A stretch of DNA of 64,000 nt from assembly GCA_018806985.1 (NCBI GenBank), contig JADANN010000169.1, positions 124,001-188,000 on the forward strand, given 5' to 3'. Of the stretch, positions 1 to 64,000 are shown piece by piece. A program made the translations under genes and the position numbers. Origin of the DNA: Angiostrongylus vasorum. Taxonomy: Eukaryota > Nematoda > Chromadorea > Rhabditida > Metastrongylidae. Under the pieces are notes generated by a model. It was not told where the DNA came from and searched no databases. It saw only the letters and a program-made list of their open reading frames with translations. Numbering within the stretch: the stretch's first letter is position 1; the number at the start of each line of letters is the position of its first letter.

Positions 1-1395
1 AATAAGAATGTGACACTTTTGACTTCTTAGAATACGCAGCTAGGTGAAGTAAGGTGATAGTCACTATTGAGACATTACAAATTGGTCTAAGTTATCCAGA
101 AGCATCGTGACACGAGTATTTCGTCAAAGAAAATCGGCAACTATAAGTCCACATTCACTTCAAACCTTAGTGGAAGCAGATTTTTCCCAAATAACGATCA
201 GAGATTGAGTGTCGACCGCAGAAGACAATTGATTGACATGTGGTCTCAAAACACATAGCAATGCATAACCAGCTGCTGCTGGTGAAACAAATCTGGGTCC
301 ATATGATTCATCTTTTCCTTAGAAAAATCACTCACAATAAATTGTTTTTCACAATGCAATTGTATTTCTGGAAACATGCAAGACTAGATTAAGCAAATTA
401 TTCAGTGCTGCGTGAACTTTGGTATAATCCAAGGTTCACATACATCAGTTCGTCTTAAGATGCATATCGATTGCTGCCGTAGCATTCTGCACTAGTGAGG
501 ACAGAGTTTGCGACAATCATGGACAATAACCCGATCCCTTACTTAGGCTTCTTTGTCCGGTTTCATAAAGGTCTCCATAATAAGCGCTTTACTACGGGTC
601 ACAATACACTACTAGCCAATAGCAGTTGACTTCTGAATGTCCTTCCGTTCTCTTCACACTGATGCCAGGCGGTCATCTGCTAACCAGAAACAGTAGTTGT
701 CGACATCAATTCGTTGTCATCCATAGTCCTATCATGACGCAGCTGAGCACACATCAACGGATACACAATGACAATTTTGTTGAGCATAAAAGGTGCTGGG
801 TAAAGTTTCTCAGGAATTTTGCAGACGTCTAAGTGTCCGTCGTTATTACGAAAAGAGATAGGGTGACTTTCGTACGAAGTACGTCTTTACCAGTAACAAA
901 TTAACTATTAAAACATATCGATTGTGGTTTGGTTTCCGTTATACAGCCAGCGTTTGACAGCACTAGAGGAACTTTGCATACTTTCGAGAAAAAAGTCCAT
1001 GATATGGAATTTTGTTTCTCATCTTGAGAAATGCGCATCTAACACGTAAATCTGATTAAGGTGAAGGGAAAAAATAGCAAAACATGCTGAAAAAACGGAA
1101 GGCGATCGAATTCCCTTCTCGTTTAAACACTTCGTTCTCATTACAACCAATTATAGCTTGAAGCTTATTTAATATCTCATAACAGGAAACACCCTGGTTG
1201 TGTGCCTAAGGCAAATCATGTAATGGCGCGATTAGTACGTTCTGACAAGTGTCGATAACACACTGACATCGACAACGATTAAACCACAACAACAACGAGT
1301 CGCACACCCTCTCCTACTTCACATTATTTTTATGAAAATAAGCAAAAAAAGAACTGCCCAACTCGTTTTTATTCAGCACTACAGAAAAACCTCAA
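1..1395. other. Intronic or intergenic DNA, nothing recognised
   Basis: There is no defensible gene. A 68-codon frame at 626-832 on the plus strand has no family resemblance, signal peptide or splice context that I can see. The segment at roughly 100-830 has slightly more balanced base composition than its surroundings and could be a decayed repeat, but I could not identify it. Downstream exons of the guanylate cyclase are expected left of this edge. Confidence 0.4.
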
Positions 1396-1471
1396 AGGAG
1401 AGGACAGAGAGACAGAGAGACAGAGAGAGAAAGGGGGGAGGAAAGGAGGATAGAGAAAGATGAAGGAAGCA
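1396..1471 (+). repeat. Purine-rich GA/GACA microsatellite
   Basis: A nearly pure purine run with GACAGA units, followed by G-rich and GGA-rich sequence. The opposite strand gives spurious hydrophobic frames. Confidence 0.85.
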
Positions 1472-3190
1472 CAAAAAGAAAGCAGATGATGAGGGCAAAA
1501 AAATTGAAGGTGAAGAAATCAATAATTTGACCCGATTTCTGAAAACAAAAGTATATGGCGTAGAAGGAAAGGATACGAGTAACCTCTATTCATGTTTTCA
1601 GCTATTTTCAACTGATTGAGAAAACGATACGATCTGATTACTTGTGCTTCCAACCTATGCATGATGGTGCTCAACATTTCTAATGAAATAAGCAGCTTCT
1701 TAAGCCTGTTGATAATATTCTGGGCTTCTTCTCTGATCTAATGATAGAGTTCAAATTGAAGTCTCGTGAAATATACATTAAACATGTTTCACCACCATGA
1801 CCATAAAAAAGCCTCCCAATCAATGTTTTTGCATGATTAAGTAAAGCCTTCCCCTATGTGACGGAAATCAAACCCTTTTTGCACAGAAAGTGTGACAAAC
1901 ACTCAACAATCAACTGCCAATTTGATCTAATGACGTTGACGAAAAACACCAGCCACAAATGGTAATACTTAAGAGCATAGAATTGTACTTCGTAATCAGC
2001 AACGACGTCGAGTAGGTAACAAACCAAGAAATACTCGACATCGTGCTTCCAGCTACTACACATCACTAGACTGAAACGGTGCTCGTTTTAGCATTCTTGT
2101 CCAGAGTTTCTCGTCATTCGAATGTTTACATTTGCCTGGCATCGGAAGAATGGCCGGAAATAGGATATTTCTAAATTTCAGGAAGCAGAGAGTATGAACG
2201 AATGACATGGACCATTGAATTCAAGGCTTAAACTAATTGAATACGTACTGCGAATAAAAGAGAAGGAAATTAAGTACCGGATAAAAGCATATGAAAGATA
2301 ACAGTTAAATATGTAACTTCAGGAATCGCTGTCGATTCCCCCTCGTTGTAATGGACTATTCGAGAAAAAGACCGCCGGTTTTCCTGCCTGAGATGGACTT
2401 CTGTGGAAAAAAAAATTGCCAATTTCTCTTTACAATACAGATTGTTCAGTCCGCTCATTGATATCAGATACCGATTGCGCTGACTGCTAAAAAGCTATTG
2501 GCATTAAAAAATACGAAACAAAAATATCACAAACTCAATTGCGCAGTTGAAGATTTTCATTCATCACTACGACGGAGTCGAAAAACGACCAGAATGTAAC
2601 ATAATATCGGTCAAGAGTAGCACAATGGTCATTAATTTAACCCCTCTCTGAGAGAACCGAAGGCTTTTATCCCTTCCGAATGAGAAACCTTTAACATCCC
2701 TTTAAAAGCTCCCTCCGATCCATAAACATAGGATTAGAGCTGTCTCGGGATTGCAGGAAGCTAGCATTTAACGGCATTGTCGAGGAACGAACTGAATAGA
2801 AGTGCTGCGATCTGCACTATATGTGAAGAAGAGTCACACAAAAATATAAAACAAAATAAGTAAAACGACGAAAACAACGACAAAAGTACTTGAAAAGAAT
2901 AGAAGTGGAAAGGTATATAAAGTATAGGATAAAGTATAAGGTATAGAATGATAGTCGAAAGGGTGCGAAAAAAAGTGAGCAACAAAAAAAATTTTAACTG
3001 AAGATAAAACTTCGAAAACAGAAAAAAAGCGAAATATAGAAATCGCTACAATTATGAGCAAAAATTCACCAGCAACATATTAAAAGTTTCATTTGAAAAA
3101 CTCTGGCAAAGAAAGTGAGGGCAACATTCAGAAAAGTTTTTCTCAAAGAATTGGTTTGTTTTTGTGGATCACAAGGATAAAGGATAAAGC
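1472..3190. other. AT-rich intron/intergenic DNA without genes
   Basis: Frames on the minus strand at 1854-2066, 2270-2458 and 2761-3061 are short and low in complexity. The last two overlapping ones are hydrophobic only because the plus strand is purine-rich. I see no splice-bounded exon here. Confidence 0.5.
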
Positions 3191-3194
3191 GCCC

Positions 3195-3395
3195 AGAGTT
3201 GATCAATTCCTAGGGAATCCGTCATGCATTCGAAATCATTCTTGACATCTTAGAGATGATTCAATGCATATTTGGATATACAGGATTTGAGCTGGTCCAT
3301 CGAGTTGGTAAGAAGCTAGCGGCACAGGATTGAACTAACGACTGGTCCAGGGTGTATTGCATGATACCTCTAACCACTACATTACACGTACAGTT
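3195..3395 (-). mobile_element. SINE-B copy (tRNA-derived, diverged)
   Basis: Reverse-strand copy. The tRNA-like head is at the right end, where the complement of CCTCTAACCACTACATTACA corresponds to the GTAGTGGTTAGAGG type A box. The tail side has the CATGCATTCGA motif shared with the copies at 15690, 48790 and 55420. The central palindromic domain is eroded. Confidence 0.65.
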
Positions 3396-3574
3396 TTCTG
3401 GATCATAATTATTAGATTTAACTTGTATATACCAATAAATTTCTCCCAGAACGCTGCACTATTATGTACCATTGCAAAGCTCATTTTGTGCAATTTCTCT
3501 CGGCATGAAAGATTTTAAAGCATAGAATTTCGGATGTTGGAATATCGACAAATCTACTTCTATGAGTTTAAACT

Positions 3575-4145
3575 ATGATAAGTGCAGCCGAAGAGGTCCG
3601 ATCATTAATGAGGTAAAGCGCCAAGGAAATGTTTATCGAAAGCAGAGTGCAACGTTGCGTTGGGAAATTTCGTCTTGGCAAATTCGATCTTGAAAATGGG
3701 ATCCTTTGCTATTGATGACGTTGAATTGAAGGCTTTGATGAAAGCAAATACATGCACAAGTGGTCGACAAGGAATCTCAACTGTTTTAGAGCATCTTAAA
3801 AGAGTTTAAAGCCGAAAATGCTCGACAAATAGATAGCGCACGAACTGGCAACACGCCACACTACTGACGCTGCAAAGATTGAACCTAGGCTACGAAACCC
3901 TGCTTCATCCACCATACTCGCTAGACCTCTCGTCTACCGACTACCACTTCTTCAAGCATCTCGACAGCCTTCTGTGCTAGAAATGCTTCAGAAACCTAGT
4001 CACGGTCAAAACTGTTTTAAATGAATTCACCACCTCCAGAAGTCCAGAATTTTAGGCGACCACTAAGAATGAACTTCTTCCTCGTTATTAAAAATGTTTA
4101 TTTGCCAATGTTTCCTATTTCGATTAATAAAGCTCATTCTGAGCT
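3575..4145 (+). pseudogene. Degenerate mariner transposase relic
   Basis: A broken copy of a mariner (Tc1/mariner superfamily) DNA transposase, on the plus strand. The left part resembles the N-terminal helix-turn-helix region. The right part contains LHPPYSLDLSSTDYHFFKHL, which corresponds to the third catalytic Asp and its typical neighbours, followed by a C-terminal tail ending near 4090. The middle, including the region for the first two catalytic acids, is missing, and several stops interrupt all frames. It is related to, but more decayed than, the mariner at 17182-18991. Terminal inverted repeats are not recognisable. Nothing here can be active; the family call is secure from the DLSSTDYHFF block, while the limits are approximate. 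Confidence 0.75.
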
Positions 4146-4555
4146 GAGAGCTACCACTTTGGAAATACACTTTGAAAACGGAAATTAATTTTCGGAGGAA
4201 ATAATTATAACTTAGCTGAGATTACATCAACAACGGTGAAAGATTAGGTTAGTTTACCAATAATATTTTGCTCCCTATGGACTGAAGCAAGTTATGATGT
4301 CGAGTTATAAATCGTAAAATTCTGTATGGTTACTAGTCGTCTCATCGCAACTTACATCAGAAACATGGCGAAGTTTTTTGCACAGACGAATAATCAACAG
4401 CTATTGCGCTCGACGGCCGTTTCTAAGTGAACTGACGCTTCGTTAAGAACTGCTTGATGGAAGCTTTTGAGCAACCAACTAAAGCATTACCAAAGATGAA
4501 CTCATCAAAATCGTCATAGCTTAGAGCAGCTTATCAGTAAAAGAATTCCATATAA
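4146..4555. other. No gene seen
   Basis: AT-rich filler between the mariner relic and the following SINE-A; no repeat or exon recognised. Confidence 0.4.
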
Positions 4556-4925
4556 AAGTGGGGTGGAAAGTGCAGTGGTAATGATGCCGTTTATCACGAG
4601 CACGTTTCTGGTTCGACACCGTGTCAGGTTCAACAAGCCTCTCATCCTTCTGGAGCCGGGAAATTGATACCAGACTGGTCTGGGAAAAGTTCGTTCCCTA
4701 CAATCAAACTGAAAACGCTCTAGCTCGGCCATCTCAGGACTCTAGGGATAATCGACTCGACCACCATTCAACGACATCGATGGGAAAATTCTCAAGCGGC
4801 AACCGAACCCGCATGCGAAAAGTTGAAATACCTTCGTGGATGACGGTTGAGAGGAAACAAATCGATAGAAGCACTTGGATTCGCAAAATTGATGTGAAAG
4901 ATGGCTCGTGTCAGTTCACGCAAAT
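4556..4925 (+). mobile_element. SINE-A copy, near full length
   Basis: tRNA-like head with a GTGCAGTGGTAATG A box at about 4570 and a GGTTCGACACC B box at 4610-4620. The central domain shared with SINE-B follows (CTCATCC...GATACCAGACTGGTCTGGGA), then a body found again at 52405, 59203 and 61640. A 131-codon open frame (4621-5016) lies almost entirely inside the SINE and I regard it as non-coding. Confidence 0.8.
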
Positions 4926-4929
4926 GTCA

Positions 4930-5930
4930 CGTAAATTGATTCAATTACTAGAGTGGAGACATTTCTCAGTCTACTATCGCATTTTTTTCGGCAAAAAAAC
5001 AAAAAATACCCGATAGAATGATGATTCGCAACAAATCATGAAAGGATGGCCAGAAATTGTGAAATTTGACGTGTCGTAAGGATGTAAGAGCAAAACCCAG
5101 AACTCGAAAGTGCCTTTGTTTATAGAAACCATCGAACACCTCCCAACTATAGCTGTCAACTCAAAAAAAACTTCATGTACACGGCACAAAGTTTCGCATG
5201 CAGACGCCCTTAAGCAAATTAATGACTGTCATAACGGCAAACATTTTATTCATCTCCAGTAAATGGAGGGGAAAAAAAAGCCTTTCAAGAGGCAATGGAG
5301 GACGTAATACTTTTCAGAATCTCATTTTTTCTACATATAGCCGACATGGCATTTCTATGTGATTGAATAGGCGATGAAATAAAAAACAAAATCAATTAAG
5401 TGAAGTTGAGGAAAATAATTTGTGTAGAATTCTTTGCGCGTAGAAACAGTGTGGATAGAAAAGAAAAAGTAGGAAGAAACTTCATATACAAAATGTTGAA
5501 AAGAGTAAACACTATCATCTTCTAATTGGTGATCGGTTATTTAAGAAGGATTTCAACGAAAGGAATTTAATAAGAATATATAATATTTCCAATATTTCCG
5601 CTTATACTGACTATTTTGATTTTCGAGTAAAGCACTATGAAAAAGACTGATGGCATTCCAGAGATCAGACTCTGGAAAAATCCTTAAAGGAAATCCTTGA
5701 AGAAAGCACTTGCACAAAATCAGGGAAACAGCCAACAGGTGGAAACACGACAAAACAGTTTCGTGGTCTCTTCGCCTTACGGCGGCTTAAACAACGTTAT
5801 GCGCTTATTTGAATTTTACAGCATAATGAAAGCAATTAAATTCTACGCATTCAGAATGCTGCACAGTATCCAATTAAAATATCCCATAAAATAAAAAACA
5901 GTAGCCACGAAAAAGCAGCACGAAACCTAC
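4930..5930. other. Putative intron 3' of guanylate cyclase copy 1
   Basis: Follows the GTAGGT donor of copy 1 on the minus strand. No downstream cyclase exon was recognised in it; short frames at 4974-5189, 5553-5753 and 5697-5894 show no family features. Confidence 0.4.
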
Positions 5931-6646
5931 CATTATTCAACATTGAAACCTTCTTCAACAGTTCAGAGTATTTTTCACGAGTTGCATTTTTTGTTGAGAA
6001 CATGTCTACGTGCCAGATGAATTCCTTTTGAATGCGATTACGAATTGCGTTCAACGAGAAATAACATTCGGACCGTGGCAGTCCTTTGCCACCCTCAATG
6101 CCGGCTTCGTCGTTGAAAAACAAAGTAGAAATGATGCCAATTGAGCGAGACAGCGATCTCATACATTAGATTTCCCAACGTTCTGTAGGTACCCATCATA
6201 CGAGTGAGTAGCGGGAACTCTTTTCGATCACCCAGTTCGTCTACTAGTCCTGATGTCGTAAACACCGGTACCCCTTCCAGCCACAAAGCGGACATTCGTG
6301 CAACTGGTGCCAGTGCATAAACATATGCCAAGCCCATCACTGCGTCTACTGAACGATTGCAGTAGTGTTCTACCATTCGTTGTGGTGCGATGGCATCGCT
6401 GAGTTGAGTATCCTCGTAAACTACCTGTAGCGATCCGGGTGGCATTAGTTGGTGCTTGTTATACACGTCCTCGACGGCCACGTCAAACACTGGCTGACTC
6501 TTTGCCAGTGTGAGTTTGAATGGATTCTTAAATACGTGTCCTTCATTCTTTGGCAGTCCAACTACAATGTTGATTGGAAATCGCGGCGATTTCTGTGCTG
6601 TGATGAGCTGCAAATGCAGCATGATCAGCAAACGCTTAGACACCAT
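5931..6646 (-). CDS. gcy-28: Receptor guanylate cyclase, extracellular-domain exon (copy 1, frameshifted)
   Basis: Encodes the first half of an extracellular ligand-binding domain of the natriuretic-peptide-receptor type, which in these single-pass membrane enzymes controls an intracellular cyclase making cGMP. Translation starts at the ATG at 6646-6644 with a signal peptide (MVSKRLLIMLHLQLITAQ). Family landmarks in order are VDAVMGLAYVYALAPVARM, GVPVFTTSG, FPLLTRMMGTYRTLG and SECYFSLNAIRN. The exon ends at 5931 with donor GTAGGT, phase 1 (VSMLNN-G). The reading frame is broken: up to about 6121 it is one frame, afterwards the protein continues one base out of step, explained by one extra base in the A5 run at 6116-6120. 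So it is either a pseudo-exon or an assembly/sequencing slip. Copies 2 and 3 of the same domain lie upstream. The gcy-28 assignment is family-level inference. Confidence 0.85.
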
Positions 6647-6960
6647 GGATAATGTGGCAGTGTTGAGTGGCGAGAATAAGTTATGGTATGTGGTGCATTT
6701 ATAGAAGTGAATACACGATGAAAAAAGCTTGAATATTCAAGAATGCGTACTTAGGTAGACACGCTGTGCCACTGCCAGGCGAACCATCGTCACTCTCCTC
6801 TACGCTGGCCCCGCCCCCGCTTGGGATCGCCTAATGATGCCTCTTGGCAGGTACCATCTGCTTCTCGTACATATCGTCGGCATACCCATTTGACAGTGAT
6901 CTTTGAAAACTTCCGTCGACTAGGAATCATCACAACAGAACCAACACAGTGACGATCGTC
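6647..6960 (-). promoter_or_regulatory. Candidate 5' region of copy 1 with a GC-rich patch
   Basis: Immediately upstream of the copy 1 start. Between about 6765 and 6890 the base composition jumps to GC-rich, including CCCCGCCCCC near 6813, in otherwise AT-rich DNA. It may be a promoter or an undetected upstream exon. No TATA box or trans-splice acceptor can be assigned confidently. Confidence 0.3.
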
Positions 6961-8930
6961 ACATCACTAGTTCAGCATAAAAATTTGATATCCCTTCATT
7001 CTAAAACCAAACTGAAAAACCACAACGACCGACTCACAAATATGGTCGTTCCGAAGCATAACGACAAAAGGAAAACTCTACGAAGTTATAGTGCTCCTAT
7101 TGAAAAGTCGGCGCAAACATCATTTTGAATGCTCGAATCCAATTACGACGAACCCTGACATTATTTGGCTTGACGTAGGACATTTAGCATCGCACCAACG
7201 CTTTCTCATCTTTGTATATTCAGGGAATGGTTTTTCAGTAAAACAGTGAATTCTCGACAGCAGATAGTAAAATGTCAGCCAGAATTCAACAAGAAAACTC
7301 AGTAGGACGTTTCTTTTTTGGTAAAAAAACGGATCGGAAGTACTAAGCAGAATACGATAACCTTAACAATTAATGAAAGTCGACGAACATGAGCATTACG
7401 AAAACAAGAACGGAGCTACTTATGATTATGCAGATGACGAATTACGTTAGGAAGACGCTAATCAGAAACACTACAGGTGACCTTGCTTCAAACAAATTAA
7501 AGGATAAAAATGTACCCAGTTTAGCATTTCAACCTTAGAAATTTCTCAAACAATAACCTTTTTCTTCCAGCTCAATAGGCGTCTTTTCAAACACCCACTT
7601 TTCCAGTTTTATGAATGTGGATTCAAATTGGCTATACTCAAGCAGATTAAATCGGATTCTAGGCACTGGATGGAGTTGTTTTCGTTTTCTTGGATAATAC
7701 AACTTTTTCTTGTTGCCACTATAACTTCAAAAACAACTGCTTCAACTACGTCTACAGCATAGATAAATTAATAAACACTCTTCATGAGAACTAATATGGA
7801 ATACGGTAGCTGTGCAATTTGCAATAACAGAATAAAACGACACGGCTATGGTAAACTGATCGTGAACAACAATGAACGCCCAAATCTTCAGTTTTCCCGA
7901 AAAGAATTTTTGTGTTTTATGCAAAAACCGTCTTTTGGCCGTCACTAAGCTTTAACGTAGACACGGAGTACAGTTGGAAAAAATAAAAAGACACTTCCCA
8001 CAAGTAAATTCCCTGGTAGGAAACGCTTATTATGCATCAATATCGTGAAAGAAACCATCGACTTTACTGTGTCCTAAAAAGTACCCTGCGTCTTCGTCAT
8101 TTCACTTAATAATGAAGAGGCTCTTATTGCTAATTGAAAATTTGTAAAAATGGTGCAATGAGAAGGACGGACATTCCGGGAACGATAACCCGTTAGTTCT
8201 CAGGAACAATGTGGAAGCGGTTTGGTATCGCCAGGCGCTATCGCTATCCTACGAGTTTCTTGATGATATAGGAAAAACGAAAAACAGTGGAAGGTGACAG
8301 AAACTAATTGTCCACTAGACTATAAATCAACTAGTTATTTGGAAAATAAAGATTTTTGTTCAATTTCACCAGCTGATGGCGCTCCACTCCAGTCCTAGGC
8401 TTAATTTTCAGTAAAGATTCATTATCTCCACAATTTCGTCATTTATTCTCGAAAAGATTTATACGAAAAAAAGTTTTAAGGAGAAGAAATTAAAGAAGAA
8501 CAGACAGCATCTTGGAAGCATGAAAGTGATTTTGTGAATATAAAACGAAGCTGGCGAATTTTTATTAGTCTGCTGAGTGTAGGTATCACACTATACACAA
8601 GGTATAGTGGGTGAGAAACAGAAGAAAAAAAGAAAAAAGTGGAAAACAAGAGCTATAAATAGAAAAAGTAGGAGATTTTTTTCCCACTTTTTCTTTCTTT
8701 CCCGAAAAAAGAGGATTCCTTCAAAGATCATCGCTTCAGATAATGAATTCCGATTCCAAAGGATTTACAACCGTCGGACTTTTCAACTGTGTTTTGCAAC
8801 ATAACACTCGGACTTAACCTGACAGAAACCGCACAGTATATGTTTAAAACGACCGATGAAAGTTGTCATTAACTCTTCTCTTTTAGTTCATCGAACTTTC
8901 TGTGTATTTACAGCCACTCTGACATAAATT
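6961..8930. other. No gene seen
   Basis: AT-rich DNA with homopolymer runs. Short frames at 7742-7945 and 8607-8804 lack family features. Confidence 0.45.
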
Positions 8931-8933
8931 TGA

Positions 8934-9110
8934 ACGCGTCGTTTTTCTTGTTCAGCAATCGCGAGGTTGTTAAACAGCATACATTTACTTCCATAGAAAA
9001 CACAATACAATACAACAGTAGCTGACGTTTCGGCAGTATCGCCTTCTTCAGAGCCTGGAAGGGTATACTGACATACAATTTACTAGGCCAAACGCTTCAA
9101 TGACACTTAC
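8934..9110 (-). repeat. PLE terminal repeat (pLTR-like), left copy
   Basis: Shares with 12141-12312, in the same orientation, the blocks GCAATCGCGAGGTTGTT, GCTGACGTTTCG, a GGGTATA-containing stretch and CCAAACGCTTCAAT. On the minus strand, the element's sense, it lies 3' of the endonuclease. Penelope-like elements are known to carry such pseudo-LTRs, often with hammerhead ribozyme motifs. Confidence 0.75.
9020..9055 (-). ncRNA. Hammerhead-ribozyme-like motif of the PLE
   Basis: On the minus strand: CTGAAGA, then GGC...GCC (stem II), then GAAA and CGTC. The four bases before CTGAAGA (GGCT) can pair with the four after CGTC (AGCT) as stem I. The core differs from the consensus by CUGAAGA for CUGAUGA, one extra A before stem II, and an almost absent stem III. 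Minimal hammerheads in Penelope-like elements are known; whether this copy cleaves is unknown. Confidence 0.55.
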
Positions 9111-9244
9111 AAAAAGACGAAAAAACTCCATGGTAATTACATGGTCAACAGCTTCTCGAAAAAAACTCACCGCTTTTTTTACGTGCCTTCCCATGAGGAA
9201 GATTAGAACAGCTGATCATGGTCGCACAAGGTTGATGACTGCAC

Positions 9245-11105
9245 CATCCCACACCAGAAATTGATGCGAACATACGGGGTCAGGTCGCGTATGACCACTG
9301 GGCATTCATCCCTGCTATTCATTGTAGGGTTCTTGGCATTTATCCAAAAAGCCTCAAGAAGTTTTCGCGCTGGTGCTCTAGTCTCCTGCGCAAGGATATT
9401 GACTTTACTTCAAAATCGTCCCCGCTGTGCTTTTGTATCCTATGCGTGCCTAGTGGGGTACTTTGTCTTAGTTTTTCGTTTGCCATCTAGGTGTTCTTTT
9501 ATACGGATACACAAAGGCCTGCCCGTTTCGCCAATACATTCATCTCCGCAATTATTACACGAGATCAGGTACATCGTACCTGAACCCACGCAATCACCGT
9601 CCCTGCCGCAAGGGCAGATTACGCAATTTGTTGTTTCGCATAGACGGTCATACAGGCGGTTACGAACTAACTGACGACGTAGAGTAGCCGGTGGTATTTC
9701 AACTATCGCTACCGATTCCTCTAGACCTGCCCTTTTTAAGCATCGTTTAATCGCTACGCTTACTTCATCGCTAATAAAAGGGCAGCATAAACGGGACTTT
9801 CTTTTGGCCAAGTGTTTCGCTTGGGCGCGTCGCTCTCCTTCTAAACTTATCTCGTGGGGTTACTATTTCGTAGCCATTGGAGATGGCTATTTGCCGAGCC
9901 AAGTCGCGCGATTCTTCCTTTAGTTCCCCGGTTGTGCACACAGAGGTGGCTGTTCGAAACATGTTTCTCACAAGCGCCCTCTTTGTGTGTGAAGGGTGGG
10001 AAGAAAGGAAGTGAGCGGGGATGTTCTTGTTGCTTGGCTTTCGGTGCCACTTTGTCGGGTAACCGCTGCTTGGTGGGCTTATCTGGACGTTTGGGAACGG
10101 AAGCCAGTCTTTTCTCGGTTTCTCCCGGGTGAACTTGATGTACTCGGGCTGCTCGTTCAATGATTCAGAGCATTTGTCCATCTCCTCCTGCGTGAGAAGA
10201 TGACAAAACAATCATCTACATATCTGCAGTAGAGTAGTGGCCGGAGATCGAGAGCAGGGGCTTCTATCTTAGACATGAATACAATGGCAAGGCTTGGTGC
10301 CAGTCGCTGTCCCATAGCCAACCCCCTTATTTGCGCGAAATATTTCCCAGACCATCTGAAAATCGAGCAGTTTAGGCACTCCTTTAGGGAGAGCCATTAG
10401 CTGCTGAATGGACAAGCCATGCATATTTATTCTTCCTTCATGTTTAACAAGAAGTTCGAAGATGGCTTGCATTGCGGAGTCATTCGATACGTTGATGTAC
10501 AACGCAGTAACGTCGAAGGACTCCATCACGTACGCGTTATTAGGAGACGCGTTACGTAGACGTTCTAGGAACATTTGGGTGTTTGTGAGGTGAGCTGGAA
10601 TATGGTTAAGCAACTGGGTAAGTATTAGGCTTAAAAAACCAGGTTATTCTATCCGTTGGCCCGTCTACACAGCTGATGATGGGTCTAACCTTAAATGATG
10701 ACGGATTGGTTGACGCAAGATCATCAGGTGATACCAACTTATGTGTTTTAATAAGTAGGTATAGGACGGGACATGTTGGTGTATCGATTTTAAAGTGCGA
10801 AATAACCGATGGTTTTAAACCTGCAGCCTTTGCCACACTGACCCATTGATTGTTTAGCTTTCGGTATTGACTTTTTGTATTCCTTTTCAGAGGATGGGCG
10901 ATAGAGGGTAGCATCACTAAGATGTTCCTCTGTTATCTCAACATCCAGCTGGCGAGGAATAACTACGAACTCTCCCCCCTTATCACTAACAGACAATCTT
11001 ATTCTTTTTGAGTTTATTAATTCTCTAATTTCTCGCATGCCACATTTTTGTGCGGCTGTATAAATTTGAACATAAAAGCGATAAACCGCTCGGTGTTGAT
11101 CAATC
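9245..11105 (-). pseudogene. Penelope-like element polyprotein: reverse transcriptase plus GIY-YIG endonuclease
   Basis: Minus-strand coding remnant of a Penelope-like retroelement, whose product copies its RNA at a nick made by its own endonuclease. Reverse transcriptase blocks in order: SVSDKGGEFVVIPRQLDVE (about 11000), YLLIKTHK and FKVRPIISCVDGP (about 10690-10760), MESFDVTALYINV with the first catalytic Asp (about 10500-10530), GLAMGQRLAPSLAIVF (about 10280-10325) and YVDD (10211-10222). A linker follows with ALVRNMFRTATSVCT and ARQIAISNGY. The GIY-YIG domain at 9440-9660 has a Cys-rich insert (CVICPCG), MYLISCNNC, then CIGETGRPL and RIKEHLD, and a C-terminal AFWINAKNP block near 9330. 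Frame changes at about 10900, 10610, 10320, 10200, 9800 and 9430 break it, so it is inactive. Its N-terminal end runs into a SINE-B at 11108. Confidence 0.85.
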
Positions 11106-11107
11106 GC

Positions 11108-11300
11108 TAAGGGGTGCGCCATGCATTCGACTCCTCTGAGCATAGCCGAGACGAATCAAACCATTCTTTACCCCTACTGTAACATACAGTAAGTTGCGGG
11201 AGCCTACCGTGTTCTCGTCCTCCCAGCTTGATACAGACTGGCCAACACAGGATCATGTGTGTATTGCTGGTCACCTCTAACTACTACTCTACAACTGCCC
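11108..11300 (-). mobile_element. SINE-B copy at the 5' end of the PLE frame
   Basis: Begins with GCGCCATGCATTCGA, the motif also at 48795 and 55445, and ends with CACCTCTAACTACTACTCTACA, complement of the tRNA-like A-box region. It interrupts or abuts the PLE coding region, so a start codon at 11143 belongs to the SINE and not to the retroelement. Confidence 0.65.
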
Positions 11301-12140
11301 CATGAACATATTCAGAAAAAAAAAGACATGAAACAAGGAACTTTGGACTTGGCGAGCGAGAATTTTGTTGCAAGTTCATCAACATTTAGTAGATTATTCC
11401 ACTTTATTCCAATGTGCAGACTTCAGCTTCATTTCTACTCTTACATCAATACGAAATATAAGCATGCAAACTTGCCCAAGAATTCCAGGGGATTAGCCAT
11501 TCAGTAAAATGCCAGAAGAGCATAGAAAGACAAAGAAAAAGCCATAGAAACGAAAAGCACGAATAGACTCGTCATGATGCTTTAACTTTTATCCACTGTT
11601 TATTCTTTTTTCATAGCAGAGCACGATATGAAATACTACCATAAGGATGATGAGATATGCGCAAAACGTGGAACCCCATGAGTGCTTCGAACCCATGATC
11701 ACCCTTACTGGGTGCTCACATTGGTGTGGTGGATAGCATGTGCGCCAAATCACTTCCGTTTGGTGATTTCTGATAGCACTGATAAAGTAAAAACATGAGC
11801 GACACAAAACCAAACCATGGCACTCAGTTGGTGTGATGGATCATGCTCATTCATCATGCTGAGAACTTGAGATTAAACAAAATTTCCCAAGAATAACTTA
11901 GTTGGCGCGGATTTTAAAGTTTCATCATTCAAGTACTTAGCACTTTCCCAATGACGCCCAACCATAGGTTTATTGCGGGACGGATGACCCCCTAATTTTC
12001 AACCTTTACGGACATGCTGGTTCTTTGAAAACAAACAGTAATTTTTGGATAACTAAAGGTCTTCGCGGGTTGTGAATATGCATGGATTGCAGAAAAGACT
12101 TTGCTCTGTCGTTAACGATATTTATGGTGCTATTCACTAA
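11301..12140. other. PLE interior or spacer; possible tRNA-like fragment
   Basis: No coding match to PLE N-termini was found. On the minus strand near 11650-11740 there is a GGGTTCGAAGC B-box-like sequence beside GTGTGGTGG-like sequence on the plus strand, suggesting another decayed tRNA-derived element. The 74-codon minus frame at 11589-11813 overlaps it and is not credible. Confidence 0.3.
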
Positions 12141-12312
12141 ATGTGTCGTTTTGTTTTGCAGCAATCGCGAGGTTGTTATACACACGTTTACTTTCGTACA
12201 AACAACTCATACAGCACAGCAACAGCTGACGTTTCGCCAGTATCGCCTTTTCAGAGTCTGGACGGGTATATTGATATGCAGCTTACTATCCCAAACGCTT
12301 CAATAACACTTA
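12141..12312 (-). repeat. PLE terminal repeat (pLTR-like), right copy, with decayed hammerhead-like motif
   Basis: Same orientation and block order as 8934-9110. The hammerhead-like part at 12224-12258 on the minus strand reads CTGAAAAGGCGA...GAAACGTC, with the conserved core altered. The two copies flank about 3 kb containing the reverse transcriptase and endonuclease. Confidence 0.7.
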
Positions 12313-15300
12313 AGAAGAGTGTTATTTACTAAATGTTACTACAGTTCATCATACAAACACGTCCCTGTCAGCATTTGGAAGTGTTCTGCAACTATGAGTC
12401 TCTACTTCAGTATTTTTTACACCCCATACTCTATACGATAACTATAGCAACTGCAGCAATTAGAAAGTGCAGAATAGAGTTTTTCTCGTACAACGCCCAT
12501 TACAACATCTGTGTTCTACAAGCTATCAACTGTTAATAAAAAGTGCAGGACATAGTTCTATGTGTTAAAACAAACCAAAGGAAAGAAAAATGAAACCGGT
12601 AGGTATATGTCGGAAGAGTGTTAAACACCGTAATTCAAACTTCACTCCTTTTGCGGTTGAAATAAAAGCTTCTTCGCCAAGGGGCGGCATTTATAAAGGA
12701 GTTGAAGGTCGTCTTTGTTCATCAGGTGGATGGAGCTTGTCATTCAGGATTCTAGAATCCTGTTGGAAAGAGTGCTCTGTTCTTGAATTGAATATCTACA
12801 CCCTTCAGCCATCTCAATTAGAGCTGGGAATGAGCCGAGAAGAGTCGTCGCCCAATTGAGTTTGCGATCGCCTCAGCTTTCTTTCTATGTTGCTCAAAGG
12901 TGACAGCAGGATGAACTCGAGAGCACTCAGCACTCTAGAATCTCACCGGATGGACAAAAAGGTTCCACAAAACGGCCATTTCGGTCTGGTTCAATAAACA
13001 ATCATGAAAAACTGCTTCTATACCCGATCTATTTTATTCAGTATTGGTTCCACTTACTGCTCTACAAAACACACTGTTAATGAATAACATACATTTTCCA
13101 GTATAGTTTGGCAACGCACACAAACAACAATGATAACCAAAAAAAAGTTCATAACAGTAACGTGGAGTTGATAAAACCTCCTTTAACGAAACTGTTGAGC
13201 TTCCGAGAGAAGAACTCTCCAGGAGAGAAGCGGAAATAAATAAATAGATGTCATCAAAGATCTCCACAAGAGCAAAATCGGTGTGGATAACGGATCGAAA
13301 AGAATTCGATTACATAAAGAAGAATACTGCACTAATATTTCTTAGAAATTTCTAATAGTAGACTCCACCGCATGATTCTGAACTAACAATTCAGCGAAAA
13401 AGTAAACTTTTCATGACTCATGATGCATCCCAGTGAAGAGAGATGAAAACTAGGAAAAGATTCCGTTAGGTAAAAAAATATGTAACAGCTTTTCAACGCA
13501 CAGTTTCTGAATTGCTAGTAATTCCGATCAAAGAAAGTTAAATCCGAAATGGATACACTACACTAATCGAATAAAAATCGAATGTCAAAGGAGGAAAAGA
13601 GAAGTAGAAAAGAGAAAGGACAGCGAGAAAGAGACTAAAAAGAAAAACTGAGGGAAGGTTTAGTCTCAAAAACAACGCCATCCTACTCTTGTTTGCCAAC
13701 CCATTCTCGTGTTGTCCATTGTAATCGTTCGTTTAGTGAAAAAAAATATTAGTTTATGGCTCGTAATTGATGAATAACGACAGACTATGAACGACTTCTA
13801 GCCCGTGAAGAAGTTCAAGCGGATCTGAACTCTATCAAAGAAGATAAGTTAAAAAGTACGCAAATCAAGCAGGAGCAAACATCATTGGCAAAAGAGGAAT
13901 ATAGTGTTTTCCAAGTCCCCAGCTATACACAGTGCTGTGTTCTTCACAGAGAGAGCTCGCTATCAACCTATGGCGAGCCATATCACCTCCAATCGATTAC
14001 CAGTTATAAAAAATATGCTGTCATTAAAAACGTAGCCAAGTAAAGAGAACAATACCTATTGTAAAACACTCTGAGCGACATTAATTGGATGACCATTGAT
14101 TTAAATTCATGTGTGACTGAAAATAGTTGCGCACCTCTCAGCTTTAACACATAGTGAGTGGACTATGCGCGTTAGTTTCAAAGCACACAGTGTAAAGAAT
14201 TCTCCCACTTCATCGAGACTCGCTTTTTGAAATTCGAAAGATCGAACATTCAGAATCTCGTTGTAGTGGATGTAACTATGTCTCAGCTAATGATTGCAAT
14301 CGGCAAGCTTGCGGTAGAAATTTCAAAAATTTAAATTTTATTTTCGAGAATGGTGGTTCCCTAGAACTCATAAATCTTCTTTTTTTTTGCTTAGATTCGT
14401 TAAGAAACAGAGAAGTGATTGTGCAAGCGGAACTCCGCTCAACAAGACAGGATGGTGCCTTCCAAAGTGTCGTTGATTTTGACGGAACTGATGCAGTTAC
14501 GGTAGAAATTTTAGATACTATGTTATTTTTTCAATTTTTTTTTGAAAAGATAGCTATAAACAAGTTTAAAACGGAGGTTACGCCGCAGAATGAGCACACT
14601 CTTTGAGCGATAGGGCAACACCTCATCTGTAAGTCTTCCTTCAAGTTCCTCAATCTACGAGCCTCCTCGATAGGTCGTCAGAGGAAACCTGTGTTGTCTC
14701 GAATGCATTAGTGAAAACTCACTCCGAGTTGCTTAGTTTTGTTTCCAATAGAAATACCTGCATCCATTACAGTTTAGACTTCGAGTAAGAAAAACATCTA
14801 CAGAAAGTGAACTATATCGGCGTAATTTTATTGTAGAATTTGATCAAAATTGCAGGCTTATCTAACCACACATTTCCCAAGAGTTATGAAGAAATGATGG
14901 CATTGGTGGTCCGGCAATCGGAAGTTTTCAACTACAAAAAATGCTCGCTGTAGACTACTAGCAAATTTTTCACCTTGCAGTTTTTTCACTGTTAGATGGC
15001 ACCATCGCGATCGCCAGACTGGACAGAAATATTTCTGAATAAAACATTGCGATTTTCGTCTGGAGGATTTCTGCGTCATTTGAAACGTTCTTCCCAATTA
15101 ACTAACGGGTCTTTTTTGATTACCGTCTACTTTCCTAAAATAAAACTAGTAAACAGTTAAATTTCTAAATGAAATGCTTCCGTTTAATACACATAAACAC
15201 ATTCAGAGAGCAAAAAAATGCATCCATTTAATGGTTATAGCTTCACCTACTAAGTAACAGAGCATATTTTGAACGAGGATCCCAAAAAAAAATCGATAGG

Positions 15301-15620
15301 CAGGCTTTCCTAATGCAAATGAGCACATGCATAAGTCTACTGTTCCCCATAACATTAGACACTTATTTTTTCACAAGGAACAAATCTGTTCATGACACCT
15401 TATCCAAACCAAAAGGAGTCAAAATATCTGAATGATGTCAATACGACGAAGGGCTTAGTTCCAGAACAAGCACAGAGTGACCGACTTGGAGACCTTACGT
15501 TGGCAGTGAGAAAATTATGAAAAAAGACGAAAAAAAAATACGAATTGACAGATATTTTTTCGACTACATGATTCTTTTTATCACAATGTAAACCTTGGAA
15601 GCTCAGATATTACAGAGAAA
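12313..15620. other. No gene seen
   Basis: AT-rich DNA. A purine-rich tract lies at about 13587-13660. Frames at 12590-12859 (89 codons), 13034-13267, 14415-14606 and 14858-15097 have no recognisable domains. The first has somewhat higher GC content and may be part of an unidentified repeat. Confidence 0.4.
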
Positions 15621-15668
15621 TATTTAAAAATGTTCACCATTAATTATTTAAAAATGTTCACCATTAAT
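15621..15668 (+). repeat. Perfect 24-bp tandem duplication
   Basis: The unit starting TATTTAAAAATGTTCACCAT is repeated twice back to back (15621-15644, 15645-15668) without mismatch. Confidence 0.95.
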
Positions 15669-15689
15669 CAATCTCCGGAGATTTCTTCA

Positions 15690-15925
15690 TGCAGTTAACT
15701 GCATTCATAGCATCGTAGAACTAACTGAATGCATACCTAGCTGTAGAATGACTTGTGGGGGCTTACCAATATATCAAGTCAATGATTTTAGCCTCACAGA
15801 CAAGTCCGGCACCAAGATACGAAGCCTGGAAGGATGGGAGACTTGGTCACACCATAGCAAGATTGAACTGGGGACCATGTTTGTATTTGAGGGCGCCACT
15901 AACCACAAGGAACCACACTCCCCAG
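15690..15925 (-). mobile_element. SINE-B copy
   Basis: Reverse-strand copy. The tail side has GAATGCATACCTAGC and GGGGCTTACC, the central domain has ACAAGTCC...ACCAAG and GGAAGGATGGGAG, and a damaged tRNA-like head lies near 15880-15920. Overlapping frames (15748-16019) are SINE-derived. Confidence 0.7.
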
Positions 15926-16770
15926 AGGTCACATTAGCAGAATTAAAATGTGTTCGAACAATGATAACAAATGTACTGAGGAAAGAAAGGATGCAAAAAA
16001 GATCCAGTTTCTGACACATCAGAGAAAGAACATGGAATTACATAAAGATAAAAATCAGGAAGTGAACAACTGTTGCAGAAAAAGTATGCGCAATTAGTTT
16101 CAAATAGTTTCGTTTGCGAAACACACAACTGAGATGTCACCCAGTTATTGCTCGGACCAGATGACGAAATCTTCAAACGAAAAAGTATGATATTTTTGGG
16201 TCTCTGGAGCCAAGCCAAAAGAAACAACTTTTGGCCAGCAAAAGGGACGAACTAAGATTTTATCGGTGCTTGTTAAAGTCGATCCAATAGAAAAGGTGAT
16301 ACATACCGTGTTTGTTTCAGCGCTCACAGAACTAGTGTTAAGTTTTACTTCAGGACAAACAAACTTCTATACGAGTGCCGTATTTCCAGAATGCAGTTTT
16401 AAAATTCCAAGTCATACAGAAAGAGGATTTGTTATACTTGACAAAATGCCAGCGACAATAAACCGGTTAGCTGATTACTGACGAGTCGAATAAAAGTTCA
16501 GTCACTACCGTTTCCTCATCGATATTCATTAGCGTGGAAAAAAAATTATGGGCTAGGATATACTGAAGAAAACATTGTCATCTTTAAAACTTAATTCCTC
16601 TCAACGTTAACGTTAAGTAGACATCTTACATCATATTTTTAGAAGCTTACAGCTATACAAAATGAAAATACACTGAAATTCTAGAACAATATGGTGAAAT
16701 TTAGAGAAACTTTGTTTAAAACAATACTATGAAATTCAGTGAAAGTTTGTTTTGAGAACCTATTTAGTAC
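15926..16770. other. No gene seen
   Basis: Overlapping short frames on both strands (15943-16481) show no domain or splice evidence. Confidence 0.4.
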
Positions 16771-16774
16771 TCCG

Positions 16775-17181
16775 CTAGGAGGGGGAGCGTAGTGGTTAGC
16801 GATGCCGTCGATCAGAAAGCAAAGGCACTACTTCGACCCCTCTCCACAACGCTCTTTTCCAACGCTGTATGTGTTTTTGTATGGAAGTAAACGTGTTGTT
16901 TAACAACCTCGCGACTGCTGAGAAAGAAAACGACGAATTTACAATCCAATGCCGAGGTTAATAGGAAGTCGATCCTGTGAGCTCTTTCCCAATATATGTA
17001 GTAACGCCTTAGCCCGGCTATTTCAAAGCTCGCTAAGATAGTGAACTCGATGAGCGATCTACGACATTCATAAAAAAGATGAAATTCTCGAAATCCTGAA
17101 GTATTAGCCAAAACAACAAGTGAAAGGTTCCAACCACTGTGAACGATCAGTGCGAGGAAAACGAATCGATTGTAAGAATTA
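16775..17181 (+). mobile_element. SINE-A, left part, split by a mariner
   Basis: Head with GCGTAGTGGTTAGCGATG (A box) and ACTTCGACCCC (B box); body from about 16985 (CGCCTTAGCCCGGCTATTTC) to AACGAATCGATTGTAAGAAT. A PLE terminal fragment replaces the stretch at about 16853-16930. The SINE resumes after the mariner at 18992. Confidence 0.7.
16853..16930 (+). repeat. PLE terminal-repeat fragment inside SINE-A
   Basis: The complement reads CGCGAGGTTGTTAAACA, then GTTTACTTCCATA, as in the left PLE terminus at 8960-8995, but in the opposite orientation. It sits between the head and body of the SINE-A copy. Confidence 0.65.
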
Positions 17182-17255
17182 GTTGGTTCAGAAATAAATG
17201 AGCGTTTTTAACTATATTATTTAAAATTTCATAACTTGCTTCAAACAAAACCTTA

Positions 17256-18830
17256 TTAATCAAAACAAAGGGCGCTGAACCTACATATTTTACATATTTT
17301 TTTCAACAGAAAAAGTTTACTTACTCTAGTTGCATAGAATTTTGGAGTTCTGGAACCGATGAATCCGTTGAAGGCATTTTCTTCGTCATCACGGTTGGTG
17401 AAATATTTCTGGCGCAGGAAGTTGTCAAGGTGGTTGGAGAAGTGATAGTCGGTAGACGAGAGGTCTGAGGAATATGGCAGATAAGGCAAAGTTTCGTAGC
17501 CCAACTTGTTCAACTTCTGCAGCGCTGGTTTCGCAACGTGAGGCCGGGAGTTCTCGTACAGAAGAATTGGTCTTTTTCTGTTGAATAATGCCGGTCGTTG
17601 TTGTTGGAGTTTACGGTTCATTTCGTCGATTTGTTGCAGTAGTTCTCTGTCGTAATTGTTTCACCCGGATTCAAAAAACTGCGATGAATCAGCCCGGCTG
17701 CAGATCATCAAATAGTCACCATAATTTTAACTTATTATTTACTGCCTACTCTTTTTAACGGTGATTGCTGATAGCAAAAGATTGATAGAACTAGCTGAAA
17801 GACAAGCGGAACGAAAGACCCGCATGGTGTGGTGGTGAACGCGTTACTCCCCGGAAAGGACAATAGGGCGTTCGTTCCCCACCGCAGACACCTGGGGTCC
17901 GGAGTTTTGCAAATATCTCAACATTATCAAAGTTGTATTTCGCAATATATACTTTGCCTTCAAAAGAGTAGACAGTAAATAATAAGTTGAAATTGTGATT
18001 ATAACTGCAGCCTCAGCTTAACTGGGTTCGTTGCCGATTTAGGCTCCCCCAGATCAATCCCGCTGATGGGTGATTGCTGATGCCAAAAAGATCGATAGAA
18101 CTATCTGAGAGACAGGCGAAACGAAGGACCCGCATGGTGTGGTGGTGAACGCGTCACTCCCCGGAAAGGACAATAGCGCGTTCGTTCCCCACCATAGGCA
18201 CCTGGGGTCCAGAGTTTTGCAAATATCTCAGCATCATCAAAGTCACCATAATTTTTTTTGGTGCGGTTTCGCTTTTAGGCGGTGATGTGCGGCCTCATCG
18301 AAATCCGACCATTGAGCTGAACTCGTTGGCTGTCGCACAGAATGCATTTTTCGTCGCACATCACAATTCGATCATGAAAAGGGTCGTTTTTGTCGTGCAG
18401 AATAAGAGCAGACGACATCTCAAAACGGCGTTTTTTCGATTATCATTTAATTCGTGCGGCATCCACTCGTCCAGTTCTTTTTTTCGTCTTTCCTATGCGA
18501 TTCAAGTGACTAGAAATTGTGCCTTTGGTGACGCCAAGCTATTCTGCAAGCTCTCCAATAGATGTTCGCTTCCACTACTGTCTTCAATTCGTTGTAGTCA
18601 AGTTTATTGCAACGTCTGCAGCCTTTCTTATCTTTGAGATCGAAATCACTAGATCGGAATTTCCGGAACCATGTTCACACTGTATATTCACCAACACTAT
18701 CGCCACCTCAAACGTCATTAATATTTCCAACCGTCTCTGCTGCACTGCGACCGAGTTTGAACTCATAAAAGAAAATCTGACGAAAATTTGTTTTTGACAT
18801 TTAAAATTGCAAAGCTCAAAATTGGTAGAA
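17256..18830 (-). pseudogene. Mariner transposase (inactive)
   Basis: Cut-and-paste DNA transposase remnant on the minus strand. N-terminal helix-turn-helix region: FKLGRSAAETVGNI and TVWTWFRKFRSSDFDLKDKK (about 18620-18770), then a second DNA-binding helix pair around 18490-18600. The catalytic acids of the D,D34D triad are IVMCDEKC (first Asp kept, about 18345), LLYENSRPH (second Asp replaced by Glu, about 17560) and SSTDYHF (third Asp kept, about 17450). Several stops and frame changes occur. Where the family has two Trp codons after KKIMVT, there are two TGA codons (about 17710). A SINE-C pair with a 15-bp duplicated site splits the frame exactly inside KKIMVT. The protein cannot be made. 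Confidence 0.88.
17714..18255 (+). mobile_element. SINE-C double insertion with 15-bp target duplication
   Basis: The direct repeat AGTCACCATAATTTT occurs at 17714-17728 and 18241-18255 and brackets 512 bp. Inside are two SINE-C units in tandem, each with GGTGTGGTGGTGAACGCGTT (A-box region), GCGTTCGTTCCCC (B box) and GGTCCGGAGTTTTGCAAAT or near variants. The first unit begins with an inverted copy of the SINE-C 3' end (17729-17756, complement of 17958-17985). Confidence 0.85.
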
Positions 18831-18991
18831 AAAAAATTAGCTTTTGACAAAACATAAAGACATGGTTAGAAAGAGCATAAAACCAGGTTTTTTAAAAATA
18901 TATAATATTGCAGGATACAAAAAATATTTTATTGGTAAAAAATACATCAGAACAATAAATATTTTAAAACGCTCATTTATTTCTGAATAAG

Positions 18992-19045
18992 TAGAATGAG
19001 TAAACCGCACAGTAGAAGTGAGGACGGGTCATGTAAAAAAATTTG
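18992..19045 (+). mobile_element. SINE-A, right part after mariner
   Basis: GAATGAG...CCGCACAGTAGAAG...GACGGGTC matches the 3' end of the SINE-A at 59505-59560, continuing the copy interrupted at 17181. Confidence 0.65.
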
Positions 19046-20061
19046 GTAGTCCACAATCAATGTACATACGTTCAGAATACTCCGACTATTCATACATTTA
19101 ACACTCCCCACCATGTTCGAATCTATCCATTACTCTTTAGGAAGAAGTTGAGTGGAAATCAACTCACGGCCCCCGAATATGTTCATCCATGTGTCATTTG
19201 ATTTTAACTCGATCGCCGCGAATATGTCGACAAAGTTATGGCTATGACAAAGTGTGGTTAAATCCTTTTTCATAACAGTGTTATAGTAGGAAAGTAATCA
19301 AATTGGTGAGTCTCGATCGGGAAAACTGCCATACGATAGCGTGGTTTTATCCCAGAGAATTTTTTCTTCACATTTTGTATCCCATTTATAACATTAATAC
19401 CTAGTATACCATTATGTGAAACGTAAGCAAAATAATGCGAGTTGCGTTGCTGCAACGTCTTATATAGTCGTGAGCAATTCCATAACTCATTACTATTCTG
19501 TGCGTGTATCCTAACAATAATGTATACAAAGATTAAACATATCTCGAAAGTGCTTGTAATTATTCATGGCGTGGATGGGCATAGCAAAAATTTTTGACCA
19601 AAAAGGAAGGAAAAGAACATCGGAGGAAAGAGTCAAGCGGCCTATTCAATTCCCCTGTGATCAACCTTTCCAAGTTTTGAAATCGAATTTGGAAACTCAC
19701 CAAATTCCGTTCCTGATTTTAAATAAGAGAACCCGTACAGATGAACAAAATCACGTCGATAATTTAGAACACTTCTGCACAAAACAAATATCATATTGCA
19801 GATAACTGGCAGGAATTACAAAAAAAATCTCAAATCGCCAGGACTTAAGAGTGCCGATTGTTTCAAAGCCTAATTTCGACTAAAGAGATTGATCACAAAA
19901 CTAAATATTAGATTTTCTTATTACTCAAAGAAGATATAAGGAGAGAACTTCGAAGAGAAACAGTGGTGTAATCACAAAACGACGTCATTTCTACAGGGAT
20001 TTTAATACACGTATTAAATTACTTATCTAAAGGAACAGTACGAAGAGGACACATTTCTGCC

Positions 20062-20065
<4 letters not shown>
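19046..20065. other. No gene seen
   Basis: AT-rich. Frames at 19270-19455 and 19566-19805 are short and featureless. Confidence 0.4.

Positions 20066-20128
<63 letters not shown>
20065..20128. repeat. (TA)n microsatellite
   Basis: About 31 uninterrupted TA units. An alternating CACAAATATACG/TATTTGTG near-palindrome follows at 20137-20157. Confidence 0.98.
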
Positions 20129-20131
<3 letters not shown>

Positions 20132-20835
20132 ATACACACAAATATACGTATTTGTGCGTATATGTGTATTTGACACTAATAATACTTTGGCTTTAATGAG
20201 AAAACCAACGGAACAAACAACGAACTGTTTTTGCACCAAATATCCCAACAAAACTAGCATGTTTCAGCCTAAACGAATCCGACGGATAATCCTACGCTGA
20301 TGAATTTCGAAGGAGAAAAGTCGGTCTAACTCCCAAACACCCCTCAACTACCGACTACAGACTGTAATTATGTGGACAAGAAATTACACACACTGCCAAC
20401 AGATCTCATCAATTGAAGAACGAAGTTCGAAAAGCGTTCGGAATTTCCCCAGATGCTTTTTGGAATGTACCGTCATTTTGAGATCGTCGGTTACTAAAAA
20501 AAATCTCCCACACTTCTCCCGTAATAATTTAAAGTTTACAGTTCAACATTCCTCTACTTCTACAATCATATATGGATGTTCTCAGTTCCTCTCGTGATAA
20601 TCAAATGTCCAGACGTTTTATATGCGTTCCTTGCAATAAAAAGCTGAGCATCAAACGAAACATGGACCATATTAAACCAAAAGCAAGGAAAAATCGGAGT
20701 AATCTTTAGAATCAGTAGATTGGTAGCAAGGTTGCCTCTTGCAGCGTTGCCAATAATTCAAAAATTATCAACAACTAACACCAAGAATAGATAACAGAGA
20801 TTACGAGAGGATAAAGCATTCAGCATTCATCGACC
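20129..20835. other. No gene seen
   Basis: Short frames only; no repeat recognised apart from the near-palindrome next to the microsatellite. Confidence 0.4.
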
Positions 20836-20839
20836 TCTC

Positions 20840-21085
20840 AGAGTTGCGCCGTGTATTCGACCCTCTTCTTAGCATCGTAGAGGTGACTGAATGCATACCT
20901 GGCTTATACAATCAATGATGGGGCTTGCCAATGTATCAACTCAGTGTTTTTTGATCCCCAGACTGATCTGCATATATATTTTCCAGACCAGGATGCAAGG
21001 AGGGTTTGTTTACGCATGGAAGCGGGGCAAACTAATGACCACCTACTTACCTATTGCAGGGTACCTCCAACTCGTTAGGATATGC
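20840..21085 (-). mobile_element. SINE-B copy, diverged
   Basis: Contains GTGTATTCGACC and GGTGACTGAATGCATACCTGG on the tail side, GGGGCTTGCCAATGTATCAA, and CCCAGACTGATCTG for the palindromic centre. The tRNA-like end is badly decayed. Confidence 0.6.
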
Positions 21086-21429
21086 GTCCTTTTATTGAGT
21101 TAATGGCACAGATTATAGTGAAAGCAAGTTTAAAATTGCTCACGATAACAGGCTTGGACTTAATAAGAATTTCTATGAATAGATAAAAGTTATAATTTCA
21201 GCTAAAATGTCAAGAGATAGTTGACAATTCGGGTATCATTATAATCGCGTCTGAAAAAAGCTCATGTGCAGTCGACATGACAGCTGTTCGGTTGTGCTTC
21301 AGTTGAGCGTTGTCATGTTAAAATGGATCTGGCTGTCTACATCAAAATCCTCTATCCCATCATTTAGATGTCAATCGAACGAGAAGATAAAATGACTACA
21401 TAGAACCCAAAAAAAGCCAATCTTGCGAT

Positions 21430-21610
21430 CAAATACGAATGAACGCGTTACCCCCGGAAAGGGTAATAGCGCGTTCGTTCCCCCATCGCAGACACCTGCG
21501 GTGCGGAGTTTTGCAAATTTATCAGCATCATAGAAGTTATATTTCGCAACATACCCTGCCATTAAAAAGAGTACGCACCAAATAAAAAAGGTTAAGATTG
21601 TAATCTCCAA
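21430..21610 (+). mobile_element. SINE-C copy, 5' truncated
   Basis: GAACGCGTTACCCCCGGAAA, GCGCGTTCGTTCCCC (B box), AGACACCTGCGG, GGAGTTTTGCAAAT and the ATACCCTGCC...AAATAAAAAA tail are all present. Confidence 0.8.
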
Positions 21611-21674
21611 TACTATTTCTCCAACACCTTACTGGACCATTGAGCTGACACGAAATTGGTATAAAAACACATAT

Positions 21675-21770
21675 TCGGCTAACGTTTCGACGTCTTCGTT
21701 TTCTTGAAATCCAGACTGATCTGAGCCGATGATCCACACGTGGTCGTCCTCAGGGTAAGGTTGTCCGACG
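21675..21770 (-). repeat. PLE-terminus-like fragment with decayed hammerhead motif
   Basis: The minus strand reads AACGAAGACGTCGAAACGTT, comparable to 35005-35034, with the CUGAUGA part mutated. The adjoining GATGATCCACACG is also shared with 35037-35050. Confidence 0.5.
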
Positions 21771-22990
21771 TCGCATCCAGTCGAATCCACTGTCAGTCGG
21801 ATAGTCCATTAAAATATTGATTATTTATGCCGAGCTTAAATAAAAGTTAGTTTTTAGGGATGTTTACCCAACAACCCAAAAGTCTCCAGCACCGTTTCCC
21901 CAGCAGTCCAATTTTCTTCGGTTCCGTTTTTAGCTCTTATTTACTTCAATACAACTCTCACCTGAATTCAATGCTGCAGAAACAGATAGGAAACCTGGAG
22001 AAAATATTGTCCTCATTGAAGTACTCCCATATTCGATTGTTACGCATCTTTTTCATAGAATTGTAAACAAAATTTAAAATGTTTTTTCGTTTCCTTCAGA
22101 CGCAAGGAGTCTGATGGGCAGTTCTGGCACGCAATAATAGGACGGAAGGCGACTTTACTGATGCGCATGATTGAATAAATAACTTAACAATCGGCGCGAA
22201 AACCAGTTATTTACTTAAGCGGGAGGGAATTGTAATTTCACAATCACAACGATTCTCTAGTCGCCACAACTATGCGATGCTCGTGTTGGCGAAATGAACA
22301 CTCAAGGAAATTCTTATGGAAATCACCCTTGTATTTTTCACTAGAGCTTAATAAAACCCCAACAAAAACCAGACGTTCAAAGCAATTCTAACACTGCATG
22401 CCCTAATGGATTTGTCCTTAAGAATCCTTCAGTAACAAATAAAGACTGATGATCTTTTTAAATGAAGAACAATAAAGAACATCTCCCTCAATATCAACAA
22501 CGTATAATAATACATCAACGCCTCCACGCTCGTAACGCGATCCTTCGCTGACGTAGGAAAAATCGGCGGAAAAAAAACCTGCACCTTTTGAGATAAGATT
22601 TGCAGTTTCTAACGACATTTCTGCAATTAACGAAGTTTCTTACAAGCTGAGACATCTTTGCTTAAAAATTTAATACTGCGTTTATTTCCGGTTAATTGCG
22701 AGTCATATACAACTCATACGGTTGACAATGCGAACGAAACAATATTATAAGTGAAGAACTGCTCGATCATTGGTGCATTCATTTAAAAAAAAGTACTAAA
22801 AATAACCACTTTTTCAATAAATACGGATGCACTGATACAATAAGTTTTTTTTGCAAAGCAAATTTCCATCGTGATAAAAAAAACATGTCGCAGTTTAAAA
22901 AAATTTTCGAAGTCCTTTAAGGTCATTAACTTCAAAACTTCAAAATGAAAAAGAATGTTCAATAGCATTACTATATCCTTTGAAGACAAA
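21771..22990. other. No gene seen
   Basis: Low-complexity frames only (21860-22066, 22418-22618, 22783-23061). Confidence 0.4.
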
Positions 22991-23003
22991 TCACTGCAAT
23001 GTT

Positions 23004-23170
23004 TGTTGAGACATTTGCAAAACTTCGGACTGCAGGTGTCTGCAGTGAAGAACAAACGCAAACACCTGCGGTCCAGAGTTTTACAAATACCTCAGCATCA
23101 TTGAAGTTATATTTTGCAATATACCCTGGCGTTGAAAAAAAAAGCAGGAAGGAAATAATAAGTTAAAAAC
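23004..23170. mobile_element. SINE-C 3' ends in inverted arrangement (hairpin)
   Basis: A left arm at 23004-23039 faces a right arm at 23062-23098 (ACACCTGCGGTCCAGAG...), separated by about 22 bases. The right copy continues into the usual ATACCCTGG...AATAATAAGTT end. Confidence 0.75.
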
Positions 23171-26100
23171 AAACCACCGCACTGAGCTTCTCACATTTCT
23201 AGGACCCTTCTTCTAAAGTCCTCACGTCATCAATCTCGCATTTTTTTCTTTTTTATCCAATAGTTGCTAACGCTCTCGCGACGACGCCTAGTTTTGCTTG
23301 TTTTGCGAAGAGAACGACAGCTAATTTTTCGATGTGCTCACTGGAACACCTATGGGAGGTGATACCGACCACTCTGGCAATTTTCAGTCAGCTCCGCGCA
23401 ATTTTATTGCGATTTCCGCCCTACAAATAGGTTTTCCTCTGCATTTTGAAAAAATTTTTGCGTTTCCGTGCCGGCTGTATTCTCCATGTCCGTCTATATG
23501 CACTCCTATGTTTTTAGTGCATATACAATTTCTGTGTGTCAAGAAAAAACTCGTCCACTATGCAACCATACTGCCGTCAGCATTTATTGAAGCTGTACAA
23601 ATCCTGCAAGAAATATTACAACGTTTGCCTTGTGGCTCTCATATCTCCTCCTTCACAGAATAACCAGAAGTCATCGTAGCGACAGGAAAATAAAAAACAA
23701 CAAGTTTCTTGTCAAAAACGATGCTGCACACTGCATTCGATGACATCCATCGAGGCAGAGGTATTTCTGCGCCTCTTCACTGGCCACACCCCCCATGCCG
23801 CAACTCTCTTCGACAGCAACAGTCACTCGCCGCAAAATGAGAAATTAAGTGACAAATTGTTAAGAGGACACCCCTCCTCCTCTCTCCAAAGACGAGGCCA
23901 ACCACAACATCTGCCTTGAAAAAGCTATAAATTGGTATTAAGAACCGTAGAAAAACAGTTCTAAATGTTAGAACAAACTAACTGAAATAAAATGAAACAT
24001 ACAGAGGTCATACCGCCCACTTCAGCAACTTCAGTATGACACCTACAGAGGTCACTTGTCGCAAGACTGTTGAACGAGTCACACCAGCAAACTTTTGCGC
24101 TTTCACAGATTACTTAATCATTGTTGTAGGTTAGAATGTGTTCCATAGAGTTTCAAAAAAGAAATTCGTCACCATGAATTTTGCGTTCGATGATTGTAAC
24201 AAGGTCGTACAAGTGCACAGTAACGTATCCCCCTGCAAAAATCATGTACTTCATCATCTAATGAGGTCCGCTATGAGGCGCCCTCATGAGATGATTTCAG
24301 TCCGGTTAGTCGGAATCTACCCTGCGGCGATTAACCTTGAGTGGATCGACCGAGTGCACTGCAAGCAACCAATTCTGAGCTCCAAGTGCAGATGACACGG
24401 CGCTATATCTCAGCAGTGTCGAATTGATCTTTCGTATATACATAGTCATATTCGTGCATACATGCGTGGTTATGCATCTTGTTCTATCCCATATACACAT
24501 TCATTCGGCTGAAAGCGCTTAATGCAAGCTTTGACATAAATCAAGGCCGATGCCCGACATGACCAAACCCAGCCTTCACAGCAAAGCACTGTGAGGTCAA
24601 CGTGGGAACATTCTAGCTAAAAAAAAAAGGGTAAAAACAAAAGGTCACATACGAAGAATGTGATGCTCCTCATGTTCGTTCAGCCTACCGAATCCATTGG
24701 GAACTCTGAAGAGCGGTACGAAAAAAAATCGAGACTATACTGATCTCAGCTCAAATTTTTGAACTAGTAATGAAACCGCCAGTGACACAGCCGATAGGTA
24801 AACTGCTGAGTTTTGAAGATCGACTTACAACGAACGTTGACATTGAGAATTCTAACAGAGTTACTGTGTTCCTCACGAACTGATAAGAGGTTGTTAATGT
24901 AACATTTACTAAATCACAACATTTCAACGAGAGTCGCTTTCTCCACTGATCTGCTACCATCTCGTCTAAATGAACTGTCTACTTAGACTTTTCCTAGAAA
25001 AAAATTATAGGCCAAGAAACAAATCTTAAGTAGGCGAAATCCACCATTTCGTCAGCCATCGTGGAGTGAACGATATATTAACAATCTCTTTTCATCTCAA
25101 TGAGAACATGACCACTTATTGCTATGAATGAAAACAAGTGGTGGATTCATATTGTGGATTCTCATAATGCTTTGTCCACTTCTAGGCCTCTTCACAGTTT
25201 AATTTAGACCATGAAGGGCCATCACAATCGGACTTCTTTGGTAGTCACAATAATAAAAACCAGTAAACAGATCGCATCGTTTAACAGTAAACTATTAACG
25301 ACTTGATGGAATTCCTGTTGTGTTTTAAATCGAACAGTTGGAAAAATACTGGTCTCATGGGAGGAAAGTTGTGAAGAAATGAATAGAACAGGATACGGAA
25401 GAAAAAAGAAACCGATGTACGGCTGAAAAAGCCTATAGAAACACTCAAATGACTGAGAAAAGAGGGATAAAACGTAAAGTAATGTATGAAAGAAATAACG
25501 ATTGACAGGATCACAAGAAGAAAGAAAATGAAGAAGGTGGCCTGAAAAGTACCAATATCGCTTGCCACTTCAGTGATCAAAAGCGCTCTCACGAATAAAA
25601 TCAGAGTCCTCCTAAAATATTCTATGAAGAAATCAAAACAAGAACAAAAACAAACATTGCCGTTGGTACAGAAAGCCGATATAAAAAGTAAAACAAGGAT
25701 TTTACTTAATAACGATATAAACATCGGGACTTTCTTCACGTAATAAATGCCACGTAAGCTTCATTTTTTGATGGAAATTATAATACTTCTTATAGCCTTC
25801 CACTTAATTCTAACTATTATTGTCATCCCCATCGCTCATCCTTGACTAATAAATAAATTTCTCGAATTCTTCCTTTTTTTAGGAAGAAATAAAATGTTAA
25901 GTGATAAGCAATAACGATGTAATAGACCCGTTTGAAACCATCTTTTTCTTAACAGAAGAAAAAACAAAAAACCCACAAGAACTTTCATTGTTAGAAACCT
26001 TGAAATAATCCCTTCCACTACTCCATTAGAGGTCAGCACAAGGAATGGAATCAGTTTTCTACTGTTATGATCGTAATTTCCGCTTCAGAAATAGAAGAGA

Positions 26101-28230
26101 AAGCATCGTTCAATATCCTACAGCAGATGCTCACCACTTTTACGACTAAACATCGGTGGTGACACTTCGTTTACAATGGAACTAGGAGATCGCCGTCCCA
26201 AAATAATCAACCATTAAGTCTGAAGAATGTCGTTTCAAGAAAAATGGACACAGTTGGATAACATGGTATGAACGACTACACCAAGACGTCAACTAACTCG
26301 TAAACTCCTAGAAGGTGTTCCTCGCTACACCACAAAACCCTGAGTACTGGCTGAGAGGGTGAGTGCAAAATGTTCATTTAGCATTCTTTTCACTTCTTTT
26401 AGAGAAAGTGACGATGAATATTTTCGGAAAGAAGCCAAACCACCGATCTTTGTATGCAAGGAAGATCCTTCAGATGGATGGAAAAACAAAAATCACACTA
26501 AAATACCCCATTAGTTTGAGTATATCGAGTTATGACGTCTAATTGTGAACGTTGTCAAATCAAAATTTCGTTACAAGGAGGGAAAATCAAAGATATCGTT
26601 ATCATAACATATCAAATATAACCCTTTGGAAAGCTTCGAAATAGTGCTACAAGTACTAAAAAGGAAATCAAGATCGAAATAACGACTTAATAGTTCACAA
26701 TCACACATAAACTATTCACCACACTTATGATCACGTCTAGTTCTTAGCTATGGTAACTGCGCGTTGAAATAAATGCATATAGTCAAGACTGCATTAAACA
26801 TTGGTTGGATGACAAGAGGCAGTGGATCAATTGTTCATCATGCATGCAAACGCTGCACCCACGGCGATCGAATTTCGTTCCGCATACGAAGGCTAAAATA
26901 GTTCGCACACATTTCGCACAGATATTGTTGATTTAATCCAAACTTTAACTGAAAACTTCCTATTGTGGTTATCGAAATCAACAACTGAATAAGGTGCGTG
27001 CCACTGTGCTTCTTTCAAACTCCGAAGAGGACAGAAAACTTTTCATACCGACCGCCACTTAACCTCGGCATCAATAACCAATACTTTATTGGATTGCCAA
27101 GTTACAGAAAAACAGAAAACACCCATGTCACACAAATTCCATAACAAAACATCTCGTCCAATCACCAGCGACCAAAGATCTGAAGGATTTTACGCAGACG
27201 TGAAATTCATTTCTGGGAATAAGAAAACATTCTTCAGTGCTTTGTGTTCACTTGAGAACTTTTTGCACACCTAACAAACTATAGATTCTAATAAATTCCT
27301 AATCTACTGTTTCCAAAATACGAAGAAAACGAACAAGAAATAGAAACCATCTATGTGGACCAAAAGAAGCGAAAAACCTTTTAATTCCACTTTTCGAGAA
27401 ACTCGACGAGAACGGCCAATACTTTAGAATCGCACCAGAGTGGACAGTCGGAGACGCTTAATCTTCTTCCCGGAAAAGTATTAAAAAGCACGCCAAATCC
27501 CAAAAAAAAAGACATTAATGATGTGATTTTTTAATGGCTCGACCATCTCAAATCGATAACATTACAATGGTGTTGTCTTCCTCGCCCAGTAATAAATGTG
27601 AGCAGTTGAGAGCCGAATGACATGAATAATGTGGACCACCGAGAAACTGAAAAAGTTCGCTGTTCTGTCTGCGAAAACAAACAGGAAAATCCGGAAATCT
27701 AACCGGAAAACAAGAGAGTTATCACTAGAATTCTCATATAAAAATTGGAAAATGGCAACATGCGCCCTCCTCCCCACTCCAGCCCATTCTATTCCGGACC
27801 TCACCGATCGTTTCAAAAGTTTTGCACTTTTTTTGAGTGTTTACGCTGCGCAGAAAAAAGATATTATGCGCCATTCGGCTATGACATGTAGTAAACCGGG
27901 CATGAAGAACGTGAACACGAGGAACCTCGCACAGCAAACAATAAATCGTGTTTAATAATCACTTTAAAGGCTCAGGCAAAGGACGAAAAACTTTCAACCA
28001 GTTAAAAAAATAGTTATCATAAGCTTAACATTGAAGGTATTGCATAAATTAGGAGTCATAGGTGACGAGAACAAGGATGACGGACGATATAAGAACTACT
28101 CTAAAACGTTATCATAAGAGAAACCCTTTTGACTAGCAGTCATGTACAGTTACCTGCACGAAAACCACTTCCAAAAAAAGGGCTATTATGAAACTTAGCA
28201 TTTGGAAATTATAGTGGCAACATTGTGATT
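23171..28230. other. Long stretch without supported genes
   Basis: Frames of 60-152 codons occur, the largest being minus 25281-25739, which is very hydrophobic but lies opposite a purine-biased strand. None has splice-bounded or family evidence. Two places on the minus strand, about 23325-23400 and 24035-24110, give helix-turn-helix-like readings (for example FAGVTRSTVLRQVTSVG) that could be remnants of another transposase; this is weak. Confidence 0.4.
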
Positions 28231-28233
28231 TCG

Positions 28234-28585
28234 ACTACAGCCTCAGCTTAACTGGGTTCATTCCCGATTTTGGCATACCAGATCAATCCCATTGACGGGT
28301 TAATGCTAACGGCACCAGTAGATAGAAAACTAGCTGAGAGAAAGGCGAAACGAAGGTCCGCATGGTATGGTGGTGAACGTGTTAGGCCCTGGAAAGGGTA
28401 ATAGCAAGTTCGTTTTCAACCGCAGACACCTGAGGTCCGGAGTTTTGCAGCAAGTTCGTTTTCAACCGCAGACACCTGAGGTCCGGAGTTTTGCAGATAT
28501 CTTAGCACCATTGTGCATCACGCATAATAACCTGCCGTGAAAAAATTGTAATAGGCAGTAAACAGAAAAGTTAACATTGTGATGT
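28234..28585 (+). mobile_element. SINE-C copy with internal tandem duplication
   Basis: Near full length: CTCAGCTTAACTGGGTTC at the 5' side, a GCATGGTATGGTGGTGAACG head, and a GTAATAGGCAGTAAACAG end. A 46-bp piece (28405-28450) is repeated immediately (28451-28496). Confidence 0.85.
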
Positions 28586-29125
28586 ACTGATGAGTTTCCT
28601 GACAAACAAAATTTTGCCGGAATCAATATTTGCTCTCGTAGATCGAATAGCAGACAATACATATCTACCTAGTTTATTCTTTCTATGAAGGAAACCTTAC
28701 CCTCTTCAACTTACCTTACCCTCTTCAACTTTTTCATCTCCTGTTTTTTAGGAACAATAGGGAACAAAGCGAGCCACATTGAAATTTTTTGCAATGCGTT
28801 ATTTACACACGTCTTTCCTATGATGTGATGGACGGGAAAGCAAATCAAATACCAAACAACAATAAAAGCATCCATCATAGGGGTTTGCTTTGCTTGCACT
28901 TATAAAAAAGAATCCAACAAGTATTCCAACGTTAGAAAACCACGAACTGAGACTAATTGAAGTGATTTCTCTGCTAAAAAAACATTTTTTAAAAATCTTA
29001 GTAAATGAATTTTTCAAACACTGAATTGACCCAATCACAGAAGTTTTCTTTTTAATTCACTCCTGAAAATTTAAAGAAGGAAAACGTTGAAATCACATTG
29101 TATAAATTTTTCTATTGCTCATTGT
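28586..29125. other. No gene seen
   Basis: Contains the small direct repeat CTTACCCTCTTCAACTT near 28698-28730 and nothing else recognised. Confidence 0.4.
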
Positions 29126-29129
29126 TTTT

Positions 29130-29420
29130 TCATGGCAGGGGTATTACGTGAAAGAGAGACAACCACAATGATGCTGAGATATTTGTAAAACTTATATCCC
29201 AAGCCAGATCGAATCGTCATTATGCTTTGCGGGGCTCACGTGTTACGCACGGCACCATTGAGGCCTTCGTTCTCAGCCAGTCTTTTTTAATTAGTAGTCG
29301 ATAAAATTTATATACTGTAATTTCGACTAAAGTCTCAGCTTTATTAGGTTCAATGCCAATTTGTCATTCCCGTTGACGGGTGATTGCTGTTGGTAGCGTT
29401 AGGGTAAGAAGACTGGCTGA
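29130..29420. mobile_element. Two SINE-C fragments, head to head
   Basis: At 29150-29190 the complement of a SINE-C 3' part (ATGATGCTGAGATATTTGTA) is read. At 29320-29420 a forward 5' part follows (GTCTCAGCTTTATTAGGTTC, GACGGGTGATTGCTG). Confidence 0.65.
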
Positions 29421-32385
29421 AAAAACGTTCATTATACCCATAAGCCTCACTGGACTTTGTAAGGAAAACCAAAAGGAAACAAAAGATAATACGCAAGATT
29501 TTTTGGGACAAAGCTGCCCGATCTTCACAACGTGCTGTGCAGTTCGCTATCGAAAATCTCTTATCAGTCACTATCAAACGAAGAAGCATTCATCACCGGC
29601 CGGTCTGCGATTCGATTCGACCTTGCAAGAAAAAAAAACCCCAGACGTAGTGGCTACAAAGAATCTTCTTTTTTTTAAGTGTAATTCAGTTCAAACTTCG
29701 TAATAAATATTTATTCAACGTCGTTTTTATATAGATTCTTATCGTATTTCCTCCCGCCTTATAGTATTTCTTGCCGTGATTCGGCATAAACATCCATCAA
29801 TCGACAGCGTGCCTTTGTGTCCATTAAATGTTCAGGGAGAATTTATAACAACAACAATTCAGAGCGTTTAACCATACAAATTTCCGGTTTTCTTATGCGA
29901 AACACTTAGAGAACTCTATGGCCAGGTGGTGTGAGTACTACGTTGGCGTTTATAACAAAAATAGAACAAAAAAAAACCAGAAAGAGCACAGTACGGCCAT
30001 TAGATTGATCGATTAATTTGTTCCTATTGAATACAAATAAAGCGTTCTGTTGAGTGATTAACGCCGAGTGCTTTATTCATTAGCTTTATATGCATAGAAT
30101 GGTAGAAGTATCTTATATAAGCCCACTAAGTTCTTAACTACTCAAGCACTTTTCTTCACGAAAAGTCACCGAAAGTTATCGAGAGATCATCGAACACCCT
30201 GTCCATTGCGTTAAGCGTATACGGCCTTATTTCTTTATACGAAGTACTTGAAATTTCTGTAAGCCGCCTTCATAACAATCTCATTACAGGAAACTAGAAA
30301 AAAAAAAAATCGCTAATCTTTACTGGATCGCATGTTTTTTCTAGCCGGCTACATTACTTTCCGTCCATTCATCTTATCATAAACCTATTTTGAACTAATG
30401 TACACTCCTCAAATAATAGCACTTCCAGTCCCTACCTACCATAGCCGGATACCACGCGCCGCCACCAAGAAAACATGAAATTCCCAATGAAGAACAGATC
30501 CGGAGCGACAAAGCGTGAAATATATGATGCCAATCACCTTACAGACTCAATAACACTACCAGAATCTGTGTACTGATTTCAATGCGTACAATTTTTTGTG
30601 GCAAATTCAAGCTCTAAACACATTTATCTCAACTGAATGAACTTTACTAACAAGAACAAAGAAAAAAGGTAGGAAGCTACAACACTATGCCAGTAGGACA
30701 GAAGCTTGTTTCAAGCGGATACGATAAGCTCTCATTGTAAGGCTAAAATAACTGCAATCGAAACCATCATTAAGATTTTCCTACTAGAAACCGGACGTCT
30801 AAAATCAGAGTTCACCCAGTGTGACGCATCCAATCAGCGAAAATTGTTATGACTGCGAAATTCCGACTCAAAGCACTCGTATAGAAAGAAATAAACATTT
30901 TTTGAGAAGAAGAAAAAAGTTTAGCACAGCTTTTTTCGCATTTTTAAAGCTCACTGAAAAATCATTAGGTCTAAAAAGTTTCACACAATTAAAGAGAGAA
31001 GCACTTCGATTCACCGAATGCTTATCATCCGTGGATGCCAGGTAATCACATTTCCAGATAAGCAAGCAAATTAGTTCGAATTTCCCAAATACTGCACTTT
31101 GTCTAAATCTTGACGAGAAGAAAAAAAACCAGTCGGTATCTAATGACAATTCCCAAAGTAGTACTTAAAAAGACGAGGAGAGAGATGAGCGGAAGCCGCC
31201 ATGATGATCCTATTGCTTAATGGTTGAGCTTCGGCGCAGCCATATATGTCTCATCCGACAAAATCCTTTGTCGTCCATCTTGTTGTTGACCGAGAAAAAG
31301 AAGACGGAAAAAGTTCGCTCTCTCATCTACTCTCTCGTGCCAAGCCGTACAATTTGTTTAGTCTTCGATGTGGTACGAGAAGCCCAGGCAGTGTTAAGCC
31401 ATCCGCGTCATTGATTAACGAGTTCAACGTCATTGTTTAAAGCCACTACTGACTTAATATTTACACTTACTTCGAAGTGTCGAATTCCAGCAAAAACTGT
31501 TCGTAAAGCACTTTCTCTGCTTCAGCACAATGAGATCAACCGAATCGAAAGCAGAACGTTTCGTTTCTAACATCCATCTCATAAAACGACAAAAAAGCAT
31601 TTTTTCCAATTAGTCTAATGTCTCAGAGACACATCATCCTAGCTTCATGTCAATTCTTATAGTTATAAGAGAAAAGCTTCTAGTCAGCACAAGATTACGA
31701 TAATAACGATGAAAAGGAACTCTCTCTCAACAGTGCAAAGAATGAACAACACTACAATGAACTATGTTTTATTCTTATCATTTGTTTGCTATCTCTTAAT
31801 AAAGAAACGTTCAACTCATTTCATCAGTTTTTCTCTCAAGATTCTGCTCGAAATGAGAACGACGATGGGAAGATGACCGAAAGGAAGAAGCTTAGGAAGT
31901 CCTTAGATGGCTGTACTATCATATATTGCAACTTCACCATCACACTAATATCTATAATATGAATTCTCTGATATAAGCAGATGACGTCAATCATCATTTA
32001 AAACTAAGGAAATAAGCCTCTTAACTTGGTCCGCACCGCTCACACGGCTCACACTAATTAACAACTATCTTGGCTCACTTCTTCATTAGCACGTTAACAC
32101 TAGAAATCTATGTACCATTATCATAATATATAGAGACGATATGAAAGGTTCCCATTCTATCTCTTCATCAAACGTCAACCAACGTTCGAAACGAAAGAGA
32201 AAAAACTGCTCTAGAACAAAAAATGAATCACTTGATGACGCCACTAATCAATACGAATCCCAAAATTGCACAAATAATGAGTCAATCAATCTAAGCAAAG
32301 GTCTTTTCATATTGAGACTGATGTCAAACAGAATATTGATGACCTTGCAAGTTCAGACAGTGGTTCTGTGCTCAAGAACAATGAG
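29421..32385. other. No gene seen
   Basis: Intron-like AT-rich DNA. Short frames at 29380-29703, 30821-31149 and 31220-31440 have no recognisable features. Confidence 0.4.
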
Positions 32386-32478
32386 AGGAGAAGAAGGAAA
32401 AAGATAGAAAGAAAGAAAGGAGAAGGAGAGAAGGAGCAGGACAGGAAGAGGGAGAGGGGAAGAAAGAAAGAGATGCAA
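32386..32478 (+). repeat. Purine-rich GAAA/GGA tract
   Basis: Over 90 bases of nearly pure A and G, about 150 bases downstream of the copy 2 splice donor in the direction of transcription. On the transcript it would be a pyrimidine-rich tract. Confidence 0.85.
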
Positions 32479-32642
32479 ACTTATTGGCACCATTTGTATA
32501 ATGAATTGCATACCATCGGTGGAAGTTTACATTCACATGATTCTAAACAACAAACAAGACGTACTATTCTTACTAATCGAAAATTAAATGAGAGAGGAAA
32601 ATGAAAATCGATTAATACTAAAAGAGACTACGCGAACTCACC

Positions 32643-33527
32643 ATTGGTTTCCATTGACACCTCGCTAAGCCATTGTTTAGTCGTTTCACGAGTACGCGGA
32701 AGTTCTTCGTCGAATGGAAACGATGGTGTGTTCAGTTGCCATTCACGTTTGAACACTTTACTATTCTCAGTGAAATAGTTTTTTATAGCGTAAAGAGAAA
32801 AATAGCAATGTGATGACGATACGTCAGAGTCTTGACTATCGCCGTCCTTTAGGGGTTTGTTCACGGCTCGTTTCTTGTCATGATAGAAGAACATCATCTT
32901 TAAATAGTTTAAGCTTATCGACGATATGTTTCGTGGTGTCGATGTTTCAGTCGGATCTTGATAGGCAATCAACTGGTACATCGACACTGCCAACTGACGA
33001 TATGAACCTTGCATACGTGTTAGAAACGGATAGGATTTCTTCATGTTCAACACTGATGGCATGCCGGCAGTAGTCAGCACCGGTACACCACCATTTAAAC
33101 CGGCCGATACCTTAGTGACAGTCGCCAACCCGTAACTGTCGGCGAATCCAAGAATAGCGTCAAGTCGATGTTCACAATACGCTTTAACCATGCCGACGGT
33201 GGCGTAACGTTCAGCTAAGTTCATGTCTTCCCAGTAACGATCGTCCCAAAATGTCAGATTCACCCATCCGGGTGGCATACGACCTGATTTAACCACATCT
33301 TCGACGGCGATATCAATTACAGGTCGGGCTCTTTCGATCGTTAGGCCAAACTTGTCATTGTTTGATTCTTTAGCCGGTAACACGACAAGGATATTGTACG
33401 GAAGCGTGTGGCCACGGGTTGTTGTCGTCGAATGCACAGCATTCTGAGCCGAAACCGTGTGCAACAGAACTAGCAGAACGAGAAAGAACCATAACGAAAT
33501 AGGTGCACAACATGCAACGACGTGCAT
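32643..33527 (-). CDS. gcy-28: Receptor guanylate cyclase, extracellular-domain exon (copy 2)
   Basis: Intact single exon encoding about 295 residues of a natriuretic-peptide-receptor-type ligand-binding domain. The preferred start is the ATG at 33527-33525, because it directly precedes a strong signal peptide (ISLWFFLVLLVLLHTVSAQ). The same frame stays open up to an ATG at 33773, which would put 82 odd, Cys-rich residues before the signal peptide; I treat those as 5' leader. Landmarks: PYNILVVLPAKE, RARPVIDIAVEDVV, LDAILGFADSYGLATV, GVPVLTTAGM, YPFLTRMQGSYRQL and HCYFSLYAIKN. It ends at 32643 with donor GTGAGT, phase 1, at the position equivalent to copy 1. The segment before HCYFS is longer and more acidic than in copy 1. 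The rest of the receptor must come from downstream exons not found here. Confidence 0.9.
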
Positions 33528-34500
33528 ATCCTGGCTTTCATATGGACATTCGGTAGTCGTCGACGATGTTCGCGAAGTCTGTCCGAGTTCGATGTGACTG
33601 AGAATTGCGGATGTGAAACAGTAGGTAAACACACACACACGGCAGCCGCAGTCAGCAGCGAAACAAACGTACGTGTCTGCGTGTCTGACATGAAGCGCAC
33701 GCCCCACCCAGGCCCACCCTCGCGCTCTGCACTCTCGTTCGCCTTCAGGTGCGTCCGTCATCGTCGTCGTCATCAGCTCCGGAACGCATTGAGGTTTCCG
33801 ACTCCGGATCCATCCGACTGTCCCTCCGCAACCGGAGGAATCGTTAGTTAAAACGGTTATTGTTGCCCGTAGTGTTTTCCTTCTTCTGAGGCCGGTTTTT
33901 GCAGTTATCCAGTTTCTGTCTGTATAAACGGGTACAAGATGTGTTTAGAAGTGTGCAACTGTGTGAACGTCTCATGCACTTGGATTCATGTGAAAGCAGA
34001 AAACGTAGAAATAATCGAAGAAAGACAAAATGGCACGACAAAAAACCTGTGAGAATACCAAATTACCTACGTGAGAACAATGTACTTTGCTTTATAAATT
34101 AGTTGTAGACAGGGAATAGTTTCAACAAAGTTGAACGGCCCGCCATTTTCCGTCCGTTAGAATAAGGGCCAAACGCACAAAATATACGGAGCAAATTCTA
34201 CAAAGATCTAATTATTCGCGAACAGTTGATTCTTACCAGATAAAATGGATAAAATCGATCAAATAAAGGTCGTTTGTAGATGTTGTGTACCAAAAATCTT
34301 ATCCAGTTATCGTAATTTCATTGCGCTTACATAGTTACTTCGTGAAATCTGCCATGAATTTACAGCGGATAATCCCAAAAAAATTGGTAGACCGAATTTT
34401 CGTCGTGCCGATCGGTCGATAGTGTCTTTGGTGAGAGCGAATGATGAATGTATCGTCGCTCCAGGAAGAAAAAAAAAAAAAAAAAGCGCGAAAAACAAAC
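33528..34500 (-). promoter_or_regulatory. Candidate 5' leader and promoter region of copy 2
   Basis: Immediately upstream of the signal-peptide ATG. 33528-33850 is GC-richer than the flanks and remains open in the copy 2 frame to 33773. A run of 18 A at about 34468-34485, followed by AAAC repeats, lies further up. No core promoter motif is assignable. Confidence 0.3.
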
Positions 34501-34940
34501 AAACAAACAAGCTTTTCTAAAAGATGACTGGACTGATAGGATTTATTCTGTTACAAAGGATAGCAACAAATCACCGCCAGGACGGAGATATAAAAGATGG
34601 TATTCATCTTTTTTAATTAGCAAGTAACTGAGTCCTCTCTTTTTTTCCTATCAACTGCTCATCGCTAGACAAGGTTTCCAGTTCTGTCTTCAGCCGTCTC
34701 CTTAACTGTTCTGAGTGTTATTTATGTTACTGGTAAACTCAACTCTCGATGGTTCTGCTGTTCGTACGCACCTATTTATCAAACTAACCTTTGCTGCACT
34801 GCAAGACGACTGACGCCACAAGTACCGTGTACAAAATAAAAGATTCAGATACATAAAAACATACATTGTCAAAATTATGGAGAAATTTCACAACTATGCT
34901 GATATAATTTCCAAATCGACCGTCATTTAACCTTGCTAGT
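34501..34940. other. No gene seen
   Basis: AT-rich; nothing recognised. Confidence 0.4.
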
Positions 34941-34943
34941 AAA

Positions 34944-35096
34944 ATAATCAACATGTTTTTAAATTGTTGAGCTTACACGAGGTTGATGAAGATGTTTATT
35001 TCGGCTGACGTTTCGACGCCTTCGTCTTCATCAGCACGATGATCCGCGTCGGTGGTCAAGTCATATAAGCTCGACAAATCAAAACATGTTGATTAT
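34944..35096 (-). repeat. Inverted repeat enclosing a hammerhead-like motif
   Basis: Imperfect arms of about 33 bases (34944-34975 with ATAATCAACATGTTTT; 35064-35096, its complement) enclose about 90 bases holding the motif at 35005-35034. Related to PLE termini. Confidence 0.65.
35005..35034 (-). ncRNA. Hammerhead-ribozyme-like core
   Basis: The minus strand contains CTGATGA, an extra A, GACG-AAGG-CGTC (4-bp stem II with a tetraloop), GAAA and CGTC. This is the best core in the window because CUGAUGA is exact. Stem III is reduced to C-G, so any cleavage might need dimer formation. Stem I pairing next to the core is poor. Confidence 0.55.
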
Positions 35097-35174
35097 GCCG
35101 ATATAACTACGAGGGATTCTAGTAATCTAGCAGTTTATTCATATTTATAAGTATAGCGTAATGATTCGAAATTC

Positions 35175-35310
35175 CCTGCAATACACGAATGCTCTTCAGC
35201 TCGGTCCTGCACCTACGGTAACCAGGCCTCTCACTCTCCTATGGTCGATAAATTAGTTCCAGATTAGTCTGGGAATGTAAAATACACCAAGTTCATACCA
35301 GAGTAAGCAC
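35175..35310 (+). mobile_element. Decayed SINE-A/B fragment
   Basis: CTCTCACTCTCCTATGGTCG followed by TTCCAGATTAGTCTGGGAAT matches the central domain shared by SINE-A and SINE-B; the flanks are too diverged to assign a family. Confidence 0.5.
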
Positions 35311-37285
35311 CATAAGTCACTCTTTAGGAAAAACGGCATCCAATAATCTTTACAGTGAGACGAATGGACTCGAATACCATGCTGCGCTCCTAAGTGACTA
35401 ATCAGATCCTAGAGGTGTTCCTTGGTATCGAACAACATACGACCATTGGTCCTCCAAAGAAGCTCGCGCGGCCTAAGAAGGAGTTCAGAATTTTCGTCCA
35501 AAAGTTCTCCAAGGTGAAAACGACGTTACAACAAAGTGTAACGAACCATCAATTGTTATTCTCTCGCTGAAGACAATAAAGATAAAAGGCTTCGTATCAG
35601 GTGTGATCGTCTCCGTGTTCTCCCTCTCTAGGGAGGAATCTACGCACAGCTCATATTACCGACTGGAATAAAGGAGGCTTTATTGGTGTTGTACGTCTGG
35701 CTGGTTGATGATTTAGGGATTATATGTGATACAACAGGTATCGAATAGGTCCGGATTTGATTTAAAATCGTAATTTAAAAATTTCATACATAGTTCATAA
35801 CGGTGAGTAAATATTTCTTTTTTCATAATGTATTACGCTGTGACGTTAATGAAGAAATGCCGCTAGATGAAGTTCTGCGAAAGTCGATATAAGTGGTGCT
35901 TCTAGTTAAATTAAAGCCAGATACTTCCATGTTTTGCATATGTAATCAGGGTACGTTAAAAAAATGCATCCCATTGTTATTTCGCTGAAAAAAAACACGA
36001 CTAAAGTCATTGCTTTTCGAAGAGCTTCGAGCTCATTACGATTAATGTATCATCTCTTCAAATGACATGACGAGTAAAAAAGTAGAACTGGTAGCTTGAA
36101 AGCACCGAACATGTTCTAAGTTAGTAGTGATAACTGTCAGCTCTTATGACAGTCACTGCTTAGAAAAATATAACTTGCAGGAATATCAAAGGGAAGTATC
36201 TGAACAGGTGGCAGAGGGATACTGGAGTCCAAGCTTCAACCTATATCTCGTTGTTGTTTCGGCGCAAATGCATCACTATAACCAACTATTGATGATTTCC
36301 TGCATGAACACCATCAACCATTTTCGAAAACAGCATTACGGAGAAAATCCAGCAAATTTTTGCTAGGGACACTCGTACGTTATGACGAAAACGTGTTGTT
36401 GTCGAGCAACTACGTCCAATCAGAACAATACGGCGGTGTCACTTTCAACCTGATTTCGTTGTTCCCATCACAAAAAGAAACTAAGCAAGTATGGAGAATA
36501 CGCGGCTCATAGAGCGCCTAAAGGATTAAGGTAACCCATAAAACGGATAAATACTGACGATATTGTGATGGAATCAGCATCTGAGAGCATTAGTTTAAGC
36601 TCGTCAACGACAACGATGTGAGCAACAAGAACGACGCATTGACGACGATACGACAAACGGAATTCCTTTGCTTTTTTGGTTTTTGTTTTCGTTAGTTTTA
36701 AAACAGCCTCCCTCTCTCCAAGGCAGCACTGGAGCAGAAAAGCTACGCGGACACTTGCATAAATTCCAAGCTCAGCTGTTGGGAATTCAGCATCGCTACG
36801 ACATTTTTTATGTTTGAGCAAAAAAAACTAAATTTAATAAGACACCATTTTGCAGTGAAATATTAGCAATACAGAGAGCAATGGAATCGGAACGCGTATT
36901 AGCTATGGAATATCTTTCAAAAAAATATAGTATAAATTCGATGTAAAAACCTGAACGGTGACTTCGAAACACGACGGTGATGGAAGCAACGAAAACCCTT
37001 TGCAAAACATGTTTGTAACATCCATTTAAACAAAAAAACAATCACTGTTTTCGCATCTTCGCACTTATGCAATTTTAAGAGAAAGTGCATTTAACACTAA
37101 GTTTATGCGCTATTTTTTTGTTTGGACTGGATAGAGTCATGTGAGAGTTCATATTATTTTGCACTCCTGTTATGAAAGAAACTAATAAATCAAAACGAAC
37201 ACAAAACACGCAGATATGCCTTATCTTCGTGTTATGCTAACCAAATTCACTTGAAACAAGGATAAGTTGTTCAATGTTAATCAAT
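35311..37285. other. No supported gene
   Basis: A 79-codon plus frame (36127-36366) and a 104-codon minus frame (36507-36821) are the longest; neither shows a domain, signal peptide or convincing splice site. Confidence 0.4.
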
Positions 37286-37289
37286 CCAT

Positions 37290-37535
37290 AGCAAATGCGC
37301 AGTGAATTCGACCACATTTGTATCAGTGTAGAGATGACTGGATGTCTACTTAGCATAGACGATAACTTACCGTCGTCTAACGATGGGTCAAATTAGTGTT
37401 TCTCATCTTCCCAGCAGAGTCGGGCACTAATTTGTCGGCCCCCCAAAGGATAAGCCAAGGGCAGAGAATCGAACCAACAACCACCGACACAATGTGTATT
37501 TCAGGGGATCTCTAACCACTGCACCGTAAGTGCAC
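37290..37535 (-). mobile_element. SINE-B copy
   Basis: Tail side has GAATTCGACCACAT and GAGATGACTGGATGTCTAC. The head side has GAGAATCGAACC (complement of a B box) and CTCTAACCACTGCACCGTAA (complement of an A box). Confidence 0.65.
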
Positions 37536-38500
37536 TAAGTGCACTTATCTATGCAGAAATAATGAAGTTTTTTCCATATGTAATACTTCAGCTCTTAGAT
37601 ATGAAAATTATCACTGTACTCGATGAGCAGGAAAAGAAAAGACGTTGACGCTTGCAAATTTTTTAATGTCGATTACATTTGCATATGAATAGGTTAGTAA
37701 CTAAGCTTATTCCTATGCGAATGTTGAGAAATGGCGACCGACGAAAAAACCAAAGAAGAAAAAACGACGGCAAAAGAGAACGTCGTTACCGTAATCCGAT
37801 CAATACTTTGTTGCAGGAGTTGTTGGTGCATTATTAGACACACAGGGTTTTTTTCTTTCAGAAAGTACACTTTTTGAATAACTCAAACATGCAAACTTGT
37901 ATGAATCCATAGATGGAATATGTTCGTGTTTGCACAACGTCACATCATCACAAGCAGTTTTTTTCCGTTTCATTCAATGGAATTCGAAGCTGTATGAGGC
38001 TATTTTTTTTAAGTTCCACCTTAAGTACGAGTTACTGAAGTATAATGCTATCACTCTTCAGAGGAAAAGCTGATGAATAAACTACAAATAAGCACTTTCA
38101 CATTTAATTCTCAAGCTTTTCCTCGACACCCACATGGCTGAACAGAATTTCAGGCAGTGATTTAGCGTTAATCACTTGACGTTTTGCATCCAGTATGACT
38201 TAGCTAACATCTTTTACTCCTAGTAAGAAAAAATGTTAGGAAAATCATAATGTGTGAACCGCCTTAAGACAAAAAATAGTGAAAGTCTTAAGTCGTTTGT
38301 TGGCTCTTCTTGAGGTAACATCCAAAGTGTGAAACGTATGGTTCATCTCTTGTGTTCTTGACAGAACTATTTAAGCTGGGAAGGCGGCATTTTCGTAAAC
38401 AAGCTCGATGAGAGCAAATTTTTGCCAGGAATAGTTAGAGTTCAAGAAGAAATATAGTCTAAAATTGAAAAAAAAACCCTTCCAATATATGATGGGTAGT
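37536..38500. other. No gene seen
   Basis: AT-rich; nothing recognised. Confidence 0.4.
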
Positions 38501-38882
38501 CCTCCCAACGGTTTATCGCCTCATCGTGGCTGGGAGGTGTTCCTGGGTGTCGGACTGCGATGTACAGCGGGGGGATTCGTCCGCTCGGCAGGGTCTCCCC
38601 TAGCTGAGAAGGAATCCGGCGTTTCCATCAGGAAGCCTAGCTAAGAGTAAACCAATACCAGGATCCGCCACCGTCCTGGTATCAGAGTCGCATGGTGGCA
38701 AATCTCCCTCTGATCCACAAGGGCTGCGACTGCCCGTGGTGGTGAAGACCTGGGGCAGACTTTGGCTAGGCTGACCTCAGGATTCCAGGGAACCACAATG
38801 GCTTAACCAGCAAATCTCCGATAAATGGTGGTTATACTGGGGCCCGCACAATCAGTGAGGACGAGCCGTTCAAGTGTGTCAA
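38501..38882 (+). repeat. rep-D copy 1
   Basis: Dispersed ~380-bp repeat starting CCTCCCAACGGTTTATCGCC, with GGTGTCGGACTGCGATGTAC, GGTCTCCCC, TCAGGAAGC, CTGGTATCAGAGTCGCATGG and GGGGCCCGCACAATCAGTGA in order. GC-rich relative to its surroundings. No transposase or RT motif is visible. Confidence 0.8.
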
Positions 38883-39980
38883 GTGTATAATGGGCAGTTG
38901 CCTACTGCAGAACCCAATAAACATGACTATTTAAGGCTTTCGGCTAGGGGAAAAAAAAACGTATCCATTTAGCTAAATGGCATTCAAATGGAAATTGTGT
39001 TAGACTATCTAATTTTCTTCTCCAAGTAAGCAAAGCCATAGAAATGGCTAATTGTACTTACGAGTTCAAGAGAATAAACGAATAAATCGTTAAGCGACCA
39101 CAAAACGACAAGTCACTTTTCTAAATTAACAGAGGTGATTTTTTATGAGAAATAGGATAAAAAAAGTACACAGTATGAGAGGCCACAATACATTCCACAA
39201 AGAACCCACATTACTAATCAGTTCGGCGAATCGATCGATACGTAATCAAATAACTGCAGTAGAAGAATACTGTTATTGTTATTCGTCATCATCGGATAAG
39301 ACTTCGAAAAATTACTTCATTTCTGCAATCTACTGTCCCAATTTATGTTAACCTTCAACATTTTTTCGATCAGTCAACTTCAACTGTTTTGTCGAAAAAT
39401 AAAAAAAAAAAACAATAGGCACTAAAATTCAATGTAGACAGAGAAACACGAAGGAGTTACTTCATAGAACTACTGCAAAAAAAATCGCAGAATCCTACTT
39501 ATCGCCTTACAAATATGTGCCTAACATAGTCCTTTGCTTCCTAGCTCCAGGTTAACCGGCCCCCCACATCTTCAGCATGCAGCCTGCTCTACAGGGATCA
39601 AGGCGTTATATAATTTTACCTAGCCAGTCAGTCAGTTAACCAGTAAGCCATGAAACCACCCACGCAATCACCCAAACAAACAGCCAATCAACCAACCGAT
39701 CAGACACAATGACGTCTTGAAATATGCAAAAAAACCCTCAAATGCCGGCTAGCCAACATTCATTACTCAAAAAAGTGCATATTCCGTCTAACTGTTAAGT
39801 CGCAAAAACAAAAGTGCAATGTACTTTTTGCAAAAAGAGAACCACCTAAAGAAAGGCCATAACAACGCCACATTCCATCTTTATATTCTTCACACGAAAA
39901 ACTTTGTAATTACTAGTTCTTGTCTTAACTTACTTCATTGTACACAATTATAAAATCCCTCTGCCATTTAACGAATATGA
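38883..39980. other. No gene; low-complexity CCAAT-like run
   Basis: 39620-39715 is a diverged tetranucleotide-like run (CAGTCAGTCAGTTAACC, CAATCACCCAAACAAACAGC). A 68-codon frame at 39145-39351 is not credible. Confidence 0.4.
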
Positions 39981-39999
39981 ACAACTATGAAGTAACTGC

Positions 40000-40190
40000 A
40001 ATGATGCTGAGATATTTGCAAAACTCTGGACCGCAGGTGTCTGCGGTAGGGAACAAACGCCCTACTACCCTTGCAGACACCTGCGGTCCGGAGTTTTGCA
40101 AATATCTCAGCATTATTGTGGTTGTATCACACGTAATACCCTGCCGTGAAAAATTGTAATAGGAGTAAATAAAAAGCTTAAATTATGAAG
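40000..40190. mobile_element. SINE-C palindrome (two 3' parts facing each other)
   Basis: Left arm 40000-40044 and right arm 40073-40117 are complementary in about 43 of 45 positions around a 28-base spacer. The right arm runs on into the SINE-C end (ATACCCTGCCGTGAAAAATT, GGAGTAAATAAAAAG). Confidence 0.88.
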
Positions 40191-40228
40191 AAACTAGATG
40201 ATAATTTTACAGTGGTAAATTTCTTCAT

Positions 40229-40606
40229 CCTCCCAACAGTTTACCGCCTCATTGTGGCTGAGAGGTGCTCCTGGGTGTCGGACTGCGATGTACAGCGGGG
40301 GATTCACCTCCTGGCAGGGTCTCCAAAGCTGAGAAGAAGTCCGGCGTTTCCATCAGGAAGCTAGCTAAGAGTAAACCAATACCAAGATCCACCACCGTCC
40401 TGGTATCAAAGTCGCATGGTGGTAAATCTCTCTCTGATCCACAAGGGCCGCGACTGCCCTGTCGTGGTGACGACCTGGGGGCAGACTTTGGCCAGGCTGT
40501 CCTCGTGATTCCAGGGAACCACAATGGCTTAACCAGCAAATCTCCGAAAAATGGTGATTATGCTGGGGCCCGCACAACTAGTGATGACGGGCTGTTCAAG
40601 TATCAA
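40229..40606 (+). repeat. rep-D copy 2
   Basis: Same block order as copy 1. A 125-codon open frame (40265-40642) spans it; copies at other sites keep similar length but not this frame intact, so coding is doubtful. It lies 40 bases downstream of the SINE-C palindrome. Confidence 0.82.
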
Positions 40607-43230
40607 GTAAGTAAATTTTTTCATACTTTCACCCATGGCTAGCACTAACGAAGGATCTAACCATTTCTTCATACAATTACTCTTTAGACCTATTTGTGGA
40701 ATTTTATAGACAAATTTGAAACAAAATGAGTTGAACGAATCAGCAAAGTTCTGTAAAGTATTTCCATTCACTTGCACATGCAAAAATAAGACTTAAATTC
40801 GCAGTTCTTTTCTCCATTTACAAGAAAAACTGTTCATAGCCGTGGCGCTCCTGTGTTAAATCCTGCACGTCCTGCGGTGTTCTTTAGAAATGGCTCTCTC
40901 TGGACAAATTCTACACATTTGTCTAGTCCGATGAAAGACTGCGTGGGTGGCCCTCGAATTTGTCATTGATCACTGACGTTTCCTGGTCAGTTAAAAGTAC
41001 AAATAATCAATCATAAAGAATGTGGATAACGTCGCTAGTGGCAGCAACATGGGTGGTCCGATGTACCTGATGAAAAGCTTCAGTTACGATAGAAGTTCTC
41101 AACGCTGTTCATAAAACCCAAGAGACGCTTCGTTTGCAACATATAAGAACTATCAATAGCTAGGACGTCGTCAACTAGAAATGAATGTCCTCATGCTTCC
41201 CCACACGTGAGTGGTTCTACCATGAGAGCGGTCTAACTTCTTAACTCTCTTGAACACTCCGTCTATTCCAGAAGAAAAAAAAACCTTCAAACTCAAAACT
41301 ATACTGCTGATTGTTCAGATTCCAAAAAAGTCTTCATGATATTACATTCTCTTAAGCAGTCGGAAGCAAATAAAATCGCTTTATTTCTCGTTTCTTCAAA
41401 TCTAATAGAAATACGGTAAGACAAGCAATAAAAGAATTTCTTCTCGTATTCATGCACTAATAATCTGCACTCAAAAACTTAATTCGAATTGCACATGGTG
41501 TATTCGATTGATATAAAACATTTTGTAATATTTCTACGAATGCAGGCCAGCAAGTCCCAGCAAACAACGAACGCGAATATGACGGACTTATTATCTCCCA
41601 ATCAACCATATTAAGCTTGAAGAAAATTTAAAAAATGAAAAAGAGTGTTTATTTCTTTTTGCCCCTTTTTTTTCTGATAGCAAGACATCGAATCTTGTAA
41701 AAGATGTCTCTAGAAATCGATGACACCTGTCCTCATGTTACGACTAATTTTCTATAACAACTAATGCATCTTCCCATAGTTTGAAAGAAGGAAAAAAGGA
41801 CGCCTACGAATGCTTTAAGTATTCTGTCGTTACCTGACGACTAACTTTTTTGCTGTCTTTGCACCAAATGGGTATAAACCCCCGACCCATCTTGTGCACG
41901 ATCTTCAGCACCAACAACCAAGCTTCATTCCCACATTGTGCATTTTCTTCAGCCCCAAAATACAGTATGGGCTGACAAGCGGCAGATTCGTACCAATGAA
42001 GCCGATGACTTCGATTATCGCCTTATTCTGCAAAAGTACCACGGTTTCTCATTGTCACAAAACTTTTACGCCGATTATATTGCAATTCCTAAACTTTAGG
42101 AAAAAGCTATTTCTCGCCTTGTTGAAGGACAAAAAAGCTTAACTTCCTAAATCCGCACAAAACTTCAATCAAGTTAGCGGCACTCCTCTACTAAAAATAG
42201 ATAAACCGGTAGATTTCATCATTTTGACGTTAAGAACATGACAGGTTTCTTTCGAAAAAAGGTCGATTTCTCAAAATGATGGCGAATTTGAAACCGGCAA
42301 CTGTAATGGAAACAAGTCAGATAAGTAAAAAACACTACACAAAGTAGTAAGATAACGAGAACAATGATGAATCGGCTCGATAAATCAATATTTGGCTTGT
42401 ATATTGGGTATAACGGATCACACCGATCGATTCCAAGCATAGCCAGTCAGTAATATATAAAACAGACATTCGAATAATTTGAAACTTCCTTCAATAAGTG
42501 ATATCTTCATATAGTTCGTTCATTGACGCCACGTGAGCAGAACCAGGTGCTTGTTTTCTCAAGGCACTGAGTGACTACTGTAGCTTTATCGGTTGTCCTA
42601 TTTTTTTTTCTTTGCATTTATTCCTCTTTTATTCCTGATTTTTCGTGAAATATTCGTTTTGAATGGTGCGACTTTACAGAAATAAACAGGAAAAATCTAT
42701 GTGACAATGGAATATGAACAAGACACCATATAAATAATAAGCATACGACGATCGTAAAGTCGGATGGACGGCTCATTTTATAAATCACAGCTGTAACTTC
42801 ACATTCATACAGGAACGTTGAAGAGAACGCAAGATGTTCTTCCACTTCAACTACACGAACGCGTCGTTTTCTGTTCCTTTTGTGTACTTACTCTTTCCTT
42901 CTGTATGTGATCTTTGGTGAGTTTCAACCAAAACTTTGAGTAGTCGTTCATACGAGGAAAACTGAACATCTTGAGAAAAACATTGCTCAGCGAAAATCCT
43001 CATCATTTCATTTTTAAGCCGTGCCACTCAAATAAGATCGCTGTTGCTCAAACGTACTTCACACGAACAGCTTACTTTTTTTCCTTCCAATTTCCACTGT
43101 GATCAAAAAACTTGAAAAAAAAAAAGCAATTTCTCCGTTCACATAGACATCGAAACAATTTCATCTTTATGTGAATCCGTCTTGGGAGTGCGTATTAGAA
43201 AAAACTGGTTACGATAGTGAAGAAATTTAA
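40607..43230. other. No supported gene; two membrane-like frames
   Basis: Minus frames at 42219-42440 (LGIDRCDPLYPIY then a hydrophobic stretch, FIIVLVILLLCVVFFTYL) and 42618-42845 (FTIVVCLLFIWCLVHI) look like membrane segments and could be relics of a chemoreceptor-type gene, but I see no conserved family motif and no matching splice sites. Confidence 0.35.
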
Positions 43231-43232
43231 CC

Positions 43233-43298
43233 CACCACACAAACACACACACACACACCCACACGTACACCCACCCACCCACCCATTAATCGATTAAT
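43233..43298 (+). repeat. (CA)n/(CCCA)n microsatellite
   Basis: CACACACACACA followed by CCCACCCACCCACCCA, ending at the palindrome ATTAATCGATTAAT. Confidence 0.95.
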
Positions 43299-44350
43299 CG
43301 GCTGTTTTATTGAGAATTCTTGGAAAGTTTACACGATGGTTTCAATGGTTTCATACAGCAGCATAATGTTCATCTGATCTATCGACTGATCGATAGTAGG
43401 CGTGTATGAAGGACTCAAAAATCCCAAAACATACTCAACGGAAGTCGAAAGCTATATAAGAAAGTTTGCATGGGTGATAGGATAGCAGATAGCAAAATTA
43501 ACATGTAAGGTGCTAAAATCATCGAACATGAATCCTAGTTTTCGAAGCGTTTTTCTACTACTTCTAAAAGATCTCCGTTCCTCAATGGATGGTAATACTA
43601 AAATGAAAATAACCCTATAGACATTTGAAACTATTCATTTGTATTCGAAAACAATTTACTCGTTAGGGAAACCGTTTCCTGCTATCGGAAGATTTTCGTC
43701 TACGCTGTCCTTCTGCATAAACGACAGTAGGAGCGCATCATCAGTCCGAACCACAACAAACAGAAATCGTAGACGGGAACGAAACGAAGTAAAAGGTCAC
43801 AGACTGACACCAATGGATGTAATATTTGTAAAGAATTAGTGCAAGTTCGGAGAAGAAATCTGCATGCATAGGAAATCCTCACAAACATCAATTTGCATAT
43901 GGTATAATTAGGATACAATAAATATTCAACGGCTCCAGCGATAACTTTTCCCAAACACAAGAACGTGCAGGAAATATGGTGACGATAGCTTCCCATCTAC
44001 AATTGTTTCTACATTTCCCGGGAATTCGTTTCCCTTGCCCTTGCAATTTTACAGAAATTGTGTGGCCTAATAGGTGGAAATAAAAGTTCCAGGCATAAAT
44101 TCTACTCTTACAATGGAGTAAAGGATAAAACAGATGGCTTTGTTGCTTGTTCGACGCTATCATTTCATACTGCTTCGATATCAGCTATACTATTTACTAT
44201 GTGTTTACTACTATTATAAGTTTTACTGTACAATTTGGTATGGAATATGTTTAAGTTACTGGTAACTCTATAAAGGAAGAATTATTTTTGTTGCTCACAG
44301 CGAGTATTTGCCACAAGGTGGTTACATTGTGGTTTTAAGTGTTGAAATGT
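43299..44350. other. No gene seen
   Basis: Frames of 66-98 codons on both strands (43639-44163) without features. Confidence 0.4.
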
Positions 44351-44357
44351 GATGTAC

Positions 44358-44742
44358 CCTCCCAACTGTTCACCGCCTCATCCTGGCTGAGAGGTGTTCC
44401 TGGGTGCCGGGCTGCGATGTAAACCGGGGAGATTCATTGCCCGCAGGGTCTCCCAAGCAAGCTGCGAAGCAGTCCAGCGTTTCCACCAGGAAGGCCAGCT
44501 AAAAGTAAACCAATATCAGGATCTACCACCGCCCTGATATCAAAGTAGTCGCACGGTGGCAAATCTCCCTCTGTTGCACAAAGGCTGAGCGACTCCCTGT
44601 GGTGGTGACGACCTGGGGGCAAACTTTGTCCAGGCTGTCCTCGGGACTCCAGGGAACCACAATGGCTAAGCCAACAAAATTTCGAAGAATGGAAATTATG
44701 CTGGGGCACGCACATCCAGTGAGTACGGGCCAACCAATTATC
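44358..44742 (+). repeat. rep-D copy 3
   Basis: CCTCCCAACTGTTCACCGCC, GGTGCCGGGCTGCGATGTA, GGTCTCCCAAGC, GACGACCTGGGGGC and GGGGCACGCACATCCAGTGA are in the order of the other copies, with small insertions. Confidence 0.8.
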
Positions 44743-45065
44743 CAACTAAGTGAGTAATGTGATGTACAACAGGGAATTCAGCTCTCAGCATTATTATTCA
44801 CACACGGAGTTCCATGCAGAAGCCCAGCTTTGAACAGACTCATGTGAAAAATCAGCATCTTCACGTCAGAAACTACTCATCGAGGAGGCTCGCAACAAAC
44901 AAAGTCAACGTTTGGCTTTAATAACGACTTTGCTTTGATGACGACTGTGGGACAGCTTAAGCACGGCTTTCGTTGGATAAGTTATTCTAAGGCCAAAATA
45001 AACACGAAAAGTTGGAATATCCATAGCTACTGTGAAGAAATATCCGTTTTCATTACGATGAATGT

Positions 45066-45180
45066 AGTGTGGTCAGAGGCTCCTTTGTGATACAGATGCG
45101 ATCGCTGGTTCGTTTTGGCGTCCCGGGCAAACCAAGCTAACCCCTTCATCAATAAAATGGTATCAGACATGCCTTAAAGG
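45066..45180 (+). mobile_element. Decayed SINE-B fragment
   Basis: GTGTGGTCAGAGGCTCCTTT (A-box region), GCGATCGCTGG and AAATGGTATCAGACATGCC are recognisable remnants of the head and central domain. Confidence 0.5.
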
Positions 45181-46015
45181 ACAAAAAAATACTGATCTGA
45201 TAAGATCGGTAAGTCTCCACAATCATTGTACAGAACAAATATGCATAAGCACTCTTAATGAAGTCAGGAAGACATCGTGTATCCCTAAAGGATTAATGAA
45301 AATCGAACGCTTTCTTTTCTTCAACCCCTATCGCTGCTCTCTTCCTTTTTGTTAAAAAATGTATAACGCTATGCAATTTTGCTCAGATGTAAAAAAAAAT
45401 TGAAGGCCGTTGTTATATGAGCACAATAAATCACTGTTTAGAAGCACAATACAGAATGACAAGCATCGCTCTGCAGAACTCATCAATTCGAGACGAAGAT
45501 TTAATGAAGCTTTGCGGGCGCAAACGTTATAGCAAATCTCATTATATTCAGATTTTTGCATTCGGGACCAACATCACAAAGAAGAAACGGGGGAAAAAAT
45601 TTTCATTTAAAATGATCACAACTGCCGAGAAAGAAAGACTCCAGTCGAGTCTAACATCATTAACAACCAATAATCGATCTTTGATCATGTGCTGCTACTG
45701 ATTTTTACTGTCACTGTGTATCGTCAAGTCCACGAGAGAGTGGGATTAGGATGTCAACTGAGTGATTTCATTTTCTTGTTAATGTCAGCAGATTGTACGC
45801 AGTACTACTGCAGAAGGAACTTAATGCATGCACTTACGAAAAAAAGCAATAAGGACCACTGATAGGTTTTTTCGTCCGCTAACACTTACCAAATGCATTT
45901 TATCCATTGGAACACCAACAAACACTTGTCAAATTCAGCATTTCAGCAATAATAACTCGTTCAAAAATGAAGAAAATCGTCTATGAAGGAACCGGTTTGA
46001 CACACTGCTCAATTT
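45181..46015. other. No gene seen
   Basis: A 94-codon plus frame (45417-45701) has no recognisable domain and is A-rich. Confidence 0.4.
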
Positions 46016-46023
46016 GTACAGCT

Positions 46024-46240
46024 TAAGGGGCGCGTGTGGAGCAGTGGTCGGACGGAGGCCCCTGCAATACACACGAGATCGATCCTCGCGCCCAAGGCTC
46101 ACTAAGCCTTCCATTCCTCCGGAGTCGGTAAATTGATACCAGACTTGTCTGGGATAAAAGCAGCAATGGTTCGATACATCGATAGGCCACGAAGTCGAAT
46201 GCATGGCGCATCCCTCAGAGATTGATCAACGCCGAGAGCT
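46024..46240 (+). mobile_element. SINE-B copy, well preserved
   Basis: Head GGGGCGCGTGTGGAGCAGTG (starts 46026), B-box-like GAGATCGATCC, then CCTTCCATTCCTCCGGAGTC, TGATACCAGACTTGTCTGGG, and tail CGAATGCATGGCGCATCCCT. Confidence 0.85.
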
Positions 46241-47354
46241 TCATCCTTTTTATTCTATACGGCTTGCCTTGTCAACTTCGTGTCATAAATACATATGTAT
46301 GTTATACAAAAATACTCAGCATAAGGTATCAGTTGACTAATTTTTTGAATAAAAAATAACTGGAAAGTCGAGATATGAAAATTAGAAATACGAGATTTTC
46401 CGCCCATTCCGAGCATTTATCGCCCTCGATGGAAGCCATGTAGTACTAGTGTTCCGATAGTTCTGGAAGCGTCTTTCAAGGTGATGAGTTCGTCATTTGC
46501 ATTCGGAGCACAGACAGAAATAAAATGAAGTATTTGAATAAATAAGAAGCAAAACATAGAAGATATGAGCAGTATGGGAAAAAAAACAAGACAAATGAGA
46601 AGTTCTACTCATCAACAAGGTTAGTAAGCAGTTCATGATAACGTCATGATACTCAAATTTCCTAAAGAAACTTTGCCAATGATTAAATTTCCGTCCACTT
46701 ATTCCTTTAAAATCCCAGCACATTCTTAGCACGTAGAATCCAATAAAATCGGTTAGACACATAATGTGTATTCTGCGTCGTGAAATTAACTCTAAAGAGT
46801 AATACCCTCGAGATTACTGCGGAACACCATTCATTATCCATCCATTCATCCATTATGTGGAAACGTTCTCACTTGAGGCATCTCTTAGAGAACAAAAGAT
46901 TTCATCACAAAATAGTAGTGGGATTTACAAGTTCTTCGTAATGGTGAGAGACCCTCATGAAAGTTTGAGTATCATCTATGCATTCTGCATCGAGGAGAAG
47001 CTTATCACTCATCTCGTGTGTGACAACGATCCATCACTAGCTTGCTTTTCTACGAAAAATGTAGGCTAAATTGCAAAAAATGCACTATATTATTTGGTTT
47101 TCATGGTCGAAAGACATCAGTAATGAATGGAAGTGGAAGAGAGAACCCATAGAAGAAAGTGCAACTCATTAAGAGTCCAATATATCTTAATAAATCGCCC
47201 ATGAACGAGCACTATTATAAATAGACTAAAAATTAATTAATAATGCCTGAGTGAGCCTCAGGCCATTACAACGAACGTGGAGGAAGGAAACCGGAGAGAA
47301 ATAACAGAATAGGGAATCAGAAAAAAAGCGAAATTTCTGGTGGAACTGACTTAC
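46241..47354. other. Putative intron downstream of copy 3
   Basis: Lies 3' of the copy 3 phase-1 donor on the minus strand; no further cyclase exon was recognised. Short frames at 46493-46762 and 46857-47069 are featureless. Confidence 0.4.
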
Positions 47355-47457
47355 CTTTCCCCAAAAAACTAGATTGCATCAAATAGTTTTTGTATTGGCT
47401 ACGATTCACCCGTTCATTTTGATTGAATGTGAAGAAATTATGCTCCATGTTGATAAT
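47355..47457 (-). CDS. gcy-28: Receptor guanylate cyclase copy 3, exon g (last in window)
   Basis: 103-bp exon between acceptor TTTCAG (left of base 47457) and donor GTAAGT (47354-47349). It reads INMEHNFFTFNQNERVNRSQ and then YKNYLMQSSFLGK-G, phase 0 at the start and phase 1 at the end. It aligns with the C-terminal end of copy 1 (FSTKNATREKYSELLKKVSM, then LNN-G): same position, same phase. No open frame listing would show it, because it is only 34 codons; the splice sites plus the positional match are the evidence. Confidence 0.72.
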
Positions 47458-47809
47458 CTGAAACATCGACAGCTTTCCATCTCTCACTGAGGAAGGAATT
47501 TTTTTAGAAAAAAAATGTGTATTTCAAAAGGCTCAAACAGAAACGACGAAGGTTCTTTGGTGTTTCGTTTTATTTCTAAAGCTTAGAAATTGTTTGGTTC
47601 CGGCATTAAAATAATCGCAGCTCCGAATGGACAACTTCGAGATATTGAAAAAGATGAAAAAAGGATTTTAAAAAAGACAAAAAACGAAACCACGGCGAAT
47701 ACAGGAAACGCCAGATTGCGTAAAAAACACATGGAAATTTGGGTTTTTTTATTATACCAAAATTTCTTTTACATTACCTGCTGCTGTTGTCAATTAAAGC
47801 GGCGGGAAG

Positions 47810-48180
47810 CGCAGCTGCAGTGATGCCGACCACAACGAGCGCGATGCTAGTTCCATCCCGCACAGGGTACATGCCTCTCACCCACGAGATCAGAAAGCTA
47901 GTAACAGGCTTGTCTGAGACAAGCTCAAAGCATGCTCCAGTCCAAGTGGGAGCGCACTTAGCCGGCTATCTCAGGACTCCGGGGAGAATCCACTCCACCA
48001 GCATTCAGCGGTATTCGTAGTGAAGACGACAGTACTCAAGCAACAGACGAGCCCACATCCAAAAGTTCAAAGATCTTAGAGGATGACGAGTGAACGAATC
48101 GAATGCAAGAAGTGCTATAATCCGCAGAATATGGAAGTAGCCATGTGAAGGATAGGATGCGTGAAATAAAATTTGAAAAA
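47810..48180 (+). mobile_element. SINE-A copy
   Basis: A decayed head near 47825 (CCGACCACAACGAGCGCGAT), then CAGTCCAAGTGGGAGCGCA, GGCTATCTCAGGACTCCGGG, CGAATCGAATGCAAGAAGTG and CCGCAGAATATGGAAGT. The frames at 47739-48199 are SINE-derived. Confidence 0.75.
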
Positions 48181-48381
48181 AAATATTGTCAATCATCAAC
48201 GCTTTCTTGTTGAGTAAATTTTTTTTTGTTAAAACTTTTACTGCTTCCCTGCTTAAAAAGCAGATAACAAGATTCTAACTTTACAAAAAAGGATGCACGG
48301 AGTCGAAGAATATTAATAAATGAATGATCCATGATAAACCTTTCAACAGTTACAGCGCGAGTAAATCGTAGCGCGCTTTAC

Positions 48382-48525
48382 CTGCTTGACGGTGACCTGT
48401 ATGCTCGCCATCAGTAAGAAGCACTCGCCAACGGCCATTGCGGAGCCTTTCACATGATGGAAAAGAAACACATGACGAGTCCAGTGATGATAACGAAAAA
48501 GCGCAACAACACTTTGAGCCACCAC
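48382..48525 (-). CDS. gcy-28: Receptor guanylate cyclase copy 3, exon f
   Basis: 144-bp, 48-codon exon, phase 0 at both ends: acceptor ATATTTAG before GTGGTGGCT, donor GTAAAG after CAG. It reads VVAQSVVALFRYHHWTRHVF, then LFHHVKGSAMAVGECFLLM and ASIQVTVKQ. This aligns with copy 1 from LMYEIAVSLNWHHFYF to CYFSLNAIRN, keeping the Trp-His pair and the conserved Cys before the Phe. The first part of the family's acidic insertion is shorter than in copy 2. A SINE-A lies in the intron between exons f and g. Confidence 0.78.
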
Positions 48526-48789
48526 CTAAATATTTATATCTAAATTTATATTTAAAACGTAATGAAGAACCTGAGTAGAACTCCTTTAGTGGCGGATCAT
48601 ATAAAGAAACAAAATAAAAAAGCATCAATTCAAAATCGTTAAGGTATTGATGGAAAAAACCGGCTACATCTGGTTTAAACAAACCACATTTGCATCGACA
48701 TTACAGATGAGTACTATTAATAATCAATATAATCAGCAAATTAACCGCATCATGGCTTATACACGGAGTATATGACCTCTTTGTATTGC

Positions 48790-49065
48790 TATAAGCCCTG
48801 AGGCATGCGTCATGCATTCGACAACATTAAGCATCGTTGGAGGTTACTGAAATCATATCTGGCCTTTACAATGACTCGCGGCGGCCTGCCGATGTATAGA
48901 GTTAGTGCTTTTATCCTCCCAGACAAGTCTGGTACCAATTTGAAGACCTCGGAGGGATGGAAGGCTTGGTGTGCTATGGACGTGGGGATCGATTCCACGT
49001 GTGTGTTGCAGGGCGCCTCCGACCACTGCGCCACACGCACCCTACCCCCTATAACCATGCAATTT
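48790..49065 (-). mobile_element. SINE-B copy, well preserved
   Basis: Tail ATGCGTCATGCATTCGACA, centre CCCAGACAAGTCTGGTACCA with GGAGGGATGGAAGGCTTGG, and head side GGGGATCGATTCCACG and CCGACCACTGCGCCACACGC, complement of A and B boxes. Confidence 0.85.
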
Positions 49066-49100
49066 TGTCTCCATATATCTACATTTTACCGTTAGTCAAT

Positions 49101-49241
49101 ATTACCTCATCGCAGCTTGAGAGGTCTTCTTAGGCGTCTAACTGCAACGTTAGGCGGTGTTTCACCTATATAAACATAGCCAAGCTGAGAGCGAGTTCAA
49201 CATTTCCATCCGGAAACGAAAAGATCAGAATAAACCTATTT
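49101..49241 (+). repeat. rep-D fragment
   Basis: Diverged 5' third of rep-D: TTACCTCATCGCAGCTTGAG, GTCTAACTGCAACGT and ACATTTCCATCCGGAA correspond in order to the start of the full copies. Confidence 0.5.
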
Positions 49242-49494
49242 CAGTTTTGAGCTAAAAACACCAAAAATCGTCCTCTTCTAGCCAGCGGAAAACAGTGGGC
49301 AGCTCTGGACACTCGACATGGACATACTATTGCCAGTCTGAATTTACTGACGATGTATGGATACGCAATAGATAAAAAAAAATAGATAAAAAGCGAATAA
49401 AGGATAAAGTCAATGACGTAAATCAATCGCTTCATGAGACCAGTAAGCATTGATGAGGCAATTGAATGTACATTTGACCTAAATAATAAGGAAC

Positions 49495-49640
49495 TCTATG
49501 GATCTCTCAAGCTAGCATTATATTTGCCAAACCAGGTCGGACAGACGGCTTAGTGAACTCTAGGCGTGTGATCGAACCAATGACTGATCACGTGTGTATT
49601 GCCGGGGGCCTCTAGCCAGTGCGCTTCATACGCTCGACAT
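49495..49640 (-). mobile_element. SINE-B fragment
   Basis: Head side only: GTGTGATCGAACCAATGACT, GTGTATTGCCGGGGGCCTCT and AGCCAGTGCGCTTCATACGC. Confidence 0.6.
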
Positions 49641-49879
49641 ACTTCAAAAAAACACACTAGTCTTCTTGCAAAGTATTAAAAGGCGTCGTTTTAAAACTGC
49701 GACTCAGTAGGTGTTCTTAGAAAACCTTTAAAATCAACATGTTCTCACTTAAACCTATAATCAAACATCGGCGACGATATGCACTGATATCAATGCATTC
49801 GTATATTAAGTCTCTGGAATTTGAACAAATATTTCTTATGCAGTAAATCCCAGGATCGAATTTCTATTAACCTCTGCAT

Positions 49880-50010
49880 TTATCAATAATTCACTGCTTT
49901 CTTGATGAGTAGATTGTTTCAACAGAATTTATTCACAATAGCTGAAGTTCCGTGAGTTTCGTCTTCCTCAGAGCCTCGAAGGGTCAAACGAAATTTACTC
50001 AGACAATAAC
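49880..50010 (-). repeat. PLE terminal repeat, diverged (PLE 2)
   Basis: GCTGAAGTTCCG, TCTTCCTCAGAGCCTCGAAG and GGGTCAAACGAAATTTACTC follow the order of 9020-9090. The preceding AATTCACTGCTTTCTTGATG recurs at 61010. Confidence 0.6.
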
Positions 50011-50079
50011 TTTTATAACCATAGCACACGAAACTTAGTACATAAATTTCATTCGTAAAACAAACAGCTTCTCTTAAAC

Positions 50080-51935
50080 AATCACGGGCTGGTTCTTTGT
50101 AAATCCTCCAGACACTGTTGGAGACCAGCATCACAGTACTACATGGGCGACGAGTGTTTAAATATCAATCTAAGATATTGCGCAAGACCACAAGAGCATT
50201 ACGCTTTACGGTTCACTTCTGGATTTTTGGAATTCATCCAAGACGTTTGAAGGATTTTATGTGCCGATGTGTTAAATTCCTGTGCATAGCTACTGACTTA
50301 TACTTCAGAACCTTCCCCATTATTTCTTCATGCCCTATGCGTGCTTACTAGAGTGCTTTCTTCTACTTTGAGTTTTTTAAACTAGGTGCTCTTTTGTACG
50401 GATACAGAAATGTCTACACCGCTCGCCAGCCTATTCTTCCTCAAACGCATTACAAGAGATCGGATGCACCGTGTCCGAACTCATGCAATTACCTTCTTTA
50501 CCGTTGGGGCACATTATGCAATTTTGCGTTGTGCATAGGCGGTCATAGGAACGGAGTCAGACTAGCTGGCGACTTAGAGTGCTCGGTGGTAATTCAATCA
50601 CTGCTACCAAGTTCTCTAGACACGCCCTTTTTCGCTTTACAGCTGTACTTACTTCATTGAAGAAATGGGGGCAGATTAAATGGTGCTTTGTTTTCGTAAG
50701 ACTTGTCGTTCGAGGGTTTTATTTTTTCTCTAAACCTATCCCGAGGAGCCATCGATTCGTAGTAATTTAAAGTGGATACTTGCCGAGCAAATTTCAGATA
50801 TTCTTCTTTCCGCTCTCTTCCTGTGCACACACTGGTGCCTGTTCGAAACATGTTTCTCACAACCGTCTTTTTGTGTCTGAAGAGTGAGAGGAGAGGCAAT
50901 TAACTAGTATCCTATGTTATTTGGTTTTCACTGCAACTTGCTGATGTAGCCAAGGTTAATTTGAATGTTCAGAAATGGAGGCTAATTTTCTTCCGATTTC
51001 TCTCGGGTAAATTTAATGCACTCCAACTATTCATTCGATAACTCAAAACACTTGCGCAACCCGTTTTATGTGCAGCAGATGAAAAAACAACCATCCATAT
51101 ATGTATGTGTATATGTGTGCAGTAGAGTAATGTCTGCAGATCGATTACTACTGCCTCTACCTTAGACATAATGGCAATAGCAAAGCTTGACGCCAATCGC
51201 TGTCTCTGCCAACGCTCTCATTTGTGCGAAATACGTCCCAGACCATCTAAGGACTGAACAGTTTAGCCTCTCCTTTAAGAGAGAACGGTGCTGAATTGGG
51301 AAGCCATACATGTTTGCTGCTCTTTCGTGTTGCTTAAAGAGTTCGTGGATGGCTTGCACAGCGGAGTCACTCGGTGTTAGGACGCGCGTTACGTAGGCGA
51401 TCCAGGAACGGTTAGGGTATTTGTGAAATGAGCATGGATATGTTTTAGCAACTGGATGAGAATTAGGTTTATAAACAAAGCTATTCTATCCATCGGTCCG
51501 TTCTACATAGCTGACGATGGGTCTGACCTTGCATAATAATGAATCGGTAGACGCAAGATCTTTCTTATTTTTTTACTCTAGTGGTGCTATTAGCAAACAT
51601 TCAATAAGAATGCGATAGAAAAATTGGCTGAGAGCAAGGGAAAGTAAGAGGCGCGGTTGGTGTGGTGCATTGGCACGTCAGCTCCCGGTAAGGATAAGCG
51701 TTGGTTCGAAGCCCACCTGAAACTCCGAGTTTTGCTCATATCTCAGGATCCTTGTCGTTGTATTTCACTAATTTGTGTTTCTTAATAAATAAAGTACAAG
51801 GCGTGGCATCTTGGTAATTCAAGTTTAAAACGAGAAATAACTGATTACTTTAAAGTTGCCGTTATCGCCACTCTGGCCACTCATTGTTCAAGCTTCGGTA
51901 TTGGTTTTCGAATTCCTTTTCGAAGATGATGGGAG
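50080..51935 (-). pseudogene. Penelope-like element remnant (PLE 2), heavily decayed
   Basis: Homologous over its length to the PLE at 9245-11105 in the same orientation. Near 50215 is the C-terminal SWMNSKNPEVNR block. 50430-50530 has the Cys-rich GIY-YIG region in broken frames. 50654-50899 has VVRNMFRTGTSVCT and ARQVSTLNYYE, about 51162-51359 has AIHELFKQHERAANMYGFPI, and 51480-51560 and 51780-51935 have the N-terminal RT blocks. A SINE-C (51565-51785) sits between the last two. Stops and indels are frequent, so it is not functional. Confidence 0.75.
51565..51785 (+). mobile_element. SINE-C copy inside PLE 2
   Basis: TTGGTGTGGTGCATTGGCAC head with an exact consensus B box, GGTTCGAAGCC (51703-51713), then CTCCGAGTTTTGCTCATATC. 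It splits the homology of PLE 2 to PLE 1 between positions equivalent to about 10720 and 10740. Confidence 0.72.
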
Positions 51936-51954
51936 ACGAAAGGAAGCTTCATAA

Positions 51955-52395
51955 AGATGTTTTCCCGGTATGGAGTCCTTCGACGTCACCGCTACAAATG
52001 TTTCAAATGACTTCGCTATGCAAGCTACCCGCAAGTTCCTTAAGCAATACGAAAGAGCAATTAACATGTAGCATGTATGGCTTCACTGTTTGTTCTTTTC
52101 TTGTAAAACATGTGAAAACGAATATGTTAGCTAAGCAGGTAGACCATCGTGTAAAGCTGCACCTACTTCGGAAACTTAAATCTAAACAAAATACTCCACT
52201 AGGAACGCATAGGGCACGAAAACAATGGGAGATTTTGAAGCAAAAGGTCACTATCTTCGCATTCTGGATAAATTCCAAATATCCAAAAAATAAAACGCAA
52301 GAAGGAGTGGCTCGTGATCAAGTGTGACCTCGCGCCAAAGCTCAGGCTGTTTTTTGACCTCAACCAAGTCTCTAGCAACAAAATCTGATTTACTT
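51955..52395 (+). pseudogene. Penelope-like element remnant (PLE 3), internally deleted, opposite strand
   Basis: Plus-strand PLE piece. At about 51971-52075 one frame reads MESFDVTATNVSND, the RT block with the first catalytic Asp. From about 52090 GIY-YIG remnants (ENEYVS, a stop, then AGRPSCKA) appear in another frame. At 52225-52300 ARKQWEILKQ and FAFWINSKYPKNKTQ correspond to the C-terminal end of PLE 1. The catalytic YVDD region and linker are deleted. A 147-codon open frame at 51884-52327 crosses these pieces in a mixture of right and wrong frames and is not a real gene. Confidence 0.7.
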
Positions 52396-52404
52396 ATAAT
52401 GCCA

Positions 52405-52740
52405 GTAAGGTAGCATATAGCATCTCGCTCCGGGCTCAACAAGCCCCTCATCCCATCAGGGTCGGGAAACTGGTACTGGACTTGTCCGGGAAAAAAAATC
52501 TCCGTCTGCAGTCCAAGTGGTAACGCTTTAGATAAGCTATCTCAGAATTCCAAGGAGAATCGACAAGAACGGTATTCAACGACATTCATGATCAAAGGGA
52601 AATCCTCAAGCAGAGGCCGAAGCCACAGATAAAAGTTGGAAAACCTTAGTGGATGATGGATGCGAGGAAATGAATTGTAGGGGGGTGAAGTGCTGGGATC
52701 TGCACAGTAGCTCCGAAAGAGGTGTTGTGTAAAAAATAAA
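52405..52740 (+). mobile_element. SINE-A copy
   Basis: CTCAACAAGCCCCTCATCCC, TGGTACTGGACTTGTCCGGG, CAGTCCAAGTGGTAACGC, AGCTATCTCAGAATTCCAAG, GAAGTGCTGGGATCTGCACA. It directly follows PLE 3; the tRNA-like head is poorly kept. Confidence 0.75.
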
Positions 52741-53129
52741 AAAAATATGATCCCAATATGACGCTCCAAGATTTTGAAACTTTTTTCCTCGAGCCTTGGA
52801 TTTCTAGCAGAGAAGCGACTGGACAGATTTTGGTATCCAGAAGAACGCGACGATGTCCATGAATGTGTTAAAGATGACGGCTGCCACTCTGGCATCAAAA
52901 CTCCTTACTTTCTGTCTAAATTGAAAAACTAAAAAGAAGCGATGTAGGGAGAGCGTTTTTACACGACCCTGGCAAGTCTATCACTCAAGCACTTCACCTG
53001 TTGAAAATTTGTTGGCAAAGAAATCAACAGCTATGGTAAAGCGAGAATGCTCTCGAGTTTGTTAATGAGGGTCTGTTGATATTTCATATGTAAACATATT
53101 TACGTAATTATCTGTAAAAAAAAGCGCTT

Positions 53130-53165
53130 GTCTCGCGATTGCTGAACAAGTAAACGACACATTCG
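53130..53165 (+). repeat. Small PLE-terminus fragment
   Basis: TCTCGCGATTGCTGAACAAG is the complement of the CTTGTTCAGCAATCGCGAG block at 8948-8966. Confidence 0.6.
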
Positions 53166-53501
53166 ATGTTCTACTTTAATTATCCAACATTTCATGGCAG
53201 TAATGCCTAAAATCATACTTGTTTTTCACTTTAAAATGAAAAATCACCTGAATCAAGGCAAAAGACATGCCCATTTTGATAAATCGGGCCGATAACAACT
53301 CAAAGGAATCGGGATAACAATGAGACAATAACAGTGAAAACTGAGTGAAATACAAAGCAAAAGAGGAGAAAGAAAAGCAGAAAAAAGAATTTGCCGAGTG
53401 AAAAGCGTAAAATTGAATGTAGTAAGTCAATAACTCCCTATATAGTTCCAAAACTCAAGCGCGTTTCACCTAACTAATACCATTGCTATTCATCCACCCA
53501 C

Positions 53502-53594
53502 CTTGTAAGGACCACTGATCCTCGTTAAGGTCTGATATTCCATTTTATTATCAAGATTCATCGTTAGACCGATTGGTGTGATTACCGGAATACC
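53502..53594 (-). CDS. gcy-28: Receptor guanylate cyclase copy 3, exon e
   Basis: 93-bp exon, 31 codons, phase 0 at both ends: acceptor CCTTCAG, donor GTGGGT. It reads GIPVITPIGLTMNLDNKMEY, then QTLTRISGPYK, aligning with copy 1 from GVPVFTTSGLVDELG to LLTRMMGTYRTLG and with copy 2 from GVPVLTTAGM to LTRMQGSYRQL. The G-(I/V)-PV and LTR-(I/M) blocks are the family signature in this part of the domain. Confidence 0.85.
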
Positions 53595-53909
53595 CTGAAG
53601 GGAAAATTAATAGGCCACTGGAACAGCCTGGGATAAAAATCAATAACTCATCTACTGGAATACCTTGAGCTGAAGATCATTAACAACTAATGTAATATTA
53701 CGAACATTTACTTTGAAAAAATAGTAGGATGCGCCAATTCATGCAAAAGAATCGCCTTCTTATGCAGCACTAAACACATCTAGCTAAAGCACTCTGATTC
53801 CCAGTATCTGGAAAATTTCGATCCCACAAAATCGCAGAGAATGACGCCGTGTCGCACGAAAATCGGCTCCCCCACCGCAGTTCCGGAGAATTTGTCCGAA
53901 AGTACATAC

Positions 53910-54002
53910 ATTGCTATCGTCGTCTTGCCAGTATGGACACATACGAGCAACCGGTGCTAGAGCGTAGACAAAAGCGTATCCGATAATACAATCCAAACGA
54001 TT
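53910..54002 (-). CDS. gcy-28: Receptor guanylate cyclase copy 3, exon d
   Basis: 93-bp exon, 31 codons, phase 0 at both ends: a long polypyrimidine run plus CCAG before AATCG, donor GTATGT. It reads NRLDCIIGYAFVYALAPVAR, then MCPYWQDDDSN. YALAPVARM is identical to copy 1 and is a hallmark of natriuretic-peptide-receptor-type domains. The Cys that precedes NRS in copy 1 is absent at the exon c/d junction; a Cys five residues later may take its role. Confidence 0.88.
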
Positions 54003-54447
54003 CTGGAAAAAAAAGAAAAAAAAGAGATAGTAAGACAAAAAACAGCATAATGGAAAAAAACGTACTCGCATACAAGACTCTAAAGCGTGAAGTCATCGGC
54101 AATAAATAGTATCTTGAAATATGCGTAAAGATCCGAAAAATTTATAAAACCGTTGCAGATGTGTAATCTGATTTCGCAGATAACTCTGTTACGGTCTAAG
54201 TGAACCCTCCAGAAATGCAGGTTCTCGCTGGTTTAGCGCGCCAGTGGATTCATAGGGTTACTCACTGCCTAGTGGGACAACAAAGGATTGCGATACTGGT
54301 TCAGAAACCACTGGCATAAAAAACACGTAAAAATGAAGTAAATAAAATTGAGCCTTACTTTGAAAACAGAAAAAGTGAAGCCTTCAAAAAAAAACAGTAG
54401 AGTTAATTATGAAAGAAAACAAGTAGTAGGTCCAGAAAATATATCAC

Positions 54448-54541
54448 CTTGACCAACTGCTGTATAGCAACGTTAGGACCATGAGCATCAGATAATTTAC
54501 TATCGCGGTAAGTAATAGCCATCGAATCGTGTGGAACATAT
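54448..54541 (-). CDS. gcy-28: Receptor guanylate cyclase copy 3, exon c
   Basis: 94-bp exon starting in phase 2 (acceptor TTCAG) and ending in phase 0 (donor GTGATA). It reads YVPHDSMAITYRDSKLSDAH, then GPNVAIQQLVK, aligning with copy 1 MPPGSLQVVYEDTQLSDAIA. The SxLSDA block is shared. The entering phase matches the CA left over at the end of exon b, making a Gln codon. Confidence 0.85.
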
Positions 54542-54658
54542 CTGAACAACTAATAAATTGATGACAGACAGCGTTTCTTAAAAAATTACTTCGAATTCCC
54601 TACTAAAAATGGACTAAAAATAAGAGACTACTAACTAAGATTTAAACAAACCACTCAC

Positions 54659-54708
54659 TGAAACTTTCTATATGCATCATCCACTGCGAGATCAATAACG
54701 GGCTTAAC
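54659..54708 (-). CDS. gcy-28: Receptor guanylate cyclase copy 3, exon b
   Basis: 50-bp micro-exon: acceptor GATTCCAG, donor GTGAGT, phase 0 to phase 2. It reads VKPVIDLAVDDAYRKF plus CA. It aligns with copy 2 ARPVIDIAVEDVV and copy 1 SQPVFDVAVEDVY. Although tiny, the motif plus both splice sites and matching phases on either side make it convincing. Confidence 0.85.
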
Positions 54709-54902
54709 CTGGAATCAAGTGTTGGAGGGAAGTGCTTAAAAAAAAATTGGTGAAAAAATAGAATAATAAAGCAGAAGTTTCCATCCCTGGAAACCGTATA
54801 TATTTAGTTCATTAGAAAGAGAAACTGAGCAATAAATGCTAGAAGTGTCTGAAATGTTGTTATGTTCTTCGAATTCTATACCATCAAACAACAGTTACTT
54901 AC

Positions 54903-55285
54903 TTGATCCTTGAACGGCCCGTCCTCACAGATTGTGCGGGCCCCAGCATAACCACCACTTTTCGGAGATTCGTTAAGCTCGTTAAACCACTGTGGTTCCA
55001 TGGAATCCCGAGATTAGCCTGGCCAAAGTCTGCCGCAGATCGTCACCACGACAGGCAGTCGCAGCCCTTGTGGATCAGAGGGAGATTTACCACCATGCGA
55101 AAAGTTGGATATCAGGACGATGGTAAATCCTGGTATTGGTTTACTCTTAGCTAGGCTTCCTGATGGAAAAGCCGGACTCCTCAGCCTGGAAGACCCTGTC
55201 GGGGAGACGAATCGCCCGCTGTATATCGCAGTCCGACACCCAGGAGCACCTATCACCCACGATGAGGTGGTAAACAGTTGGGAGG
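54903..55285 (-). repeat. rep-D copy 4 (reverse strand)
   Basis: Complement of the full repeat: begins at right with GTTGGGAGG (complement of CCTCCCAAC) and ends at left with the complement of GTGAGGACGGGC. It lies inside the intron between exons a and b of copy 3. Confidence 0.82.
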
Positions 55286-55419
55286 ACCAAACAATAAATT
55301 GATCAGAAAGCTCCGCAATCCTTTAAGTTTCTAAGATCTAGTGCCTTTATTGAACAAACAAGTTAACCTGAACTGTATTATTACATATGTAGTATTGCAA
55401 CATATAATGGAAAGGATAG

Positions 55420-55680
55420 AGCCCTCGGCGTTGGTCAAACCCTGAGAGATGCGAAATGCATTCGCCTTCATTAAAGATCGTTTGAGGTGACTGAATGTAC
55501 ATCTGGCCTGTACTGACCAGCCGTGGCTACCGATGTATCGAGCCAGTGCTCCCAGACAAGTCTGGTACCAATTTGCCAACCCCTGAGGAATAGAAAGCTT
55601 GGCAAGACTGGGCCGCGGCATCGAACCCATGTGTATTGCAAGGCGCCTCTAACCACTATGCTACACGCGCCCCTTATAAC
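55420..55680 (-). mobile_element. SINE-B copy, well preserved
   Basis: Tail GAAATGCATTCGCC, centre CCCAGACAAGTCTGGTACCA, head side CATCGAACCCATGTGTATTG and CTCTAACCACTATGCTACAC. Confidence 0.82.
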
Positions 55681-55812
55681 ATATAATATGCACTACTAAT
55701 ATATTACTGAAAAAAAATCAATTATCGACAAACAGACCCGAGTTCTCTGGAAGCTTTCAAAGTGAAGCAAACCATAACTTGAAAGAAAAACCTTGTCGAC
55801 TACGTTTTCAAC

Positions 55813-56127
55813 TTGGAACTTATTGCGAACTTTCCTAGCGTAGTTGGCTCCTACAGATGCAAAAAAGTTTTCAACGAAGGATTTGACGTCTGTTTAGTAC
55901 GTCGGTGTAGAAACACTTTCCATCTAAGCTTGGCTGCATGGTTACCTTTAATCGACTTAGTTTTACAACATGAAGATGAATGTAGACCAGACTGTACCTT
56001 CAAAGCTCTATCAACATTATTAGATTATACGCCTATTCTTCCCGTAGATCAGGTTTTTGATACCAAATTCGACAACTGCCTCAAAGGGCAGCCACCGACA
56101 ATTGCATGTATCGATTTACATACATAA
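55813..56127 (+). CDS. Unidentified 104-codon open frame, doubtful
   Basis: Open frame of 104 codons beginning at an ATG in the intron between exons a and b of copy 3, on the opposite strand. The product would have eight Cys (including a HEDECRPDC cluster) and no signal peptide, membrane segment or motif I recognise. Its composition is less biased than most frames here, which is why it is listed. It could be an exon of an antisense or nested gene, a repeat fragment, or chance. Confidence 0.15.
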   Translation: MELIANFPSVVGSYRCKKVFNEGFDVCLVRRCRNTFHLSLAAWLPLIDLVLQHEDECRPDCTFKALSTLLDYTPILPVDQVFDTKFDNCLKGQPPTIACIDLHT

Positions 56128-56349
56128 TCAAACCTTGGTCTCCAGCTACGATGTTGTCCAACAGCTCATGTAGACAGTCCAAAAGTGCACAAAGGGACTG
56201 ACAAGCCCCTGCCTTACTAGTATCATTCTTCAGGAATTAAGATATTCCATTTTGAAGAATTTCTTGGGAACCGCAGTTGGCTAGATAATCAACTTCTGTC
56301 GAGCTTTCACAACAAAAGGTCACTGCTAAATTTAAACAGATAAGGGAAA

Positions 56350-56625
56350 AAAGCACTCGGCATTGACGAATTCCACAGGAATGCGCGAAGCATTCGATTC
56401 CTTTCATTTTGTCGTAGTGATTCTAACATATTTGGTATATACAATGATGAACGGAGCCCTACCGATGTACCAAGTCAGATTTTTTTGTCCGCCAATCAAC
56501 TTTTTGTCCGACAAGACGTACCAATTTGCCGGGATGGGTCACGGTCAGCACAGGCATGTTATTGAACAAATGACGACGTATTTACTGCATGACACCTCTA
56601 ACCGCTGTGCCATATGTGCCTCATT
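56350..56625 (-). mobile_element. SINE-B copy, diverged
   Basis: GAATGCGCGAAGCATTCGAT, CCTACCGATGTACCAAGTCA, then GACAAGACGTACCAATTTGC (centre damaged), and CACCTCTAACCGCTGTGCCA at the head side. Confidence 0.7.
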
Positions 56626-57001
56626 GCCAAGATTTTGCGACCAATCTAATTAAATTATTAACATGAAAATATGTCACCTAAGTCCTCACGATTCTAGTGA
56701 TGTTATCTTCACTTATCTACATTCCTTAGGTTTCTTACCTGGTCGCTCTACTTGCAATCCAACATGCATTTATCATATTTTGTAACCTCTGCATTTTTAC
56801 GAGCACAGATTTCTCTAGCGGTTTTATTTCCCAAGGCTATATGAAACCGCACATTTTAAACGTAGTAACCTGAAGCCCACTTCACACTTAAAAAATCGCA
56901 TACTTGAAATTTTTTTGGAAGTTAACAACTCTTGTTGGTCAAGCTGTTTTTTTTTAAAAAGCTCTTCAACAGATTTCAAGAAGGGCACGATTCCAACGTA
57001 C

Positions 57002-57097
57002 CTTGAGAATTGAAAGGCCGAAAGGATTTTTGAGTTCTTCTTCAACGTCTTCAAGCGGCAACGGTACTATGATATGAACTGGATGAATCACCGACAC
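57002..57097 (-). CDS. gcy-28: Receptor guanylate cyclase copy 3, exon a (first identified)
   Basis: About 96-bp exon ending in phase 0 at donor GTACGT. It reads VSVIHPVHIIVPLPLEDVEE, then ELKNPFGLSILK. It aligns with copy 1 PINIVVGLPKNEG...KNPFKLTLAKSQ; the KNPF block is shared. The left border is set at acceptor GACTTTAG (57098-57099), because the same frame has a TAG there, but a later AG is possible. It has no signal peptide, so at least one more 5' exon is needed, probably beyond 57100 or outside the window. Confidence 0.8.
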
Positions 57098-57099
57098 CT

Positions 57100-58120
57100 A
57101 AAGTCCATCGCAGTTCAGAGTACGGTAGCCGCGCATATCTGATTACGATTTGGGTACGGTAGAAAATTTTGAATGGATTCTTTATCTTGACACACTGTTA
57201 GCTGATAAGGAAAGTTATAAAGAATAAAATAACATGGCATTTCAATAGAGCATCTTTAAAAAGCTCGTAGAACAAGATACAATTTTATAGATGAAAGGTG
57301 AGCAAAAATTTAAAAAATCAGAATTAATCCTTCCAGACTATACAGAGAACGTCACGACTAGAATAAACAACGCCCATCTCCAAGTGAGAAATAGGACACC
57401 GTCGGACTGAGAATTTCTTTTTTTGTCTTTTCTTATCCTCCACTTATGCACTTAATCCTTGTACAAATTCCTACCAAAACTGCATAAATCACCTGTATTA
57501 CCTGTCTCGAAGTCTCAAGTAACTCTAATGAATATGCTCTTATAATAATAAAAACAACTGCAATGAATACAACTAAACATTTCTTTTCTAACAATTCTAC
57601 TGCGCACCAAGGCTATTAAGTGAGCTCTGAATTCTAGAGCGACTTTCGGAGAATCACAATTCCTGTCTGAGGCAGTGGTTCGTCGTTTTTAACCGGTTAT
57701 TTTTTATACGAGAGTAGTCATCGGTGGCAAGCCATGGTATTCATAGAGTATTCTAAGCTTGTTTACTGACGAAAATATTAGAGCTGCCTTGTTGTACATG
57801 ACTCCATACCATCTTCTGTGTATTTTCCGACCGCTTGATTTCTAATATTTATTAAGGAAGCAACGTGAAGGACACATTTCTCCTACATGCAAGAATACCC
57901 GAGCATTTAGGCATGAACATACCTACAAATCCTTGAAACTTTCAATTAACTCGGAATAGCACAATGAGAAGCAGCCCATCCACTAGTTCTCAGGGCAAAG
58001 ACAGGCTACCTTTTGACCCGCTCTAACCAATACTTGGAGCTACGTATGCTTGCATCTACCGGCTCAAAGTACTCAGTTGTCACAATGTCGCGATCCGTGG
58101 ATTTCACAAATAACACAGCT
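57100..58120. other. Upstream of copy 3 exon a; no exon found
   Basis: The missing signal-peptide exon could be here or further right, but I found no ATG-plus-hydrophobic stretch with a phase-0 donor. Confidence 0.35.
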
Positions 58121-58124
58121 GATG

Positions 58125-58430
58125 CAGACAGCCTCAGCTTAACTGGATTCATTGCCGATTTAGGCTCCACAGATCAATCCTGTTGGCGGGTGATTGCTGA
58201 TGGCACTGATCGATAGAACTAGCCGAGAGACAGGCGAAACGAAGGACCGGCATTGTATGGTGGTGAACGCGTTAGCCCCCAGAAGGGTAATAGCGCGTTC
58301 GTTCCTCACAAGAGACACCTACGGTCCAAAGTTTTGCAAATATCTCAGCATGACTGTGGTTGTATCACACATAATACCCTGCCGCGAAAAAACATAATAG
58401 GCAGTAAATAAAAAGTTAACATAGTACTAA
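58125..58430 (+). mobile_element. SINE-C copy, near full length
   Basis: CAGCCTCAGCTTAACTGGAT, TTGGCGGGTGATTGCTGATG, GGTGGTGAACGCGTTAGCCC, GCGCGTTCGTTCC, GTTTTGCAAATATCTCAGCA, and end AGGCAGTAAATAAAAAGTTA. Confidence 0.87.
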
Positions 58431-58995
58431 ACTGTTGGCATTCTTCATTTACCCTACTGTAGTGGTTACAGTTATTTTCTCACATTTTCTCACTGTTCCT
58501 TTGCATTTATACAACTTACCGGTTTGTACGACATGATATTTTCGACTGCCAACAGTAGCAAGAAAAAACGTTGCATTTCATTTCCGTCTCATAGCAGGAC
58601 GTCTGAAATGGCAATACAGATTTTCCCAAGAGTTGGTCAAAGCGAACAAAACACAAAGAAACGAACGAGTATGACCGAATTCATGAGATAAACGTAGATA
58701 AGGAAAGGAGCTAAAGCAAATTTCCGACCTTGCAATGATTAGAATTTCAGACGGAAAGCTTTAAGCATCAAAAATTCTGCAAAAATCTATAACGACATTA
58801 AAGATAGTGAATTGGGCAAAATTAACAAGGTAATCACCATATCAACAAGCAGATAAAAACCAAACCAATTCACCAGTGCGAGGTTCAATGGATGCTGAAA
58901 TCATCAGCATGTTTTCGAGCGTAATAGTAACGAGAACGATAACTAGAAGATCCATTAACGCAGTAAATTTCTTACTCAATCTTTCATTTGTTAAT
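58431..58995. other. No gene seen
   Basis: Intergenic or intronic AT-rich DNA; nothing recognised. Confidence 0.4.
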
Positions 58996-59004
58996 CTTTT
59001 TTTG

Positions 59005-59170
59005 CTTCATCAAGTCAGTGTTTTTATTCTCGTGGACCAAATCTGGTACCAGTACGTCAACTTCGGAGGGATGGAAGGCCCAGTTATTGCGGACACGAGG
59101 TCGAACAAAAGAAGAAGTGCCCATAGCAAGACATGTCTAATCACTGCGCTATACGCGCTCCCTTGTTTCA
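59005..59170 (-). mobile_element. SINE-B fragment
   Basis: TGGACCAAATCTGGTACCAG, GGAGGGATGGAAGGCCCAG and CTAATCACTGCGCTATACGC; the tail side is missing. Only about 30 bases separate it from the next SINE-A. Confidence 0.7.
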
Positions 59171-59202
59171 CCACGACAAGATAGATCTTTTGTTTTTAAA
59201 CA

Positions 59203-59580
59203 GGGGCGAATAGCACAGTGGTAGTAACGTTCGTCACGAGTACGGTGTTGGTTCGTCCCGTTTCGGCCTCAGCAAGCCTTTCATTCCTCCGGAGTCCGGA
59301 AATTGTTTTCGGACTTGACTGGGAAAAAATTCACTCTCTACAGTCCAAGTGAGAACGTTCTAGCCCAGCTATCTCAGGAATTCAGGAAGAATCAACTTAC
59401 CTAGCATACTGCGACATTCAAGATGAAAAGAAAATCCCCAAACAGCAGGCGAAGCCATACGTAAAAGTTGGAAGACCTTCATAGATGGTGCATGCGTAGA
59501 CACGAATCGAATGTGAGAAGTGCTGGGATCCGCACAGCAGATGTCACAGACGGGTCGCAAGAAAAAAAAACAAATACTCA
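59203..59580 (+). mobile_element. SINE-A copy, best preserved
   Basis: Head GGGGCGAATAGCACAGTGG with A box TAGCACAGTGGTAG (59211-59224) and B box GGTTCGTCCCG (59250-59260). Then comes the shared centre, the body with AGCTATCTCAGGAATTCAGG, and end GAAGTGCTGGGATCCGCACA...GACGGGTC. Used as the reference for the family. Confidence 0.88.
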
Positions 59581-59664
59581 GACGGCATGTTCTCACATGT
59601 CATGAAAGCCCAGCGCTTCTTCTATTCGTTTTGTTGACTTTTTCCAGTTTTCGTCCATAAAAGC

Positions 59665-59705
59665 AGCAGAGTTAACGTTTCGACTAGGCGAAGGCGTGGC
59701 GAGTT
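59665..59705 (-). repeat. PLE-terminus-like fragment
   Basis: The minus strand reads CGCCTTCGCCTAGTCGAAAC followed by GTTAAC, comparable to the GAAACGTC part of the hammerhead-like motifs; the rest is lost. Confidence 0.35.
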
Positions 59706-60990
59706 GTTCTCTTCTTTCCTCGCTAATATAATGGTTGTTGGTCAAACAAGGTTCTTCTTGGAACCTTGAGATAGACGTGTTACAGCGTTTCCAGAACTAG
59801 ACCATAAGTAGCTCACCAACAAGTACGGGCAGTTGGAAAGTTCAGCGGCTTCCACTAGAATTCGTCGCATGTTTGGACTAGACATCAAAAAATCATTGTC
59901 TTATCATTTAACACCCAAATGGATTAATCTTCACTATTAAACGTTCATTAGTCCCTCATGGTGTGAATGAGTTTAGCCTTCAAAGTGAACACGTACTAAC
60001 AGTGTACAGTGCCCAGGTACTGACGTTTGTACAATACAATCCCACCTGAAGTCGACCTTAGACGAAATGAAAGGATCGATTGAATCTAACAACCAAATCC
60101 ATAATATGAGAATATGTCAATATTTTGAAGGTAGGCAAATAGGAAAAAACTATTGAAGTCAAAAAGTTGCTTACCTTCTTTACCTGCCATATTTCTAAAT
60201 GAGCTGAATTGTCCAGAAAAACAACCACAGAAAATCTTGGAAATTTGGGTTCAGGAAAAGATATCGAGACTCCGTTCGTCAGCGTTCGCTCGTGTGTTTA
60301 TTTACAGTACGTTTCACGAAAAAAAAAGAAAAACACTAGCCAGAAAACTCCTTTCTTAGCATTCATGCTTCCAGAAATAACGGAATGATATGAAACAGTT
60401 AACGCTGTGCAGCAAATAATTGTTTAGAAGAGTAACTAAAAGTAGGTAGAAGCCCAGATCCGCTAGAAGCAATCTCATTGTGATTCTACTTTGGCTATTC
60501 AATAATGCCTAAAGAGAGCTGAGTCAAGGAAAAAACAGCAGTTATCGAACGACTGCCGAATACTCCAACTCACTAACTGGTTAGCAGCCGTTTTACAACC
60601 GTTTCTGAATAAAATAAACGGCGGCACTTAACGCACAGAGAAACATATAAGAGCGAGGCTCTTGAAGTTGAAATGAAGTAAAGCAAAACTTGCAATACCT
60701 GTAGAAGAGTTTTTCATTAACGTCGGAAATTTTTTCGAACAAACTGAAGAGACTAGTGCTTGACGATAATTCAATAACGTATCAGGAGTCTGAACTCTAC
60801 CCTCGACGTAAACAACTAAGACACTGATGTTGCCATAACTACACAATTTTATCGAGAAGATGAGTAGAAGTTAACTCAAGTGAATTTCAGAAACTAACTT
60901 ATTCAGATTCTAAAATGACGAATATTAATGAAATATCAGCCCATGCAAGTCAAAAAATATTTCAAGATAGCAAATTCCAAGACCGACTTT
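59706..60990. other. No gene seen
   Basis: Short frames at 60153-60359 and 60628-60846 without features. Confidence 0.4.
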
Positions 60991-61004
60991 CTACCTCGGC
61001 ACTG

Positions 61005-61160
61005 ATCAACAATTCACTGTTTTCTTAATGAGCAAACACAAGGATGTTATGATGACGGGGTTTATCCATTCGCAGTAGCAGACATTTCGGCGGATTCGGA
61101 TTCTTTACAGCCTTGAAGGGTTAAACTGACATGCAATCTACTCAGTCAAACACATCTATA
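61005..61160 (-). repeat. PLE terminal repeat, diverged
   Basis: AATTCACTGTTTTCTTAATG, GTAGCAGACATTTCGGCGGA, TTTACAGCCTTGAAGGGTTA and ACATGCAATCTACTCAG match the order at 49880-50010 and 9015-9085. Confidence 0.6.
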
Positions 61161-61177
61161 AATTCACTTTCATCAGC

Positions 61178-61355
61178 GCATAAAAGCCTAGAAGCATTTT
61201 GAACGAATTCCAAAAATCCAAAAAAGGCTCTGCAAGGACGAGTGTTTTGTGACCAGGTGTAGCCTTGTGCCATACCACTGGCCGCTTTTTTCGACCTTAG
61301 CCAGGCACATTCCTCATACACTCTGTGCAGCCGCCGCTCTCCAACAATAACTGGG
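61178..61355 (+). pseudogene. PLE C-terminal fragment (PLE 4)
   Basis: The plus strand reads SLEAF, a stop, then TNSKNPKKALQGRVFCDQV, matching the C-terminal AFWINxKNP block of the other PLEs. The downstream TTTTTCGACCTTAGCC resembles 52354-52369. Its sense is opposite to the adjacent terminal repeat at 61005-61160. Confidence 0.6.
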
Positions 61356-61635
61356 GGGCTTATAAAGAACAAAACGGTGAGTTTTTTTGTGAAAAACGTG
61401 GTTTACAGCCTTAACAAAAAATTACGTATTAAATTTTATCTGTTGAGGTTATGAAAGTTGAATAGACTGCGTGTCAATTTGACTTTCCTAGGCTCTAAAG
61501 AAGACGGAAGCCCCAAAACGAATAAATACGAATAAATACTTGTGAACGAATATACACTGTAGTAACAATTTCGCGTCTGTTCATCAGGAAAATAGTAAAT
61601 TATTTCAAGATAACGTATTTCAAGATTCCTTCCAT
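61356..61635. other. No gene seen
   Basis: Contains the short tandem GAATAAATAC pair at 61521-61541; otherwise unremarkable. Confidence 0.4.
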
Positions 61636-61639
61636 GCTT

Positions 61640-61930
61640 CCAAGATCGTAAAAATTAGTATCAGACTTGTCTACGACTAGTTCGAGCCCTCCAGTCCAAA
61701 AAAACTAGCGACAGCTTGTAGTGAAGTAATGGAAACCTAGGATACTTATCCCGAGATTCCAGGAAGCACGGATTCGACCAACATCTAGTAACATTTGCAA
61801 CACAAAAAGTCCTCAAGCAGAAGCCGAATCCACACGCAAAATCCCAAAATGTTCGTGGATGACAGACGCGAGTAAACGAATCGATTATAGAAGGTGCAGG
61901 AAGCTCACAATATGTAATGTCGCGCTTCAT
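61640..61930 (+). mobile_element. SINE-A copy, head lost
   Basis: AGTATCAGACTTGTCTACGA (centre), CCTCAAGCAGAAGCCGAATC, AAACGAATCGATTATAGAAG; the A- and B-box end is missing. Confidence 0.7.
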
Positions 61931-62105
61931 AAAAAAAAATTAAAAATAAGTGAAGTAAAGTTACGATGTATGTGGAAACTAGTGAGTCGTAGGCTACTCT
62001 ATCGCAACATCAACAAACATTGCGAAGACTATTATTGTACTAACAAATTCATATCGACATTTCACAGGGTTCAATTTTAGAAACTAAACAAAATTCATTT
62101 TGAGA
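61931..62105. other. No gene seen
   Basis: Short spacer between two SINE-A copies. Confidence 0.4.
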
Positions 62106-62109
62106 TATC

Positions 62110-62400
62110 TCAGGGAACGGCTCTTTCCCCGCAATCCACAAAATTGGCCATACTCCCATGGTGAAAACCTGAAAACGCTCTAGCAGTGTTATCTCAAAAA
62201 TTCCTGGGACAATTAACTCGAAGAGTATTCAATGGATGGCTCACATGAGGAAGAATGAAAATCCTCAGTCAGCAACCAAACCCAAGCTTGAAACCAGAAG
62301 ATAATCATGCATGACTGAAGCAAAAAACGAGAATAAAAGAAGTGCTGGGATCCACCCATGTAAGCTGCCGGATCAAGTGAAGTAAAACAAATTAAATAAA
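62110..62400 (+). mobile_element. SINE-A copy, head lost
   Basis: GAAAACGCTCTAGCAGTGTT, AAGAATGAAAATCCTCAGTC, GAAGTGCTGGGATCCACCCA. Second SINE-A within 800 bases on the same strand. Confidence 0.7.
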
Positions 62401-63860
62401 TAACAGCGTCAAAATAAATAGAAGATAGATTCCGGCAATTCAAATTAGGAATGAGAAACTTGAGAGGCCAGAATGTAACAAATTCTTCGAAAGCGCTTTC
62501 GGCAACGAGATGACTATTGGAAACTTACCTTTTCTCAAAACTCTAAAAAAAACTCACGTCCCAAACGGTTCTGTCTTCTAATTACTAAATACTCAACATG
62601 ACGTCAGTAAGCACAATTTCAACATGATGATAATGTTCTTTTCTTTGAATTATCACGGTCCACTACTGATGAAGACTCACGATTATGGGATAGAACTCAT
62701 TTTTTTGATCAGCTGCGTTAAAATATCATTAACTTCATAAACCAGGATTTTTGACAAGTATCGATAACCTTTCGACGACTCGACCACTTAAGGCAAGCAT
62801 CGATTCATGAAATAAGTGAACACGTTAAGGATTACCACGGTGCCGAACATATCTCCACAGATAAGATGGAGAAAAGAAGATAAAAGTGTTGTCACAAAAA
62901 TCTCATTTTAGGAAAGTTCGTGCTTGAGCGCAAACGTCATCAAACTCAATAAACATTTGCAATACGACGCCCTGAACACGCATTTCCAAGAATCGAGAGT
63001 TTCCGGTAGGCATAATGCCAATGAAAAAGACCTTCAGAACAAAAAAAACATTCCTCAATGGAACCGCAAATGTTTTGGTATGGTGAAAAGTTGTTCAATC
63101 AAGATTGTTAGCAAAAAAAACAGTCCTTCATGAGAAAAATCTCGAATGGATGAAGTGATTCCGATGAAGCAGCGATGAACCTGACGAAATGTCATTCGTT
63201 CATTGATTTGACAAGAAATAAGTGTTTGTCCTCTCAACCACTGACGAGAACTGGTAAGAGCGAACTGTGTGGTCTTGCGGACCGTTTGTTCATCTCGTCA
63301 ATAAAAACACAAAACAAACGAAAATGAGCCGTTCGAAAACTTTCATGTACGTTCAGCGGCATGATGTGCTCAGAATTCAAATAGTGTTTAGGACCGTTGT
63401 AAGCATACTGCGAGCCAACTTGAAACAGTGATACTGTCTAAGTTCGTGAAGCAAAAAACGACTGCTTACTGGCAAGCCCTGGAATATTCAACGGCAGGAA
63501 GCTCGGAAAAAAAACAAAGAATAAAACGTCTTATTAACACTTTTCCTAGATATTAATAAGAAATGCTGATAAAAAAGCAAGCAACTTTTTCCATTGCCGT
63601 AACAAATTGGTGAAAAGGGCATCACGATATAGACGAGGAGGAAAAAGCCTTAACGTAGAGAGACAAACAAATTTTTGTAATTGTAAATTAGGAGCACGAA
63701 AAAAAGTGTTCGAATGAACAACAAGCTCATCTTTGTCACGTAATAAGAGAGGTACAAGAAAAAAATTCCCGACATCTAGTAAAAAGTCTTAGGTGTTGCA
63801 TAAATAGCTAAAAATGAGGAAAGTACAGGTAGTGTATTTTTTTAAAAAATATAACGATAC
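62401..63860. other. No gene seen
   Basis: AT-rich; frames at 62924-63133 and 63055-63237 have no features. The missing first exon of copy 3 is not evident. Confidence 0.4.
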
Positions 63861-63862
63861 AA

Positions 63863-64000
63863 TGGCGCGTGTGGCGCAGTGGTCAGAGGCCCCTGCAACA
63901 CACATGGGATCGATTTCGCGCCCCTCATCCACCAAGCCTTCCATCCCTCTGGGGTCGGCAAAGTGGTACCAGACTTGTCTGGGAGGATAGCAACACTGGT
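63863..64000 (+). mobile_element. SINE-B copy, cut by the window edge
   Basis: Best-preserved head: A box TGGCGCAGTGGTCAGAGGC (63872-63890) and B-box-like GGGATCGATTT (63906-63916), then CCTTCCATCCCTCTGGGGTC and TGGTACCAGACTTGTCTGGG. It continues beyond base 64000. Confidence 0.85.

Follow-up and report, generated by a model that had tools for sequence, protein, structure and literature searches.

The window analysed here, 64,000 nucleotides of the plus strand of an Angiostrongylus vasorum contig (C169:124001-188000, window position 1 being C169:124001; genome 279.9 Mb), encodes the N-terminal half of a natriuretic-peptide-receptor-type ectodomain three times over. As the original prediction had proposed, all three are minus-strand versions of the half-domain, present where it had placed them and having a phase-1 donor at the corresponding last residue (three of three copies), each with a terminal G. 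Copies 1 and 2 each consist of one exon, and seven exons were found for copy 3 (Table 1). Global alignment scores of copy against copy lie 15 to 27 standard deviations above those of 200 shuffles, so the likeness among the three is not a product of chance. Ten N-half queries produced 57 matches on the contig (E ≤ 0.1), all 57 at the three copies, and a fourth N-half was not found on C169 with such queries.

The original prediction had noted no membrane, kinase-homology or cyclase exons between the copies. Full-length receptor queries for them gave nothing convincing in the window (a few short matches with E values of 0.6-0.9, none at 1e-4), and no receptor body was found inside it by tblastn. 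Rfam and tRNA scans of the window returned no matches.

Table 1. Exons of the three N-terminal halves, in window positions
Feature	Position	Strand	Remarks
Copy 1 (type 1)	5931..6652	-	single exon; Pfam 60 bits; type-1 group; sole genomic match of copy 1 DNA
Copy 2 (type 2; C. elegans P0084 half, isoform c by primer)	32642..33527	-	intact single exon; type-2 clade
Copy 3 (type 3, as in C. elegans isoform d), most upstream exon located	57002..57097	-	96 nt
Copy 3 exon	54659..54708	-	50 nt, phase-2 donor
Copy 3 exon	54448..54541	-	94 nt
Copy 3 exon	53910..54002	-	93 nt
Copy 3 exon	53502..53594	-	93 nt
Copy 3 exon	48382..48525	-	144 nt; completes the half; carries the cysteine matching NPR-A Cys164
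Copy 3 last exon	47355..47457	-	103 nt; phase-1 donor after 47355

The three halves and their surroundings

Copy 1 opens with an ATG at 6652 and a signal-peptide-like start, and its phase-1 donor follows 5931, with the GT at 5930-5929. It scores 60 bits with the Pfam ANF_receptor profile (PF01094; cut-off 25.4) and is 57% identical to the type-1 half of C. briggsae. Its reading frame shifts near 6117, within a T run, and the pieces on either side both match type-1 relatives. Because of this change the protein originally predicted for copy 1 straddles two frames and is not a single open one, while its presence, strand and donor stand. The half may be broken in the animal, or the assembly may be in error at this spot. 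When the genome was searched at the DNA level for a second copy, only copy 1 itself matched.

Copy 2 also starts with an ATG (33527) and a signal-peptide-like segment, and its phase-1 donor follows 32642; place, strand and phase were as predicted, and the exon end is corrected from 32643 to 32642. It is 98% identical to a protein of Angiostrongylus costaricensis (P0001), 78-91% to proteins of Dictyocaulus, Nippostrongylus, Ancylostoma, Oesophagostomum and Necator, and 62% to the half of C. elegans P0084. Relatives at E ≤ 0.001 number 65, and those with a named organism are all from nematodes. The ANF_receptor profile gives copy 2 19.5 bits, below the 25.4 cut-off, and a PDB sequence search with it revealed no real match. 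The predicted fold of the isolated half is modest (pTM 0.48), with NPR-C and NPR-A as best fold matches at low TM-scores of ~0.3; the model of a type-2 half together with the body contains an ANF_receptor-type fold.

The seven exons of copy 3 run from 57097 to 47355 free of stops in frame, with GT/AG borders and matching phases. The half, its strand and the donor at 47355 had been predicted correctly; the exon set had not, since the exon at 48525-48382 was omitted. An in-frame stop lies directly upstream of the 57097 exon, and an earlier signal-peptide exon is therefore needed. Such an exon (start codon, hydrophobic core and phase-0 donor) was not found in ~19 kb upstream; the scan left a single weak candidate, C169:190924-190832, which we do not claim as the first exon. 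Copy 3 is 57% identical to the half of C. elegans P0085 (isoform d), and two short pieces of it, taken alone, do not match the ANF_receptor profile.

The window also holds traces of mobile elements and repeats. Two minus-strand stretches, 9440-11155 and 50654-51485, have by eye the look of a Penelope-type retroelement, with GIY-YIG-like and reverse-transcriptase-like frames; they share a 144-base piece that is 72% alike, and neither has a Pfam match at the cut-off. The frame at 17256-17660 (minus) resembles by eye the end of a mariner transposase and has no Pfam match. A dispersed repeat family, D4, occurs at 4617, 46086, 52423, 59256 and 63916, and the short-repeat families D1-D3 and D5-D10 are likewise scattered over the window, many of them between the three halves. 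Some stretches near dispersed repeats appear tRNA-like by eye, and an unbroken AT dinucleotide run of 31.5 copies occupies 20065-20127.

A single body left of the window, and joined halves in other nematodes

To the left of the window, the minus strand of the contig carries a body at C169:121017-101097 that contains the second half of the ectodomain, the membrane segment, the kinase-homology domain and the cyclase domain. This is the series that had been expected in the left flank, starting with phase-1-accepting second-half exons; it was found once, on the same strand as the halves. The minus strand covers 970 of the 978 residues of the Ancylostoma ceylanicum model P0087, the eight uncovered ones being its first, ahead of the junction, and 856 of the 865 residues of the A. 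costaricensis body model P0118. The body match starts at 121018, the final G of the intron, and the first body exon, ...CTGTTTTACAG|TA ATC ATA CTA TGC, has a phase-1 acceptor (AG|TA ATC) that gives Val. As every copy ends in phase 1 with a G, all three would yield Val-Ile-Ile-Leu-Cys at the junction, and the introns reaching the shared acceptor would measure 8,913 (copy 1), 35,624 (copy 2) and 50,337 bases (copy 3).

Body queries (E ≤ 1e-4) revealed no further body on C169 outside 121017-101097, which excludes, at the DNA level on this contig, that each copy has downstream exons of its own. In a genome-wide search with P0087, the ectodomain part matched C169 alone among the 51 matches listed, for which 47 of 175 candidates had been scored; the listed matches on other contigs are to the kinase or cyclase part and are either less identical or short.

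The assignment of the locus to gcy-28, offered in the original prediction, is supported by the tree described below and by two C. elegans GCY-28 proteins that carry different N-halves on one body. Both proteins, P0084 and P0085, were among the best 120 of the 351 proteins obtained with a partial Caenorhabditis body as query. By eye, the start of P0084 corresponds to the translation of the published forward primer for gcy-28.c, and the start of P0085 to that of the primer for gcy-28.d. Their N-halves, a copy-2-type half in P0084 and a copy-3-type half in P0085, are 25% identical, and their bodies, apart from gaps of 1 and 13 residues, show no difference over 975 aligned positions. Nearly the whole ANF_receptor profile is matched by the type-3 protein, whereas the match of the type-2 protein sets in only just ahead of the junction. 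In Parascaris, one protein of type 3 and one of type 2 share 454 identical body residues, beyond which the type-3 model, with 504 body residues in all, has a different end. Copy-1-type halves are joined to a GCY-28-type body in other species.

Among the proteins P0001-P0118, halves at a recognised junction comprise 19 scored as type 1, 14 as type 2 and 3 as type 3, the type-1 labels of P0088, P0094, P0101 and P0109 and the type-3 label of P0105 being doubtful. The first half of P0009 scores 464 for type 3 versus 162 for type 1. The junction residue is V in 14/14 type-2 and 3/3 type-3 proteins, whereas type 1 has L in 7, M in 5, I in 4 and V in 3, a variation that a split codon would allow. In public gene models, mostly those of parasitic nematodes, gcy-28 is split: the strongylid models P0001-P0007 consist of a type-2 half alone (299-395 residues), and twelve body models (P0087, P0092, P0095, P0102, P0104, P0106, P0107, P0110, P0112, P0114, P0116 and P0118) have no N-half, their first residues falling shortly before, at or within the junction region.

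Age and order of the halves

The tree was built from 61 hand-chosen rows (17 of type 1, 28 of type 2, 7 of type 3 and 9 of the outgroup), with the root imposed by the outgroup and long branches in some rows. Each type lies on one side of a branch and includes one window copy, with support of 94/88 for type 1, 100/100* for type 2 and 100/100* for type 3. Support for the type-1 group is the weakest of the three and is 99/96* for 15 rows without two long ones. Copy 2 groups with the type-2 half of C. elegans, copy 3 joins isoform d in type 3, and copy 1 falls in the type-1 group. Type 2 is represented by Plectus, ascarids, filariae, tylenchids, Strongyloides and rhabditids. The rows of types 1 and 3, which were sampled less, come from rhabditids, tylenchids, panagrolaimids and one doubtful pinworm row (type 1) and from rhabditids, Aphelenchoides and Parascaris (type 3); in this sampling, no sure type-1 half from ascarids or filariae is present among the tree rows. 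Judged from these sequences, each copy belongs to its own old clade, and the orthology of all three halves is old.

The order of the blocks is conserved as well. The arrangement 3-2-1-body recurs in models of Aphelenchoides besseyi and A. fujianensis, 3-2 in C. bovis and 2-1-body in C. tropicalis, and in Steinernema hermaphroditum a type-2 protein (QR680_007645) and a type-1 receptor (QR680_007644) have neighbouring locus tags. The window halves of types 1, 2 and 3 are 58, 65 and 61% identical to their C. bovis orthologs, and 58, 55 and 52% to those of A. besseyi. Type 2 is the more conserved half within Caenorhabditis: C. bovis and C. elegans share 86% identity in type 2 and 69% in type 3, and C. 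bovis and C. auriculariae 77% in type 2 and 58% in type 1. The constant ectodomain half shows 82-90% identity in seven other species pairs.

An ortholog of gcy-28 with probably interchangeable N-terminal halves

The locus is very probably the 5' part of the metastrongyloid gcy-28 gene, in which three alternative N-halves are each spliced to one constant body. The first blocks, arranged as copy 3, copy 2, copy 1 and then the body, would each represent a different N-terminal ectodomain half and would join the one phase-1 acceptor from 8.9, 35.6 and 50.3 kb away (copies 1, 2 and 3), and the constant body would supply the second ectodomain half, the membrane segment and the kinase-homology and cyclase domains to every isoform. 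The anatomy of the gene, its splice phases and its single body are seen in the DNA, and the joining in the C. elegans and Parascaris proteins; that the halves are also spliced to the body in A. vasorum is what we infer. In C. elegans, isoforms c and d have separate promoters according to the available part of PMC9249223. The literature thus already describes gcy-28 of C. elegans with alternative N-termini and promoters, and the locus is an ortholog of this known sort, to which it adds the third half and the conserved order of the halves. In the parts available of the cyclase literature covered (PMC9249223, PMC3842693, PMC12324235, PMC4935464, PMC5225109, PMC3506735, PMC1435932 and PMC12208668), and in those of the papers on UGT1 (PMC1885805) and docking (PMC9699598), no description of the three-way arrangement or its spread was found. 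A search for work on conservation of the three halves likewise gave none by title or abstract among the papers listed.

We consider it very unlikely that the copies are gene fragments or pseudogene relics, with the cyclase body attached to copy 1 alone or to some other single copy. The frame change in copy 1, the missing first exon of copy 3 and the transposon-like stretches (types by eye) and dispersed repeats between the copies would suit such decay, but copy 2 is unbroken and shares 98% identity with its A. costaricensis counterpart, and the seven exons of copy 3 match in phase and are free of stops. Moreover, none of the three halves stands out in its similarity to its own ortholog (58, 65 and 61% for C. 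bovis), and types 2 and 3 sit on a shared body in C. elegans and Parascaris proteins. The linkage in those proteins argues equally against copies 2 and 3 being short secreted half-domains, acting as decoys, that end within the long introns and never reach the body, to which we attach just as little weight. The type-2 halves of 299-395 residues in P0001-P0007 have the form expected of decoys; however, these appear to be products of automatic splitting, since models of the body, P0087 among them, begin shortly before, at or within the junction, and an isolated half would be devoid of the cysteine partner that, judging from NPR-A, the body carries. Least probable of all is one long protein holding all halves in tandem, 3-2-1-body. 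Two predicted proteins of Aphelenchoides, P0066 and P0067, have this form, but automatic gene finders commonly err by joining alternative first exons. In addition, the exons of copies 1 and 2 each include a start of their own, an ATG with a hydrophobic segment, and the two C. elegans proteins contain one half each.

If, as we favour, the three halves alternate on one body, each would probably have its own promoter, as published for isoforms c and d of C. elegans. Exchange of the half would also be expected to change the ligand, as the exchanged part carries the surface corresponding to the hormone contacts of mammalian NPR-A while the output machinery stays. It includes every human NPR-A docking contact found in the available part of PMC9699598; against this step, part of the docked contacts listed for NPR-B and NPR-C falls in the constant half. 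The accessible portion of PMC9249223 reports loss of the hypoxia response on overexpression of gcy-28.c and likewise of gcy-28.d, so that differing ligands would be a supposition even in C. elegans. No ligand of gcy-28 is given in the available parts of the literature covered. A three-way ligand switch older than the main chromadorean split is put forward only tentatively, as a possibility with the odds somewhat against it: each half would bind a different ligand in different cells, mixed dimers would add specificities where halves are co-expressed, and all would act through one cGMP-making body.

Through interchangeable sensor halves, one enzyme could answer different signals, and three old, separately conserved halves on one body offer a direct test of what the half alone changes. 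The layout also explains the stand-alone half proteins and headless cyclases among several parasite gene models.

The nearest known system is C. elegans gcy-28, where type-2 and type-3 N-halves likewise sit on one cyclase body with the same junction residue; two types were found there in our searches, whereas the window locus has three. We know of no alternative N-halves in vertebrate NPR-A and NPR-C, and the NPR-A cysteines 60 and 86 are absent from the window halves. In layout the locus resembles UGT1 and the clustered protocadherins, with tandem variable first blocks, a single constant set, one acceptor and one phase; copies 1 and 2 have a start of their own (ATG and hydrophobic segment), and that of copy 3 was not found. 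In UGT1 the variable exon encodes a signal peptide and the recognition half, as described in the part of PMC1885805 available. UGT1 and the protocadherins differ in having many variable units with birth-and-death turnover, whereas the window locus has three old, well separated halves, one of them (copy 3) split into at least seven exons, and, unlike either, encodes a membrane receptor cyclase.
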